The position numbers and the translations under genes were made by a program. From Bacteroidaceae bacterium (GTDB lineage Bacteria > Bacteroidota > Bacteroidia > Bacteroidales > Bacteroidaceae), in contig JAGCGS010000058.1 in assembly GCA_017649485.1 (NCBI GenBank), forward strand, positions 1-55,148: 55,148 nt of DNA. Reading direction: 5' to 3'. Positions 1-55,148 of this stretch are shown here, piece after piece (the stretch's first letter is position 1; each line of letters begins with the position of its first letter). The notes beneath the pieces were generated by a model. It saw nothing but the letters and a program-made list of their open reading frames with translations, had not been told where the DNA came from and did not search any database.

Positions 1-1409
1 ACCACTTGTGTGACGAAACGTGTAGGATCGAGCTCCTTCACGCGTTTTATCAAATTGCCCTGTATGCGCAACGCCTCGTCATCAGACACATTGGGAATTT
101 CATTACCGATGCTCCACATAATGACTGAAGGATGGTTTCTGTCACGCTTAATCATATTCGTCAGGTCTGGTTCCCACGTCTCTTTGAAATAAGTGGCATA
201 GTCCTGCGGTGTCTTATGTACCTCCCAAACATCGGTAAATTCCTCAATCACCAGCATACCTAACTCGTCGCAGGCATCGAGGAAGTAAGATGACGGAGGG
301 TTATGCGTTGTGCGAACAGCATTGTAGCCAGCCTCCTTGAGCAGCTCCACTTTGCGGTATTCTGCCCGTTTGAACGCAGCAGCACCCAAAAAGCCATTGT
401 CATGATGAACGCATCCGCCCTTCAAGTAAACCAATTCACCATTCAGACGGAAACCCTTATCTGCCGATACCTCTATCTTGCGAACACCAAACTTCTGCTT
501 GTATTCGTCGATTACCTTGTCTCCTTTCCTGATTGTGATTTCCGCTGTATAGAGATATGGGTTCTCCAGCGACCAGATCACCGCGCGGCTCACATGCATC
601 ATCTGGATGACTCTCACCCAGGAGTTCGCCCTCACTTCAATATCCTGGTGCGCATTACCCACGTTGCGACCCTTCTTAGAACGAAGCACCACTTGTACGG
701 TAACAGTCTCATCCTCATTTGTCTCGTTCACCACTCTCGCCTCCACATTGACCTTGGTCTCATAAGCATCCATATAAGACAATGTGACACACGCGCCCCA
801 AGGATCCACATGGATGGGGTCGAACATTTCCAGTTTCACATCACGGTAGATACCTGCACCTGAGTACCAGTGAGCATTTCTGCCATTGTTGCGGCAACGT
901 ACGGCAATGATATTCTCCTCGCCAACGGGTTTCAAGGCATTGGTGATGTCATAATAATAAGGCACATATCCATTTACATGGTTGCCTACCATGATACCAT
1001 TTACCCATACCTTAGTTTCATTATATGTGCCGTCGAAGTTCAGTTTCACCAGCTTCCCCTCGAAACTCTTGTCTGTCTTGATAATCTTGCGATACCAACC
1101 CGTGCCTCCCATAACATGGCCTGTGGCATTTCGTCCGGGTGATTGCTTGCTGAACGGACCTATTTGATCATCGGTGTCTCCTCCAGGCAAAGGAATCAGA
1201 GTGAAATCGTGTGGCAAGTCCACAGGTTTCCAGCTGGAGTCATCATAATCCATCATCTCGGCACCAGCCAATTCGGTGGGTGCGAAAAGCCAACCTTCAT
1301 TAATCAGCATCTCACGCACCGGTTTATCCTCTGGCATGTCATAATAGCCGCCATAGCTATATGTTCCGTCGATGGGCATACTCAGTTTATTTGCATCTAT
1401 CTTCTTCAT
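1..1409 (-). CDS. Glycoside hydrolase family 2 protein (beta-galactosidase type), 5' part only
   Basis: The gene starts at 1409 on the minus strand and runs off the left edge, so only the first ~469 residues are present. The visible part has the GH2 order: an N-terminal jelly-roll sugar-binding domain (GWYRK, FDGTYNETKVWVNG, HWYSGAGIYRDV), an immunoglobulin-like domain, then the start of the TIM barrel with FRLNGELVYLKGGCVHHDNG and RTTHNPPS. WSIGNEI near 98-121 carries the acid/base Glu of the family; the nucleophile Glu would lie outside the window. No signal peptide is seen at this start (MKKIDANKL), so either the enzyme is cytoplasmic or the start is misjudged. Members cleave beta-galactosides or other beta-linked sugars; the substrate cannot be told. 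A -7 box lies 31 bp upstream. Confidence 0.9.
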   Translation of the reverse strand, partial: MKKIDANKLSMPIDGTYSYGGYYDMPEDKPVREMLINEGWLFAPTELAGAEMMDYDDSSWKPVDLPHDFTLIPLPGGDTDDQIGPFSKQSPGRNATGHVMGGTGWYRKIIKTDKSFEGKLVKLNFDGTYNETKVWVNGIMVGNHVNGYVPYYYDITNALKPVGEENIIAVRCRNNGRNAHWYSGAGIYRDVKLEMFDPIHVDPWGACVTLSYMDAYETKVNVEARVVNETNEDETVTVQVVLRSKKGRNVGNAHQDIEVRANSWVRVIQMMHVSRAVIWSLENPYLYTAEITIRKGDKVIDEYKQKFGVRKIEVSADKGFRLNGELVYLKGGCVHHDNGFLGAAAFKRAEYRKVELLKEAGYNAVRTTHNPPSSYFLDACDELGMLVIEEFTDVWEVHKTPQDYATYFKETWEPDLTNMIKRDRNHPSVIMWSIGNEIPNVSDDEALRIQGNLIKRVKELDPTRFVTQV

Positions 1410-1439
1410 GATACGAGACAATTATAGATTCTAATTCTG

Positions 1440-1447
1440 CAAAGATA
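1440..1447 (-). promoter_or_regulatory. Bacteroidetes -7 box for the GH2 gene
   Basis: TATCTTTG on the minus strand matches the Bacteroidetes sigma-ABfr -7 consensus TAnnTTTG and sits 31 bp before the GH2 start codon. Confidence 0.6.
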
Positions 1448-1500
1448 TAAAACAATTCTCATTTTTCAACATCTGAAGGCAATTTGTTTGAGAAAAGGGC

Positions 1501-1534
1501 AAAAAAAAGTCCCTTACCTTCTCAGGCAAGGGAC
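1501..1534 (-). terminator. Intrinsic terminator of the tmRNA gene
   Basis: On the minus strand a stem GTCCCTT...AAGGGAC (1509-1534) is followed at once by eight T (1501-1508). It lies 43 bp past the tmRNA 3' end. Confidence 0.85.
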
Positions 1535-1576
1535 CCACTAATTCATTCAAACAATACGCCCCAATGATGGGGTTTG

Positions 1577-1969
1577 TGGAGCTGGAGGGAGTCGAACCCT
1601 CGTCCAAACAAGGAAACCATAAGCTTTCTACATGCTTATCTTTGACTTCATTTTCGTGCTACGGCAGAACCAAAGCCATCAACCGCAACCTTATCCCCTA
1701 AATCTTCATCCCTGCATCAGGGCCTGCAAGGACTATCCCCGATATTGCTGCGCCACTTTATCAGACTGCTTCGGAGCAAGAGCTTCTGAGTGACGTCTCG
1801 TCTCAGCACCTGGTGCCGAGATTAAGCCGATCTACTATACTTCGATCAAGCAGCGAAAGCATAATTAGTGTTGCCAGATAATTGTTGAAAGCTCAGATTA
1901 AAGTGCAAACCAACGAGGCACTGCATGCTTACTTACCTTTTCTACTCGCTGTCAAAACCAAACAACCCC
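1577..1969 (-). ncRNA. ssrA: Transfer-messenger RNA (tmRNA)
   Basis: tmRNA rescues stalled ribosomes and tags the unfinished protein for proteolysis, working with SmpB. The 5' end GGGGTTG (1963-1969) pairs over 7 bp with CAGCTCC (1578-1584), including G-U pairs; the T-arm GGTTCGACTCC lies just before the 3' strand. The 3' discriminator A is at 1577 and the next bases are CAA, so CCA is not encoded and must be added by the nucleotidyltransferase. The tag frame on the minus strand (1875-1846) reads GNTNYAFAA then TGA. The resume codon is GGC. The tag resembles Bacteroidetes tags but ends AFAA, not the usual ALAA. The 393-nt length is normal. A TATATTTG box lies 37 bp upstream and a terminator follows. 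Confidence 0.95.
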
Positions 1970-2005
1970 AAAGAACGAATTGGCATTACCGCCACTTTGT
2001 GAGTG

Positions 2006-2013
2006 CAAATATA
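2006..2013 (-). promoter_or_regulatory. -7 box for tmRNA
   Basis: TATATTTG on the minus strand, 37 bp before the mature tmRNA 5' end, which leaves a ~30-nt precursor leader for RNase P to remove. It is divergent from the pncA promoter. Confidence 0.6.
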
Positions 2014-2075
2014 GGGTGTTTTCTTAAACCAGCAAAATATTTAGGTATTTTTTTATCTTTCTATAAACAAATTTG

Positions 2076-2083
2076 TATCTTTA
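2076..2083 (+). promoter_or_regulatory. -7 box for the NAD salvage operon
   Basis: TATCTTTA fits TAnnTTTG except for the last base. It lies 30 bp upstream of the nicotinamidase start. Confidence 0.5.
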
Positions 2084-2112
2084 CACCCCGAAAGTACTAA
2101 AATATTGCAGAT

Positions 2113-2679
2113 ATGAACAAGCTTTTACTGATAGTGGATCCGCAAATCGACTTTATAAGCGGTTCCTTAGCCGTGAATGGAGCAAGCCAAGCGATGGATG
2201 CCTTAGCAGACTACATACGCCAATTTGATGGCATGTACACCTACAAGGCTATCTCTACCGACTGGCATCCGTATAACCACTGCTCTTTTGAAAAGCAAGG
2301 GGGTCCGTGGCCACTTCACTGTGTACAGAACAGCATCGGAGCTGCCATCTATCCTAACTTGATAGAACCACTATTCAACACAAAAGGACCCTCAAAAGTA
2401 TTGATGAAAGGTACAAATGCCAAGACAGAGGAGTATTCCATTTTCAAGAACCAAACCTCAGCAGGTCATCTGAAATTGATTATGAAGTTGAAAGATATCA
2501 ACCAGATTGACATCTGCGGAATCGCAGGTGACTATTGCGTTTTAGACACGTTGAAGGATGGCATCCAGATCTATGGCAAAAACATGTTCAATGTGCTGCT
2601 GCCTTACTGTGCCTCAATCGACGGTGGTACGGCTTTGAGCCAATTCTTGAAGACAGAAAGAATAAGAATAAGCTATTGA
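2113..2679 (+). CDS. pncA: Nicotinamidase (isochorismatase-fold hydrolase)
   Basis: It converts nicotinamide to nicotinate and ammonia, the first step of the four-step NAD salvage route. The 188-residue protein has the complete family signature: VDPQIDF with catalytic Asp9, metal-binding Asp50/His52 in STDWHP plus His69, catalytic Lys100 in MKGTN, and the nucleophile Cys142 in GDYCV. Length is typical and there is no signal peptide, so it is cytoplasmic. The next gene starts 15 bp later and encodes the enzyme for the product, so the two form an operon. That context supports nicotinamidase over other isochorismatase-like hydrolases. Confidence 0.93.
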   Translation: MNKLLLIVDPQIDFISGSLAVNGASQAMDALADYIRQFDGMYTYKAISTDWHPYNHCSFEKQGGPWPLHCVQNSIGAAIYPNLIEPLFNTKGPSKVLMKGTNAKTEEYSIFKNQTSAGHLKLIMKLKDINQIDICGIAGDYCVLDTLKDGIQIYGKNMFNVLLPYCASIDGGTALSQFLKTERIRISY

Positions 2680-2694
2680 CCTTTTTTCTATACT

Positions 2695-3903
2695 ATGAAA
2701 CAGATTATCAATTATTTTACAGATGACGACCTCTACAAGCTGTCGATGTGCTGTGCGGTGATTGACAACTTCCCCCGCGCTCAGGTGAAATATGAGTTTG
2801 TAGATCGCAACAATACCGTTTATCCTCAGGGCTTTGCCGACGAGCTGAACCGCCAGGTTGCCCTGTTAGAGGGTGTGACCATCACCGACGAGGAAATCAG
2901 CTTTCTGCGTCACAGATGCTACTACATGCCAGATTGGTTCTTTACATACCTGAAAGGCTACCGCTTCAAACGCCAGTGGGTGAAAGCTTGGCAAGACGAC
3001 AAGGGGTTGCTGCACATCCAGTTCGAGGGGAGCTGGGCAGAGACCATCCTCTTGGAGGTGAAGGTGCTTGCCATCATTTCTGAATTGTTCTACATCATGA
3101 CAGGGCAAGCCGATAAGCTGGATTACCAAGCTTACTATGATAAAACCTATCACAAAGCAGAGAGGTTGTTGAAGGCTGGCTGTGTCTTCAGCGATTTTGG
3201 TACCCGTCGCAGGGCATCGTTCGAAGCAGAGGAAACGGTGATCAAGGCCATGAAAGACTGCTATAATTCACGCAAATGGAAAGGCAAGTTCGTGGGAACC
3301 AGCAATGTGTATCTGGCTATGAAATACGACTTGGTGCCTGTGGGTACAATGGCACACGAGTTCGTTTGCGCCATCGGTGGCATGTATGGTCCGCAGATGG
3401 CTAACCACATTGCCATGAACAAGTGGCGTAATACCTTCCGTGGTGCGTTGGGTACTTATCTCTACGATAGTTTTGGCTGGGACATTTTCGACCATAACTT
3501 CAGCGAGGATTTCGCTAACCTTTTCAAGGGATTGCGTGTGGACAGTGGCGACAATTTTGAACAACTGCACAAGATCGTGAAGAAATATGAGTCGCTGGGC
3601 ATAGATCCCCGCACGAAGCAGATTATCTTCAGCAACGCACTTGATACCGACCGCGCCATCGAGATCCAGCAGTATGCCCAGAAACTCTGCCAACCATCCT
3701 TCGGCATCGGCACCCACTTCACAAACGATTTTGAGGGGGTGGAGCCTATGAATATTGTCATCAAGTTAGTGGCAGCAAAGATTACTGAGAGGTGGGATTT
3801 CTACAACGACACTTGCAAGATCAGCGAAGACAAGGGCAAGCACACTGGCAAGCCGGAAGTGATCAAACGCTTCATGGAAGCCATCCATTACCAAGAAGAC
3901 TAA
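2695..3903 (+). CDS. pncB: Nicotinate phosphoribosyltransferase
   Basis: It joins nicotinate to PRPP, with ATP hydrolysis, to give nicotinate mononucleotide. The 402 residues match the usual bacterial PncB length. The N-terminal YFTDDDLYKLSMC segment, FSDFGTRRRAS (165-175), the GTMAHEF segment with the His (221) expected to be autophosphorylated, and the phosphoribosyl-binding RVDSGDNF are all present. It is co-transcribed with nicotinamidase and ends at a strong hairpin. No defect is seen. Confidence 0.95.
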   Translation: MKQIINYFTDDDLYKLSMCCAVIDNFPRAQVKYEFVDRNNTVYPQGFADELNRQVALLEGVTITDEEISFLRHRCYYMPDWFFTYLKGYRFKRQWVKAWQDDKGLLHIQFEGSWAETILLEVKVLAIISELFYIMTGQADKLDYQAYYDKTYHKAERLLKAGCVFSDFGTRRRASFEAEETVIKAMKDCYNSRKWKGKFVGTSNVYLAMKYDLVPVGTMAHEFVCAIGGMYGPQMANHIAMNKWRNTFRGALGTYLYDSFGWDIFDHNFSEDFANLFKGLRVDSGDNFEQLHKIVKKYESLGIDPRTKQIIFSNALDTDRAIEIQQYAQKLCQPSFGIGTHFTNDFEGVEPMNIVIKLVAAKITERWDFYNDTCKISEDKGKHTGKPEVIKRFMEAIHYQED

Positions 3904-3910
3904 CTAAGAA

Positions 3911-3944
3911 ACTCCTGGCAGAATCACTTATCTCTGCCAGGAGT
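3911..3944 (+). terminator. Hairpin terminator after pncB
   Basis: The 12-bp perfect stem ACTCCTGGCAGA / TCTGCCAGGAGT has a 10-nt loop. A T-rich but interrupted tract follows. It may also serve the convergent small gene at 3998-4186. Confidence 0.75.
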
Positions 3945-3997
3945 AACTATTTCTCTCTCATTGCATTTTTGTACGGGATGCATGAAGCCCGCTTCCA

Positions 3998-4186
3998 TCA
4001 ATTTGTTAAGTCAGCATAACCTTTACCGATTCTGCGAACTCCAGCGAGGCAAAAGAGAATGCTGCCCACCATCAGCCATAATGGATGATCAGGAACCACC
4101 ACATAAGTCACCACCGCTATCACGCCTAAGGACGTCAAAAGGATGCCTAGGTTTTTCTCGGAATTGTTGTTGTCGGCACTTTTCAT
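3998..4186 (-). CDS. Small two-helix membrane protein, unknown function
   Basis: The 62-residue protein has a polar N-terminus (MKSADNNNSEKN) and two hydrophobic segments (about 14-32 and 35-49) with a short DHP turn, then a basic, polar tail. I do not recognise a family. It is judged real because a TATCTTTA box lies 34 bp upstream on the same strand, the reading frame spans the whole space between pncB and the next promoter, and hydrophobicity is ordered like a helical hairpin. Confidence 0.6.
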   Translation of the reverse strand: MKSADNNNSEKNLGILLTSLGVIAVVTYVVVPDHPLWLMVGSILFCLAGVRRIGKGYADLTN

Positions 4187-4219
4187 CGCAGTATAAGGTT
4201 AAGTGTTATCTTTCGCGTT

Positions 4220-4227
4220 TAAAGATA
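4220..4227 (-). promoter_or_regulatory. -7 box for the small membrane protein
   Basis: TATCTTTA on the minus strand, 33 bp before the start codon at 4186. Confidence 0.45.
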
Positions 4228-4339
4228 GGGCATTTAAACGACTTCCACAAATATTTATACCATAATTATACGACAAAATGTTGTAAAACATAAATGTGTT
4301 AATCAAGGGAAAGATGGGCTAATTATCAAAAAATATATT

Positions 4340-4347
4340 TATCTTTG
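4340..4347 (+). promoter_or_regulatory. -7 box for the DUF7010-like/menA operon
   Basis: TATCTTTG matches the consensus exactly and lies 25 bp before the start at 4373. Confidence 0.65.
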
Positions 4348-4372
4348 CACAAAAATAATACGAATCTTAATT

Positions 4373-4924
4373 ATGAGTGGTTTAGACGAACTGATTAAAG
4401 ACTGTTCACGCAGGCAGCAAAAAGGGCTGCATTTCATCATGTCTTCCATATTGATCTGGGCATTGATTCTATGCATCCATCTTACTGACATGACCATAGA
4501 GGCGAAAAACCTTTTTACTTTCTGCTGCTCTGCCGTGTTATTCCCTTTAGCTTGGATGCTGTCGAAGATGCTGCATATCGACTTCGAAGGCAAGGGTAAC
4601 CCACTGTCAAAAGCTGGCATCCTGTTCTCCGTCAACCAGATGCTGTATATTCTGATAGCTATGTGGGTGTATGCTGCCGTTCCCTCAAAGATGTTGATGG
4701 TCTATGCCATGATTTTCGGGGCTCACCTCATGCCATTCAGTTGGTTGTATCAATCGAAGAGCTACCTGGTCTTCTCCATCATCGTCCCTTTTGCAGCCCT
4801 GATTGTCGGTCTGTTTTATGCCCCATGGGTATTGGCAGCCATGATGATGGGCATTGAAATCATCTTTACCTTCTGCCTGTTTAGGGAATGTAAGAAAATG
4901 GGATATTATCAAAGTAACCAATAA
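4373..4924 (+). CDS. Multi-pass membrane protein, DUF7010-like
   Basis: The 183-residue protein has a short charged N-terminus (LDELIKDCSRRQQKGLHF) and about five or six hydrophobic helices. The N-terminal 'kD...rQ.KGl.fi' pattern and length recall the DUF7010 family, whose function is unknown. It has its own -7 box and ends 16 bp before menA, so it is probably co-transcribed with menA. A role in quinone metabolism would be a guess based only on position. Confidence 0.7.
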   Translation: MSGLDELIKDCSRRQQKGLHFIMSSILIWALILCIHLTDMTIEAKNLFTFCCSAVLFPLAWMLSKMLHIDFEGKGNPLSKAGILFSVNQMLYILIAMWVYAAVPSKMLMVYAMIFGAHLMPFSWLYQSKSYLVFSIIVPFAALIVGLFYAPWVLAAMMMGIEIIFTFCLFRECKKMGYYQSNQ

Positions 4925-4940
4925 AAGCGAAACTATCATT

Positions 4941-5858
4941 ATGGAAGAGAAAATTGCCGTCAATTCTTTTAAGGCATGGTTCTTGGGCATCAGACCCACC
5001 AGTTTGGGAGCATCGTTAATGACCGTATTGTTAGGTGCCGGACTGGCACATGGTTTTATGCCGGAACAATTTTCGTGGACAATCGCCATCATGTGCTGGC
5101 TGTTTGCCTGGCTGATGCACATCGCCGCCAACCTCATCAACGATGTGGTGGATTTCAAACGTGGATTGGATAAGAGTGACCCCGACCGAATTGACCGCAT
5201 CTATGCCAACGGACTCATCACCAAGAAGGTGGCATATACCACCATCGCCGTTTGCCTGACATTGGGCTGCTTGGTAGGACTGGGCATTCTATATATGGTG
5301 TGGGATCATCTGCTATGGGGAGGCTGGGAAATTGTGCTGATGGGAGCCGTCGTGGTGGCTTGCACCTTCCTTTATAGCACCACATTCGCCTATCGTGGCT
5401 TGGGTGACTTGGCGGTATTGCTGTGCTTTGGCTTGATTCCCGTTTGCGGCACTTTCTATGTGCTCACCTATACTGTGACATGGGATGCTGTCTGGGCTTC
5501 CATCGTGGCAGGTTGCTCCATCGACACTCTGCTGATTGTGAACAACTATCGTGACCGTGACGAAGATTACGAAGCTGGCAAATACACCAGTGTGGGTATC
5601 TTGGGCGAGCCTTTCGGTCGCTGGTTCTACCTGTTGGCAGGTATTGTTTGCGTAGCTATGGTGGTTTTACTCTTCATCGATGGCTGCATCTCTTGGATAG
5701 GACTGCTTTATTCGGCTGTGCCTTACCTCATCCTTCATATCGGCTCATGGTTGAAACTGAACCGCATCAGGGAAGGCAATGCTTTGAACGTAATTTATTA
5801 TGAGAGTCCGAGAAACTTCACACTATTGGGCTTGCTGCTCACCATCGCACTCTGGTAA
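4941..5858 (+). CDS. menA: 1,4-dihydroxy-2-naphthoate polyprenyltransferase (UbiA family)
   Basis: MenA attaches the isoprenoid tail to 1,4-dihydroxy-2-naphthoate in the inner membrane, giving demethylmenaquinone. I start it at ATG 4941 (305 residues); the frame is open upstream to 4854, but that stretch lies inside the preceding gene. The first Asp motif is NLINDVVDF (64-72), the second is NNYRDRDED (201-209), and YRGLGDLAVL (151-160) is typical of MenA in Bacteroidetes. About eight or nine helices are visible. The next gene, a radical SAM protein, starts 9 bp after the stop. Confidence 0.92.
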   Translation: MEEKIAVNSFKAWFLGIRPTSLGASLMTVLLGAGLAHGFMPEQFSWTIAIMCWLFAWLMHIAANLINDVVDFKRGLDKSDPDRIDRIYANGLITKKVAYTTIAVCLTLGCLVGLGILYMVWDHLLWGGWEIVLMGAVVVACTFLYSTTFAYRGLGDLAVLLCFGLIPVCGTFYVLTYTVTWDAVWASIVAGCSIDTLLIVNNYRDRDEDYEAGKYTSVGILGEPFGRWFYLLAGIVCVAMVVLLFIDGCISWIGLLYSAVPYLILHIGSWLKLNRIREGNALNVIYYESPRNFTLLGLLLTIALW

Positions 5859-5867
5859 ACACCATCC

Positions 5868-6740
5868 ATGAACGCACTGTCGCAGTTGACTTACCTGGCT
5901 TGGTGGTTCATCAGAGCCAGGTTCACGGGCCGACGGAAACCCTTGCAGAGTGTGGTTTTCGTCACCAATGGCTGCGACAGCACTTGTCGCCACTGCACGG
6001 TTTGCACACGGCAAGGGGAGTTATATGCCAAACCTTTTACCAACATCGAAAAAGACTTGGATGAGTGCTATGCCTTAGATGCCAGGATGCTGGACCTCGA
6101 GGGGGTGCATCTGTTACATTGGCAGGATGGCGAACACAAGGTAAACGATATCTTCACACTGGCCAAAGACAAGGGCTTCTATAGCACCTCCACCATGATT
6201 CCAGCTGCCGACTATGCCGCGTGGGAACAGTTGAATGTTGATGTCGATGTGTTATGGGTAAGCATCATGGGCATCAAAGACTGCTCTTACTTGGAGAATC
6301 TAAGGGGCGCATCATTATATATGGTGGTGAACAGCCAAAACTATCAAGAGCTGCCGGCTGTACTGGAGTTCTTACAACAACAAAGCCAAATCCGGCAGAT
6401 AGCTTTCAACTTCCACACACCATTCCAAGGAACGGAGCATCTCGCCTTGAATAAACAGCAGCGGGAGGAGGTCATCAAGCAACTCATTGCCTATAAACGC
6501 CGAGGCTATCGCATCATGAACAGCGTCTCCGGCTTGAAGAATATGCTTACACTCAACTTTACCCGTCGCTGTTGGATTTGCAATTTCATCTATTGCGACG
6601 GACGCCGCTCCCCACAGTGCATCGACAACCTGGACAGTGGCATCTGTCAGCACTGCGGCTTCAGCATGGCAGGCGAGATGAACGCCGTTTTCAGCTGCAA
6701 GCCCGACACCATCCTGGCAGGATTAGGCATCAGACTATAA
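5868..6740 (+). CDS. Radical SAM protein of unknown function
   Basis: The 290-residue protein has the CxxxCxxC [4Fe-4S]/SAM motif at Cys36-Cys40-Cys43 (NGCDSTCRHCTVC). The rest follows a radical SAM barrel: DLEGVHLLHWQDGEHKVNDIF, then STSTMIPA. A C-terminal Cys-rich region (CWICNFIYC, PQC, CQHCGFSM, FSC; about 240-280) suggests auxiliary Fe-S or zinc binding, like a SPASM-type domain. I cannot name the substrate. It follows menA by 9 bp and the two are surely co-transcribed, so a link to quinone or prenyl-lipid modification is possible but unproven. Confidence 0.8.
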   Translation: MNALSQLTYLAWWFIRARFTGRRKPLQSVVFVTNGCDSTCRHCTVCTRQGELYAKPFTNIEKDLDECYALDARMLDLEGVHLLHWQDGEHKVNDIFTLAKDKGFYSTSTMIPAADYAAWEQLNVDVDVLWVSIMGIKDCSYLENLRGASLYMVVNSQNYQELPAVLEFLQQQSQIRQIAFNFHTPFQGTEHLALNKQQREEVIKQLIAYKRRGYRIMNSVSGLKNMLTLNFTRRCWICNFIYCDGRRSPQCIDNLDSGICQHCGFSMAGEMNAVFSCKPDTILAGLGIRL

Positions 6741-6805
6741 TCATCATAAATGATGATTTTAATAACTATTAAGAATTTATTTTTTGCCACGTTACCGATT
6801 AGTAA

Positions 6806-6813
6806 TAATTTTG
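6806..6813 (+). promoter_or_regulatory. -7 box for the peroxidase/TlpA pair
   Basis: TAATTTTG fits TAnnTTTG; a T-rich TTTTTG about 21 bp upstream fits the -33 element. The start codon follows 41 bp later. Confidence 0.6.
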
Positions 6814-6854
6814 CACCGCGAAGCAAAAATTATAAATCATAAAAGTTATTCAGT

Positions 6855-7463
6855 ATGAAAAAAGTATTATTTGTTCTGATGTCATTCGTCGCAATGACAC
6901 TGTCTGCACAAAACAGTCTTTACGATTTCAGTGTGAAGGATTTAGAAGGTGAGAATGTCTCTATGAAAGACTATTCTGGTAAGGTTTTGTTGATTGTTAA
7001 CACGGCTACTAAGTGCGGTTTTACCCCACAATACAAGGAACTGGAAGCATTGTATGAGAAGTATCAGGCCAACGGCTTTACCATCTTGGATTTCCCTTGC
7101 AACCAGTTTGGCGAACAGGCTCCAGGTACTAATGAGGAGATTCATGAGTTTTGTACACTTAATTATAACACACAGTTCCCACAGTTCGACAAGATTGACG
7201 TGAACGGTGAGAATCAGTCTCCTTTGTTTGCATTCCTGAAGGAGAAGCAGGGCTTCAAGGGTTTTGAGCAGAATGAAACCGGTCAAAGGATGGAGCAGAT
7301 GATGGCACGTAGAGACCCTGACTTCAAGAACAAGTCAGATATCAAGTGGAATTTCACAAAGTTCCTGGTTAATCAGCAGGGAGAGGTGGTTGCTCGTTTC
7401 GAGCCATCAGATGACCTGGGCAAGTTGGAAGAGATGATCAACTCTTTGTTGGCAAACAGATAA
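6855..7463 (+). CDS. Glutathione peroxidase family thiol peroxidase, exported
   Basis: It reduces hydroperoxides, most likely using thioredoxin-like partners rather than glutathione. The signal peptide (MKKVLFVLMSF...LSA, cleavage near 18) puts it in the periplasm. The peroxidatic residue is Cys54 in TKCGFTPQ, so it is the Cys form and not a selenoprotein. FPCNQFG (80-86) and WNFTKFLV complete the Cys-Gln-Trp-Asn tetrad. At 202 residues it is longer than usual because of the signal peptide and a charged insert before the Trp motif. A thioredoxin-fold protein follows 27 bp later and may recycle it. Confidence 0.9.
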   Translation: MKKVLFVLMSFVAMTLSAQNSLYDFSVKDLEGENVSMKDYSGKVLLIVNTATKCGFTPQYKELEALYEKYQANGFTILDFPCNQFGEQAPGTNEEIHEFCTLNYNTQFPQFDKIDVNGENQSPLFAFLKEKQGFKGFEQNETGQRMEQMMARRDPDFKNKSDIKWNFTKFLVNQQGEVVARFEPSDDLGKLEEMINSLLANR

Positions 7464-7490
7464 ACACTTTTTGAAAGAGAATTTAATCAC

Positions 7491-7982
7491 ATGAAGAAGT
7501 TTTTATTAGCCATTATTGCTCTGTTTTGCTGTACGCTCCTGACCCATGCACAGCAAACGGCTGCCATGCCTAAGGTGGGCGACAAGGTTCCCTCTTTCAC
7601 CATAAAGGATAAAGACGGAAATGAAAAGACCCTGGCAGACTTCTGCAAGGGGAAGAAATACATCATGATTGATTTCTGGGCAACATGGTGTGTGCCATGC
7701 CGCAAGGAGATGCCTAATGTGAAAGAGCAATATGCCAAATACGCCGGCAAGGGATTCGAGATCATCGGTATCTCAGAAGACCGTAGCAAACCTACTATGG
7801 ACGAATATGTGCAGAAAGAAGGCATGAAATGGCCTACCTTCCGCGACCAGGCAAATATTGCCGCCCAGTATGGTGTGACGATGATTCCCACAACATTTAT
7901 CATCAACGCTGAGGGAGTGGTTATAGCACAAGACCTGAGAGGCGATGATTTAGGCGAAAAGTTAGCCCAGCTGTTCCCTTGA
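7491..7982 (+). CDS. TlpA/ResA-like periplasmic thiol-disulfide oxidoreductase
   Basis: The 163-residue protein has a signal peptide (MKKFLLAIIALFCCTLLTHA) and one thioredoxin domain with active site WCVPC (Cys67, Cys70). The AhpC/TlpA-type region VGDKVPSFTIKDKDG precedes it and the cis-Pro segment MIPTTFII follows. It probably reduces disulfides outside the cytoplasm, perhaps those of the co-transcribed peroxidase. A hairpin terminator follows. Electron source unknown. Confidence 0.88.
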   Translation: MKKFLLAIIALFCCTLLTHAQQTAAMPKVGDKVPSFTIKDKDGNEKTLADFCKGKKYIMIDFWATWCVPCRKEMPNVKEQYAKYAGKGFEIIGISEDRSKPTMDEYVQKEGMKWPTFRDQANIAAQYGVTMIPTTFIINAEGVVIAQDLRGDDLGEKLAQLFP

Positions 7983-8014
7983 CCCAAACAAGAGACTGCT
8001 GACAGCAAGAGTAT

Positions 8015-8044
8015 AAGGGGTGTGCCCATTTGGGTATGCCCCTT
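8015..8044 (+). terminator. Terminator of the peroxidase/TlpA operon
   Basis: A 13-bp stem from AAGGGG to CCCCTT, with three G-U pairs and a 4-nt ATTT loop, is followed by AAAAGTTTTTG. Confidence 0.75.
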
Positions 8045-8079
8045 AAAAGTTTTTGTAAGCTACGTCTATTATGTCGGAT

Positions 8080-8087
8080 TATTTTTG
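8080..8087 (+). promoter_or_regulatory. -7 box for the AlaX-like gene
   Basis: TATTTTTG fits TAnnTTTG and sits 49 bp before ATG 8137, supporting that start over the upstream TTG at 8116. Confidence 0.5.
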
Positions 8088-8136
8088 TATATTAGCAGCC
8101 AGATAATAATAATGATTGGATAGTGGCTATTGTATT

Positions 8137-8622
8137 ATGGAACAAGAACTGACATTGAATCAGCACAATAAGACTGAGTACCCTCCTATGCACACTACAG
8201 AGCACATCATCAACCGTACCATGATGAACCTCTTTGGCTGTGGACGTTCTGTGGAGGCACACATCGAGCGGAAGAAGAGTAAACTGGACTATAAGTTGGC
8301 AGCTTGCCCTACGCCTGAACAGGTGGAGTTGCTGGAAAAGACGGTGAACGAGGTAATACACCAGAACTTGCCTGTTACTACTGTATATATCTCGCAAGCA
8401 GAAGCACAGGGACGTTTCGACATGGAGCGTCTGCCCGATGATGCTTCAGAGACAGTGCGAGTGGTTAAGGTTGGCGACTACGACGAGTGCCTCTGCATCG
8501 GACTTCATGTAGCAAACACCAGCGAGATAGGCACATTCAAGCTACTAAGCCATGATTGGAATCCCGACACGGGCATCTGGCGCATCAGATTTAAGTTAAT
8601 CCCTCTTGCATCCATCAACTAA
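8137..8622 (+). CDS. AlaX-like tRNA-editing domain protein
   Basis: The 161-residue protein resembles the free-standing second additional domain of alanyl/threonyl-tRNA synthetases, which hydrolyses mischarged aminoacyl-tRNA. The zinc and catalytic motifs are HTTEH (His19, His23) and CIGLH (Cys120, His124), followed by the expected SEIG. It is shorter than typical AlaX and has no AlaRS-like N-terminal barrel. ATG 8137 is preferred over TTG 8116. The 3' end overlaps the convergent ATPase gene by 27 bp. Substrate tRNA cannot be told. Confidence 0.8.
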   Translation: MEQELTLNQHNKTEYPPMHTTEHIINRTMMNLFGCGRSVEAHIERKKSKLDYKLAACPTPEQVELLEKTVNEVIHQNLPVTTVYISQAEAQGRFDMERLPDDASETVRVVKVGDYDECLCIGLHVANTSEIGTFKLLSHDWNPDTGIWRIRFKLIPLASIN

Positions 8623-9936
8623 TCCAAATAACCTATCAAGCCATGACGCAAGTGGGGAGGGGCAGCTTAGCAGTCCGCCATTGAATTGCAGATTCTGCAT
8701 CGAGAATCTGATGCGGTATCGGGGAGAATATTTTTTGTTGTACTCCGACAGGCTGTTGCCGCTAATGTTCTCTTCAGCCTTTACCTCCACCGGTACTATC
8801 TGCTCACCCCATTGTATCACAAACTCTACCTCGGCCTTCCTGTCAGAAGTCCAGTAGCAAGGCGTCTGGTCGTCAATCAGAGGCATCACCGACTGGAGCA
8901 CGGCATTTTCAGCCATGGCACCTTTGAATTCTGTATAGTTGGCTATAGGGTCAACTATCACCGTTGCCGGCAGATGTGCCAACCGGCGCAACAGACCACA
9001 GTCGCAGGCATAGACCTTGAAGGCATCCGTCTCCTGATAACCCGCAAGCGGCATACCTGGCTTGCTGATATTGAATATCCGGTATATCATGCCTGCATCC
9101 TCCAGCCACATCAGTGCATCTTCGTAGTCCTTTGATCGGGCACCACTCTTAATGACCTTATAAATGAATTTCCTGTTCTCTTTCGACAATTGTGCAGGCA
9201 GCGAGTGCCAGATGGCATGTAAACGTGGAATCTCACGAGACTCTGCATACTTTGCAAAATCCAATTCATAGAGGTCAAGGATATCCTGTAGCGTTGACTC
9301 CACGACACCGACTCCCTGATTGTCAAGCAACGCCACCACAGCCTCTGGCATCCCCCCGCAAACTTGATAGCGCCTGTATTCTGTGCGTAGCTTGTTCAGG
9401 ATTATTTCCGGCAGATGGCGTATTTCTCCCAGCGATTCTATATACTCATACGTCTGTGAGTCACTTGCACGAAGAAACTCTTTGAACGTGATGGGAAACA
9501 TCTTCATCACCTTTACCTTGCCCACAGGTACCGTCATCTTACGTTTCTTGACCGCCACGCCCAACATTGAACCTGCAGCGATGATGTGATACTGCGGAGC
9601 TTCTTCGTAGAAATACTTCAGACTATTCAAAGCCTCTTCGCATTCTTGAATCTCATCGAAAATCATCAGCGTCCTGCCTGCAATGATGGGATTATCGCAA
9701 TATAGCGTCAGTTCCTTTACTATTCGCTCAGGCGATTTAGTCATCTGGAATACTGATTTCAACTCCGGCTGTCGGTCAAAGTCAAATTTCACGCAATAGT
9801 CAAACCCTTCGCTTCCGAAGGTTTCCATCGCCCATGTCTTCCCTATCTGACGTGCTCCTTCCAACAGGATAGGCTTTCTGTTCGGGGCGTCTTTCCATTG
9901 CTTAAACGCATTGATAATATCTCTTTCTATCCGCAT
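8596..9936 (-). CDS. DUF4143-type AAA ATPase
   Basis: The 446-residue protein starts at ATG 9936; an upstream TTG at 9999 is rejected because it overlaps the promoter. An N-terminal AAA domain has Walker A GARQIGKT (27-34) and Walker B MIFDEIQE with Asp94/Glu95. The C-terminal DUF4143 part ends with EVEFV...VPVEVKAEE, a restriction-endonuclease-like core. This family is highly multiplied in Bacteroidetes and its role is unknown. The gene overlaps the AlaX-like gene tail to tail and is divergent from the RyR gene, with about 190 bp between starts. Confidence 0.88.
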   Translation of the reverse strand: MRIERDIINAFKQWKDAPNRKPILLEGARQIGKTWAMETFGSEGFDYCVKFDFDRQPELKSVFQMTKSPERIVKELTLYCDNPIIAGRTLMIFDEIQECEEALNSLKYFYEEAPQYHIIAAGSMLGVAVKKRKMTVPVGKVKVMKMFPITFKEFLRASDSQTYEYIESLGEIRHLPEIILNKLRTEYRRYQVCGGMPEAVVALLDNQGVGVVESTLQDILDLYELDFAKYAESREIPRLHAIWHSLPAQLSKENRKFIYKVIKSGARSKDYEDALMWLEDAGMIYRIFNISKPGMPLAGYQETDAFKVYACDCGLLRRLAHLPATVIVDPIANYTEFKGAMAENAVLQSVMPLIDDQTPCYWTSDRKAEVEFVIQWGEQIVPVEVKAEENISGNSLSEYNKKYSPRYRIRFSMQNLQFNGGLLSCPSPLASWLDRLFGLVDGCKRD

Positions 9937-9996
9937 ATTTCTTTCATAAAGTGTCGTTTTGTGTACCGCTACTACATTTTTCGCACCTTTCCGATG

Positions 9997-10004
9997 CAAA
10001 GATG
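9997..10004 (-). promoter_or_regulatory. -7 box for the DUF4143 ATPase
   Basis: CATCTTTG on the minus strand, one mismatch to TAnnTTTG, 60 bp before ATG 9936. Confidence 0.45.
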
Positions 10005-10090
10005 GGAATTAATATCATATCTTCCAAGAAAAACTTAGAATATTGAGTTCAAAAAGTAAAGAAAAATGTATTGAATACTCATTTTTTTAC

Positions 10091-10098
10091 TATCTTTA
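10091..10098 (+). promoter_or_regulatory. -7 box for the RyR gene pair
   Basis: TATCTTTA, followed by CGCC, lies 31 bp before the start at 10130. Confidence 0.5.
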
Positions 10099-10129
10099 CG
10101 CCAAGTTTTATCATTAACAATTTAATACT

Positions 10130-10567
10130 ATGGAAAAGTACATTCCTAATCCTATTGACCTGAGTGATGTGGTCATCAGCGAAGATTTGCAGGAATTGCG
10201 TGAGGCCATTGCCGAAAACACCCATGAGGTATGGGCTGAGAATCGTATGCGTGAAGGATGGACTTACGGTCCACGTCGTGATGACATCAAGAAAGAAACA
10301 CCTGACATGGTGCCATACAACGACCTGTCAGAGAAAGAGAAGGAGTACGACCGTGCCACCGCTTGGCGTACCATCAAACTGCTCAAGAAGCTCGGCTATG
10401 ACATCGTAAAAGCAGAAGAGACCCCACTCTACAAAGAGATGATTGCCCGCATACGAAGCCTGGAGCATGCCAACCATTGCAGTCATTGTGGCGGCGTGAT
10501 TTTCAAGCATCAGGTATTCTGCGAACACTGCGGCAAGAAACTGGAGAGAGAAGATTTTACCGCATAG
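10130..10567 (+). CDS. RyR-domain protein with C-terminal zinc ribbon
   Basis: Residues 32-75 match the RyR repeat of ryanodine receptors: HEVWAENRMREGW, then YGPRRDD and VPYNDLSEKEKEYDR. Bacterial RyR domains are thought to bind small nucleotide-like ligands, which is known only by inference. A charged helical linker (76-112) leads to a zinc ribbon with Cys117-Cys120 and Cys131-Cys134 (CSHC...CEHC). At 145 residues with no membrane segment it is cytoplasmic. The next gene starts 24 bp downstream and encodes a membrane protein with a TIR-like region, so this is a plausible sensor for that partner. Confidence 0.85.
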   Translation: MEKYIPNPIDLSDVVISEDLQELREAIAENTHEVWAENRMREGWTYGPRRDDIKKETPDMVPYNDLSEKEKEYDRATAWRTIKLLKKLGYDIVKAEETPLYKEMIARIRSLEHANHCSHCGGVIFKHQVFCEHCGKKLEREDFTA

Positions 10568-10591
10568 ACTCTGCACACAAGCTGAAACAAG

Positions 10592-11863
10592 ATGTATTCA
10601 TTGCCAGCTGCTGCCCTCTATGTATTCATCGTATTCTTCTTCCTGACATTACCTCTGAGGCTGATCATCTATTATGCCAAAAGCTATCGGGTGGTCATCA
10701 TGTCCAGGAGGATAGCTGATTGGATATTGTTGTTACTGACGATAGGTGCCACCGTCAGTACGGCAACTACGTTCCTCTTTCAGCCATTGCAGCCTGGTGA
10801 ATCCGTCTTTTACAAGTATATCCTGCCTGCCTCGGGTTCCTTCCTGATGATAGTGCCCTACTTCCACATCATGTCGTGGTTAGTGGGGCGCAAGCCTTTC
10901 TACACCAAGAGTCACCTGCAATACTTAGAATACTTCACCTTATACCTGCGCAGCTTCAACGACGAGCGTAAGGACAAGAAACTGAAGCAGCGCATGACAA
11001 AGGCGCTGAGCGACTGGTTCGCTGTATATGCCATCGGCAAACCCGACGAGTTCATGCCCCCTACAGGTGCCAAACGCATCTATGTGGATGACGATTGGCA
11101 GGAGATCGTGATCGAGATGATGAAACGCTCCAAGCTGATACTGCACCGCATCAACACCTCCGACAATTACCTTTGGGAATTCGAGCAGTGCTACAAGAAA
11201 CTATACTTGCAGAAGTCTGTGTTCTGGGCAGACGACCTCCAGGAATATGCCAAGTTCCGCACGATGCTGAAACACCGGTTCGGGCTTGAGTTTCCCCTAT
11301 TGGAGGACAGGAAGTGCCACGTAGCTTTTTACTACAAGCCCGACTACACCTTCCGAATTATCTACCTTACCACCAAGGAAGACTACGAACGCTTCCGTGA
11401 ATCATTCCTGCAAGACCATGCGGAGCTGTTCGATGCCAACAAGAGCTACCTCTATGCCCGCCATAACAAGTTGTCACAGGTAGTGAAGCTGTGGAAAGAC
11501 AGCAACATCCCCGACAGTGTGCAACGCTGGAGCTGGAGTGCCTTCTGGCTGCCTGAGTTCTACCTGATATGTCAGCAAATCAAATACAGGGTGGTGGCGT
11601 TCTTTGCCATCGTTGCTACCTTAGCCGGATTCGCTATGGTAGGACAAACAAGCGAGGCTGTGTTCCGTGCCGTCCTCATCAGACTCATCACCATGGTTAT
11701 CATGGGACGCAATGGACGTAAGATCGTGTGGCTGTCACGCCACTGGGAAAGTCTGGCATTTTACGAGAAGAACGAATATTGGGGCAGTTGGGTGGCTCAG
11801 TTGCTGGGCGTGATTTACGTCATCTTCTGGATAGTGGCAGCCATCCTGATGCAAGTTTATTAG
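10592..11863 (+). CDS. Multi-pass membrane protein with a TIR-like soluble region
   Basis: The 423-residue protein has three hydrophobic segments (about 8-28, 42-62, 76-97), a soluble region (about 100-310) and two or three more near the C-terminus (about 325-345, 350-370, 398-420). The soluble region starts YLRSFNDE (118-125), then AIGKPDE (147-153), GAKRIYVDDDWQ (159-170) and NYLWEFEQ (192-199). This recurrent 'LRSF..DE / IG.P / P.GA.R.Yv.D.WQ / WE' pattern looks like a Rossmann- or TIR-type fold, with the WE segment where a TIR catalytic Glu would fall. That is inference; I cannot name a family. It follows the RyR gene by 24 bp. Confidence 0.75.
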   Translation: MYSLPAAALYVFIVFFFLTLPLRLIIYYAKSYRVVIMSRRIADWILLLLTIGATVSTATTFLFQPLQPGESVFYKYILPASGSFLMIVPYFHIMSWLVGRKPFYTKSHLQYLEYFTLYLRSFNDERKDKKLKQRMTKALSDWFAVYAIGKPDEFMPPTGAKRIYVDDDWQEIVIEMMKRSKLILHRINTSDNYLWEFEQCYKKLYLQKSVFWADDLQEYAKFRTMLKHRFGLEFPLLEDRKCHVAFYYKPDYTFRIIYLTTKEDYERFRESFLQDHAELFDANKSYLYARHNKLSQVVKLWKDSNIPDSVQRWSWSAFWLPEFYLICQQIKYRVVAFFAIVATLAGFAMVGQTSEAVFRAVLIRLITMVIMGRNGRKIVWLSRHWESLAFYEKNEYWGSWVAQLLGVIYVIFWIVAAILMQVY

Positions 11864-11915
11864 GTAAAATGAAAAAGATTTCGTAACTTCGCACCCTCAT
11901 AATAAATCTACTATC

Positions 11916-13334
11916 GTGGCAAGGAAAAAGAAAGAGCTCCCATTGTTGGAGCAGGTAACGATAACCGATGTGGCTGCCGAAGGCAAGGCAATCGCCAGGG
12001 TCAACGACCTGGTGGTGTTTGTGCCATACGTGGTGCCTGGTGATGTGGTGGACCTGCAGGTACGCCGCAAGAAGCATCACTATGCCGAGGCAGAGGCTGT
12101 GAAGTTCCACAAGTACTCCGATGTAAGGGCAGTGCCTTTCTGCCAGCACTATGGCATCTGCGGAGGATGTGTATGGCAGATCCTGCCCTATGAGGAGCAG
12201 CTGAAGTACAAACAGAAGCAGGTGGTGGATAACCTCACCCGCATAGGCAAGGTGGCTCTGCCCCCCATCAGTCCTATCATCGGCTCTGCCAAGACGAAGG
12301 AATACCGCAACAAGCTGGAGTTCACCTTCAGCAACAAGCGATGGCTCACACGCGAGGAGGTATCGCAAGCTGTGGAGTATGAACGTAATGTGGTGGGGTT
12401 CCACATTCCGGGAGCTTTCGACAAGGTACTGCCCATCGAGCGATGCTGGCTACAGGCAGACATATCGAACCAGATACGCAACACCATCCGCGACTATGCT
12501 TTGCAACACGGCTTTACCTTTAGCGACCTGCGTTCGCATGAGGGCATGCTGCGTAATCTCATTGTTCGCACCTCTTCCACAGGCGAGCTGATGCTGATTG
12601 TGGTGGCTCGCATCGACAACAGTGTTGAGATGGAGCAATTCAACCAGCTGCTCCAGTTCGTAGCCGACCAGTTCCCACAGATTACTTCACTGCAATATGT
12701 GATAAATAATAAGGTGAACGATTCCATAGGCGACCTCGAAACCTTTACCTTCAAGGGACGTGACCATATCTTCGAGGAGATGGAGGGTCTGAAGTTCAAG
12801 ATTGGTCCCAAAAGCTTTTACCAGACCAACTCCGAGCAGGCTTATATATTATATAAGGTGGCGCGTAGCTTTGCCAACCTGACGGGCAACGAACTGGTGT
12901 ACGACCTTTACACAGGTACAGGCACCATCGCCAACTTCGTGTCCCGCCAGGCTCGACAGGTTATCGGCATCGAATATGTGCCGGAGGCTATTGAAGATGC
13001 AAAGGTCAATGCTGCCATCAACGGCATTGACAATACACTGTTCTTTGCCGGCGACATGAAGGATATCCTCACCGCCGATTTCATAGCTGAGCATGGCAGG
13101 CCAGATGTTATCATCACCGACCCGCCTCGTGCCGGCATGCACCCCGATGTGGTGAATGTTATCTTGAATGCCGAGCCGCAACGCATCGTGTATGTGAGTT
13201 GCAACCCTGCCACACAGGCTCGCGACCTGCAACTGTTGGATGTTAAATATAAGGTGGAGGCGGTACAACCGGTGGATATGTTTCCGCAAACCCACCATGT
13301 GGAAAATGTGGTACTATTGAAGATTGAGGATTGA
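11916..13334 (+). CDS. rlmD: 23S rRNA (uracil-C5)-methyltransferase, RlmD/TrmA family
   Basis: It methylates C5 of a uracil in 23S rRNA using SAM. The start is GTG 11916. A TRAM domain (residues 8-65) precedes the [4Fe-4S] cysteines Cys76, Cys82, Cys85 and Cys177. The methyltransferase domain has VYDLYTGTGTIANF, DPPRAGMH and YVSCNPATQARDL with the catalytic Cys, plus the general-base Glu in HHVENVV. The final residues LKIED and the stop are encoded by the first units of a period-7 array, so the native C-terminus may have been altered. Whether the target is U1939 or another site is not shown by sequence. Confidence 0.9.
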   Translation: MARKKKELPLLEQVTITDVAAEGKAIARVNDLVVFVPYVVPGDVVDLQVRRKKHHYAEAEAVKFHKYSDVRAVPFCQHYGICGGCVWQILPYEEQLKYKQKQVVDNLTRIGKVALPPISPIIGSAKTKEYRNKLEFTFSNKRWLTREEVSQAVEYERNVVGFHIPGAFDKVLPIERCWLQADISNQIRNTIRDYALQHGFTFSDLRSHEGMLRNLIVRTSSTGELMLIVVARIDNSVEMEQFNQLLQFVADQFPQITSLQYVINNKVNDSIGDLETFTFKGRDHIFEEMEGLKFKIGPKSFYQTNSEQAYILYKVARSFANLTGNELVYDLYTGTGTIANFVSRQARQVIGIEYVPEAIEDAKVNAAINGIDNTLFFAGDMKDILTADFIAEHGRPDVIITDPPRAGMHPDVVNVILNAEPQRIVYVSCNPATQARDLQLLDVKYKVEAVQPVDMFPQTHHVENVVLLKIED

Positions 13335-13364
13335 AGATTGAAAATTGAAAATTGAAGATTGAAG
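13316..13364 (+). repeat. Period-7 array, seven ATTGANN units
   Basis: Seven uninterrupted 7-bp units ATTGAAG/ATTGAGG/ATTGAAA begin inside the last codons of rlmD, supply its TGA stop and end 7 bp before the next ATG. Confidence 0.9.
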
Positions 13365-13370
13365 ATTATT

Positions 13371-14318
13371 ATGAAAGAAAAGAAAGTAGCTCGGGCTAAG
13401 AACCAATATACTGATTACAACGTGCGTGAACCTATGGGACTCATGGAGTTCCTGGCAGCCCGTATGCCACAGGCAAGTCGCACCAAGCTGAAGTCTTTGC
13501 TCAGCAAACGCATCGTTTATGTGGATCAACGTATCACCACGCAATACAACTATCCGCTGAAGCCTGGCATGAAGGTGCAGATCAAGCGCGAGAAAGCCGG
13601 ACATGAGTTCCGCAACCGCCTGCTGAAGATAGTTTATGAGGATGCTTACCTACTTGTGGTGGAAAAAGAGCCTGGACTGCTGTCTGTCAAGACCGAACGG
13701 GAGAAGGAACGCACAGCCGCCACCATACTCACCGAATACTTGCGTCGCAGCAACAAACGCAGTCAGGTGTACATTGTGCATCGCCTGGATCGCGACACCT
13801 CGGGACTGATGATGTTTGCCAAAGACGAGAAGACACAGCATACGCTTCGCGACAACTGGCAGCAGATTGTGACAGACCGACGCTATGTAGCCATCGTGCA
13901 TGGCGGCATGGAACAGGATTATGGCACCGTCCGTTCGTGGCTCACCGACAAGAAGCTCTATGTGGCATCAAGCCCTGTGGATAACGGCGGACAGATTGCC
14001 ATCACACACTACGACACCATCAAGCGTGCCAATGGCTATTCCATGATGGAACTGCGATTAGAAACAGGTCGTAAGAATCAGATTCGCGTACACATGGCAG
14101 ATTTGGGACATCCCGTGGTGGGCGACGGTCGTTATGGCAAGGAAGACGACGAGAATCCGTTGAAGCGCCTGGGGCTCCATGCTTTCAAGCTCTGCTTTAC
14201 CCACCCCATCACTGGTGAGAAGATGCAGTTCGAGACCCCCTATCCCACCTCGTTCAAACGTCTGATGCAGCGTCCTGCGCCTGGTGCCCAGCCTCCTTCT
14301 GCTGACGACGCTGATTAA
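13371..14318 (+). CDS. RluA-family 23S rRNA pseudouridine synthase
   Basis: It isomerises uridine to pseudouridine in rRNA or tRNA. The 315-residue protein has an S4-like N-terminal RNA-binding region (about 22-72) and the catalytic motif HRLDRDTSG (137-145) with Asp140. RKNQIRVHMADLGHPVVGD is the second conserved segment. I use ATG 13371 rather than the TTG at 13359, which lies in the repeat. It is 36 bp after rlmD, separated by a period-7 array, so two rRNA modifiers are likely co-transcribed. The C-terminus (PAPGAQPPSADDAD) overlaps the convergent channel gene by 65 bp. Confidence 0.9.
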   Translation: MKEKKVARAKNQYTDYNVREPMGLMEFLAARMPQASRTKLKSLLSKRIVYVDQRITTQYNYPLKPGMKVQIKREKAGHEFRNRLLKIVYEDAYLLVVEKEPGLLSVKTEREKERTAATILTEYLRRSNKRSQVYIVHRLDRDTSGLMMFAKDEKTQHTLRDNWQQIVTDRRYVAIVHGGMEQDYGTVRSWLTDKKLYVASSPVDNGGQIAITHYDTIKRANGYSMMELRLETGRKNQIRVHMADLGHPVVGDGRYGKEDDENPLKRLGLHAFKLCFTHPITGEKMQFETPYPTSFKRLMQRPAPGAQPPSADDAD

Positions 14319-15033
14319 GCTCATCCATATAGCCTGCCGTCATGATACCCGACGGCAGGGCAATGATGGCAATGCCCACAATGGCGGAGATGATACTGAT
14401 GACACGTCCTGTCTCGGAAACGGGATAGAAATCGCCATAGCCTACAGTAGTCAGCGTACAAGCCGACCAATAGAATGCCTCGAAGAAATTATTGAACACA
14501 AGCTCACCCGTCTCAGGGTTAACCTCCAACTCTGCATTGAACATAATCAGTGCCGTGACAAACACATAGAACACCGCCAATGAGAGCACGGTGCAGAGTA
14601 TCTTGCTCTGACGGCGGATCACCGCCAAGATAATCTCCAACGGCTCGAAATACCTGACTACCTTCAGCACTCGCATAATCTTCAGCAGTCGGGTAACCCT
14701 CGCCACCTTGAATGTAGAACCAAGCACATTGAATGTTGGCAAGATAGACAGCAGGTCAACGATAGCCATCGGCGTGAAGGGATAAATAAGGAATGCCGCC
14801 AATGGCTTTCGCTTCGTACGCAGATCAGCCGTCATCCATCGCAGCAGATAGTCTATCACGAAGCAGATGCACGATACCCAGTCCATCAGGAAATAAGTGG
14901 TGTTCGTTTCACGGAACATCAGAGGGAAGATGCCGATGCCTATCATCACCAGCATCAGCCAGTCGTATATGCGGGAGTAAAGGTTGTTGCTCTTCGTCCC
15001 TATCATATCGTTTATCTTTTCTCGTATGCTCAT
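14254..15033 (-). CDS. Voltage-gated potassium channel (Kv/ion transporter family)
   Basis: The 259-residue protein starts at ATG 15033. Six membrane segments are seen: S1-S3 between 22 and 100, the S4 sensor (108-129) with a basic residue every third position (K109, R112, R115, K118, R121, K124, R127), then S5, the pore loop with selectivity filter TTVGYGD (195-201), and S6. That is a complete single-subunit Kv channel, expected as a tetramer in the inner membrane. There is no large cytoplasmic ligand domain. Its 3' end overlaps the pseudouridine synthase gene by 65 bp tail to tail. Confidence 0.93.
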   Translation of the reverse strand: MSIREKINDMIGTKSNNLYSRIYDWLMLVMIGIGIFPLMFRETNTTYFLMDWVSCICFVIDYLLRWMTADLRTKRKPLAAFLIYPFTPMAIVDLLSILPTFNVLGSTFKVARVTRLLKIMRVLKVVRYFEPLEIILAVIRRQSKILCTVLSLAVFYVFVTALIMFNAELEVNPETGELVFNNFFEAFYWSACTLTTVGYGDFYPVSETGRVISIISAIVGIAIIALPSGIMTAGYMDELNQRRQQKEAGHQAQDAASDV

Positions 15034-15056
15034 TGTCAATTAGCTTAATTTGTCTG

Positions 15057-15064
15057 CAAAGATA
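15057..15064 (-). promoter_or_regulatory. -7 box for the K+ channel gene
   Basis: TATCTTTG on the minus strand, 23 bp before ATG 15033. Confidence 0.65.
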
Positions 15065-15087
15065 GTAAGAATAAATGAAAATGTTAT

Positions 15088-15095
15088 TACCTTTG
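15088..15095 (+). promoter_or_regulatory. -7 box for the methyltransferase gene
   Basis: TACCTTTG fits TAnnTTTG, 26 bp before ATG 15122, and rules against an upstream start at 15050. Confidence 0.6.
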
Positions 15096-15121
15096 TCAAG
15101 CGAAATAAACCACCCTTAGTT

Positions 15122-15835
15122 ATGGAACATAGCAAAGACCCGATGGGTAGAGCCATCAACGAGTATTGGCAAACGGGCGACAAGACACCCGTACGAGTAT
15201 TCTCACCCATGTTCGATGAGGACGAGATGCCTGTAGAAACCTTGTTCCGTTGTTTCGACGACATGCCTGCCTTAGAGCAGGAGGCATTGAGGCAAGCACG
15301 AGGCAAGACGCTCGATGTGGGAGCGGGAGCCGGTTGCCACTCTTTAGTGCTGCAGGACTGGGGCATCGATGTTACTGCCATCGATATCTCTCCCCTATCG
15401 GTCGAGACCATGCGTCATCGTGGGGTACAGAAGGTCTTGCAACAAGACTTCTTCACCCTGTCAAACCAGTATGACACCATATTATTATTAATGAACGGTA
15501 TCGGCATCGTAGGCAAGGCGGAGAACCTGCCCGTGCTCTTCCACCTCTTGGACCGCATCCTTGCCCCTGGTGGCCAACTCCTTTTCGACTCATCAGACCT
15601 CTGCTACCTCTTTGAAGACGAGGACGGCATCATCGAGTTACCCGATACCGACGAGTATTATGGCAACCTCGTTTATCAGTTGCAATACAAAGATACTCAA
15701 GGCGAACCTTTCAACTGGAGCTACATCGATGCCGACACTGTCAGCGAAGTAGCCACCACGCACGGCTATCAATTAGATATTATTAGTGAAGGACCTCATT
15801 TTGACTACTTAGGACGGATAAAAAGACTGCTTTAA
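15122..15835 (+). CDS. Class I SAM-dependent methyltransferase
   Basis: The 237-residue protein has motif I LDVGAGAGCHS (64-74), the acidic end of strand 2 at TAIDIS (Asp88), and a motif IV-like segment LLLMNGIGIVGK. Length and single-domain build fit a small-molecule methyltransferase; the substrate is unknown. ATG 15122 follows a -7 box by 26 bp. It stands alone: divergent from the K+ channel and followed by 263 bp of AT-rich DNA before the pilus operon. Confidence 0.85.
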   Translation: MEHSKDPMGRAINEYWQTGDKTPVRVFSPMFDEDEMPVETLFRCFDDMPALEQEALRQARGKTLDVGAGAGCHSLVLQDWGIDVTAIDISPLSVETMRHRGVQKVLQQDFFTLSNQYDTILLLMNGIGIVGKAENLPVLFHLLDRILAPGGQLLFDSSDLCYLFEDEDGIIELPDTDEYYGNLVYQLQYKDTQGEPFNWSYIDADTVSEVATTHGYQLDIISEGPHFDYLGRIKRLL

Positions 15836-16098
15836 CAATAAGGTACTATAGCTTAAATTGTTTCATCTGCAATTATCTTATCTTTTAAACGTTTTGTTAA
15901 TGAGCATCTTACCAATCCTTGCAAAGAAAAATTAAAAATTATATATAAAAAAATCATCTAATTATTTGCACGTTTCATAATTTATGTATTTATTTGCATC
16001 CTGTATATCATAGTTAATTTAGGTTTAATAGGTAGGTATTTGTATAACTGTCTGTCTTTCAGGCTGAAGTATTAGAATTATTAGATAAGTAGGAATAA

Positions 16099-16707
16099 AT
16101 GGCAACTCTTAACCTCATAGAAAGAATGTTGAGTGGTAGGATAAAGACCTTGATGTTGGCGTTGATGCTCTGTGGTGTCAGCCTTTGTTGTTTCTCGCAA
16201 ACAGTGGTCTTGAAAAACAACTTCCTCTACGACGCGACCCTCACCCCTAACTTAGGCATTGAAGTACGCTTGGACAAAAAATGGACTGCTGGCCTGAACG
16301 TGGGCTACCAGCCTTGGCCATTCAAGGACACTACCGAGCGTAAGTTGCGTCACCTGCTCATCTCACCCGAAGTAAGATACTGGTTCTGCGATGTATTCAG
16401 CGGCTGGTTCTTGGGTGCCAACGCGTTCTATTCTCATTTCAACGTTAGCAAAGTTAATTTATTGGGTTTGTATCCTTCAGTAAAGAACCGTCGTAAGCAA
16501 GGCGATGCCTTTGCAGGTGGTATCTTCGGTGGTCATTCATGGATCTTGAGTCCGCGATGGAGCATCGAGGCAGAAGCTGGCGTGGATATAGGCTCGGCTA
16601 AATACAAGGAATATGACTGTGCCCATTGCGGCGAATATTATGGTGAAAGCAACAAGGCGTTCTTAGCACCAAAAGTGGGTATCAACATTATATATAATAT
16701 AAAATGA
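16099..16707 (+). CDS. DUF3575 protein, pilus-operon accessory outer-membrane protein
   Basis: The 202-residue protein has a hydrophobic signal region (about 17-34, ending CCFSQ) and a DUF3575 body: NNFLYDATLTPNLGIEVRLDKKW, then GYQPWPF, LLISPEVRYWF and SIEAEAGVD. Alternating strands and the IIYNIK end suggest a small barrel. DUF3575 genes often head type V pilus operons in Bacteroidetes. It overlaps the next gene by 4 bp (ATGA). The 263-bp AT-rich leader upstream has no clear TAnnTTTG box and no inverted repeats that would mark an invertible promoter. Confidence 0.88.
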   Translation: MATLNLIERMLSGRIKTLMLALMLCGVSLCCFSQTVVLKNNFLYDATLTPNLGIEVRLDKKWTAGLNVGYQPWPFKDTTERKLRHLLISPEVRYWFCDVFSGWFLGANAFYSHFNVSKVNLLGLYPSVKNRRKQGDAFAGGIFGGHSWILSPRWSIEAEAGVDIGSAKYKEYDCAHCGEYYGESNKAFLAPKVGINIIYNIK

Positions 16708-18014
16708 AGAAGATTGCGACCATAGGATTGTTGATGTTGTTGGCTGGAAGCCTGCATGCTCAGCGTATCATTCAGACCCAAAGTCAGAAGGATGCGTTCT
16801 TGTTGTCTTATGAACTGCCATTGCAACAGCCAGCAAGCGAATATGCCACCGTGGTTACTCCTTTCCTGTGCGGACAGAACGACACTCTGGCGTTGGAGCC
16901 GGTTATTATACGTGGTGCTACAAATGCACGCAAGCTGCATCGCGACTATGTGCTGAACCACAAGGGTGCGGAGCCTGAATACATCAAGGCGGCTGAGATG
17001 CCTGCCAGCTTTGCACAAGCTTCAGAGATTTCTCTGAGCAGCCATCCTTGGGTAAAGGAAGGTCCCCTGAGACTGCTGGTTATGACAGAGAAGGAGGGTT
17101 GTTGCCAAGTTGAGACCATCGGTCTTGCTTACACCGACCCGTTCACTTACGACTATCGCAATCCTTTCAAGCCAGTGTTCAACCCTGTGGCTGACGACAC
17201 GGGTGTGGCTGGACAATTGGAAAGAAACAATCCTATCCTGGAGCATGTGTCTAATTATCGCCCTTACGATACCACCCGCATCCTCCGCAAGGAAGGTCGC
17301 CACATCTATGTGAACTTCCCAGTGAACAAGAGCGAGCTGATTTATGACTTCGAAGACAATGCGAACCGTTTGGATCGCATCATCGACATCACCTATCAGA
17401 TTATGAACGATACCACCAGCAGCGTGAAGTGCATCCAGATTATTGGTCTTGCTTCTGTAGAGGGTAACGAAACATTGAACCGTCGCTTGGCTGGCAATCG
17501 TGCCGAAGCATTGAAGCGTTATGTACAGCAAAAGATAAGCGTGCCTGATAATATGTTCGAGCTTGCCAATGGTGGTGCCGCATGGACCGAGTTCCGCGAC
17601 CAAGTGAATGATGCCAGCTTCGATGGCAAGGAACAGGTGCTGAAGCTGATAGACGAGACACCAGACCTGAATCGTCGCCAGCAGCTCCTCCGTAGCTCTA
17701 AAGCATACAACTACATACGCCAGCATCTGTTCCCAGACGAGCGTAATGCCGGCTATGTACGCATCTATTGGGACTATGTGCCAGACAACAACGCCAAGGT
17801 TATTAACGAGGCAGCTGAGTTGCTGAAGCAAGAGCAGTGGCAGCAGGCATTGAATACATTGCAAAGTGTTAAGAGTGACGAGCGTGCACAGAATGTATTG
17901 GCTGTTGCCCTATATATGACGGGCAATGAGCAAGAGGCAATGCGTATTTGGCAAAGACGTGCCGCTATGGGCGATGCTGATGCAGCCGCTAACTTAAGGC
18001 AGTTGCAAGACTAA
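16704..18014 (+). CDS. DUF3868 / OmpA-like pilus accessory protein
   Basis: The 436-residue protein has a signal peptide (MKKIATIGLLMLLAGSLHAQ), an N-terminal DUF3868 region (about 20-190) and an OmpA-like peptidoglycan-associated segment (about 210-290) with IQIIGLASVEGNETLNRRL and GNRAEALKRYV. A C-terminal TPR-like stretch (about 370-436) has repeated helices (LLKQEQWQQALNTL). It is likely periplasmic, tying pilus assembly to the cell wall. Translationally coupled to the DUF3575 gene and 61 bp upstream of the first pilin. Confidence 0.85.
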   Translation: MKKIATIGLLMLLAGSLHAQRIIQTQSQKDAFLLSYELPLQQPASEYATVVTPFLCGQNDTLALEPVIIRGATNARKLHRDYVLNHKGAEPEYIKAAEMPASFAQASEISLSSHPWVKEGPLRLLVMTEKEGCCQVETIGLAYTDPFTYDYRNPFKPVFNPVADDTGVAGQLERNNPILEHVSNYRPYDTTRILRKEGRHIYVNFPVNKSELIYDFEDNANRLDRIIDITYQIMNDTTSSVKCIQIIGLASVEGNETLNRRLAGNRAEALKRYVQQKISVPDNMFELANGGAAWTEFRDQVNDASFDGKEQVLKLIDETPDLNRRQQLLRSSKAYNYIRQHLFPDERNAGYVRIYWDYVPDNNAKVINEAAELLKQEQWQQALNTLQSVKSDERAQNVLAVALYMTGNEQEAMRIWQRRAAMGDADAAANLRQLQD

Positions 18015-18075
18015 ACAAAGCAATTTTGAGATAATATAAATAAAGGAATTAATAACAATTTAATAACAAGTAATT

Positions 18076-20172
18076 ATGAAGAAGTTTTTTTTCAAAAGTT
18101 TGTTCCTGGGAGCCTTTGCTCTCGTGGGCATGATTGGGATCTCTTCTTGCTCTGACAAGGATGATCCAGGAAGTTCAAATCCTCAATTTAACAAAGAGAC
18201 GCAAGAAGTAGCCACTTCTTTTGTGATTAACGTAAGTGCTGGCAAGAAGGCTGATACCCGCCAGACTGATGTTATCGCTCAGAATCAAGCAACTCCAGTC
18301 TTCCGTGGTCTGGATAATGCCATTATGTTGACCTATGCCACTGGAAATAGCGTGGTAAGTTCAACTGAGGCAGCTGCTGCTGCCACCAAGCGCATTGACT
18401 ATGCTACCCTGTTGACTCCATCTGAGATTAAGGGTGACAACACCTCTTCACACAAGATTTTAGACTTGGCATTGCCAGTTGGCACGGATGCCATGCTGTT
18501 CTACGGTGTTGCTCCTAAACCAGTAGTAATAGAAGATCTTACTGCAACTCCTCCTGTTACTCATAAGGATGTAGTAGCAAACGATCAACAAAATGGAAAG
18601 ATTACTTTTACTACTGCAGGTGACGTTGCTAATTCTTTCACTTTTGGATTGAGTGATATCGTTACTGGTAGTTACTTAACTGACGCAACCAATGTAGGTA
18701 AAGCTTTGGCAGCAGTTATGACAGAAATTATTAATGCTACTGATGGAGCCGCAACCCCAACCACATGGAAAGCGATTGCTGATGAATACAGTAAAGAAAT
18801 AGATGGTAACACAACAACTACTCCTTCACATACATTATCTGAGTTGGAGAGAATGCTGGGTAAGGCTTACTTAGAGCTGACTACGCTTAGAACCACTACT
18901 ACAACCACTACACCTCCTGTTACTTATACAGAATTACGTGCAGGTTCAACCGAGGCTATCGTAGGTATGTTTAATGATTTCTATAAGGTATATACTCCTT
19001 ATCTGCAAAATAAACCTACACCATCTACACCTCCTACTACTGACGACATAGCATATGCTATTGCAGATAACATTGTTGCTTTAATGGATACATATTTTAC
19101 TGCTGGTACTGGTACCAATCGATATGATGCTGCAAATGTAACATCAACATTGCCTACTGGTTATTCAAGCATTTCTTTAGCAAATTATCCAACATCGTTC
19201 GGCTTGCCTTACGGTACCGCTCTGATGACTTTTGCTTTACAAAGCGATGGTAGTGGATTATTCTCACCTTTGGCAACTGGTAACTCTATTACTAACAATG
19301 GTGGTGCAGCAACTTTGTCAACCTATAAGTTCCCTGCAGAGTTGATGTATTATGCAAACAGTGGTTTGAGAACAGCTAATACAGAAAAAGCAGCTGCTGA
19401 TTTCCCAGATGGTGTTACTAACTGGATTACTGATGGTCAATGGACAGGTGATTGGTCAGCTACTGACTCAAAAGTTACTGCAAGCACACGCGCAGCTGCC
19501 CTGCAAGACAATATAACCTATGGTACAGCTCTGTTAGAGACAAAAGTTGCTTTGGAATCGGGTACAACCAATTTCTGGGATAACTCAGCGGCTCTTACCG
19601 ATGATACAGTAGATAAAACTGTTGATCCTGCCGACCTGGAACTCGTAGGTGTGCTCGTTGGTGGTCAGCCAGCTGCGGCTAACTGGGAATTCCTGCCTAC
19701 TACCACTACTTTTAATGAAGTAATTTACGACCCAGTAATGAATGGTACAGCATGGGCAAGTGCTTCATCTCCTGGTGATTTCACCCTTCCAACAACTGCA
19801 ACTCCTACCTATACCATGGTGCTTGACAACTACAATTCAGGTGGTGTACAAGACAATGTACGCGTAGCACTAGAGTTCAAGAATCACGGTCCAAGCTTCT
19901 ATGGTCGTGACAACCTGGTTCGCGAAGGTGGTACGTTCTATCTGGTAGGTGTGCTGGATTTGAGTGCATTTACAAGCTTTACTGCTCCTGTTGACCATGT
20001 ATTCGTTAAAGATTACATGACTTCAGCTACATTCACATTGACAGGTACTTCTTTGCAGAACGCATACGTGACTGTACCTGACTTGCGTAGTGGTCAGCTG
20101 TCATTTGGTTTGTCAGTTGATATCGCTTGGCTGACTGGCCTGAGCTTCACTGTTGACCTTGGCACTAACTAA
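18076..20172 (+). CDS. Mfa1-like major pilin (type V pilus), lipoprotein precursor
   Basis: The 698-residue precursor has a lipoprotein signal (lipobox ISSC, Cys25) and a Thr-Arg site at 61-62 (KKADTRQ), where type V pilins are cleaved by an Arg-specific protease before strand-exchange polymerisation. The C-terminal part has the Mfa1-type features AELMYYANSGLRT, NVRVALEFKNHG, GGTFYLVGVLDLS and LSFGLSVDIAWL. The middle is Thr/Pro-rich and low in complexity (about 270-330), suggesting a diversifying surface region. It is first of the structural genes and is followed by a strong hairpin, as expected for the most abundant subunit. Confidence 0.85.
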   Translation: MKKFFFKSLFLGAFALVGMIGISSCSDKDDPGSSNPQFNKETQEVATSFVINVSAGKKADTRQTDVIAQNQATPVFRGLDNAIMLTYATGNSVVSSTEAAAAATKRIDYATLLTPSEIKGDNTSSHKILDLALPVGTDAMLFYGVAPKPVVIEDLTATPPVTHKDVVANDQQNGKITFTTAGDVANSFTFGLSDIVTGSYLTDATNVGKALAAVMTEIINATDGAATPTTWKAIADEYSKEIDGNTTTTPSHTLSELERMLGKAYLELTTLRTTTTTTTPPVTYTELRAGSTEAIVGMFNDFYKVYTPYLQNKPTPSTPPTTDDIAYAIADNIVALMDTYFTAGTGTNRYDAANVTSTLPTGYSSISLANYPTSFGLPYGTALMTFALQSDGSGLFSPLATGNSITNNGGAATLSTYKFPAELMYYANSGLRTANTEKAAADFPDGVTNWITDGQWTGDWSATDSKVTASTRAAALQDNITYGTALLETKVALESGTTNFWDNSAALTDDTVDKTVDPADLELVGVLVGGQPAAANWEFLPTTTTFNEVIYDPVMNGTAWASASSPGDFTLPTTATPTYTMVLDNYNSGGVQDNVRVALEFKNHGPSFYGRDNLVREGGTFYLVGVLDLSAFTSFTAPVDHVFVKDYMTSATFTLTGTSLQNAYVTVPDLRSGQLSFGLSVDIAWLTGLSFTVDLGTN

Positions 20173-20186
20173 TCTTATCTTTTCAT

Positions 20187-20220
20187 CCCTCACGAGGAAA
20201 GCATGTTTTCCTCGTGAGGG
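20187..20220 (+). promoter_or_regulatory. Intercistronic hairpin after the first pilin gene
   Basis: A perfect 14-bp stem (CCCTCACGAGGAAA and complement, 6-nt loop) lies between the pilin and anchor genes. No T tract follows (AGAAAAATAA), so it is more likely an RNA-stabilising or processing hairpin than a full terminator. Confidence 0.7.
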
Positions 20221-20258
20221 AGAAAAATAAACCTGATTAAACAATAACTTTTTGCAGA

Positions 20259-21341
20259 ATGATACCTTTTAGAAAGATAGGACTATTTCTGGTTGCCATG
20301 CTGGCATTTACGGCTTGCGGCCAGATTGACGACGACCTCTCTGACTGCGAAGTAACTCCAGGACCAGGTCCCGAGCCTGAACTGGAAGCTAATTTCCAAA
20401 TCAATGTGATCACAAATGTGAAAACTAATGAAGTGGAAGCTGAGCTAAGCACTGTCGATAAGGAGGTGGCAGATGCCATTCGCGAGTACTTGAAGGACAT
20501 CTTCGCCGAGTATGCGCACGACATTGACCTGTCTTTCTACAACACGGAAGGAGACTCCTCCCGACTCTATCACGAAAGCCATATCATGGATGCCAGAGAA
20601 CGCGCTTATAAGATGCACCTGCCAGTACGTGATTATATGCATGCTTCCATGGCGAATATCGAGGATAATCCGTTGGTAGCTTCCGTAGGAGTTGAGCGTA
20701 ACCATACTTTGGCTTTGAATCAAGTAAAGAAAGACACCATTGACAGCCATAACACGGGTTTATTTACTGGTCGTTTACCTATGCATTTGGTGGCTAACCA
20801 AAGCCAGACATTCGATGTGAACCTGTATATGGCTAACTGTTCTTCTGCACTGGTGGTTGATTCTACCAGCGTGAAGATAAGTAATATGCGCGCATTTGCT
20901 ACTGGTTTCGCTACTGATTTCCAGATTGCCGACAGTGCGTTTGTCTATCCAGCCAAATCACCTATGGTGAAGTCGGATATGTTAAGTGTCTCAGGTAATA
21001 CCAAAGAATTGGTATTCTGCAATGTAAACTTCCCATCCAAAAACCCTTACAGTTGGTTGCATGTAGGTAGCGCATCAACTCGTAATGATGTGATTGTTCA
21101 GGAAAGTGACCCACTTGAAGGCATATCAATCTGGAGATATGTGGCTTTGGTAACCCTCCCAGGTGGCAGTGTTACCAGATCTGACATTTGGGTGAAGGAG
21201 CCTTTGCTGGCTGGCGAGCTGAAAATCATCAAGGGGTATCTGGATGGACAAGGTGGTGTACATACCGACAGCGAAGCTGTGGTGGGTGTGAGCATCACTA
21301 TTGACTGGAAACCTGGAGCACAATTTAATCCTGTATTTTAA
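20259..21341 (+). CDS. FimB/Mfa2-family pilus anchor lipoprotein
   Basis: The 360-residue lipoprotein (lipobox FTAC, Cys20) has the Mfa2/FimB organisation: a Pro-rich linker (PGPGPEPE), LPVRDYMHASMANIEDN, and a transthyretin-like second domain. Family members cap the base of the pilus, hold it in the outer membrane and set its length. It lacks the Thr-Arg cleavage site found in the other subunits, which fits a subunit that stays lipidated. It follows the first pilin by 86 bp and precedes the next subunit by 8 bp. Confidence 0.85.
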   Translation: MIPFRKIGLFLVAMLAFTACGQIDDDLSDCEVTPGPGPEPELEANFQINVITNVKTNEVEAELSTVDKEVADAIREYLKDIFAEYAHDIDLSFYNTEGDSSRLYHESHIMDARERAYKMHLPVRDYMHASMANIEDNPLVASVGVERNHTLALNQVKKDTIDSHNTGLFTGRLPMHLVANQSQTFDVNLYMANCSSALVVDSTSVKISNMRAFATGFATDFQIADSAFVYPAKSPMVKSDMLSVSGNTKELVFCNVNFPSKNPYSWLHVGSASTRNDVIVQESDPLEGISIWRYVALVTLPGGSVTRSDIWVKEPLLAGELKIIKGYLDGQGGVHTDSEAVVGVSITIDWKPGAQFNPVF

Positions 21342-21349
21342 GAATCAAC

Positions 21350-23479
21350 GTGCGAACTAAATATACTTACATACTGCTTTCAACGCTGCTGGCATTCATG
21401 CTTGGGGCATGCTCTTCTGATAATGATTTTGTTGAGGAGAGGGTAACAAAAGGCAGCGAACAGACTACCATTAGTGCTGTGCCATTTGGCTTCTCAGTAG
21501 GCCATATGGGTGCAAATACCCGTATGTCTTATGAAGACACACAGCAAGATGAAAAATTCCGTGGTATAGAGTTCTTGCACATGATTCCTTTCGATGTAAG
21601 AAGGAATGACTATGCACCTGTGGGACTTGCAGATACCAGAGTTGCCAAGGCTTTATACTATAGCGACATCGACGGTGATGGCGGTAGTGCATCAACAGGT
21701 GGTGGCTTTATCTCAGATGGCAGTGCTGACAATGGTTTCTTAAATGGCGAGTGGACATTCTCTCAAACGCAGTCTCGCCTCTATAAATATATTGATGTAC
21801 CCAATGGCACTCAATCATTCCTGGTTTATGGACGCAGGAAAAAACCGACGACAGGAACTATCGATCTCTTTAAATATGGTGCCTTAGTGTCAGAAGGTGT
21901 TGATGAAGGTGAGGGTACAGAACTCACCACAGCGGCAGCTATCAAATTTACGCCGCAACAGACTTGCGAGGAAACTTCGTTCCCTACAGAGGCAACTGAT
22001 ATCATTAACTATCTGAATTCTATACTGAATTCGTATGTAACCTACACTCAAGTTGTAGGAGTAAGTAATAATGGTAATCAACAATCTACAATAAACGTAA
22101 CCAGTAGTAGGTTGTATTGGGATGGAACTGGTGAAGGGACTCAAACAAATACAAATGGAAATCGAACATCTTACCTATATTTACCGAATGGTTTGTCAAC
22201 TGCATATAATAAATTCAAACAAGAATTTGATGGGATTGCTTGTTCAGCTAATGTTGTATTAACTGCAATGAATAGTTTTATCAAGACATTACCAGCTAAC
22301 AATGCATATTCTAATAACAATTCGCAAAGCGGTGAATATACCGCTAATGGACATAGCCAATACGCAAGGTATAACTATGCTATCTACAACAATTTAGTTG
22401 GAGTGATTCGCGATAAAATTGGACAGCAGATGAACATTTCTGGAAATGGTGAGAATGCTACAGTCACTTATAATAGCACTTCCACTATTAAAGACTTTCC
22501 AAGCTCCAACAATCTGCCTGATATCTGCTATATTAAGTTCGTACCTAATGAACTCTTTGGTGGTGAATTCTCTTTAGTAACGGGTGATGATTTGGATGTA
22601 ATAGTTGTTCCAGCCCACTACACCAGCATGGTGTACCCACCAGAGTTGTGGTACTATGCCAACAGTCCTATCAAGACTACAGAATATTTGGAAGTTGACG
22701 ATAATTATATGAAGAACCTGCTTAGCACCTCAACCAGTTGGGATGCAGTATTAGCAGATCGCCACTTTACGCAAAACAAGGTTCGCAAAGGTATGACTGC
22801 CTTATTGGTAGAAAAACCCATGAACTATGCCGTAGGACGTATGGACCTGACAGTAATGGGAGGTAGTTCGAGCATTGTGGATGGGGCTAATAATTCCTTT
22901 GAAATACCCAATAATGATACCAATGAGAAATTCCCATTGACAGGTGTAATTGTTGCCAAGCAGCATCCCGTAGGCTTTAACTTCCAGCCTAACTCATCGG
23001 AAATGTTCATGGTTTACGACAAGAATGTAACTGATGGCATTTTTATCAGACAAAATGCTGAGATGGGAACCAATCATACGTTGGTATTGCCATCTGTGGA
23101 TGCAACTAATGCTGATGATATAGAAAAAGTGAACATTATCTTAGAGTTCCAAAACAATAGCGGCGAAGAAATGCGTGGCACCCAAATCAGGGAAGGCGAA
23201 GAACATTGTCGTATTCCAAATGGTGCCAAGTTCTACCTTGTGGGTGAAATTGACCCTTCTTCTTCATCAGCTACAGGCACCAAACCTAAAAGAGAAGATG
23301 GAACAGATAGTAATGCCGTCTTTGTGTCTGACCATGTAACAACGGTTAAAGCCACAGTGAAGAGCTTTAAGGATGCCTACAATATAGTCCCGGACTTGAC
23401 AAATGCCATGATGACGGTGTCGCTCAAGATTGAGATGAACTGGGAGCAGGCTACACCGAAGAGCTTCCTCTTTGAATAA
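21350..23479 (+). CDS. Second Mfa1-like pilin, lipoprotein precursor
   Basis: The 709-residue protein starts at GTG 21350. It has lipobox LGAC (Cys21) and a Thr-Arg site at 57-58 (GANTRMS). C-terminal segments parallel the first pilin: PPELWYYANSPIKT, VNIILEFQNN, AKFYLVGEID and MTVSLKIEMNW. It is thus a paralog rather than a different subunit class, possibly an alternative major pilin or a shaft adaptor. Residues about 225-375 are Asn/Ser-rich and their DNA (about 22020-22480) is AT-richer than the rest, suggesting a replaced or fast-evolving surface segment. Confidence 0.8.
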   Translation: MRTKYTYILLSTLLAFMLGACSSDNDFVEERVTKGSEQTTISAVPFGFSVGHMGANTRMSYEDTQQDEKFRGIEFLHMIPFDVRRNDYAPVGLADTRVAKALYYSDIDGDGGSASTGGGFISDGSADNGFLNGEWTFSQTQSRLYKYIDVPNGTQSFLVYGRRKKPTTGTIDLFKYGALVSEGVDEGEGTELTTAAAIKFTPQQTCEETSFPTEATDIINYLNSILNSYVTYTQVVGVSNNGNQQSTINVTSSRLYWDGTGEGTQTNTNGNRTSYLYLPNGLSTAYNKFKQEFDGIACSANVVLTAMNSFIKTLPANNAYSNNNSQSGEYTANGHSQYARYNYAIYNNLVGVIRDKIGQQMNISGNGENATVTYNSTSTIKDFPSSNNLPDICYIKFVPNELFGGEFSLVTGDDLDVIVVPAHYTSMVYPPELWYYANSPIKTTEYLEVDDNYMKNLLSTSTSWDAVLADRHFTQNKVRKGMTALLVEKPMNYAVGRMDLTVMGGSSSIVDGANNSFEIPNNDTNEKFPLTGVIVAKQHPVGFNFQPNSSEMFMVYDKNVTDGIFIRQNAEMGTNHTLVLPSVDATNADDIEKVNIILEFQNNSGEEMRGTQIREGEEHCRIPNGAKFYLVGEIDPSSSSATGTKPKREDGTDSNAVFVSDHVTTVKATVKSFKDAYNIVPDLTNAMMTVSLKIEMNWEQATPKSFLFE

Positions 23480-23506
23480 TGAATATTGTGATAAAAATAT
23501 AAGAAG

Positions 23507-25138
23507 TTGAAGATAAAGAATTACATAGGATGGTTAGCAGTGCTGCTTGTAGTGATGGTGGCAGGTTGCAAGGATATCGGCGATGAGTTTGCCGACATCA
23601 ATGATGCACGCATACATGGCAACAACAAGAAAAAAGACTTGGCACAGATTGACATCTACCTCTTTTTCCCTGAAGAACGTGCCGGCACACGTGCTGAAGA
23701 ACCATTCGTCAGTCCGATAGCCATCGAGAACGAGATCAAGACACTCCAGATTTGGGTGTTCGACCATGATGATCATTCTCTTCTTGCCTATGATGAAGAA
23801 GAAAATATTATTGCTACTGGTACGCAGAAATTCTCCTTTGGCATTGAAAATGTCTCATCTAACGACGAGATATTAGCATTTGCTAATGCCCATACAAACG
23901 CCGATGTGTTTGTGGTCATCAATGGGGCAAGTCTGAATGCTAACTTCTTCAAGAAGACCACCGCATACAACGATCTGAATGGCTACAAGCTCAGTGGTAA
24001 CCAATTTGGCGTAAGTTCTCCTGTTTCCGACCCAACAAACGGTCTTCCCATGTCGGGAGTGGATTACAATGCACCAATCTCCCGACAAGGTAAAATCTTT
24101 ACAGTGAGACAGGGTGCGAGTATCAGTGTGGTACGTGCCGTATCAAAAGTTCGTTTCGTATTCACTCGTTCCAAGTTTATGGAAGATGAGGCTCCAGAAA
24201 TTGTGGGCGTCACCTTGAATGGCAACTTGATAGCCAGTGAAGAGAATCTCTTCACCACCGCAATAGATGCAAGCAACCATGTGACTGCTGCCACCATCTC
24301 TGGTGGGTACGAAAGTGCAGCCATCAGTTATGGAGGTCTGACTACTGAAGAAATCAATTGGCATCCAGATCCACTGTCGTTGGCTTGGCCACCCACCAAC
24401 TCAGAACAGACACCACAATCGTGGGAAGCTGCAATCAATAATGCCATTACAGAAGGGCAAGTTACAGAGTTCGGACGCACCTACCTGCGAGAAACCGACA
24501 AGAAGCTTGCCGGAAGCATCCAATACAAGATGAAAGTGAATGGAGTGGCGACAACAAAGACATTGAATTTTTCAATGGATGATGAAACCTACGCCCCATC
24601 CTATTTCTTCCGCAATCATACATGGACCATCGTCGGCTACTTCGTGAACGGACAATTGCAGTTGCGTGTGCTTGTACAACGTTGGTCGCATTATATTGAA
24701 ACCGTAGATTTCTTGGATGAGGTGAGTGCTACCCAGGAAATTGAGTTGACAGACAATACATACGCTAACAAAGAGGATGTGTATGACAATACCACTACCC
24801 CTCCAACATACCAGCACAGCATCGTCACCATGTTACCAGGTGTAGATACAGAACTGACCTTCCAACTGGCAACGCCTGTAAACGGTTCATGGTATGCTAC
24901 ACTGGAAACCATTGAAGGTCCGGTGGATGCCCTTGTGTTTGCCAACGGTACCACTTTCATGTCAGGTGCCATCGGTACACGTGTCACCATGAAGATTCAC
25001 GCTACGAACGCAAATCCTACACAGCGTAACAGAGCAAGACTGCACATCGTGGCACGCGACGCTTTTGAGGAACGTACGTATGAGGTGACAGAAGCTGCAG
25101 TGCGTTGGAATATTATCATCTCGCAACCGATTAACTAA
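23507..25138 (+). CDS. Type V pilus subunit (fimbrillin-like lipoprotein)
   Basis: The 543-residue protein starts at TTG 23507, the only start that gives an intact lipoprotein signal (lipobox VAGC, Cys21); upstream codons are closed by stops. A Thr-Arg site at 61-62 (RAGTRAE) follows DIYLFF. KTLQIWVFDHDDHSLLAY resembles the first strand pair of FimA/Mfa-like pilins. The C-terminal part is rich in strands and could be a second domain. It is 27 bp after the second pilin and 12 bp before the next gene. Likely an accessory tip subunit. Confidence 0.7.
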   Translation: MKIKNYIGWLAVLLVVMVAGCKDIGDEFADINDARIHGNNKKKDLAQIDIYLFFPEERAGTRAEEPFVSPIAIENEIKTLQIWVFDHDDHSLLAYDEEENIIATGTQKFSFGIENVSSNDEILAFANAHTNADVFVVINGASLNANFFKKTTAYNDLNGYKLSGNQFGVSSPVSDPTNGLPMSGVDYNAPISRQGKIFTVRQGASISVVRAVSKVRFVFTRSKFMEDEAPEIVGVTLNGNLIASEENLFTTAIDASNHVTAATISGGYESAAISYGGLTTEEINWHPDPLSLAWPPTNSEQTPQSWEAAINNAITEGQVTEFGRTYLRETDKKLAGSIQYKMKVNGVATTKTLNFSMDDETYAPSYFFRNHTWTIVGYFVNGQLQLRVLVQRWSHYIETVDFLDEVSATQEIELTDNTYANKEDVYDNTTTPPTYQHSIVTMLPGVDTELTFQLATPVNGSWYATLETIEGPVDALVFANGTTFMSGAIGTRVTMKIHATNANPTQRNRARLHIVARDAFEERTYEVTEAAVRWNIIISQPIN

Positions 25139-25150
25139 AAACAGAGACTG

Positions 25151-27556
25151 ATGAAAAAGACACTGATATATAATATGGTTTGGATGCTGCTGGCAATGAT
25201 GGCTTTTGTCAGTTGCACGAGCGATGAACAGCCAGAAGCTCCCGGGCTGCCTGACAATTCGCCACGTCTGAGTATTGGTGTGAGCACGGTGAAGCAAGAT
25301 GCCGATACCCGCGCCACCATCTATACGACTTCTGTGGGTGTGACAGCGCTTAACGAAAACCGTATTAACAAGCTTGATATTTACCTGTATAAGATGGAGG
25401 GTGGTAACTTCCCAACCAGTCCTTCTTTGAAACATATCACCATCAATAACATCGATGCAAACAGCACATACACGATTCCGATGCAACCTCTGACCATCTC
25501 GGAGCTGAAAGCCCTGTTAGGTGAGAACAACGTGGTGGTGGGTGCACAGTGCTACGCATACGTGATAGCAAACGCTCCAGCAAGTATCAGCAGCTATATG
25601 AGCGGTGATCACACTATTTATGAATTACAAGCCATAGAATTACCAGCTGCAACGCACACTTTCCATAATAATGCGGTGCAAAGCAACTTCGTGATGGACG
25701 GTAACAACGCTTTGACTTTGAGGGCGCAGAATGATGTATATGTATTGACAGGAGACATTAACCTCAACCGTGCAGCCAGCAAGATGGATTTAGTAATCAC
25801 CGATATCTTGTCACCTGTCTATGATGAGCGTACTGGTCATCATTGGACTCCTTTAACCGATCAGGTTTACGTAGGCTTATACAATGGCGTTAAACGTGGA
25901 CAGATTAACCCTGACAACTTGAGGAATGACGATAAGATTACGTTAACCAATGATGACTATTTCCATTTCTTGCCTTCAAGCAATAATTACGCAACTTCCA
26001 TGCGTAAGATGAATCAGGTACAGGTGGGTACAGATGAGGATAACAATCCTATCTATCACTATGAGATGGAGGTACCTTTCTATACCTATCAATCAAACTG
26101 GACCAACGACTTGAGGCACAAACCCTATTATTCTTTGATGGTAAGGTGGCAAAGAGTGGAGGCAGATGAGGTGGATCCTAATTATCACCCCATCGTAAAC
26201 ACTTTCTACCAAATACCTGTGACTACTGAGAATAGCTACACGAACCGTAATGTGTATTACCGCATGGAAGCAACAGTGTCTGCCATTGGCAATACTTTGG
26301 AGGAATTGGAAGATATTACGTTACATAGTACTTTTATTGCACTCGACTGGTCGGGTAGTGATAGCCCTGTTAGAATAAACTTGCGAGAGTTGAAATACCT
26401 CTCTGTGCTTTTCAATGAATGGACACTTAACAATGAGGAATCTGGCAGTGTGGAATATGCAAGTTCACATCCAGCTACAGCTACAGTAACACAAGTAAAA
26501 TATATTAACTATGCAGGAGTAAATCCAGAAACCATAACATTAAACTCCAGCCATCCATCTCAACAGTTGACATATAGTGGGAGTACATACTATAATAGAC
26601 TTTCAGATTTTTCAGCATCAACAGATAATGGTGTAGTTACTTTAACACATGAGCTGAAAGAATATATGTTTTCAGAATTTGAAATCACTGTCCATGTAAC
26701 TAATACAGCAGGTCTTTCTGAAGATATTGTATTCATTCAGCGCCCAGCAATTTATATAACTGGCAATAGATCTTCTGGAAATGTGTTTGTTAATGGATAC
26801 AATTATAACTCTGCGTATCAATATAATGCAGGAAACTATTGGTACCCAAATATTGTTCATGTTGCTTACGATGACAGGGGACATGTTAACAACAATAATG
26901 GAGCGAATAGTTTGGGAACCATAAATGATCCACAAGGAGTAAATGGAACTGGAACTAATAACAATCCTAACAATTATATTATCACGACTTCATCTTTGGT
27001 AGGAAGTAGTCATACGAACTATTCGATTGGTGATCCTCGAAATCCCCAGGTAAATAATTTAACAAATTTAAGTAAGCTTACCCTTTATCATCCAACATTA
27101 GGTATCGATGAAACAACTAATATGGTTAGTCCTCAGTTCTTGATAGCATCATCTTATGGTGTAGTATCTAGTGCTCATTACTTTGATAAAGCTACGGCTG
27201 AGAAACGTTGTGCTTCTTATCAGGAAGACGGATATCCGGCAGGCAGATGGAGGGTCCCCACATTTGGCGAAGTTGCATATATCATGACATTGTCTGCAGA
27301 TGGAGTAATACCTTCTCTGTTTAACCTTGGCAGTAATGATTTGGAAGGATACTGGTGCGCAAACGGGAAGGTAAGTGGTGATGCAAATGCTAAACCTTAT
27401 TTAAGTAATGATACACAAATCACAGCTGTCCGCTGTGTTTATGACATCTGGTACTGGGGTGAGGAACATGCCACGGGCACAGCAGCTCAGAGTGCGATAA
27501 AAGGCGATAATAAGACTAATGAAGAATTAATGCCAAATTGGAATAACCCATGGTGA
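25151..27556 (+). CDS. Type V pilus tip-type lipoprotein with C-terminal adhesin-like domain
   Basis: The 801-residue precursor has lipobox FVSC (Cys22) and a Thr-Arg site at 53-54 (DADTRAT), followed by NKLDIYLYK as in other pilins. The last ~130 residues (CASYQEDGYPAGRWRVPTFGEVAYI, split by short gaps, then YWCANG and AVRCVYD) look like a DUF1566/lectin-like domain seen in large tip adhesins. The segment before it (about 530-640) is Asn/Tyr-rich and its DNA (about 26450-27150) is AT-richer than its surroundings. It overlaps the next gene by 7 bp. Ligand unknown. Confidence 0.75.
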   Translation: MKKTLIYNMVWMLLAMMAFVSCTSDEQPEAPGLPDNSPRLSIGVSTVKQDADTRATIYTTSVGVTALNENRINKLDIYLYKMEGGNFPTSPSLKHITINNIDANSTYTIPMQPLTISELKALLGENNVVVGAQCYAYVIANAPASISSYMSGDHTIYELQAIELPAATHTFHNNAVQSNFVMDGNNALTLRAQNDVYVLTGDINLNRAASKMDLVITDILSPVYDERTGHHWTPLTDQVYVGLYNGVKRGQINPDNLRNDDKITLTNDDYFHFLPSSNNYATSMRKMNQVQVGTDEDNNPIYHYEMEVPFYTYQSNWTNDLRHKPYYSLMVRWQRVEADEVDPNYHPIVNTFYQIPVTTENSYTNRNVYYRMEATVSAIGNTLEELEDITLHSTFIALDWSGSDSPVRINLRELKYLSVLFNEWTLNNEESGSVEYASSHPATATVTQVKYINYAGVNPETITLNSSHPSQQLTYSGSTYYNRLSDFSASTDNGVVTLTHELKEYMFSEFEITVHVTNTAGLSEDIVFIQRPAIYITGNRSSGNVFVNGYNYNSAYQYNAGNYWYPNIVHVAYDDRGHVNNNNGANSLGTINDPQGVNGTGTNNNPNNYIITTSSLVGSSHTNYSIGDPRNPQVNNLTNLSKLTLYHPTLGIDETTNMVSPQFLIASSYGVVSSAHYFDKATAEKRCASYQEDGYPAGRWRVPTFGEVAYIMTLSADGVIPSLFNLGSNDLEGYWCANGKVSGDANAKPYLSNDTQITAVRCVYDIWYWGEEHATGTAAQSAIKGDNKTNEELMPNWNNPW

Positions 27557-30291
27557 GACTATATAGATACATATTATTAGTTCTTGCAGCAACGCTTGCT
27601 ACAGCATGCAGCAATGAGACGTTTGATGAACCAACTTCAGTAAAGAAGAATGAGGTAACTGAAGATGGTAGGGTGAATATACGCTTCAGCGTCGCCGTAC
27701 CAGATAATGTAGGCGAGAAAGCTGTCACCAAGGCGATGGGAGATGGCGATAATGGAGACCAAATGACTGATGCCTATCGCAACAGCCTTGATCTTTGGCT
27801 GTTTATCTACGATGAGCAAGGCATTTTCGTAGAGGGCAGGCAGGCAATACCTGTTACCGGTAAGACTGACCAGGCAAACACTACGTATGGTGACAGAGAA
27901 ACTAAATTTGACGTATCACTCAAGCCATCTAAAGCTCCAATGCACATCCACTTCATTGCCAATTATAGTGGGTCTGCTGCTTTGGCTGAATCTTTCGGTT
28001 CTGAAGTGTCTATGATGACTGCGCTCTATGTAACGGGAAATGCTGATACTTATTGGCATCGTTTGAGTGTGGCAAAGATAGATGAAGAAACCCTTTTCGA
28101 GCGTGTGCCATTGGTTAGGAATTTCGCCAAGGTTACTGTAACAAACACAGCCACAAATTTCACTTTCGAAGGATTTTACCTCTGCAACATACCGGATCGT
28201 GGCAGCGTAGTACCTTATAACGATAACATTGGTGGATTCCAGACTTTCTTTAAGCAAGAACCAAGAAAAGCATATTCGTATGATGAGCTATTGGCAGCTA
28301 ATTATAAAGGCTTCTTGGCTTCGGGCATGACTTACGTCAACACTAATGTGGATAACCTACCTGCAACAGCTTTCACAACAACGGCCAAGTATCTTTATGA
28401 AACGCCGAATGGTGAAGGTACTACCAAAGGCCAAACATTCATGATTGTAAAAGGTAGATACCAAAACAACGCTTCCTCTTATTATAAAGTTGATTTTGTC
28501 ATGAAAGGCAAGTATGGCTCAGAATATTATAACATTCTGCGCAACATCAACTATAGTATGGAGATTCAAAAGGTGTCAGTAAATGGCTATGCAACTCCTT
28601 TGGAAGCATACAATCATCCTGCCAGCAATAACCTCTCGGCATCTATTACGACGGAAGCAATTACTAACATGACGGATGAAGCGCAACAGCTCTTTGTAAG
28701 TGACTCTTATTTCTGTTTTACAGAGGGAGGTGAGAACTTAGAAATCTGGTTCAAGTATCAGGGTCCTTATGGGGTTTTCAGATCTCAAAGAACAGCCAAC
28801 TATAGTACCAGCAACTTCATCAGGGTATATGCCACGGGCGATACGGAAGACATGTTCGCTTCTGAGCCAACCATTGAAGCCGGTTCTGCTATTGACGACT
28901 GGTTTAAGGTAAAGTTGAATCTGAAGAATCCAGGCGTAGAGCCAAAGACTGTCAATTTGCGCCTCTATGTGGATCAAGAAGTGGCAAGAGCTTATGAAGG
29001 AGCTTCCGATACCGAGCAACATTACACGATTGATGATGTATTGAGTCGAGACTTGACATTGGTGTTGCGTCAGGAATATCCGTTATATTTAGACTGTCCG
29101 CTTTCCGTAGAGGGAGGCAATGGATCTACACTAACCGTGAAAATGTTGGTGCCTACAGTAAATGAGCGTTTGTTCCCATTGACATTCTACATAGAGCCAG
29201 ACTCGAAATCCATCTATCCAGATGCCAATCATACAGAACAAGTGTTGGCAGTGCGTACGGCTCCGTCAATTATTGAAGGAAAGAATGAAAAATCATTCCA
29301 ATACGAAAAGATTTTGACTTGGGAAGAGTATAATGCCATTACTGAGACCAAGACCATTGATGGTGCGATCTTTAAAGTAGTACCACTCTATTTCAAGACA
29401 AATGCCAGTGTAAGTGAAACATGGGTATATGCACAAGGCACGTATTTCAGGAAAGCGAAAGACCAGTTCTCCAACTCAGCACCCGTGTTTGACGAAGAAT
29501 ATGCAAGCAGGGTGCTTACCACTGAGCAGTTAGGAACTCAGCAGGTTGACACCATCTTGTATAAGACTACGAATGGCACAGAACCTGTAACCATCAAGGT
29601 ACATGTGACGGAAGGCGGTGTAGAAATGCCTACTCAAACAATCACAATCCCTGCAGCCGACAGAGGACAGGTACATGCTTTCTACTATCAAACAACTTCG
29701 TTCAGCTCGAACGACATTGAGGTATGGATTGAGAATGATGATGGCACACAGATTATAACTCCTACTGTAACACACAGGATGCGCCACTTGTTGACTATAC
29801 CAGCCAACACCTTTGCCCCCATACTGGTGCAGCGTGATGAGCGTGATGCACGTCTTGGCGGAGGTACTCCAGGAGATGATTATGAGGTACTCGATTGGGT
29901 ATATGAAGAACCGAGTGTGTATATTACCTTGAAGGATTACCAGAATGAAGAAGCGGACAACAAGGTGACATTCGATAAGCAGGAAGATGTATATGTGGTT
30001 GTGATACCTGATGGCTGGTATCGTGCCAGCTGGTTACGTATGACGGCTGATGGTATTGGAGATCAGTTTGTTTTGGATGCTGACAGGGCAAGATCGCAGC
30101 TGACTGGTAGAATGGGAATCGACTTGACAGAAGATATGTACCTGCGCTTCGTGGGTTACAATAGTGACAAACGTATTTCTGAAACTATCAAGATATCAGA
30201 CCTTGTGAATGCCATTCTGAATGGCACAAACGAAGATCTGCCGTTGTACTTCGAAGATTGGCAAAGTTATCTGGAAACAACTCAACCTTGA
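27550..30291 (+). CDS. DUF4906-type large pilus lipoprotein
   Basis: The 913-residue protein has lipobox ATAC (Cys20) and, where other subunits have Thr-Arg, a Thr-Lys at 60-61 (KAVTKAM). SLDLWLFIYDEQGIFVEGRQ and TKFDVSL are typical of DUF4906 proteins of type V pilus loci. The later part (about 500-900) is strand-rich with no Cys-rich or catalytic motif. The Lys at the cleavage site suggests a different processing efficiency or protease. Position near the operon end fits a tip or adaptor role. Confidence 0.75.
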   Translation: MVRLYRYILLVLAATLATACSNETFDEPTSVKKNEVTEDGRVNIRFSVAVPDNVGEKAVTKAMGDGDNGDQMTDAYRNSLDLWLFIYDEQGIFVEGRQAIPVTGKTDQANTTYGDRETKFDVSLKPSKAPMHIHFIANYSGSAALAESFGSEVSMMTALYVTGNADTYWHRLSVAKIDEETLFERVPLVRNFAKVTVTNTATNFTFEGFYLCNIPDRGSVVPYNDNIGGFQTFFKQEPRKAYSYDELLAANYKGFLASGMTYVNTNVDNLPATAFTTTAKYLYETPNGEGTTKGQTFMIVKGRYQNNASSYYKVDFVMKGKYGSEYYNILRNINYSMEIQKVSVNGYATPLEAYNHPASNNLSASITTEAITNMTDEAQQLFVSDSYFCFTEGGENLEIWFKYQGPYGVFRSQRTANYSTSNFIRVYATGDTEDMFASEPTIEAGSAIDDWFKVKLNLKNPGVEPKTVNLRLYVDQEVARAYEGASDTEQHYTIDDVLSRDLTLVLRQEYPLYLDCPLSVEGGNGSTLTVKMLVPTVNERLFPLTFYIEPDSKSIYPDANHTEQVLAVRTAPSIIEGKNEKSFQYEKILTWEEYNAITETKTIDGAIFKVVPLYFKTNASVSETWVYAQGTYFRKAKDQFSNSAPVFDEEYASRVLTTEQLGTQQVDTILYKTTNGTEPVTIKVHVTEGGVEMPTQTITIPAADRGQVHAFYYQTTSFSSNDIEVWIENDDGTQIITPTVTHRMRHLLTIPANTFAPILVQRDERDARLGGGTPGDDYEVLDWVYEEPSVYITLKDYQNEEADNKVTFDKQEDVYVVVIPDGWYRASWLRMTADGIGDQFVLDADRARSQLTGRMGIDLTEDMYLRFVGYNSDKRISETIKISDLVNAILNGTNEDLPLYFEDWQSYLETTQP

Positions 30292-30305
30292 GACTGAGAC
30301 TGATA

Positions 30306-31016
30306 ATGAAAAAGTTCTTGCTGATATGGGCATTTGTTTTGACGGCCATAGCCGCAACTGCTCAGGAACAAGATTACATGTATCCTTCAGTGTGGTCTGA
30401 CAACTGGTATGTGGGTGTTCATGGCGGCATCAATTCGAAGGTGACGAATAATGATTTCCTGACAAACCTCAATTCTCATGCGGCATTGCGAATAGGACGT
30501 GACTTCAACCCTTATTTTGGATTAATGGTTGAAGGCACGCTCTTCTTCGGTGACAACAAATTTGGCTATAGTGAGCAGATCGTGAAGGCATATAATATAG
30601 ACTTGCTTGGCTCTGTCAGCTTAGTGAATTTGCTGGGTGGATTTAAAGGCAAGCAACGCATATTCGAAACAAAATTCATCTTTGGTCCTGGTATGAACCA
30701 TATCGTTGGTTTGGATACAGACAACAATAATGACTTGATTGCCAAGTTGGGATTCGAATTTGTATTTCACTTTGACAAAATTGCTGCATTAGAGTTTTAT
30801 TTGCAACCAGCCATTAACTTCAACTTAGACCACTATTCCTCACGCACGCAGTTTAATGTGAATTATTCTGCATGGCAGCTGGCTATTGGTATCAACTATC
30901 GCTTCAAAAATAGCAATGGTACCCATTATTTCGCCCACAAGGATCCAGAAATCTATATTATTGAGCTGAATGACAGAATCAATGAACTGCGACAGCAAGT
31001 AGAAGAAAAGAAATAA
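30306..31016 (+). CDS. Outer-membrane beta-barrel protein lacking an OmpA C-terminal domain
   Basis: The 236-residue protein starts at ATG 30306 with signal peptide MKKFLLIWAFVLTAIAATAQ. The barrel has NWYVGVHGGINSK, FGLMVEGTLFFGDN and WQLAIGINYRFK. It ends with a coiled-coil-like ELNDRINELRQQVEEKK. In many Bacteroidales OmpA-like proteins this tail leads into a peptidoglycan-binding domain; here a stop follows, so it is either a short form or a truncated gene. It is the last gene of the pilus operon, 14 bp after DUF4906, and the repeat field starts just after. Confidence 0.8.
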   Translation: MKKFLLIWAFVLTAIAATAQEQDYMYPSVWSDNWYVGVHGGINSKVTNNDFLTNLNSHAALRIGRDFNPYFGLMVEGTLFFGDNKFGYSEQIVKAYNIDLLGSVSLVNLLGGFKGKQRIFETKFIFGPGMNHIVGLDTDNNNDLIAKLGFEFVFHFDKIAALEFYLQPAINFNLDHYSSRTQFNVNYSAWQLAIGINYRFKNSNGTHYFAHKDPEIYIIELNDRINELRQQVEEKK

Positions 31017-31059
31017 AACGCTATTTCCATCCCCCTAACCTTACCCTTTGAGTATTAGA

Positions 31060-31092
31060 GCGAGAGAAGTCCGAGAGAAGAGCGAGAGAAAT
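31060..31092 (+). repeat. Three 11-bp tandem units (GCGAGAGAAGT-like)
   Basis: Three near-identical 11-bp units occur 43 bp after the pilus operon ends. The rest of 31017-31120 holds no gene. Confidence 0.7.
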
Positions 31093-31123
31093 ACCTGCCA
31101 GTGGTCAATCAATACAATAAGTC

Positions 31124-31254
31124 CCGTTCGGACAAACGAACGGGGCTGATTATTTATACCCTACCCGTTCGGACGGATTTAGATAAATCGCTCACTCCCG
31201 TTCGGACGGATTTGCAATCCGTCCGCATTAATTTTAAGGATTTGCAATCCGACA
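31124..31254. repeat. Partial copy of the TTCGGACGGATTTG repeat
   Basis: It holds several CGTTCGGACGGATTTG / CAATCCGTCCG inverted units and a segment (GGATTTAGATAAATCGCTC) that is the complement of the right end of the copies at 31682 and 32837. An open frame across it is repeat-derived. Confidence 0.8.
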
Positions 31255-31405
31255 ATAGTAAGCATTCGATGAATTACACATTTTTACGTTTCATATTTTA
31301 TGAAATACAATCATTGTGTTGCTACCATGGCTTGGCAGGCTATTTATCCGATGATTTATATACCGCAAATCAAAGAAATGCCTGCCATCACTTGACGGAG
31401 GCTTT

Positions 31406-31487
31406 GCTATGGGTCGTCGCAGTATCTGCTATGACTGAACGGAATATCTCCTATCCCCCCATAGGAGATATTGCGACGAGTGATAGC
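31406..31487. repeat. Long imperfect inverted repeat with a perfect 12-bp core
   Basis: Core arms AATATCTCCTAT (31443-31454) and complement (31461-31472) flank six C. A longer outer match pairs GCTATGGGTCGTCGCA... (31406-31434) with the complement of 31459-31487. No transposase nearby. Confidence 0.75.
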
Positions 31488-31681
31488 AAGCATTCGGATG
31501 ATTAACACGTAACGTTTCCACCACCAACAGCCATAGCTACAACACCTGGTTGCCATATCTCCTTGCCCAATGATCCGTCACTGCAAGCAATCCTTACTCC
31601 CATTTCCCTATAAGCATACCGATCTGAGTAATTGAAGTATTGCTACGGGGGTGACATCCCCCGTTCTGGCGGATTTGTAAT

Positions 31682-31883
31682 CCGAACGAACAGAGAGAGC
31701 AGCCTCGTTCGGACGGATTTGTAATCCGTCCGCATTGATTATAAGGATTTGAAATCCGATAATATTATTTTCCGCATTACAAATGCTAATATTCATTACG
31801 TTCGGATTACAAATCCGAACGAACAGGCAAGCTTGCTTGGACTATGCCGAGCGGGAGCGATTTATCTAAATCCGAACGAACAG
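31682..31883 (+). repeat. ~200-bp repeat, left direct copy flanking higBA
   Basis: It is about 90% identical by eye to 32837-33029, in the same orientation, with a 9-bp extra piece near 31826. It contains CGTTCGGACGGATTTG, ATTATAAGGATTTG, TGCCGAGCGGGAGCG and ATCTAAATCC. 31488-31681 and 31884-32036 hold no gene that I can support. Confidence 0.85.
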
Positions 31884-32036
31884 GCATTAGTATGTTGATG
31901 CCTTGCAATATACTAATGTAAGGGCAGCGAGATTACTACATGTAAGTTGTACCTGTATATAATAGTAACAACAGCTACAATGGATGCTGCGTTTTAGTTT
32001 TTCTGAAATAGTTTTTGTATTTCTTAAAAAAGTAGC

Positions 32037-32044
32037 TATATTTG
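32037..32044 (+). promoter_or_regulatory. -7 box for higBA
   Basis: TATATTTG, 17 bp before the toxin start, so the leader is about 10 nt. Confidence 0.6.
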
Positions 32045-32060
32045 CACGATAATTGATTGC

Positions 32061-32360
32061 ATGATGAGAATAATTTCAAAGAGTACATTGGTTGATTACT
32101 ACACTAAGGTGCCTCAATCGAAATCGGCACTTGAGGAATGGTATGAAAAGACGAAGAAGTCTGAGTGGACTTGCTTCGCTGACATCAAACAGACTTTTAA
32201 TAGTGTTGATGCTGTTGGTAATCAACACTATGTGTTTAACATAAAGCGCAATGACTATAGGCTGGTAGTTGTAATTCAATTTACACCGAAAACAGTTTAT
32301 ATTAGGTTTGTGGGAACCCATAAAGAATATGACGAGATTAAGGACATTCAAAACATCTAA
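32061..32360 (+). CDS. higB: HigB-type toxin (mRNA interferase)
   Basis: The 99-residue protein fits the HigB toxin family: SALEEWYEKTKKSEWTCFADI, then NQHYVFNIKRNDYRLVV and TVYIRFVGTHKEYDEI. The family cuts mRNA at the ribosome. The second Met (32064) is equally possible as start. The antitoxin gene starts 3 bp after the stop, the toxin-first order of HigBA. The pair sits between two direct ~200-bp repeats and away from any other gene. Confidence 0.9.
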   Translation: MMRIISKSTLVDYYTKVPQSKSALEEWYEKTKKSEWTCFADIKQTFNSVDAVGNQHYVFNIKRNDYRLVVVIQFTPKTVYIRFVGTHKEYDEIKDIQNI

Positions 32361-32363
32361 GAT

Positions 32364-32729
32364 ATGGCACAGATTAAAAGCGAAGCTGCTTATAGAGCAG
32401 CATTGAAGAGAATTGACGAACTGCTTCCATTGGTGAATGACGACACGCCAACGGATGACAAGAACTATCTGGAACTTGACATGATTTCAGATATGGTGGA
32501 GGAATATGAAGATATCCATTATCCCATCGGTAAACCATCATTGGTTGATATTATCAAACTTCGACTTTACGAAATGGGGATTAACCAATCAAAATTGGCA
32601 GAGATGCTTGGACTCAGCAATGCCCGTGTCAGTGAAATAATGAATGGTAAGAGTGAACCTTCTTTGAAGATTGGAAGGGAGATTAGTAAGCAATTGAATA
32701 TTGACCCGGCTATCGTATTAGGTGTATAA
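32364..32729 (+). CDS. higA: HigA-type antitoxin with XRE helix-turn-helix
   Basis: The 121-residue protein has an acidic helical N-terminus (about 1-50) and a C-terminal XRE domain (about 62-120), with NQSKLAEMLGLSNARVSEIMNG as helices 2 and 3. It should bind HigB and repress the operon promoter. It is complete and starts 3 bp after higB. Confidence 0.9.
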   Translation: MAQIKSEAAYRAALKRIDELLPLVNDDTPTDDKNYLELDMISDMVEEYEDIHYPIGKPSLVDIIKLRLYEMGINQSKLAEMLGLSNARVSEIMNGKSEPSLKIGREISKQLNIDPAIVLGV

Positions 32730-32836
32730 TGTTAGTTCGTTTCAACGTAAGCATTCTACAAAGTACAGATAGATAGTAACACCTATATCATGTGTGTTTC
32801 ACCGGATACTTACATTACGTTTGGATTTATCTAAAT

Positions 32837-33029
32837 CCAAACGAACAGGGAGAGCAGCTTCGTTCGGACGGATTTGCAATCCGTCCGCATTGATTATAAG
32901 GATTTGTAATCCGATAATATGTCTTTCCGCATTACAAATGCTCATATTCATTACGTTCGGATTGCAAATCCGAACGAACGGGTTGGACTATGCCGAGCGG
33001 GAGCGATTTATCTAAATCCAAACGAACGG
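32837..33029 (+). repeat. ~200-bp repeat, right direct copy flanking higBA
   Basis: Same orientation and order as 31682-31883. Between higA and this copy there are ~107 bp with no gene. Confidence 0.85.
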
Positions 33030-33049
33030 TGGAGAACGGCGGGAAGAAC

Positions 33050-33294
33050 GCCCCGAAGGGGCATCAAGCACATAGCCCAGGGCAACGCCCTGGGTAAGTA
33101 GTTCATAAAAAGTACGCCCTGCAGGGGCAAAAGCAATAGACGATTAATAATATAATTCTTTTGCCCTGACAGGGCGAATTGGATTGTGATAACATTATAC
33201 CCAGGGCGTTGCCCTGGGCTGTTTGCTTCTGCCCCTTCGGGGCGTATCCATTCGGACAAACGAACGAGTCTGATTGCTTCTGCCCCTTCGGGGC
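33050..33294. repeat. Cluster of REP-like palindromes
   Basis: GCCCCTTCGGGGC or its complement occurs at 33050-33062, 33231-33243 and 33282-33294. CCCAGGGCnnnGCCCTGGG occurs at 33076-33094 and 33200-33218. TTCGGACAAACGAACG-type units lie between. It lies just downstream of the S9 peptidase gene and may act as its 3' hairpin region. Confidence 0.85.
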
Positions 33295-33321
33295 GTGACC
33301 ATTCGGACAAACAAACTAAGT

Positions 33322-35751
33322 TTAGATGTCCTCCTGGGCACCTCTCCACCAGTTGCCTAACTTGAGGTCCTTGATGTCGATGCTCTTCTCGCTCTTGCCC
33401 TTCAGGTGTTCGCTAAAGTAATCCACCATTTTCCAGTAGAAGTATTCGTTGAAGCCTTCGTACTGGTGACGTTTCTCAGGCAGGATGAGCATATCGAAAC
33501 GCTTGCCAGCCTTGATGAGGGCATTGACCATGCGGATGGTGCCAGCAGGATGCACATTGTCGTCGATGTCGCCCGTCATAAGCAACAGATGACCTTTCAG
33601 GCGACTTGCCAGTTCCTGGTTGGCAGGGATATGGATATCGAAGTGCACCTTGCCGTTCTCGTCGATACGCTCAGTCACACCATGATATTTCTCACTCCAG
33701 CTGCGGTTATACACATTGTTGTCGTGGTTGCCGCTGCATGACACTGCCACCTTGAAGAAGTCGGGATAGGTCAGGATAGCTGCCGTACTCATGAAGCCGC
33801 CACCACTATGGCCTGTGACACCTACCTTGGTGATGTCCATCCACTTGTTCTGTGCACAGAGCTGCTCGATGGCTGCCTTGTGGTCAGCCAACGGATAGTC
33901 GCGCAGGTTCTGATAGCCGAAGTCGTGGTACCACTTCGAGCGACTGGGGTGACCTCCTCGCTGTCCCACACTGATGACGATGAAACCTGCCTGTGCCAGG
34001 CGGTCGGTACGAGGTGACACGCGGTTGTAACGCCAATACGGGCCTTCGGTTTGCGGTCCTGGATAAACATAATCCACCACAGGATAAACCATTGTGCTGT
34101 CGAAGTCGAAAGGCTTGTACATCACGCCATACAGGTCGGTAACGCCATCGGCTGCCTTTACCTTGAAAAGCTCAGGGAACTTATAACCAGCTGCAAAGAG
34201 CTGGCTGAAATCAGCCTCCTCCAAAGTCATAATCTTACGGCCCATATTGTCGAGCAGGTCGATGGCTGGCTTGGTATCCACACGAGAGTAGTTGTCAACG
34301 ATATAGGCATGCTGCTCGTCCATGAATGAGGTATGGAAATAGTTGCCCGGGGTGAGCAGCTGCAAGCCTGTGCCGTCGAAGTTCACCTTATACAAATGTT
34401 CGTAATATGGAGTGGAATCGCCTGGCTCCCTGCCATTGGCACTGAAGTAAATCACTTTCTTAGCCTCATCCACGCCCTTGATTTCCTCCACATGCCAAGC
34501 ACCCTTGGTGATGCGGTTGATAAGCTTGCCCGACTTGTCGTAGAGATAGAGGTGACCCCATCCGTCGCGCTCACTCCACCAGATAAAGCGGTTACCCTTG
34601 TCGATGGAGATAAGGTTGCGGGTGTCGAGGTAAGACTGTGGCATACGCTCTTCGAGGATTGGCACGAGGGCATCCTGTCCGAAAGTATAGGTACAGATAT
34701 CCACCTTCTTAAAGTCACGGCTCATACGCAGGACGTAGGTCCATTCAGGGTGATTCTCCCAAGTACGCACCTCATCGGGGTCGAAGCTGTAGGCACTACC
34801 CTGCTTGCCTGTAACCACTCGCACAGACGGTTCTACCCAGTCGCCGATATTAATCTCTTTCTGAGAGCGGTTGGCGATGTCGAACACATACATGTGAGGC
34901 ACTGCACCCTCTTCGCCCGGCATCTGGTATTTATAAGTCTCCAGTGTGGGGCGAGGCTCTGACATGACGTTGATAACCCAGAGGTTCTTAATCTTACGCT
35001 GGTCACTGATGGTGCTGATGAAATACTTGGAATCAGGACTCCAGTAGCCATTTGCCATCTGGCGGCGTGAAGTATCTACCTTGGGGTCGCTACCGTCGCT
35101 CACCGTCTTGCGTTCCATGGTAAAGCCAAAGTCCTTTATACCATTTTTAGAAAGTTGAATCTCGGTAATTGTGCTGTCCTTGGGGTTCTTCTGGATTCGC
35201 TCATAGTCGGCATTGCTCATCATAAAGAGGTTATACTCCTTGGCATACACCACCCACTGCTTGTCTGGACTCACATTGCCAAACTTCATGGCAGGGCGTT
35301 CTCTCTTCTCCTTGCCCAGGTTGGTGAGTTTCTGTTGCGCATACTGGTATTCATATTTCACACTATCGACGGTAAACTCGAAAGTAACATTGTCGTCTTT
35401 CAGTTTCATGCCCTGCACGGGAAGTTGCTGAGCAGTATATTTCTGCTCACTCTGCTCTGAGATCTGTGCTGCCAAATCTTCGGCACTGAACAGCACGCGT
35501 TTGGTTCGGGTGGCAGGATCTACCACATACCAGTTCTCACCTTCGCTGGTCTTGAAGTTGTACCAGAAACGCGTAGAGCCTTTGAAATAATTGGGATGAA
35601 TACTGAGCGAGAAGGTTTTCTGCTCATTCTTGTCGGGAGTCCACGCGCGGGCTGCATCGTACTCCGGCAAGGTTTCGTCTTGTGCCATGAGGCACAGAGG
35701 GAAGGTTGCCAGCAAAGCAACCACCAGTAAACAGCTTTTGTAAATTTTCAT
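33322..35751 (-). CDS. S9 family peptidase (dipeptidyl-peptidase IV type), exported
   Basis: It removes dipeptides or cleaves after Pro in peptides outside the cytoplasm. I start it at ATG 35751 (809 residues), where the signal peptide MKIYKSCLLVVALLATFPLCLMA begins; an open frame continues upstream but overlaps the promoter. The N-terminal half is the DPP-IV beta-propeller region; the C-terminal alpha/beta-hydrolase has GHSGG with Ser649, Asp730 in DIDDNVHP and His762 in EKRHQYE. The gene is divergent from miaA with 75 bp between starts. It likely serves amino-acid scavenging from peptides. Confidence 0.92.
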   Translation of the reverse strand: MKIYKSCLLVVALLATFPLCLMAQDETLPEYDAARAWTPDKNEQKTFSLSIHPNYFKGSTRFWYNFKTSEGENWYVVDPATRTKRVLFSAEDLAAQISEQSEQKYTAQQLPVQGMKLKDDNVTFEFTVDSVKYEYQYAQQKLTNLGKEKRERPAMKFGNVSPDKQWVVYAKEYNLFMMSNADYERIQKNPKDSTITEIQLSKNGIKDFGFTMERKTVSDGSDPKVDTSRRQMANGYWSPDSKYFISTISDQRKIKNLWVINVMSEPRPTLETYKYQMPGEEGAVPHMYVFDIANRSQKEINIGDWVEPSVRVVTGKQGSAYSFDPDEVRTWENHPEWTYVLRMSRDFKKVDICTYTFGQDALVPILEERMPQSYLDTRNLISIDKGNRFIWWSERDGWGHLYLYDKSGKLINRITKGAWHVEEIKGVDEAKKVIYFSANGREPGDSTPYYEHLYKVNFDGTGLQLLTPGNYFHTSFMDEQHAYIVDNYSRVDTKPAIDLLDNMGRKIMTLEEADFSQLFAAGYKFPELFKVKAADGVTDLYGVMYKPFDFDSTMVYPVVDYVYPGPQTEGPYWRYNRVSPRTDRLAQAGFIVISVGQRGGHPSRSKWYHDFGYQNLRDYPLADHKAAIEQLCAQNKWMDITKVGVTGHSGGGFMSTAAILTYPDFFKVAVSCSGNHDNNVYNRSWSEKYHGVTERIDENGKVHFDIHIPANQELASRLKGHLLLMTGDIDDNVHPAGTIRMVNALIKAGKRFDMLILPEKRHQYEGFNEYFYWKMVDYFSEHLKGKSEKSIDIKDLKLGNWWRGAQEDI

Positions 35752-35786
35752 TGTAAAAAATGGTATTTGTTTAAATATTAATGGTG

Positions 35787-35794
35787 CAAATATA
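35787..35794 (-). promoter_or_regulatory. -7 box for the S9 peptidase
   Basis: TATATTTG on the minus strand, 35 bp before ATG 35751. Confidence 0.6.
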
Positions 35795-35814
35795 AGGATA
35801 AAGGAGATAATTCG

Positions 35815-35822
35815 TATCTTTG
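35815..35822 (+). promoter_or_regulatory. -7 box almost touching the miaA start codon
   Basis: TATCTTTG ends 4 bp before ATG 35827. With the usual start of transcription 5-7 bp past the box, the mRNA would begin at or beside the AUG. Confidence 0.55.
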
Positions 35823-35826
35823 CACG

Positions 35827-36738
35827 ATGAAAAATTACGACTTGATAGCAATATTGGGCCCTACAGCAACGGGAAAGACCGCTTTGGCTGCTCATTTGGC
35901 TGACAGGTTGGGCACTGAGGTTATCTCTGCCGACTCTCGCCAGGTGTATCGACGCATGGACTTAGGTACTGGCAAAGACTTGGTGGACTATGAGGTGGAC
36001 GGGCGGCATATCCCCTATCACCTGATAGACATTGCCGAGCCTGGTACCAAGTATAATGTCTTTCAGTATCAGCAGGATTTTCTGAAGGTGTATGAGGATA
36101 TCACGAGTCGGGGCATGTTGCCGATAGTATGCGGAGGGTCAGGATTGTATATCGAGTCAGTGTTGCGAGGCTACAGGATGGCAGATGTGCCGGAGAACAA
36201 AGAACTGCGTCAGAGGTTGGAGGGGAAGTCGTTAGAAGAGCTGACTGAGATACTCAAATCTTATAAGACCCTGCACAACAACACCGACACAGATACTGCC
36301 AAACGTGCCATACGAGCCATAGAGATAGCGGAGTTCGGACAAAGGGAAGAGACCTCCTTCCCCGAGTTTCATTCGTTGGTGATTGGTGTGAGCATAGACC
36401 GAGAGCTGCGTAGGGAGAAGATTACGAGGCGTTTGAAGCAGCGATTGGAAGAGGGTATGGTGGATGAGGTAAGGAATCTGTTGGCAGAGGGTATCCCAGC
36501 TGAGAATTTGATATATTACGGTTTGGAGTATAAGTATCTCACGATGTATGCCACAGGGCAACTGAGTTATGATGAGATGTTCAGTCAGCTGGAGATTGCC
36601 ATTCATCAGTTTGCGAAGAGACAAATGACGTGGTTCAGAGGGATGGAACGCAGAGGGGTGAATATCCATTGGATTGAGGCAACCCTGCCGATGGAAACAA
36701 AAGTAGAACAAATCATTTCATTAATGAATCATGAATAA
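35827..36738 (+). CDS. miaA: tRNA dimethylallyltransferase
   Basis: MiaA adds the dimethylallyl group to A37 of tRNAs that read U-starting codons. The 303-residue protein has the P-loop GPTATGKT (10-17), ISADSRQVYRRMDLGTGK and GGSGLYIES, and RQMTWFRG near the end. Length is normal. Its stop (36736-36738) overlaps an ATG at 36731 that opens the kdsA frame. First gene of the miaA-kdsA-M16 unit. The promoter leaves almost no 5' leader. Confidence 0.95.
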   Translation: MKNYDLIAILGPTATGKTALAAHLADRLGTEVISADSRQVYRRMDLGTGKDLVDYEVDGRHIPYHLIDIAEPGTKYNVFQYQQDFLKVYEDITSRGMLPIVCGGSGLYIESVLRGYRMADVPENKELRQRLEGKSLEELTEILKSYKTLHNNTDTDTAKRAIRAIEIAEFGQREETSFPEFHSLVIGVSIDRELRREKITRRLKQRLEEGMVDEVRNLLAEGIPAENLIYYGLEYKYLTMYATGQLSYDEMFSQLEIAIHQFAKRQMTWFRGMERRGVNIHWIEATLPMETKVEQIISLMNHE

Positions 36739-36747
36739 TAATCTAAA

Positions 36748-36775
36748 TTCAATGGTCAATGATCAACCGTCACAT
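36748..36775 (+). repeat. Period-7 array, about four GTCAATG-type units
   Basis: TTCAATG, GTCAATG, ATCAACC, GTCACAT lead directly into the 87-bp repeat. Confidence 0.8.
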
Positions 36776-36856
36776 TTTGGAGCAGCGAGAGCAGAAACGA
36801 TGCTTGCATCGGTTATGCCGAGTCGCGACAAAATAGGAGCGAAGCTCAATGGTCAA
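36770..36856 (+). repeat. 87-bp dispersed repeat, copy A
   Basis: It is the exact reverse complement of copy B (40533-40619). It contains the palindrome CGATGCTTGCATCG and is bracketed by period-7 arrays. It is open in the kdsA frame (FGAARAETMLASVMPSRDK). Confidence 0.9.
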
Positions 36857-36921
36857 CCGTCAATCGTCAATCGTCAATGGTCAACGGTTAATGGTCAATC
36901 GTCAATGGTCAATGGTCAATG
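36846..36921 (+). repeat. Period-7 array, about eleven GTCAATN units
   Basis: Units GTCAATC, GTCAATG, GTCAACG and GTTAATG run without phase loss into the kdsA coding region and contain its likely start codon. Confidence 0.9.
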
Positions 36922-37699
36922 GTCCAACTTCTTCCTGCTGGCTGGCCCTTGTGTGATTGAGGGCGAAGAGATGGCCATGCGGATAGCGGAAAAGATAGTG
37001 GGTATCACAGAGAAGCTGCAGATACCCTATGCTTTCAAGGGTAGCTACCGCAAAGCCAACAGAAGTAGGCTGGACTCATTTACAGGTATCGGCGATGAGA
37101 AGGCTTTAAAGATTTTACGCAAAGTTAAGGAAACATTCAATATTCCTGTGGTGACGGATATCCATACGGAGCAAGAGGCAGCGATGGCTGCAGAGTATGT
37201 GGACATCTTGCAGATTCCCGCCTTTCTTTGCAGGCAGACCACCCTATTGGTAGCAGCTGCGCAGACGGGTAAGACGGTGAACATCAAGAAAGGTCAGTTT
37301 CTCTCACCCCAGGCTATGCAGTTTGCTGCACAAAAGGTAGTGGAGGCAGGTAATCCTAACGTGATGCTGACAGAGCGAGGTACCACTTTCGGCTACCAAG
37401 ATTTGGTGGTGGATTTCAGAGGCATCCCACAGATGCAGGCATTCGGTTTCCCTGTGGTGCTCGACTGCACCCATTCCTTACAGCAACCCAACCAGACGAG
37501 TGGTGTGACAGGTGGTATGCCACAGCTGATCAGTACCATTGCCAAAGCAGGTATCGCCGCAGGAGCTGACGGCCTCTTCATCGAGACACACGAAGACCCC
37601 TCAGTGGCAAAGAGTGATGGCGCCAATATGCTGAAGCTCGACCTGCTGGAAGATTTGCTGACAAGGCTGGTGAGAATTAGAAAAGCAATAACCGATTAA
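36905..37699 (+). CDS. kdsA: 3-deoxy-8-phosphooctulonate (KDO-8-P) synthase
   Basis: KdsA condenses arabinose-5-phosphate and PEP, the entry step to KDO for lipopolysaccharide. The core is intact: NFFLLAGPCVIEGEE, AFKGSYRKANRSR, VTDIHTEQEA, ILQIPAFLCRQT, GTTFGYQDLVVD, DCTHS and FIETHEDP. I chose ATG 36905, giving 264 residues, close to family length; it lies inside the period-7 array, which encodes MVNGQWS. The frame is open to an ATG at 36731 overlapping miaA's stop, which would add 58 repeat-encoded residues. Which start is used is not settled. Three bp separate the stop from the next ATG. Confidence 0.9.
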   Translation: MVNGQWSNFFLLAGPCVIEGEEMAMRIAEKIVGITEKLQIPYAFKGSYRKANRSRLDSFTGIGDEKALKILRKVKETFNIPVVTDIHTEQEAAMAAEYVDILQIPAFLCRQTTLLVAAAQTGKTVNIKKGQFLSPQAMQFAAQKVVEAGNPNVMLTERGTTFGYQDLVVDFRGIPQMQAFGFPVVLDCTHSLQQPNQTSGVTGGMPQLISTIAKAGIAAGADGLFIETHEDPSVAKSDGANMLKLDLLEDLLTRLVRIRKAITD

Positions 37700-37702
37700 A
37701 AT

Positions 37703-40543
37703 ATGAGAAAATTTCTGTTTAGATTCACATTGATATTGATCATGTTCATGGTCAATGGTCAATGGTCAATGGTCAATGGCCAGATGCAATTGCCACCAAT
37801 ACCTATTGACCCGCAAGTTCGCATCGGTCATTTGGATAATGGATTGACTTATTACATCCGTCATAACGAGAAACCAGAGAAGCGCGCGGAATTCTACATC
37901 GCACAGAAGGTGGGCTCCATACAGGAGGAGCCTCGTCAGAGAGGCTTGGCTCACTTCTTAGAACACATGGCGTTCAACGGTACAAAGAATTTCCCTGGCA
38001 ACGAGCAGGGTAAGGGCATCATAGATTGGTGTGAGGCTCATGCCATCAAGTTCGGCTACGACCTGAACGCCTATACCAGTGTGGACGAAACCGTATATAA
38101 CATCAGTAACATTCCTACCGATAATGCGGCAGTGCTGGACTCTTGTCTGCTGATCCTGCATGACTGGAGCAACTATGTGCTGCTGGAGGACGAGGAGATT
38201 GACAAGGAGCGTGGAGTAATCCGTGAGGAATGGCGCAGCCGTAACAGCGGACTCCTGCGCGTTTATACCGATGCGCAAGCGACTATGTATCCTGGGTCTA
38301 AGTATGCCGACTGTATGCCTATCGGCAACATCGACGTGGTGAACAATTTCCCTTATCAGGATTTGCGTGACTACTACAACCTGTGGTATCATCCTGATTT
38401 GCAGGGAGTCATTATTGTGGGCGACATCGATGTGGATGAGATGGAAGGCAAGGTGAAGAAACTCTTCAGCGAGATTCCCAAGGCAACAGGTAAGCCCGAG
38501 CGTGTTTATTATCCTGTTGCCGACAACGATGCACCTATTATATATATAGGCAACGACAAAGAGGTAAGTACCCCCAATGTGCAGATTTACTTCAAGCACG
38601 ATGCTATCACGGCTGAAGAGAAGCAAAGCATGATGTACATGATGCAGTATTATATGCTGGGCATGATAAGCAACATGCTGAACGAGCGCTTCGATGAGAT
38701 GACACAGCAGGCTAACCCTCCTTTCAATGGTGCCAGTGCAGAATATGGCGACTACTTCCTGAGCAAGACAAAGCAGGCTTTCAATGTGACGGTAATGACG
38801 AAGGCCGACGGCATTGAAACGGGCTTGCAGGCAGCGCTGACAGAGATTGAGCGCATGAAACGCTTCGGCTTCACGGCTTCGGAGTATGATCGTGCCCGTG
38901 CCAACTACCTGCAAATGCTGGAGTCGGCTTACAAGGAGCGCAACAATACCCAGAACGCCAGCTTCGTGAACGAATATGTGCAGCATTTCCTCAACAATGA
39001 ACCTATACCAGGTATTGAGAATGAATATAACATCTTCAACCAGATTGCTCCCAATATCCCTGTAGAAGCTATCAATGCCCTTGTGCAACAGCAACTGATT
39101 CCTGACAACAACCGTGTGGTATTCATAGCCGTACCTGATAACGCTGTGGATATATGCCCCAGCAAGGAACAGGTATTGGAGATGCTGAATGGCATGAGTC
39201 AGCTGCAAGTGGAGGCATACGTAGATAATGTGTCTGACGAGCCTTTGGTAAGCGATATACCTCTGGGTGGCAAGATTGTTAAGGAAGAGACAGGTGCCTT
39301 CGGCACAACGAAGCTGACCCTGAACAACGGCGTGCAGGTATATATCAAGCGAACCGACTTCAAGGAGGATGAGATCAGGATGAGGGCAGTGAGTCCTGGC
39401 GGTACCACCCAGTTTGAGGACAAGGATAAATTAGAGATGGAGGTACTGAACGACTTGGGCACCATCGGTGGTCTGGGTAACTTCAGTCAGACCGACCTTA
39501 CCAAGCAATTGGCTGGTAAGAAGGTTTCTGTAAGCGCCTCTGTCACTTCTCAGCGTGAAACCTTGGGTGGCAACAGTTCGCCTAAGGATTTCGAGACCAT
39601 GCTGCAGCTGGTTTACCTGAGATTCCAGGCTCCCCGCATGGATAATGATGCTTTCGATTCTTATAAGACTCGCATGAAAGCACAGTTGGAGAATGCAAAG
39701 GCTAATCCGCTCTCTACCCTGAACGATACACTGAGTGTGATGTTATACGGACACCATCCACGCCTTGTACTGATGCAGCCTGAGATGGTTGACCAAATTA
39801 ATTATCAACGTGGCTTAGAGATGTTTGCAGACCGCTATGCAGATGCCAGCGACTTTACATTCTTCTTCGTGGGTAATATTGACATCGAAGCTACGAAACC
39901 TCTGATTGCCCAGTATCTGGGTGCGCTTCCTAACAAGCAACGGCAAGAGGCTGCCATTGACAGAAAGATGGATGTATTACCTGGCGTGCGTGTAAATGAA
40001 TATGCAAAGGAGTTGCAGACACCGATGGCAACTACGGTGATGATTTATACAGGTAAAACGGCATACAACTTGAAGCATAATGTGGTGATGGACTATCTGA
40101 CACAGGCTCTTGATATCGTGTTTACTGAGGAGGTACGCGAGAAAGAGGGCGGTACTTACGGTGTTAGCTCTTACGGATCGCTGAATAAATATCCGCATGA
40201 GGAGGCAATGTTGCAGATTGTATATCAGACAGATCCAACGAAGAAGGATAAGCTGAATGCGCTGATTGATGAACTGGTGCAGAAGATGGCGGCTGAAGGT
40301 CCTACACCAGAGCAGATGCAGAAGATTCGCGACTATATGCTGAAGAATTATAATGACAACCAGAAGGAAAATTCGTACTGGATTAGCTCGCTGGATGAGT
40401 TCTATTATACGGGTACTGACTTCAATGCTGGTTATATTGACATGGTGAATGGTGTGACGGCAGATGATGTGAAGGCTTTTGCTTCAGATCTTATTAAGCA
40501 GGGGAATAAAGTGACCGTGGTGTTGAGTACCATTGACCATTGA
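37703..40543 (+). CDS. M16 family metallopeptidase (pitrilysin-like), exported
   Basis: The 946-residue zinc peptidase has the inverted motif HFLEH (His84, Glu87, His88) with the third zinc ligand expected in the IDKERGVIREE segment. A second, inactive M16 domain follows (about 520-940, EKEGGTYGVSSYG). The leader is MRKFLFRFTLILIMF, then MVNGQWSMVNGQ, encoded by five period-7 units, so the signal-peptide cleavage region is repeat-derived. The stop codon lies in another period-7 unit within 87-bp copy B. Likely a periplasmic or surface oligopeptide-degrading enzyme. Confidence 0.9.
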   Translation: MRKFLFRFTLILIMFMVNGQWSMVNGQMQLPPIPIDPQVRIGHLDNGLTYYIRHNEKPEKRAEFYIAQKVGSIQEEPRQRGLAHFLEHMAFNGTKNFPGNEQGKGIIDWCEAHAIKFGYDLNAYTSVDETVYNISNIPTDNAAVLDSCLLILHDWSNYVLLEDEEIDKERGVIREEWRSRNSGLLRVYTDAQATMYPGSKYADCMPIGNIDVVNNFPYQDLRDYYNLWYHPDLQGVIIVGDIDVDEMEGKVKKLFSEIPKATGKPERVYYPVADNDAPIIYIGNDKEVSTPNVQIYFKHDAITAEEKQSMMYMMQYYMLGMISNMLNERFDEMTQQANPPFNGASAEYGDYFLSKTKQAFNVTVMTKADGIETGLQAALTEIERMKRFGFTASEYDRARANYLQMLESAYKERNNTQNASFVNEYVQHFLNNEPIPGIENEYNIFNQIAPNIPVEAINALVQQQLIPDNNRVVFIAVPDNAVDICPSKEQVLEMLNGMSQLQVEAYVDNVSDEPLVSDIPLGGKIVKEETGAFGTTKLTLNNGVQVYIKRTDFKEDEIRMRAVSPGGTTQFEDKDKLEMEVLNDLGTIGGLGNFSQTDLTKQLAGKKVSVSASVTSQRETLGGNSSPKDFETMLQLVYLRFQAPRMDNDAFDSYKTRMKAQLENAKANPLSTLNDTLSVMLYGHHPRLVLMQPEMVDQINYQRGLEMFADRYADASDFTFFFVGNIDIEATKPLIAQYLGALPNKQRQEAAIDRKMDVLPGVRVNEYAKELQTPMATTVMIYTGKTAYNLKHNVVMDYLTQALDIVFTEEVREKEGGTYGVSSYGSLNKYPHEEAMLQIVYQTDPTKKDKLNALIDELVQKMAAEGPTPEQMQKIRDYMLKNYNDNQKENSYWISSLDEFYYTGTDFNAGYIDMVNGVTADDVKAFASDLIKQGNKVTVVLSTIDH
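37748..37782 (+). repeat. Period-7 array of five ATGGTCA units inside the M16 leader
   Basis: Five units, the last ATGGCCA, encode a 7-residue periodic peptide at residues 16-27 of the peptidase. Confidence 0.9.
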
Positions 40544-40619
40544 GCTTCGCTCCTATTTTGTCGCGACTCGGCATAACCGATGCAAGCATCGTTTCTGCTC
40601 TCGCTGCTCCAAAATGTGA
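40533..40619 (-). repeat. 87-bp dispersed repeat, copy B (inverted)
   Basis: Exact inverse of copy A. Its first bases form the stop codon of the M16 gene (40541-40543). Confidence 0.9.
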
Positions 40620-40652
40620 ACATTGAACATTGAACATTGACCATTGAAACTT
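40618..40652 (+). repeat. Period-7 array, five GAACATT-type units
   Basis: GAACATT three times, then GACCATT and GAAACTT, ending 9 bp before the DUF5687 start codon. Confidence 0.85.
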
Positions 40653-40660
40653 TAATATTC

Positions 40661-42145
40661 ATGAATTTGTTTCTTGAATTACGGCGACACGACAAGCTGA
40701 GCAGTAAGCGCAGCCCGTTTTATGAGCAGAGCCAGATAACACAGTTCTTTGTCTATCTGGCAGCTGCCTTCTATGTTTGCTACCTCATCTTGTTTGGTGT
40801 GATGTTTGCTTTCATGCTGGATGGAGAGGCAGTGGAGCCTTACCACATTGTCAACAAAGGGTTGTTTATCTTCTTTGCTATCGACTTTTTGATGCGATTT
40901 GGTTTCCAGAAACTCCCTACACAGGAGTTAAAGCCATATATCTTGCTACCCATCAAGCGAAACAGGGTTATCGATGTGCTGCTGGTAAGGTCTGCGCTGA
41001 ACAGCTATAACCTCTTTTGGTTGTTCTTCTTCGTGCCTTTTGCCATATTGACCGTGATGAAGTTCTACGGTCTGTGGGGCGTGATTACCTATTGTTTCGG
41101 CATCTGGCTATTAGCTGTGGCGAATAACTATTGGTATCAACTTTGCAAGATGCTGTTAGGAGAGAAAATCTGGTGGTTTTTATTGCCAGTGCTGTTCTGG
41201 GGTGCCATCATAGGTTTGGCGTTTTTGGATAAGAGTCCCATTTATGAGTTCAACCTGAACTTGGGTGAGGGTATGATAAGGGGCAATGTCCTGACGTTTA
41301 TCGGTCTGCTGGCTCTGATAGCTGTGCTTTTCTTCATCAACCGTTGGCTGATTAGCAGGCTGATGTACAACGAAATGAACAAGGTGGCAGATACACAGGT
41401 GAAGCATGTGAGTGAGTATAAGTTCTTCGACAGATTTGGGGAGATTGGCGAGTATATGCGTTTGGAATTGAAGATGCTGACCCGCAACAAGGTGAGTCGC
41501 CAACAACTGATATCCATCTCTGTATTAGTGATTGTCTTCTCGCTGCTGATAAGCTTCTCCGATGTTTATGAAGGAACATTCCAGGATTTCTTGGTTATCT
41601 ACAATTTTGTGATATTCGGAACAATGTTCCTGAGTATGCTGATGAGCTTTGAGGGTAATTATATTGACGGACTGATGAGTCGCAAAGAGAGTATCTATAC
41701 TTTGTTGAGAGCCAAGTATTACTTATACTCAGTGGCGATGCTTATCCCGCTGCTGTTTATGCTACCAGCTGTATTTACAGGCAAAGTGTCTTTCCTAACC
41801 TGTTTAGCTTGGATGCTGTTTACCAGTGGTGCTGTGTTCTGTTGCTACTTCCAATTGGCAGTGTATAATAACCGTACGATACCGATGAACGAGAAGATGA
41901 CCAACCGCAACTATGCCGGCTCAGGCAAGCAGAACATCATATCGCTGGTGGCTATGGGTGTTCCTGTGCTGATAGGTTTGGCTTTGAAAGGTGCGTTTGG
42001 TGAAACATGGATGGCTATGATTGTGATGCTGACTGGCATCGGTTTCATCGTCACCTCTAACCTATGGATTATGAATGTGTATAGACGATTCATGAAACGT
42101 AGGTATATTAATATGGAAGGATTTAGGGACTCAAGGCAGAAATGA
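40661..42145 (+). CDS. DUF5687 family membrane protein (putative ABC exporter permease)
   Basis: The 494-residue protein starts at ATG 40661; a TTG upstream lies in the repeat. It opens with MNLFLELRRHDKLSSKRSP, then about ten to twelve hydrophobic segments in two halves separated by a charged stretch (about 225-275). DUF5687 proteins commonly pair with an ABC ATPase, and such a gene follows 159 bp later. Substrate unknown. The gap holds repeat copy C and a period-7 array and no separate gene. Confidence 0.85.
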   Translation: MNLFLELRRHDKLSSKRSPFYEQSQITQFFVYLAAAFYVCYLILFGVMFAFMLDGEAVEPYHIVNKGLFIFFAIDFLMRFGFQKLPTQELKPYILLPIKRNRVIDVLLVRSALNSYNLFWLFFFVPFAILTVMKFYGLWGVITYCFGIWLLAVANNYWYQLCKMLLGEKIWWFLLPVLFWGAIIGLAFLDKSPIYEFNLNLGEGMIRGNVLTFIGLLALIAVLFFINRWLISRLMYNEMNKVADTQVKHVSEYKFFDRFGEIGEYMRLELKMLTRNKVSRQQLISISVLVIVFSLLISFSDVYEGTFQDFLVIYNFVIFGTMFLSMLMSFEGNYIDGLMSRKESIYTLLRAKYYLYSVAMLIPLLFMLPAVFTGKVSFLTCLAWMLFTSGAVFCCYFQLAVYNNRTIPMNEKMTNRNYAGSGKQNIISLVAMGVPVLIGLALKGAFGETWMAMIVMLTGIGFIVTSNLWIMNVYRRFMKRRYINMEGFRDSRQK

Positions 42146-42159
42146 TATTCGATTGAAGA

Positions 42160-42236
42160 TTGACTGCGTCCTATTTCGTCGCGACTCGGCATAGCTGATG
42201 CAAGCATCGCTCTGCCCTCGCTGCTCCGAAAAGTGA
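42160..42236 (-). repeat. Dispersed repeat, diverged copy C
   Basis: Same orientation as copy B, roughly 80-85% identical by eye, sharing GTCGCGACTCGGCAT and GATGCAAGCATCG. Period-7 units flank it on both sides (42151-42164 and 42238-42300). Confidence 0.85.
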
Positions 42237-42237
42237 A

Positions 42238-42300
42238 GATTGACCATTGACCATTGACGATTGAACTTGTAACTTGAAACTTGTAACTTGAAACTTGAAA
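42238..42300 (+). repeat. Period-7 array, nine units, changing from NATTGAC to CTTGNAA
   Basis: GATTGAC, CATTGAC twice, GATTGAA, then CTTGTAA/CTTGAAA alternating. The 7-bp phase is kept while the unit sequence changes. It ends 4 bp before the ABC ATPase start. Confidence 0.9.
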
Positions 42301-42304
42301 CATT

Positions 42305-43147
42305 ATGATAACAATAAATAATCTATTGAAGCAATTTGGTGAGAAGAGGGCTGTGGATATCGACAGCTATGTCATCAACCAGGGTGATATGCTGGGACTG
42401 GTGGGTAACAACGGTGCCGGCAAGACTACCCTTTTCCGTCTGACACTCGATCTCTTGCAAGCCGACAATGGGAATGTAACGATTGACGGCATCGACGTGA
42501 GCAAAAGTGAGGACTGGAAGAAAATCACGGGTGAGTTTATCGACGACGGTTTCCTGATAGACTACCTTACACCTGAAGAGTATTTCTATTTCATCGGTAA
42601 GATGTACGGACTGAACAAGCAGGAGGTGGATGAGCGAGTGAAACCTTTCGAGCATTTCATGAATGGCGAGGTGATTGGGCAACAGAAGTACATCCGCAAC
42701 TACTCTGCTGGCAACAAACAGAAGATTGGCATCATCAGTGCCATGCTGCATCATCCTCAGTTGCTGATCCTGGATGAACCTTTCAACTTTCTGGACCCTA
42801 CTTCACAATCCATCATCAAGCAGTTACTGAAGAAGTACCATGAGGAGCATAACGCTACGGTTATCATTTCGTCGCATAACCTGAACCACACAGTGGATAT
42901 CTGCTCGCGCATCGCCCTGATGGAGCATGGTAAGATTATCCGTGATTTAGTGAACGAGAATAACTCTGCCGAGCAGGAACTGGAGGATTACTTCAATGCT
43001 GGTGTTGAGGAACCCACTGCAGAGGAACCCATCGAAGAGCAGCCTATTGAGGAGACTCTTGAAGAACCTGTTGAAAAGCCTGTTGTCGAAGAGGTTGAGC
43101 AACAGGCAGAAAATTCCGAAGAACCCGAATCCGACAATGTTAGATAA
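42305..43147 (+). CDS. ABC transporter ATP-binding protein
   Basis: The 280-residue ATPase has Walker A GNNGAGKT (34-41), signature YSAGNKQK (133-140), Walker B LLILDEPF (153-160) and the switch His in ISSHN (about 189). The signature departs from LSGGQ, as is common in this type of exporter. It should energise the DUF5687 protein upstream. Residues about 233-280 form an acidic tail of repeated EEP/EEQ units with Pro, absent from most ABC ATPases; its DNA is repetitive too. Confidence 0.9.
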   Translation: MITINNLLKQFGEKRAVDIDSYVINQGDMLGLVGNNGAGKTTLFRLTLDLLQADNGNVTIDGIDVSKSEDWKKITGEFIDDGFLIDYLTPEEYFYFIGKMYGLNKQEVDERVKPFEHFMNGEVIGQQKYIRNYSAGNKQKIGIISAMLHHPQLLILDEPFNFLDPTSQSIIKQLLKKYHEEHNATVIISSHNLNHTVDICSRIALMEHGKIIRDLVNENNSAEQELEDYFNAGVEEPTAEEPIEEQPIEETLEEPVEKPVVEEVEQQAENSEEPESDNVR

Positions 43148-43154
43148 AAGATAG

Positions 43155-43174
43155 CAAGGGGGCTTGCCCCCTTG
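43155..43174. terminator. Hairpin terminator after the ABC ATPase gene
   Basis: CAAGGGGG-CTTG-CCCCCTTG, then TCTTTG. First of three hairpins between two convergent genes. Confidence 0.75.
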
Positions 43175-43237
43175 TCTTTGTCATAGTCAGATGTATATCG
43201 GCTCATGCCCCATACAACTGGTAATTAATTAGTTTAG

Positions 43238-43258
43238 CAAGGGGGCTCTGCCCCCTTG
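43238..43258. terminator. Second copy of the CAAGGGGG hairpin
   Basis: CAAGGGGG-CTCTG-CCCCCTTG followed by TCTTTA, a near-direct repeat of the hairpin at 43155. Confidence 0.65.
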
Positions 43259-43283
43259 TCTTTACTATCACATGATGCATTCA

Positions 43284-43303
43284 CAATGGGGCAAGCCCCA
43301 TTG
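43284..43303. terminator. Third hairpin, next to the GH92 3' end
   Basis: CAATGGGG-CAAG-CCCCATTG. It lies 29 bp past the GH92 stop on the minus strand; no good T tract. Confidence 0.55.
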
Positions 43304-43331
43304 CTATACTAATTGACTACCAGCGACATGC

Positions 43332-45503
43332 TTACGGCCTTGACTCAGGAGCCACACCGAAGGTATCGGATGGATAAGCTCCCATCTCAAACTCCAAGGT
43401 GCCACCTTGCTGCAAGTCTGCAAAGTCGATATATGACTTATCATACGGCATACCATTCCAACGGACGGACTGGATGAACATATTCTCGCTACTATTGTTG
43501 TGGGCAATGATATGCAAGGTCTTATCACCCAACTTCACATCAGCAGCATTGAACAAAGGAGAGCCAAACACATATCTGCCACCTGCAGGCTCCACCTGAT
43601 AGAAGCCTAAAGATGAAAGGATGTACCAAGCCGACATCTGACCCACATCCTCATTGCCACAAAGACCGTCAGGGTCTGCCTTATAGAGGGTAATCATCAC
43701 CTCACGCAGACGCATAGCTGTCTTCCAAGGTTGTCCAACGTAATTATACATATAAATAGTATGGTGACTCGGCTCATTCCCATGCGCATACTGTCCAATC
43801 AAACCGCTGATATCCGGGGAAGCCTCTTCACCCAAGTCGCCTTCCACCACGAAGAGAGAGTCGAGCTTGGTGACGAATGCCTCCTCACTGCCAAAGAGGG
43901 AAACGAGTCCCTTCACATCGTGAGGCACCAACCAAGTATATTGCCAAGCATTTCCCTCGGTATAGTCATCGGCACGATGAATCACCTTGATGGGGTCGAA
44001 TGGCTCTCTGAACTTTCCGTTCACATCTACAGCCCTCACAAAACCCGTCTGCGGATCAAAGTATTTTTTATAGGATTGTCCCCGTTCATAGAAATATGCG
44101 TATGCCTCCTCATCGCCCAACTTCTTCGCTGCACGAGCCAACGCATCATCTGCCAAAGCATATTCCATCGCCTTGGCTACCGTTTCGTTGGTAGGTTCCT
44201 TATCCCAAGGGATATATCCGTATTTCTTCAGCAAACCGATGGAGCGGCTATCCACCATAGCTGTCTGCTTCATAGCTTCCAACGCAGCCTTGCCATCTAC
44301 ATCGAAACCTTTCAACACAATGTCAGCCAACACAGGAAGAGCAGGATTGCCCACCATACAATCGGTCTCGTTAGCCATCAGGTGCCAAACTGGCAACCTA
44401 CCCTGCTGTTCGCAAATCTTCAGGAAGGTCAGCGCAAAGTCACGCTGTTTGTCCGGATGGATGAGCGTTGAGAGCGGATGAGCTGCACGATAGGTGTCCC
44501 ACAAAGAGAATGTAGTATAGTTCGTGAAATCTGCCTTTTCATAAACCTTATCGTCAGAGCCGCGATAGTCGCCGTTCACATCGTTGAACACAGAGGGAGC
44601 AATCATGGTATGATAGAGCGAAGTGTAGAAGATGTTTCTCGCTACTTCGTCACCAGTCTCAATCTGAATCTTACTCAACTGCTTCTCCCACTGTTCGTTT
44701 GCCTGTAGGCATACCTCATCGAAATCCCAGCCAGGATTCTCGGTCTGCAAATTTAAACGTGCATTCGCCTCACTCACGGCAGAAAGTCCTACCTTTACCA
44801 TCAGAGGTTCGCTACCCGACTCAAAAGACAACACACTGCAGTTATTGTCCCCTTGCTCTAAGCTACGGATAGGCTTATTGAACTGAGCTACGAAATAAAC
44901 TCGCTGGTTTACAGCCCAACCTTTGGAGAAACGATAGCCTTCAATGCTCCGGTCGCCTTGCTGACGCAAGGATGTTTCACGCACCACATCCCCACCCGTG
45001 CCATAGTCCAGGTTCACGAGCAACAGCTGTTCGCTACTTTGAGGATAGAAATAACGATGAAAGCCTGTACGAGTTGTGGCAGTTAACTCCACTTGTACGT
45101 CCGCCTCTTGGGTATGGACACTGTAATAACCCGGCTCAGCTATCTCTTCATTATGACTGAACTGATCGGTGCGCTGACTCTTATCTGCCAATGGCAGGAA
45201 TGCTATATCGCCCAGGTCACCCACCCCCGTACCGCTGAGGTGCAGATGCGTAAACCCCACAAGCACAGAGTCTGAATAATGATAGCCAGAGCACCAGTCC
45301 CACCCCTGTGTTACTTGCGAAGGTCCCAATTGCACAAAGCCAAACGGCACATTAGCGCCCACGAACACATGTCCGTGTCCACCCGACCCGATAAACGGAT
45401 TAACAAACTGCGTGTAGGAATTCTCCTCCTGTTCATAAACTTGACCTGAATAACAGGCAGTCAGGAGTCCTACCCCCAATAGGCATAAAACTAATTTTCT
45501 CAT
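43332..45503 (-). CDS. GH92 family alpha-mannosidase, lipoprotein
   Basis: GH92 enzymes are calcium-dependent exo-alpha-mannosidases, often alpha-1,2, used on N-glycans or yeast mannan. The 723-residue protein has lipobox LTAC (Cys17), NPFIGSGGHGHVFVGANVPFG near the N-terminus, FSLWDTYRAAHPL, and GNEDVGQMSAWYILSSLGFY near the end, which holds the catalytic-region acids. The lipid anchor puts it on the outer membrane or in the periplasm. It starts 4 bp after the DUF5686 stop, so the two are co-transcribed. No SusC/SusD pair is nearby. Confidence 0.93.
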   Translation of the reverse strand: MRKLVLCLLGVGLLTACYSGQVYEQEENSYTQFVNPFIGSGGHGHVFVGANVPFGFVQLGPSQVTQGWDWCSGYHYSDSVLVGFTHLHLSGTGVGDLGDIAFLPLADKSQRTDQFSHNEEIAEPGYYSVHTQEADVQVELTATTRTGFHRYFYPQSSEQLLLVNLDYGTGGDVVRETSLRQQGDRSIEGYRFSKGWAVNQRVYFVAQFNKPIRSLEQGDNNCSVLSFESGSEPLMVKVGLSAVSEANARLNLQTENPGWDFDEVCLQANEQWEKQLSKIQIETGDEVARNIFYTSLYHTMIAPSVFNDVNGDYRGSDDKVYEKADFTNYTTFSLWDTYRAAHPLSTLIHPDKQRDFALTFLKICEQQGRLPVWHLMANETDCMVGNPALPVLADIVLKGFDVDGKAALEAMKQTAMVDSRSIGLLKKYGYIPWDKEPTNETVAKAMEYALADDALARAAKKLGDEEAYAYFYERGQSYKKYFDPQTGFVRAVDVNGKFREPFDPIKVIHRADDYTEGNAWQYTWLVPHDVKGLVSLFGSEEAFVTKLDSLFVVEGDLGEEASPDISGLIGQYAHGNEPSHHTIYMYNYVGQPWKTAMRLREVMITLYKADPDGLCGNEDVGQMSAWYILSSLGFYQVEPAGGRYVFGSPLFNAADVKLGDKTLHIIAHNNSSENMFIQSVRWNGMPYDKSYIDFADLQQGGTLEFEMGAYPSDTFGVAPESRP

Positions 45504-45507
45504 ATCA

Positions 45508-47688
45508 TCATTTATTAAATATTTCCAAAGTTACCTTAAAGCCGAACTGTCGCTTCTTCTGTGAGGCGAACGACATGAAAAAGCCAAAGTCGAACAGATG
45601 CGTACCAATACCATAGCCCACCTCATAGAAAGGTTTCTGGTGAGGCAGGAACAAGGTGTTGAAGTAAATGCGCTCATTCATCACATATTTCAGATACTTC
45701 GCCATGTGAGGTATCAACAGGAAGGGAGCCTGATAAGTGGCATGCAACCTTAGATACTGACGAGAGGAGTTGTAGATGTCGGGATGCAGCAGGTGGAACA
45801 CCCCTCCGATATCATCGCTCCATCCGATAGGCAGGTTTTGTCGGCGGAATCGTTCGAAGTCAATGAAATACAGATGATCCTTATAGGCAAAAGTACCAGC
45901 TCCTAATCGCAGATATAACGTGCGTTGCAAACCTAAAGGCAGGTCGTCTTGGATATCCATCTCAAAGCGGTCGTACAAGGTGGAATTTTTCAATACACCA
46001 TCAATGCCTTTCTCCCATTCAAAGATGATAGTAGGGTATGAAGAATGAAGGTTCACCTTACGCTTGCCATCCATATAGTAATACTGCCCAGGGGTGAACG
46101 ATATCCTCATCATGGGGGCAAAGCTGTTGTAGATGCGGTTGTATTGTTCATTCCTGTTGCCTGTAGCCGCCCTGCGGTGTAGGTTCAAACCTAAGTCGAG
46201 GGCAAAACCGTTGAATATTTCCCAGCTATGCGACAATTTGATGTAGGTATGGTTAAAAAACTCCAGGTTCACCTCTGAGAGATCCACTTTCTCACCAGTA
46301 ATTGACTCAATGTCTTTCAACACCTCGTTGTTATAAACCTTGTCGCCATTACCCACCTCAAAATGCCAGGAGGCGCGCTTTTCAGGCCAATAGTCAAAAT
46401 AGCCCCTCACAAGCCAGTAAAAATCCCGATGCTTGAAGTTATAACCCAAGCGAGGAGTGATTTCCAGTACTTTATCATTCACCATCCTACGGGTATATCG
46501 CAAATCCATCTTGTAGGAGATGCCGTTACGATGACTATATCCCAGCAACTGTGGATTGAAGAGAGGAGAGATACGGAAATTGCCCACATCCTTTACGAAG
46601 AAACGGCTTCGGCTCACCAAAGCATCACCCACATAATCCCAGAATTGGGACTTTTTCTGCTTTTTGGCTCGGGTTGCACTGTCCTTCTGATTCTCCAGTT
46701 CCCTGTTTATATATTCCGTGTAGAGGTCTATCTCGTCAATCGAAAGAGGTATGGGGCGCCGTTGCCTGAAATACTCGAGATCTCTAATTGGTGCGGTATC
46801 ATCGGCCTGCAAACTATAGTAGCGCGAGAGGTCATACTTCATCTCCTGCTGCTGTCGCAAGTCCCTCAGGTTCTGATGCGGCGCTTCATTACTGATGTCC
46901 GAGTAAGTTACCAAAGCTGAATAGTCGGCATCAATACGGTTTCCCATAAAATGGAAATATACCTCCAAATCATATTTCATAGGCAACATCTCTGTCTCGG
47001 TGTCTATCCAGCCCATAGTCACCTTGTTCTTGAAACGCAACATCTCATTGCGTCCCTCGAAATACATCTCCCTGATACTCCAGGCTCCATTGGTGATAAT
47101 CACATAGCCCTCCACCAGCTGATAGCTCACCACCCGTGGTTTATAGCCCACTTTATAATGTTGCACACCCCCAACGTGGTACACTGAGTCGAGCGTATAA
47201 ATATAATATTTATCACCTTTGGGTGAAAGGGGTGATATCAGCTTGTCTTGCAGCAACATGTGGTTATAGGGCGTGATGTGGAAATAGTCCGACAAGCGTC
47301 CGTCACCCTCGAAGAAGCTGTTGGTGGTACCCAGTACACCCTCTGTTCGCTGGTCATAGATATCTGGTGAGGTGAAATGTACCTGATTGAGTGTTTCGAT
47401 AAAGAATCTGCGTTGTCCTTTTCGGCTAACATGAAACATACCAGGTATCTGGTGATAGAATATGTTCTTCTTACGCACATACACCTGACCCTTGATGTAA
47501 AGCTGAGCATTATACTCCCTGACCAGTCCCACACTGTCGGCTGCATGATCCACCGTCAGATGAATCAAACTGTCTGCCAGCACATCAATGGGGCGATGCC
47601 GCATGGAACGAGCCTCAGCTACCAATGGCAAGCAGGCTATCAACAACATCAACCAAGCCAAGAATCCTATTTTGTGCTCATTTTTCAT
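45508..47688 (-). CDS. DUF5686 family outer-membrane protein
   Basis: The 726-residue protein has a signal peptide (about 1-26) and a DUF5686 body: YNAQLYIKGQVYVRKKN, YFHITPYNHMLLQDKLISPLS near the N-terminus and a C-terminal barrel with YYMDGKRKVNLHSSYPTI and IPHMAKYLKYVMNERIYFN. Unlike most family members it lacks an N-terminal carboxypeptidase-like (CarboxypepD_reg) domain. Function unknown. It is first of a two-gene operon with GH92 and divergent from glnN. Confidence 0.85.
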   Translation of the reverse strand: MKNEHKIGFLAWLMLLIACLPLVAEARSMRHRPIDVLADSLIHLTVDHAADSVGLVREYNAQLYIKGQVYVRKKNIFYHQIPGMFHVSRKGQRRFFIETLNQVHFTSPDIYDQRTEGVLGTTNSFFEGDGRLSDYFHITPYNHMLLQDKLISPLSPKGDKYYIYTLDSVYHVGGVQHYKVGYKPRVVSYQLVEGYVIITNGAWSIREMYFEGRNEMLRFKNKVTMGWIDTETEMLPMKYDLEVYFHFMGNRIDADYSALVTYSDISNEAPHQNLRDLRQQQEMKYDLSRYYSLQADDTAPIRDLEYFRQRRPIPLSIDEIDLYTEYINRELENQKDSATRAKKQKKSQFWDYVGDALVSRSRFFVKDVGNFRISPLFNPQLLGYSHRNGISYKMDLRYTRRMVNDKVLEITPRLGYNFKHRDFYWLVRGYFDYWPEKRASWHFEVGNGDKVYNNEVLKDIESITGEKVDLSEVNLEFFNHTYIKLSHSWEIFNGFALDLGLNLHRRAATGNRNEQYNRIYNSFAPMMRISFTPGQYYYMDGKRKVNLHSSYPTIIFEWEKGIDGVLKNSTLYDRFEMDIQDDLPLGLQRTLYLRLGAGTFAYKDHLYFIDFERFRRQNLPIGWSDDIGGVFHLLHPDIYNSSRQYLRLHATYQAPFLLIPHMAKYLKYVMNERIYFNTLFLPHQKPFYEVGYGIGTHLFDFGFFMSFASQKKRQFGFKVTLEIFNK

Positions 47689-47699
47689 AATCTAAATGA

Positions 47700-47728
47700 C
47701 AAAAGTATAAATTAAATTTGTACTTTTG
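47700..47728. promoter_or_regulatory. Palindromic divergent promoter, DUF5686-GH92 / glnN
   Basis: A 29-bp palindrome with one mismatch (14-bp arms, centre 47714) has TACTTTTG -7 boxes at both ends: 47700-47707 for the minus operon and 47721-47728 for glnN. Each box is on the opposite strand within the other's upstream region. Confidence 0.75.
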
Positions 47729-47758
47729 TGGCAAATTACCGTTAAAAGATAAAACGAT

Positions 47759-49948
47759 ATGTCAAAAATGAGATTTTTTGCCCTACAGGAACTGGCCAAC
47801 AGGCGACCAGTGAAAGTGAATCTTCCCTCTGACAAGCTCACAGATTACTATGGTATTCATGTATTCAACCAGCAGAAGATGCAGGAGTACCTGCCCAAAG
47901 AGGCTTATCAGGCTGTGAAGGACGCTATTGAGAAAGGCAAACCCATCAGCATAGAGACAGCCGACCTGATTGCCAACGGCATGAAGAGCTGGGCGAAACA
48001 GCTGAATGTGACGCACTATACCCACTGGTTCCAGCCTCTGACAGACGGTACGGCAGAAAAGCACGACGGTTTTATCGATTTTGGCGAAGACGGTGATGTG
48101 ATTGAGCGTTTCTCCGGTAAGTTGCTGATTCAGCAGGAGCCAGACGCTTCTTCTTTCCCCAGCGGAGGCATCCGCAACACTTTCGAGGCTCGCGGATATA
48201 CGGCTTGGGATGTTTCCTCTCCTGCTTTTGTGGTGGACGATACCCTTTGTATCCCTACCATCTTTATCTCTTACACAGGCGAGGCTTTAGATTATAAAAC
48301 TCCTTTACTGAAAGCGCTGAATGCCGTTGACAAAGCGGCTACTGCAGTTTGCAAGTTATTCGATGAGAAAGTGGAACGTGTGTATGCTAACCTGGGTTGG
48401 GAGCAGGAGTATTTCTTGGTGGACCGAGCTTTGTATGATGCCCGCCCCGACCTTTGTCTGACTGGTCGAACACTGATGGGACACTCTTCCGCTAAAGACC
48501 AGCAGTTGGATGACCACTATTTCGGATCTATCCCTGCCCGCGTGACTGCTTTCATGAAGGAATTGGAGATTGAGTGCTACAAACTGGGCATCCCTCTGAA
48601 AACGCGTCACAACGAGGTAGCTCCCAACCAGTTTGAATTGGCTCCTATCTTCGAGAATGTCAATCTTGCCAATGACCACAATCAGTTGGTGATGGACTTG
48701 ATGAAACGCATTGCCGAGAAACATAAGTTTGCTGTTTTGCTCCACGAGAAGCCATTCAGCTCTGTTAACGGTTCAGGCAAACACAATAACTGGTCGCTTT
48801 GCACCAATACAGGCATCAACCTATTTGCCCCAGGTAAGAATCCACAGGGGAATATGCTGTTCCTCACATTCTTAGTGAATGTGCTGATGATGGTTTATAA
48901 GAATCAGAACTTACTGAGAGCTTCCATCATGAGTGCCACAAATAGTTATCGTCTGGGTGCCAATGAGGCTCCTCCTGCTATCTTGTCAATCTTCTTAGGC
49001 AAGCAGCTCACATCTGTGTTGGACGAATTTATGAAGCAGGATTATAGCAGTAAGAGTGATCAGGCAGCTAACTTGACACTGAAGCTGGGCATCGACCGTA
49101 TTCCTGAAATCCTGTTGGATACCACCGACCGTAACCGTACTTCGCCTTTTGCCTTTACGGGCAATCGATTTGAGTTCCGCGCGGTAGGTTCATCAGCCAA
49201 CTGTGCTGGAGCAATGATTGCCATCAATGCGGCTATGGCTAACCAACTACAGGAGTTTAAGGCGAATATAGACAAACTGCTGGAGGATGGCATGAGCAAA
49301 ACAGAGGCTCTGTTCCACGCCCTGAAGGATGCTATCGTAGAGTCTGCCCCCATTCGTTTCGAGGGAGACGGTTATTCTGAGGAATGGAAACAAGAAGCGG
49401 CTCGAAGGGGTTTGAGCAATATCAACAGTGTGCCTCAGGCCTTGATACAGTATGAGAGTGAGCAGTCTAAAGCTGTCTTGATCGGCGAGCATATCTTCAA
49501 CGCTACAGAGTTAGCAAGCCGTGTGGAGGTAGAGCTGGAGAAGTTCACGAAGAAGGTGCAGATTGAGAGCCGTGTATTGGGTGATTTGGCAATTAACCAC
49601 ATTGTGCCTACTGCGGTAACTTATCAGAACCGCCTCTTGGAAAACTTGCGTGGTTTGCGTGAAGTGTTTGACAATGATGAATATGAAAGGTTGAGTGCCG
49701 ACCGCAAGAGCTTGATTCGTGACATCTCTTATCGGGTGACGGAGATTAAGCGATTGGTAAGGGAGATGACGGAAGCCCGCAAGAAAGCTAACCACATGGA
49801 GAATTACCAGGATCGTGCGTTTGCTTACGAACAGGATGTGAAGCCGTATTTAGAGGTGATTCGCGAACATATCGATAAATTGGAAATGGAGATTGATGAT
49901 GAGATCTGGCCATTACCCAAGTATCGTGAGTTGTTGTTTACCAAGTAA
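47759..49948 (+). CDS. glnN: Glutamine synthetase type III
   Basis: GSIII makes glutamine from glutamate and ammonia with ATP. The 729-residue length and sequence fit the GSIII class of Bacteroidetes: RFFALQELANRRPV at the start, THWFQPLTDGTAEKHDGF, GWEQEYFLVD, NEVAPNQFELAPIFE, and KHNNWSLCTNTG at the active site, then NRTSPFAFTGNRFEFRAVGS. It has no adenylylation Tyr site as in GSI, so control is likely transcriptional through the promoter upstream. A 13-bp terminator follows. Confidence 0.96.
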   Translation: MSKMRFFALQELANRRPVKVNLPSDKLTDYYGIHVFNQQKMQEYLPKEAYQAVKDAIEKGKPISIETADLIANGMKSWAKQLNVTHYTHWFQPLTDGTAEKHDGFIDFGEDGDVIERFSGKLLIQQEPDASSFPSGGIRNTFEARGYTAWDVSSPAFVVDDTLCIPTIFISYTGEALDYKTPLLKALNAVDKAATAVCKLFDEKVERVYANLGWEQEYFLVDRALYDARPDLCLTGRTLMGHSSAKDQQLDDHYFGSIPARVTAFMKELEIECYKLGIPLKTRHNEVAPNQFELAPIFENVNLANDHNQLVMDLMKRIAEKHKFAVLLHEKPFSSVNGSGKHNNWSLCTNTGINLFAPGKNPQGNMLFLTFLVNVLMMVYKNQNLLRASIMSATNSYRLGANEAPPAILSIFLGKQLTSVLDEFMKQDYSSKSDQAANLTLKLGIDRIPEILLDTTDRNRTSPFAFTGNRFEFRAVGSSANCAGAMIAINAAMANQLQEFKANIDKLLEDGMSKTEALFHALKDAIVESAPIRFEGDGYSEEWKQEAARRGLSNINSVPQALIQYESEQSKAVLIGEHIFNATELASRVEVELEKFTKKVQIESRVLGDLAINHIVPTAVTYQNRLLENLRGLREVFDNDEYERLSADRKSLIRDISYRVTEIKRLVREMTEARKKANHMENYQDRAFAYEQDVKPYLEVIREHIDKLEMEIDDEIWPLPKYRELLFTK

Positions 49949-49950
49949 GA

Positions 49951-49980
49951 ATTTCCCTCGTCGGTTTCGACGAGGGAAAT
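49951..49980. terminator. Bidirectional terminator between glnN and the Crp/Fnr gene
   Basis: Perfect 13-bp stem ATTTCCCTCGTCG / complement with a GTTT loop, then a T-rich CTATTTTCT on the plus strand. Confidence 0.85.
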
Positions 49981-49987
49981 CTATTTT

Positions 49988-50689
49988 CTATCCTATCTTC
50001 GATATCTTCTTCAAACGTTCCTCATCAATCAGTTTGATTTTGCGTCCATCGATGGCAATCAATTTCTCTGAAGCAAACTGAGAGAGAGTGCGGATGGCAT
50101 TTGAAGTTGTCATATTTGACAGATTTGCCAAATCCTCTCGCGACAGATAAATACTCAAGGTAGAGTTATCCTCCTCCAATCCATAGCTTTCCCTCAGGAA
50201 AAGCAAAGACTCTGCCAAGCGCCCACGGATATGCTTTTGAGTGAGATTCACCGTTCGCCTATCCGCCACGCCCAACGATTTGGACAAGTGACAAACGAAG
50301 AAATAAGCCAAATTGATGTTCTCCTTCACCAATTTATCGATGATATACAAAGGGATGAGACACACGACAGAAGGCTCAACCGCTGCTGCTGCATTGACAT
50401 ATTGCTCTTGGGCAAAGAAGGCACGAAAACCGAAATAGCCAACAGGTTTGATCATTCGCACTATCTGGCTTCTGCCTCCCACTCCTTCGCGGAAAACCTT
50501 CACCTTGCCTTTGAGCAGACAGTAAAGGTATTCGGGTGACTCATCTTCATTGTGCACAATCTCATTTTTCTTATAGGTCTGCAGCTTGAAACTGTCGGCC
50601 AGAAGCTCACGCTGAGAAGCGGTGAGCAGATCCCATAGCTCAGAAATCATTTCTGATATGTTGATATCTGACAAGTTTATCTTAGCCAT
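49988..50689 (-). CDS. Crp/Fnr family transcription regulator
   Basis: The 233-residue protein has a cyclic-nucleotide-type beta-roll (about 25-135: YLYCLLKGKVKVFREG) and a C-terminal winged HTH (about 160-225) with LSREDLANLSNMTTSNAIRTL as recognition region. No Fnr-type Cys cluster is present, so it does not sense oxygen by Fe-S. Its start overlaps the 3' end of trxB by 8 bp, so it is translated with trxB. Effector unknown. Confidence 0.88.
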   Translation of the reverse strand: MAKINLSDINISEMISELWDLLTASQRELLADSFKLQTYKKNEIVHNEDESPEYLYCLLKGKVKVFREGVGGRSQIVRMIKPVGYFGFRAFFAQEQYVNAAAAVEPSVVCLIPLYIIDKLVKENINLAYFFVCHLSKSLGVADRRTVNLTQKHIRGRLAESLLFLRESYGLEEDNSTLSIYLSREDLANLSNMTTSNAIRTLSQFASEKLIAIDGRKIKLIDEERLKKISKIG

Positions 50690-51632
50690 TTGACGTATTG
50701 TTTAATAAGAACCTTTCTGCTTCAATAGCCGCCTTGCAGCCACTTCCTGCTGCTGTGATGGCTTGACGGTAATGAGGGTCTGCCACATCACCAGCGGCAA
50801 ATACACCAGGCACATTGGTACGAGGACTGTTACCTTCTGTCACGATATAGCCAGCCTCATCTGTCTGCACATAATCCTTGAAGATGTCAGAGCTGGGCTT
50901 ATGACCGATAGCGAGGAAGAATCCATCGATAGGCAGGTCGTAATGACGCTCATCGGCTTCTCCCCTACGATGTACCAGATGCACACCCTCAACGCCATTA
51001 TCGCCATAGAGACCTTCAGCATTGTGCTCAAATAACACCTCAATCTTCGGGTGGTTCATCACCCTTTCTTGCATGATTTTAGAGGCACGGAGGAATGGCT
51101 TGCGAACTATCAGATAGACTTTTGCGGCCAAGCCTGCCAGGTAGGTAGCTTCCTCGCAAGCGGTATCGCCTCCACCAACCACAGCTACAGTCTTTTTGCG
51201 ATAGAAGAATCCGTCGCAAGTGGCACAGGCACTTACACCCATACCCGCATACTTCTTCTCATCTTCCAAACCCAAGTATTTGGCAGCAGCACCCGTAGCG
51301 ATAATCAATGTTTCAGCCTCAATTACCTTTGAGCCATCGATGGTGATTTTAAAAGGACGCTCACTTAAATCGGCCTGTGTAGCCACACCTTGACGCAAAT
51401 CGGCACCGAATCGTTCTGCTTGCTGGCGCAGGTCTTCCATCAGTTGGTTGCCGTCAACTCCCTGTGGATAGCCTGGGAAGTTCTCAACTTCCGTTGTGGT
51501 GGTGAGTTGGCCACCAGGTTGCAAGCCTGCATACAGCACAGGGTTAAGGTTGGCACGTGAGGCATAGATGGCAGCCGTGTAACCCGCAGGTCCTGAGCCA
51601 ATAATCAGCAATCTAACTTTTTCTGTTTGCAT
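50682..51632 (-). CDS. trxB: Thioredoxin reductase
   Basis: TrxB reduces thioredoxin with NADPH. The 316-residue flavoprotein has the FAD site GSGPAG (12-17), the redox site CATC (Cys136, Cys139), the NADPH fold GGGDTACEEA (about 154-163) and FAAGDVAD near the end. Length is typical. A period-7 array separates it from the LolA-like gene upstream, and the regulator downstream overlaps it by 8 bp. Confidence 0.95.
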   Translation of the reverse strand: MQTEKVRLLIIGSGPAGYTAAIYASRANLNPVLYAGLQPGGQLTTTTEVENFPGYPQGVDGNQLMEDLRQQAERFGADLRQGVATQADLSERPFKITIDGSKVIEAETLIIATGAAAKYLGLEDEKKYAGMGVSACATCDGFFYRKKTVAVVGGGDTACEEATYLAGLAAKVYLIVRKPFLRASKIMQERVMNHPKIEVLFEHNAEGLYGDNGVEGVHLVHRRGEADERHYDLPIDGFFLAIGHKPSSDIFKDYVQTDEAGYIVTEGNSPRTNVPGVFAAGDVADPHYRQAITAAGSGCKAAIEAERFLLNNTSNG

Positions 51633-51643
51633 AACATTTTATT

Positions 51644-51720
51644 TATTGACCATTGACCATTGACGATTGACTATTGACAATTGACGATTGACAATTGACA
51701 ATTGACGATTGACAATTGAC
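51644..51720 (+). repeat. Period-7 array, eleven perfect NATTGAC units
   Basis: Eleven contiguous 7-mers; positions 2-7 are constant (ATTGAC) and position 1 takes all four bases (T,C,C,G,T,A,G,A,A,G,A). It fills the trxB-lolA spacer. Confidence 0.95.
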
Positions 51721-51756
51721 AATTAAAGTTCAATCTCAAAGATCTTGGTTTATACT

Positions 51757-52383
51757 CTATCTTAGGTCTATTATTTCTACCCCTGGGTATTCTTTCTTAT
51801 CAAACACAAAAGCCGATTCAGGCAGGGGCTGCTTCATCACATCAAAGTGAACAACATCAATCACCGTCACATCTCGTCCTCCTCTGCTTGCCATACTGAT
51901 GCGTATGGGGTAAAGCTCTGTTTCATGAATCATCAGCACGATGCTCTGCATCTCTTCACGGGGGATGGTGGTTGTCATGATCACCTTGCGCACGCCAGGC
52001 ACAGCTGTCTCTCCAAACTTGAGCTCATAGCCTTGCTCATAGAGCGACATCCAAGCGTATGGATTCAAGGTTTGCAGCTCCTCAGCCGATGGTTCCGACA
52101 CACTCACCTCCTCGTTCGCCTCCACGTATGTCCATTGTGTCTTTCCATCAAACCAAGTCTTCATGCCAGCGGCCTCCAGCACGAATTTATCCCCTTGCAC
52201 CAAGATACTGCCTTCAGTATCTCCGTCACCCATATATACGGTGAAGTCGATATCAACATAACCCTCAGCGAAAGCGCGTTGAGCAACCTCCTTCAACAGC
52301 TCCTCTGGAGTTTGGCAATTGACAATTGATAATTGACAATTGACAATTAGCAATAGCCCTATAAATAATAACCTTTTCAACAT
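51757..52383 (-). CDS. LolA-like outer-membrane lipoprotein carrier
   Basis: LolA ferries lipoproteins from the inner to the outer membrane. The 208-residue protein has the LolA-fold pattern: FTVYMGDGDTEGSILVQGDKF, WFDGKTQWTYVEANEEVSVSEP and LNPYAWMSLYEQGYELKF. The leader begins MLKRLLFIGLLL, then IVNCQLSIVNCQ, encoded by a period-7 array. The two Cys lack a lipobox (Asn at -1), so signal peptidase I cleavage near TPEE is more likely. It lies between ftsK and trxB. Confidence 0.82.
   Translation of the reverse strand: MLKRLLFIGLLLIVNCQLSIVNCQTPEELLKEVAQRAFAEGYVDIDFTVYMGDGDTEGSILVQGDKFVLEAAGMKTWFDGKTQWTYVEANEEVSVSEPSAEELQTLNPYAWMSLYEQGYELKFGETAVPGVRKVIMTTTIPREEMQSIVLMIHETELYPIRISMASRGGRDVTVIDVVHFDVMKQPLPESAFVFDKKEYPGVEIIDLR
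52317..52351 (+). repeat. Period-7 array inside the LolA-like leader
   Basis: Five units AATTGAC/AATTGAT/AATTAGC; read on the minus strand they encode residues about 11-22 of the carrier. Confidence 0.9.
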
Positions 52384-52404
52384 TCTAAATCTTTAATTCA
52401 ATCA

Positions 52405-52445
52405 TCAATTGTCAATCGTCAATGGTCAATAGTCAATAGTCAACC
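52405..52445 (+). repeat. Period-7 array in the ftsK-lolA spacer
   Basis: Units GTCAATC, GTCAATG, GTCAATA twice, GTCAACC. On the minus strand the last one supplies the ftsK TGA stop (52440-52442). Confidence 0.9.
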
Positions 52446-54899
52446 TCTAATCGCCATAAGTTTATCCTCCAGCGCCATCTCATCCGCACAAAGCACATCG
52501 CGAGGCTTACTGCCCTGTGCAGGACCCACAATGCCTGCCTTCTCCAATTGATCCATCAACCTGCCCGCACGATTATAGCCAATAGAGAACTTACGCTGTA
52601 TCAACGAGGTTGAACCGTTCTGATGAATCACCAATAAACGAGCCGCATCTTCAAACAGGGAGTCGAGCTTGTCCATATCCACTTCGGCACCACCACCCTC
52701 TGCATCTGAATCCTCCGCCACCTCAGGCAGATAGAAAGGTACGGTATAGCTCTGCTGCTTAGCGATAAATTTCACAATGTTATCCACTTCCGGCGTGTCG
52801 ATAAACGCACACTGCATACGAACAGGGTCATTACCGGAGAGGAAAAGCATATCACCCTTACCAATCAGCTGATTGGCACCTGGACGGTCAAGGATGGTGC
52901 GTGAATCTATCATAGAGGTAACACGGAATGCCACTCGAGCCGGGAAGTTCGCCTTGATGTTACCTGTAATGATATTGGTAGTTGGTCGCTGGGTAGCTAT
53001 GATCATGTGAATGCCGCAGGCTCTTGCCAACTGGGCAATACGCGCAATAGGCAATTCCACTTCCCTGCCTGCAGTCATGATCAAGTCGCCAAACTCATCA
53101 ATCACCACAACTATATAAGGCAAGAAGCGATGTCCCTTATTGGGATTCAGCACGCGGTTAATGAACTTCTCATTGTATTCCTTGATTGTTCGCACATGAG
53201 CATCTTTCATCAGTTCATAACGGGCATCCATTTCCACACAGAGCGAGTTGAGTGTGCGAACCACCTTCTTTACATCAGTAACGACAGGCTCAGTAGCGTC
53301 TGGTAACTCTGCCAGGAAGTGATACTCTAATTCTGAATAGATGCCAAACTCCAGTTTCTTGGGATCCACCAGCACCAACTTCAGCTCGGCAGGATGCTTC
53401 TTATAGAGTAAAGAGGTGATCATGGCATTCAAGCCCACCGACTTACCCTGACCTGTAGCGCCTGCCACCAGCAAGTGAGGCATCTTCGCCAAGTCAATCA
53501 CAAACGGCTCGTTGCTGATGGTCTTACCCAGCACCATCGGCAGGTCGGCCTTGCTCTCTTGGAACGCCTTGCTGCCAATCACACTCTGGCCAGACACTAT
53601 GCGAGGTTTATTGTTTGGCACCTCAATGCCAATGGTACCCTTACCTGGTATAGGCGCTATGATTCGGATGCCCAACGCCTTCAACTGCAGGGCGATATCA
53701 TCTTCCAGATTTCGAATCTTGGCAATGCGGATGCCCTCCACCAAGGTAATCTCATAAAGTGTAATAGTAGGTCCCACCGTAGCCGTGATGGTTCTGATAT
53801 CAATGCCGAAACTATGCAGCACATCCTCAATACGTTTCTTATTCTCCTGCTGCTCATCCATATCCACGCTCGGACCGTCATTGTCGAAATGCTTCATCAG
53901 GTCGAGAGTCGGGAATTTATAGTGCGACAAGTCCAATCTCGGGTTATAGGGTTCCAACTCCACCACTTCCTCATCTTTAGGCACTTCCACTTGGAACTTA
54001 GGGTCTAACTCTTCATCGTCATCCTCATTGTCACCATCATCTGTGTCTTTATCCTTGCCTTCCATCAGGTCACCATCCTCAGGAGTCACCACCTTGAATG
54101 TATCGTCAGGTTCCCCTAAGTCAATAACATTCGCCTTGGGATCTTCGAAAGCAGTGTCCTCTTCCTCCGTCTTTTCCCCATCCTGCTCCTTGCCTTCCTG
54201 TGGGTTGTCAGTCACATCTGTATCATCTTCTGGCTGTTCTTTCTTCTTGCGTTTCAAGTAGCTCAATGAGAACGCCTTTCGAATCCATATTACGGTTTGC
54301 GTACTGAAATACACCAACAAGCAGACGGCAGTGAAGAACAATATCATCAGCAAGCCTGGTACACCCACCTGCTGCTCCAGCCACTCGCTCACATTATATC
54401 CATGTATGCCGCCAAAATAGAAGAATGAATCCTGGTAAAAACTCTTGAACATGAAGCCCAGGAACACTGAGAGCCATATCGTCAGCAAGCTGCAACCAAT
54501 GAACCATTTCCACAGCCTCACCTTCACTACGCGCATCATCTTCAATCCTGCCACCAAGAAAAACAGGGCAATCAGTAAGGTGGGCACACCAAAATAGCTG
54601 ATAAAGAACTCAGCCATCTGCGCACCACGGATACCTGTTGCATTCTGCACTTCCTCCTCACCTGAGGACAACTGGTCAGCACTTATATTCTCTATTGCAC
54701 TCTGATCTGCTGCCCCATTGAAAAAGTACTGCACAAACGCCAGGATGGCGAAGGCAGAAAATAACGCCAAAGCCAAACCGATGATGAAATGCAGGATATC
54801 GCTCTTTAAGAATGACTTTACTGCCTGCCATACACCTGGCTCTGATTCTTGGGGTACAGGGTTCTTAACTTTCTTAGTATCTTTTTTTTCTGTTCTCAT
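52440..54899 (-). CDS. ftsK: DNA translocase FtsK/SpoIIIE
   Basis: FtsK pumps chromosome termini through the division septum. The 819-residue protein has four membrane helices (about 36-58, 100-120, 132-152, 181-200), an acidic linker (220-320) with Asp/Glu runs, the motor domain with Walker A GATGQGKS (480-487) and Walker B VVVIDEFGDL, TQRPTTNIITG, and a C-terminal winged-helix gamma domain (about 755-815, LLVIHQNGSTSLIQRKFSIGYNRAGRL). The gamma domain implies recognition of KOPS-like sites. First gene of the ftsK-lolA-trxB-regulator run. Nothing is missing. Confidence 0.95.
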   Translation of the reverse strand: MRTEKKDTKKVKNPVPQESEPGVWQAVKSFLKSDILHFIIGLALALFSAFAILAFVQYFFNGAADQSAIENISADQLSSGEEEVQNATGIRGAQMAEFFISYFGVPTLLIALFFLVAGLKMMRVVKVRLWKWFIGCSLLTIWLSVFLGFMFKSFYQDSFFYFGGIHGYNVSEWLEQQVGVPGLLMILFFTAVCLLVYFSTQTVIWIRKAFSLSYLKRKKKEQPEDDTDVTDNPQEGKEQDGEKTEEEDTAFEDPKANVIDLGEPDDTFKVVTPEDGDLMEGKDKDTDDGDNEDDDEELDPKFQVEVPKDEEVVELEPYNPRLDLSHYKFPTLDLMKHFDNDGPSVDMDEQQENKKRIEDVLHSFGIDIRTITATVGPTITLYEITLVEGIRIAKIRNLEDDIALQLKALGIRIIAPIPGKGTIGIEVPNNKPRIVSGQSVIGSKAFQESKADLPMVLGKTISNEPFVIDLAKMPHLLVAGATGQGKSVGLNAMITSLLYKKHPAELKLVLVDPKKLEFGIYSELEYHFLAELPDATEPVVTDVKKVVRTLNSLCVEMDARYELMKDAHVRTIKEYNEKFINRVLNPNKGHRFLPYIVVVIDEFGDLIMTAGREVELPIARIAQLARACGIHMIIATQRPTTNIITGNIKANFPARVAFRVTSMIDSRTILDRPGANQLIGKGDMLFLSGNDPVRMQCAFIDTPEVDNIVKFIAKQQSYTVPFYLPEVAEDSDAEGGGAEVDMDKLDSLFEDAARLLVIHQNGSTSLIQRKFSIGYNRAGRLMDQLEKAGIVGPAQGSKPRDVLCADEMALEDKLMAIRG

Positions 54900-54957
54900 T
54901 ACCTTGCTTTCATTGTTTACCTGTGAACGCTTATGAGCACATTCACACTTTCAATTG

Positions 54958-54965
54958 TAAAGGTA
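54958..54965 (-). promoter_or_regulatory. -7 box for ftsK
   Basis: TACCTTTA on the minus strand, 58 bp before ATG 54899. In 54966-55148 I see only AT-rich DNA and a short ATACAGAA tandem near 55087. Confidence 0.4.
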
Positions 54966-55148
54966 TCGCTTTTTTTTTTATCTACCAAAATAATTGCTCA
55001 AAAAATGTGTTATTTAGCAGAAAAATTAATTGTTCATACACAATATTTATTGAGCATCGCATCCTTTGGTGCACCGTGTCTTTGATACAGAAATACAGAA
55101 ATACAGAATACAGTTTCTTTGGGGAGATGTATCAACGGTAAGTAAAAA

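Follow-up and report, generated by a model that had tools for sequence, protein, structure and literature searches.

The window, by which we mean the whole 55,148-nucleotide stretch of Bacteroidaceae DNA analysed here, contains short tandem arrays of a 7-bp unit (heptads) beside, and in places within, ORFs of the tRNA-methyltransferase, pseudouridine-synthase, KdsA/DAHP-synthase, M16 peptidase, ABC-transporter, LolA-like and FtsK types. Nine such arrays had been listed in an initial sequence-only reading, and all nine are present in the sequence. Three window arrays enclose a hairpin of 70-76 nt that was not mentioned there; the copies in the window measure 74-76 nt and are flanked by the arrays at 36749/36846, 40617 and 42239. 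The features, in order, are:

13316..13367, plus strand: heptad array of 7 ATTGAAR-type units, with a tRNA-methyltransferase-family ORF (11916-13334) on one side and a pseudouridine-synthase ORF (from 13359) on the other
36749..36771, minus strand: short heptad run of 3 TCAANNN units, the left foot of hairpin copy 1 (not detected by TRF)
36772..36847, plus strand: hairpin copy 1, 76 nt, in frame within the N-terminal extension of ORF 36731-37699
36846..36924, minus strand: heptad array of 11 TCAATNN-type units, directly 5' of conserved KdsA/DAHP-synthase-family sequence
37748..37782, minus strand: heptad array in the signal-peptide region (as judged from sequence) of the M16 peptidase ORF 37703-40543
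40542..40617, minus strand: hairpin copy 2, 76 nt, the same sequence as copy 1
40617..40648, plus strand: heptad array of 4-5 ATTGAAC-type units, the foot of hairpin copy 2
42161..42234, minus strand: hairpin copy 3, 74 nt
42239..42301, plus strand: heptad array passing from ATTGACN to AACTTGN, ending just before the ABC-transporter ORF at 42305
51645..51724, plus strand: heptad array of 11 ATTGACN units, with all four bases occurring at the last position
52312..52348, plus strand: heptad array of ATTGACA type, falling N-terminally within the LolA-like ORF as it was called, 51757-52383 on the minus strand
52398..52443, minus strand: heptad array of 6 TCAATNN units, in the interval between the LolA-like ORF and the FtsK ORF

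The change of unit at 42239-42301 takes place in phase, so that the period of 7 is kept as had been claimed, and in the array at 51645 the last base of successive ATTGACN units runs C, C, G, T, A, G, A, A, G, A, A, with the other six bases fixed in all 11 units. The accompanying frame arithmetic is also correct: on the ATTGA strand, every 21 nt bring one TGA to each of the three frames.

Heptads across the genome

The further suggestion of one genome-wide family, in both orientations and more frequent than chance allows, holds well. A search of the 2.6-Mb genome for four successive ATTGANN units yields 139+167 matches, overlaps included, and the reversed pattern yields 0+0. A dialect-blind period scan of 427 kb of the window's genome (G000) found 34 arrays of period 7 and 30 of period 14, the harmonic of 7, with 0-6 at each of the periods 4-6, 8-13 and 15. 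A control sequence from a first-order Markov model had none at any period. The sampled contigs 8, 10, 40 and 56 were selected partly because they had hits. Head-to-tail 7-bp units thus occur beyond chance, and by extrapolation the whole genome would hold some 150-210 dispersed arrays.

The unit in G000 is AAT-N-K-TC, and its fourth position accounts for 65 of the 145 differences between adjacent units, positions 3, 5 and 7 having 23, 24 and 22; five of the 34 period-7 arrays lay off the AAT register in this count, and seven in the foot-motif analysis. A preferred variable base is therefore real, and one position carries a larger share of the variation than simple slippage explains. The sequence-only reading had gone further and described one free base, pointing to the array it placed at 51644. 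One position does vary more than the rest, but with only a plurality of the changes (65/145); the trait is not peculiar to that array, and its place differs by dialect, the most variable position of other dialects lying elsewhere in the unit. Dialects differ between G000 and its sister species G013, and also within G013.

The expected clustering at gene ends is found in both species. A start or stop codon lies within 15 nt of 22 of the 36 G000 clusters, as against 11.5% of random placements, and of 38 of the 55 in G013, as against 10.3%; in G000, 23 of 36 clusters are intergenic (13.5% of random placements). Of the stop codons that fall within clusters in the two genomes, 29 of 38 are on the ATTGA strand, an excess that arises partly from the frame arithmetic. 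Some arrays lie in coding frames, as at 37748 in a signal-peptide region and at 36772-36924 in the N-terminus of the KdsA/DAHP-synthase-family ORF.

The hairpin and its place in the arrays

BLAST gives 25 matches to the hairpin in G000. With boundaries placed by hand, an AA[TC]NNTC unit (at most one mismatch) lies directly on both sides of 24 of the 25, although such units make up only 3.1% of the 7-mers of the window. In G000 the hairpin falls exactly where one unit meets the next, keeps the phase of the heptads and has a fixed orientation relative to them, the strand reading ...NNTC[AC-hairpin-YC]AAT.... Its stems covary through compensatory changes: in an alignment of 43 of the 78 non-redundant hairpins, hand-chosen mainly for similar length, and on a structure built from one fold plus manually added pairs, cells with changes on both sides numbered 119; shuffling gave a mean of 38, with none of 500 shuffles reaching the observed count, and controls with slid pairing gave 18-34. 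Taken singly, copies show only a modest gain in folding over their own shuffles, with z from -2.3 to -0.1 in seven folds. The architecture combines internal loops with a mini-hairpin on the 3' side, and a GNA triloop is frequent; inspection of the 43-copy alignment found no constant end of the GTAG or CGTC kind. The window and 11 loci gave no Rfam match at gathering scores, which sets aside a known RNA family.

The same pattern recurs in gut Prevotella-like genomes, with Prevotella sp. khp7 and P6B1 among its carriers. At least 117 hairpin stretches lie in genome contigs and 10 in viral contigs, which argues against a viral element. Long open frames contain 17 of 106 hairpins but 50% of random stretches; where hairpins do reside within genes they can be in frame, as with copy 1 and in a gene for a GNAT acetyltransferase, where the in-frame insertion measures ~75 nt (loci L160 and L230, compared with the uninterrupted homologues L350, L357 and L358).

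Among 61 genomes, hairpin presence and ATTGA-dialect counts are broadly concordant, which may reflect shared ancestry. G007 has heptad arrays and no hairpin match, and G027 and G029 have the hairpin and no arrays in 80-kb samples, so that neither requires the other and the two appear partly independent. A period-7 array lies in a flank of only 22 of 126 hairpins of the named genomes (the 126, of 133, that had enough flank). Perfect 7-mer repeats span 17 of 103 hairpins scored as array-free, with 0.8 expected; a good many of these, on inspection, are plainly short arrays, and in some the unit is 8 long. The left and right flanking units are identical at 7 of 24 G000 hairpins (5.3 in permuted pairs) and agree at bases 4-5 in 11 of 24 (9.1 permuted), neither a significant excess, and a 7-bp target-site duplication thus finds no support.

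The comparison with G013, with one genome per species, shows that arrays are often common to both while unit numbers and hairpins differ. Both flanks of 23 of the 60 G000 clusters fall in the compared part of G013. Ten of these sites have an array only in both species, three an array with hairpin in G000 and an array only in G013, four a hairpin in G000 and neither in G013, and six are mixed; the clusters compared include loci chosen for having a heptad or hairpin, and some G013 placements with long unaligned flank ends (e.g. L069:18929) may not be true orthologues. At such sites a hairpin is present in one sister species and absent from the other, by gain or by loss, the comparison covering two species with no outgroup there.

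Within the window, the orthologue of the 13316 array in G013 consists of heptads plus hairpin, and at the 51645 array G013 has a hairpin. The insert at 36772-36924 is absent in G007, G011, G017 and G023, and G013 has hairpins and heptads there. G013 lacks hairpin copy 2 (40542) at the corresponding site, and likewise copy 3 (42161), where its heptads run on. The 37748 and 52312 arrays are common to G013, the former with different units; at 52398 G013 has ~8 units beside a near-identical flank, with free bases and unit number differing.

Origin of the heptads and the hairpin

We favour, with a probability of roughly 0.6, self-expanding heptad arrays that are tolerated at gene junctions and entered in phase by a trans-mobilised hairpin of the REP/RPE kind. 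The dispersed 7-bp arrays would grow and shrink by whole units, with slippage as the probable motor of unit number, and would persist, presumably with no host function, mainly where they are least harmful, at gene ends, operon junctions and signal-peptide tails. The separate 70-76-nt hairpin would be mobilised in trans by a putative activity, perhaps through a single-strand (hairpin) intermediate, and would insert into pre-existing arrays, rather than the arrays growing from the hairpin.

It is unlikely, in our judgement, that the heptads are instead the feet of the hairpin, with solo arrays as what is left when slippage or excision between the repeats on its two sides removes a hairpin. Such scars would agree with the sites having array and hairpin in one species and the array alone in the other, with the dialects at hairpin feet, which are those of solo arrays in both G000 and G013, and with a solo array that follows a truncated hairpin 3' foot (L072:6169). 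They agree poorly with the arrays of the hairpin-free G007, and with an array at L273:14006 in G013 that is missing from G000 and bears no hairpin trace. Foot motifs outside any recognised full hairpin number 19 in G000, few of them at an array and most apparently due to chance, which tells against most solo arrays bearing a remnant of the hairpin.

Another reading makes the heptads repeated binding sites for a protein, either RNA- or DNA-binding, that works at gene junctions in translation or termination and reads most of the bases, leaving one free. It would suit the closeness of clusters to starts and stops, and the units of several dialects, in which one base is preferentially variable and the others are nearly constant; for TAACTGA heptamers, MacGregor (2015, PMC4679880) proposed a translational role. 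Such a function is made quite improbable by dialects that change between sister species and within G013, by arrays found in both orientations, between convergent genes and inside ORFs, and by several orthologous genes that do without the array. We give a somewhat slimmer chance to heptads and hairpin forming one unrecognised single-strand-DNA system, in which an enzyme at the mini-hairpin foot would add 7-nt units singly, one base being untemplated or loosely templated; each lineage would have its own dialect and variable base, and the hairpin would move between the tracts so made.

For the mover that the favoured reading calls for, searches of hairpin loci found no mobilising gene. The 795 stop-to-stop ORFs of the hairpin-bearing loci among L153-L269 were clustered, and the 25 clusters that spanned the largest numbers of loci, from 2 to 7, showed on inspection no mobile-looking gene. 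A search of 199 hairpin and sample loci for Y1 proteins, for which 15 of 21 intended query proteins were readable, had no hit in them and matched all 21 control loci; a Y1 search run without a control likewise had none. G000 does have a RAYT-like gene, at C14, with other palindromes on its flanks and a heptad array ~0.4 kb away, and a mixed palindrome has its inner stem in common with the hairpin. Cleavage of the IS608 type occurs at TCAA. However, none of the other six genomes with the hairpin matches the G000 RAYT, nor was a cognate Y1 transposase found in the same genomes (all of these being incomplete). The distribution of PF01797, which is present in 28 of the 61 genomes, is not that of the hairpin: among the seven hairpin-bearing genomes it occurs in G000, in G006 and, below the cut-off, in G023. 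It is accordingly very improbable that the REP-associated Y1 transposase of this genome is the mover of the hairpin, with the heptads shaped by it as cleavage sites.

Comparison with known systems

The STRR heptamers of cyanobacteria are dispersed 7-bp tandem arrays, with several families per genome. The portions of PMC4679880 consulted also cite heptanucleotide long simple sequence repeats (LSSR), again dispersed 7-bp arrays, and describe TAACTGA heptamer repeats from Beggiatoaceae, cyanobacteria and five Bacteroidetes. Like the heptads here, the TAACTGA repeats are 7-bp direct repeats, many of them intergenic and often near start codons; they are strain-specific, spread over phyla and in some cases mixed with other heptamers, and two Cyanothece strains differ in 7-nt steps. 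Our heptads have in common with these types the 7-bp head-to-tail units beyond chance and the many dispersed, mostly intergenic copies; their unit number differs between sister species. They differ from the TAACTGA repeats, as described in those portions, in their unit (AATNKTC and other dialects), preferred variable base, sister-species dialects and covarying hairpin at unit boundaries; coupling to a mobile hairpin was not seen for STRR or LSSR in the literature consulted.

Rickettsia palindromic elements (RPE) reside in frame within protein genes, and the hairpin resembles them as a palindrome in frame inside protein genes, a likeness of residence. It belongs to another lineage, probably with another sequence, lies mostly outside long open frames (17/106), and in some species stands in heptad arrays; the RPE name and CGTC end are given in the part of PMC3733652 used. 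The sections consulted of PMC6006769 and PMC3733652 describe REP elements as short, palindromic, dispersed, non-autonomous and mostly extragenic, all of which suits the hairpin. It departs from REP in its length of 70-76 nt, its internal loops and 3' mini-hairpin, and its want of a GTAG end and of a cognate transposase in our searches. In the portions of the open-licence PMC literature consulted we found no report of the hairpin, nor of heptads in Prevotella.

Tandem 7-bp repeats recur in unrelated bacteria. The one mechanism met in the print consulted comes from the introduction of PMC4679880, which reports a proposal that slippage is favoured by polymerase contact spanning 7 nt; the same paper, in the parts consulted, sees no evident route for heptamer spread between lineages. 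Here the link of heptads to a covarying hairpin is one of phase and orientation, orthologous sites of sister species differ in the hairpin, and the position of the preferred variable base depends on the dialect. An RPE-like palindrome is also seen to lie in frame in gut Bacteroidales genes. The heptads offer a concrete system for asking what makes such repeats, why a period of 7 is favoured, and whether a mobile hairpin has them as its target, its product or its passenger.

Heptad arrays, their placement and their variable base

The window is contig 66 of the G000 assembly (2.6 Mb, 82.6% complete), and all nine of the tandem ATTGANN arrays listed in the sequence-only reading are present in it. 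Such arrays lie beyond chance: in a 426,648-base sample of G000 (the window plus 20 stretches, contigs 8, 10, 40 and 56, these contigs having been picked partly for having matches), a period scan finds 34 arrays of period 7, and a first-order Markov copy gives none at any period. Other periods (4-6, 8-13 and 15) yield 0 to 6 arrays each, and the 30 arrays at period 14 are a harmonic of 7. Extrapolation from this sample suggests some 150-210 arrays in the genome.

The supposed bias toward gene ends is borne out. A start or stop lies within 15 nt of 22/36 clusters in G000 and 38/55 in its sister species G013 (random placements, 11.5% and 10.3%). With genes taken to be non-overlapping ORFs of 100 aa or more, 23/36 and 41/55 clusters, respectively, are intergenic (random, 13.5% and 12%). 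Of 38 stop codons inside clusters, 29 are read on the ATTGA strand, in part a necessity, since stops are unavoidable there. Some clusters fall within coding frames: the array at 37748 lies in the region encoding the signal peptide of an M16 peptidase, and the cluster at 36772-36924 belongs to the N-terminal portion of a KdsA/DAHP-synthase-family ORF.

Read on one strand, the G000 unit is AAT-N-K-T-C. In 171 comparisons of adjacent units (29 arrays, 200 units) the differences at positions 1 to 7 number 2, 5, 23, 65, 24, 4 and 22; the idea of one free base is supported in that position 4 takes the top share (65 of 145 differences) and qualified in that this share is short of a majority. The same unit is dominant in G013, where 44 of 64 differences in the main group fall at position 4; in a second dialect, or unit sequence type, AATGAAN, position 7 is the most variable (13 of 28). 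Elsewhere, in samples of 8, 9, 5, 5 and 2 arrays, many of them from loci fetched for a hairpin, G006 has AATGGAG-type units varying chiefly at positions 5 and 7, RGIG6036 and RUG13201 have AATYTTC, G007 has AATTGAN and G008 AATTYTC; the dialect comparison found no clear concentration at one or two positions in RUI513. The difference counts per dialect thus show that variation is concentrated at one or two positions in most dialects, and that which position it is depends on the dialect.

The hairpin and its coupling to the arrays

Three of the window clusters contain a 74-76-nt palindromic element, the hairpin, with 25 BLAST matches in G000, one of them partial. Its strand context is ...NNTC[AC...YC]AATNN..., and a heptad unit (at most one mismatch) lies directly on both sides of 24/25 copies, with hairpin boundaries set by hand for this count. 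Longer period-7 runs adjoin at least one side of 13/25, and runs of other periods from 4 to 12 adjoin 0/25. Tandem hairpins in G000 have a single heptad as spacer (L040/L048, L046/L051; L-numbers are fetched loci); some in other genomes have none (L161).

Across 43 diverse copies, 85.1% of stem cells are paired, with both-side changes in 119 cells against a shuffle mean of 38 (0/500 shuffles as high; slid controls 18-34), though kinship can inflate the comparison with the shuffle control and the structure used is a single copy's fold. Seven single-sequence folds gave z of only -2.3 to -0.1, and the structural evidence is therefore covariation rather than stability. The 3' foot carries a small hairpin, with a GNA triloop in 52 of 94 distinct tails; 34% of tails form a stem of 4 bp or longer (shuffles, 5%). 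The sequence GCGAAGC folds into a DNA mini-hairpin of exceptional stability. For the window and 11 loci, Rfam gave the hairpin no match at gathering scores.

A hairpin of about 75 nt lies in frame within a GNAT acetyltransferase gene (Pfam Acetyltransf_3, matched by a 65-aa piece) in L160 and L230; the gene is uninterrupted in L350, L357 and L358. The frame is open throughout in 17 of 106 hairpins (240 nt each side) against 50% of random stretches, so that hairpins are depleted in genes, though some occur there.

Other palindromes and features seen nearby:
Window 31199-33316: cluster of a second palindrome family (CGTTCGGACGGATTTGNAATCC type), resembling palindromes that flank a RAYT (REP-associated Y1 transposase) gene on G000 contig 14
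Window 1574-1969, minus strand: tmRNA gene (Rfam RF00023)
L064:1432-1977: RAYT-like Y1 transposase gene (Pfam Y1_Tnp; motifs NHLH, YIHMNP), with second-family palindromes on both sides, then a heptad array; by motif only, it may belong near subclass 2.6 of PMC6006769
L065:1-3078, minus strand: Eco57I-type methylase ORF, residues 464-578 of which match Y1_Tnp; by eye, a recurring short palindrome (CAAGGGGGCTTGCCCCCTTG type), another in-frame palindrome, gives NGACPIV/RGQAPLL-like peptides
L069:968-1043 (reverse-strand coordinates) and L069:17011-17095: hybrid palindrome, hairpin inner stem with a different outer stem; the former copy sits between heptads
L163, L176, L205, L206, L216, L224, L226: some hairpin-foot units appear to be 8 nt (AACTCCTG, AACAAGTC), so the foot repeat is not necessarily a heptad
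L181, L185, L266: by sequence, tRNA genes and a mutS-like gene appear to lie close to the hairpins; tRNAs confirmed by Rfam in L181 only
L084:11478-11515 and L070:8715-8742: AAACTTT-like period-7 arrays, at the same sites in G013

Distribution and the sister species

Of 61 genomes searched by BLAST, seven contain the hairpin, the G023 match being weak. Fourfold ATTGANN, a pattern of the ATTGA dialect alone, has match counts in these of 306 (G000), 185 (G006), 33 (G008), 199 (G013), 85 (G023), 4 (G027) and 8 (G029), and of 0-7 in the remaining 54, except G007 (25), G025 (12), G048 (12) and G052 (9). The backward-pattern control matched 25 times in G031 and 15 in G035; other heptads therefore exist. 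A dialect-blind sample found four arrays in G006, three (plus one run of N) in hairpin-free G007, and a single array in each of G012 and G021. No array turned up in 80-kb samples of G027 and G029, which bear the hairpin, or of G003, G014, G017 and G022.

The hairpin core pattern is found in at least 117 GTDB genome contigs. Among the 80 matches listed, most are Prevotella, Bacteroidaceae and Bacteroidales MAGs, and the sample names of many refer to the ruminant gut; also listed are Prevotella sp. khp7 and P6B1, Hoylesella loescheii An865, a Paludibacteraceae MAG and one Fibrobacter MAG, which may be contamination. A period-7 array lies in a flank of 22 of the 126 GTDB-contig hairpins with both flanks; period 8 occurs three times, period 10 once and the rest of 4-12 never.

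G013 is syntenic with G000 (KdsA-family protein 97% identical; DNA blocks of 150 nt or more share 67-96% identity, mostly about 80%). Of 60 G000 clusters compared, 23 have both flanks in fetched G013 stretches, and conversely 23/55 G013 clusters were placed in G000; a few of the placements, with long unaligned flank ends, are possibly not orthologous.

State of the 23 placed clusters (G000; G013; number)
array only; array only; 10
array and hairpin; array only; 3
array and hairpin; neither; 3
array and hairpin; hairpin; 1
array and hairpin; array and hairpin; 1
hairpin only; neither; 1
array only; neither; 2
array only; array and hairpin; 1
array only; hairpin; 1

At 42161 the G013 heptads continue without a hairpin. 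At 52398, where the flank is near-identical, the 6 units of G000 and the roughly 8 of G013 agree in their cores and differ in their free bases. In G013 an array of about four units lies between stop and ATG at L273:14006, where G000 has none; the array at L084:19377 looks decayed and its G013 counterpart fresh, and at L072:6169 the hairpin 3' end is followed by an array.

Origin, and relation to known repeats

Since unit numbers differ, array length most likely changes by slippage of whole units, and the hairpin most likely enters a pre-existing array between two units, immediately 5' of an A. It would arrive by site-specific single-strand insertion or by in-register recombination between arrays; either fits the fixed strand, the phase and the lack of any significant target-duplication signal between left and right units of 24 G000 hairpins. 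Among the 25 largest ORF clusters, no gene neighbour common to the hairpin loci of L153-L269 was found. The one RAYT-type Y1 transposase is an unlikely mover, as its distribution does not track the hairpin among the genomes compared, which are incomplete. Least well accounted for is the preferred variable base, as slippage alone favours no single position; it could come from recombination between arrays with constraint on the other positions, or from a base-specific copying step.

Heptamer arrays of TAACTGA are described from Beggiatoaceae, cyanobacteria and five Bacteroidetes (PMC4679880), with earlier work cited there as proposing polymerase slippage, and REP/RAYT families count atypical structures in Bacteroidetes among their members (PMC6006769). 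As far as searches of the open-licence PMC literature show, what appears to be new is the arrays' coupling to this hairpin, a variable base whose position can move, and the switching of dialect between sister species.
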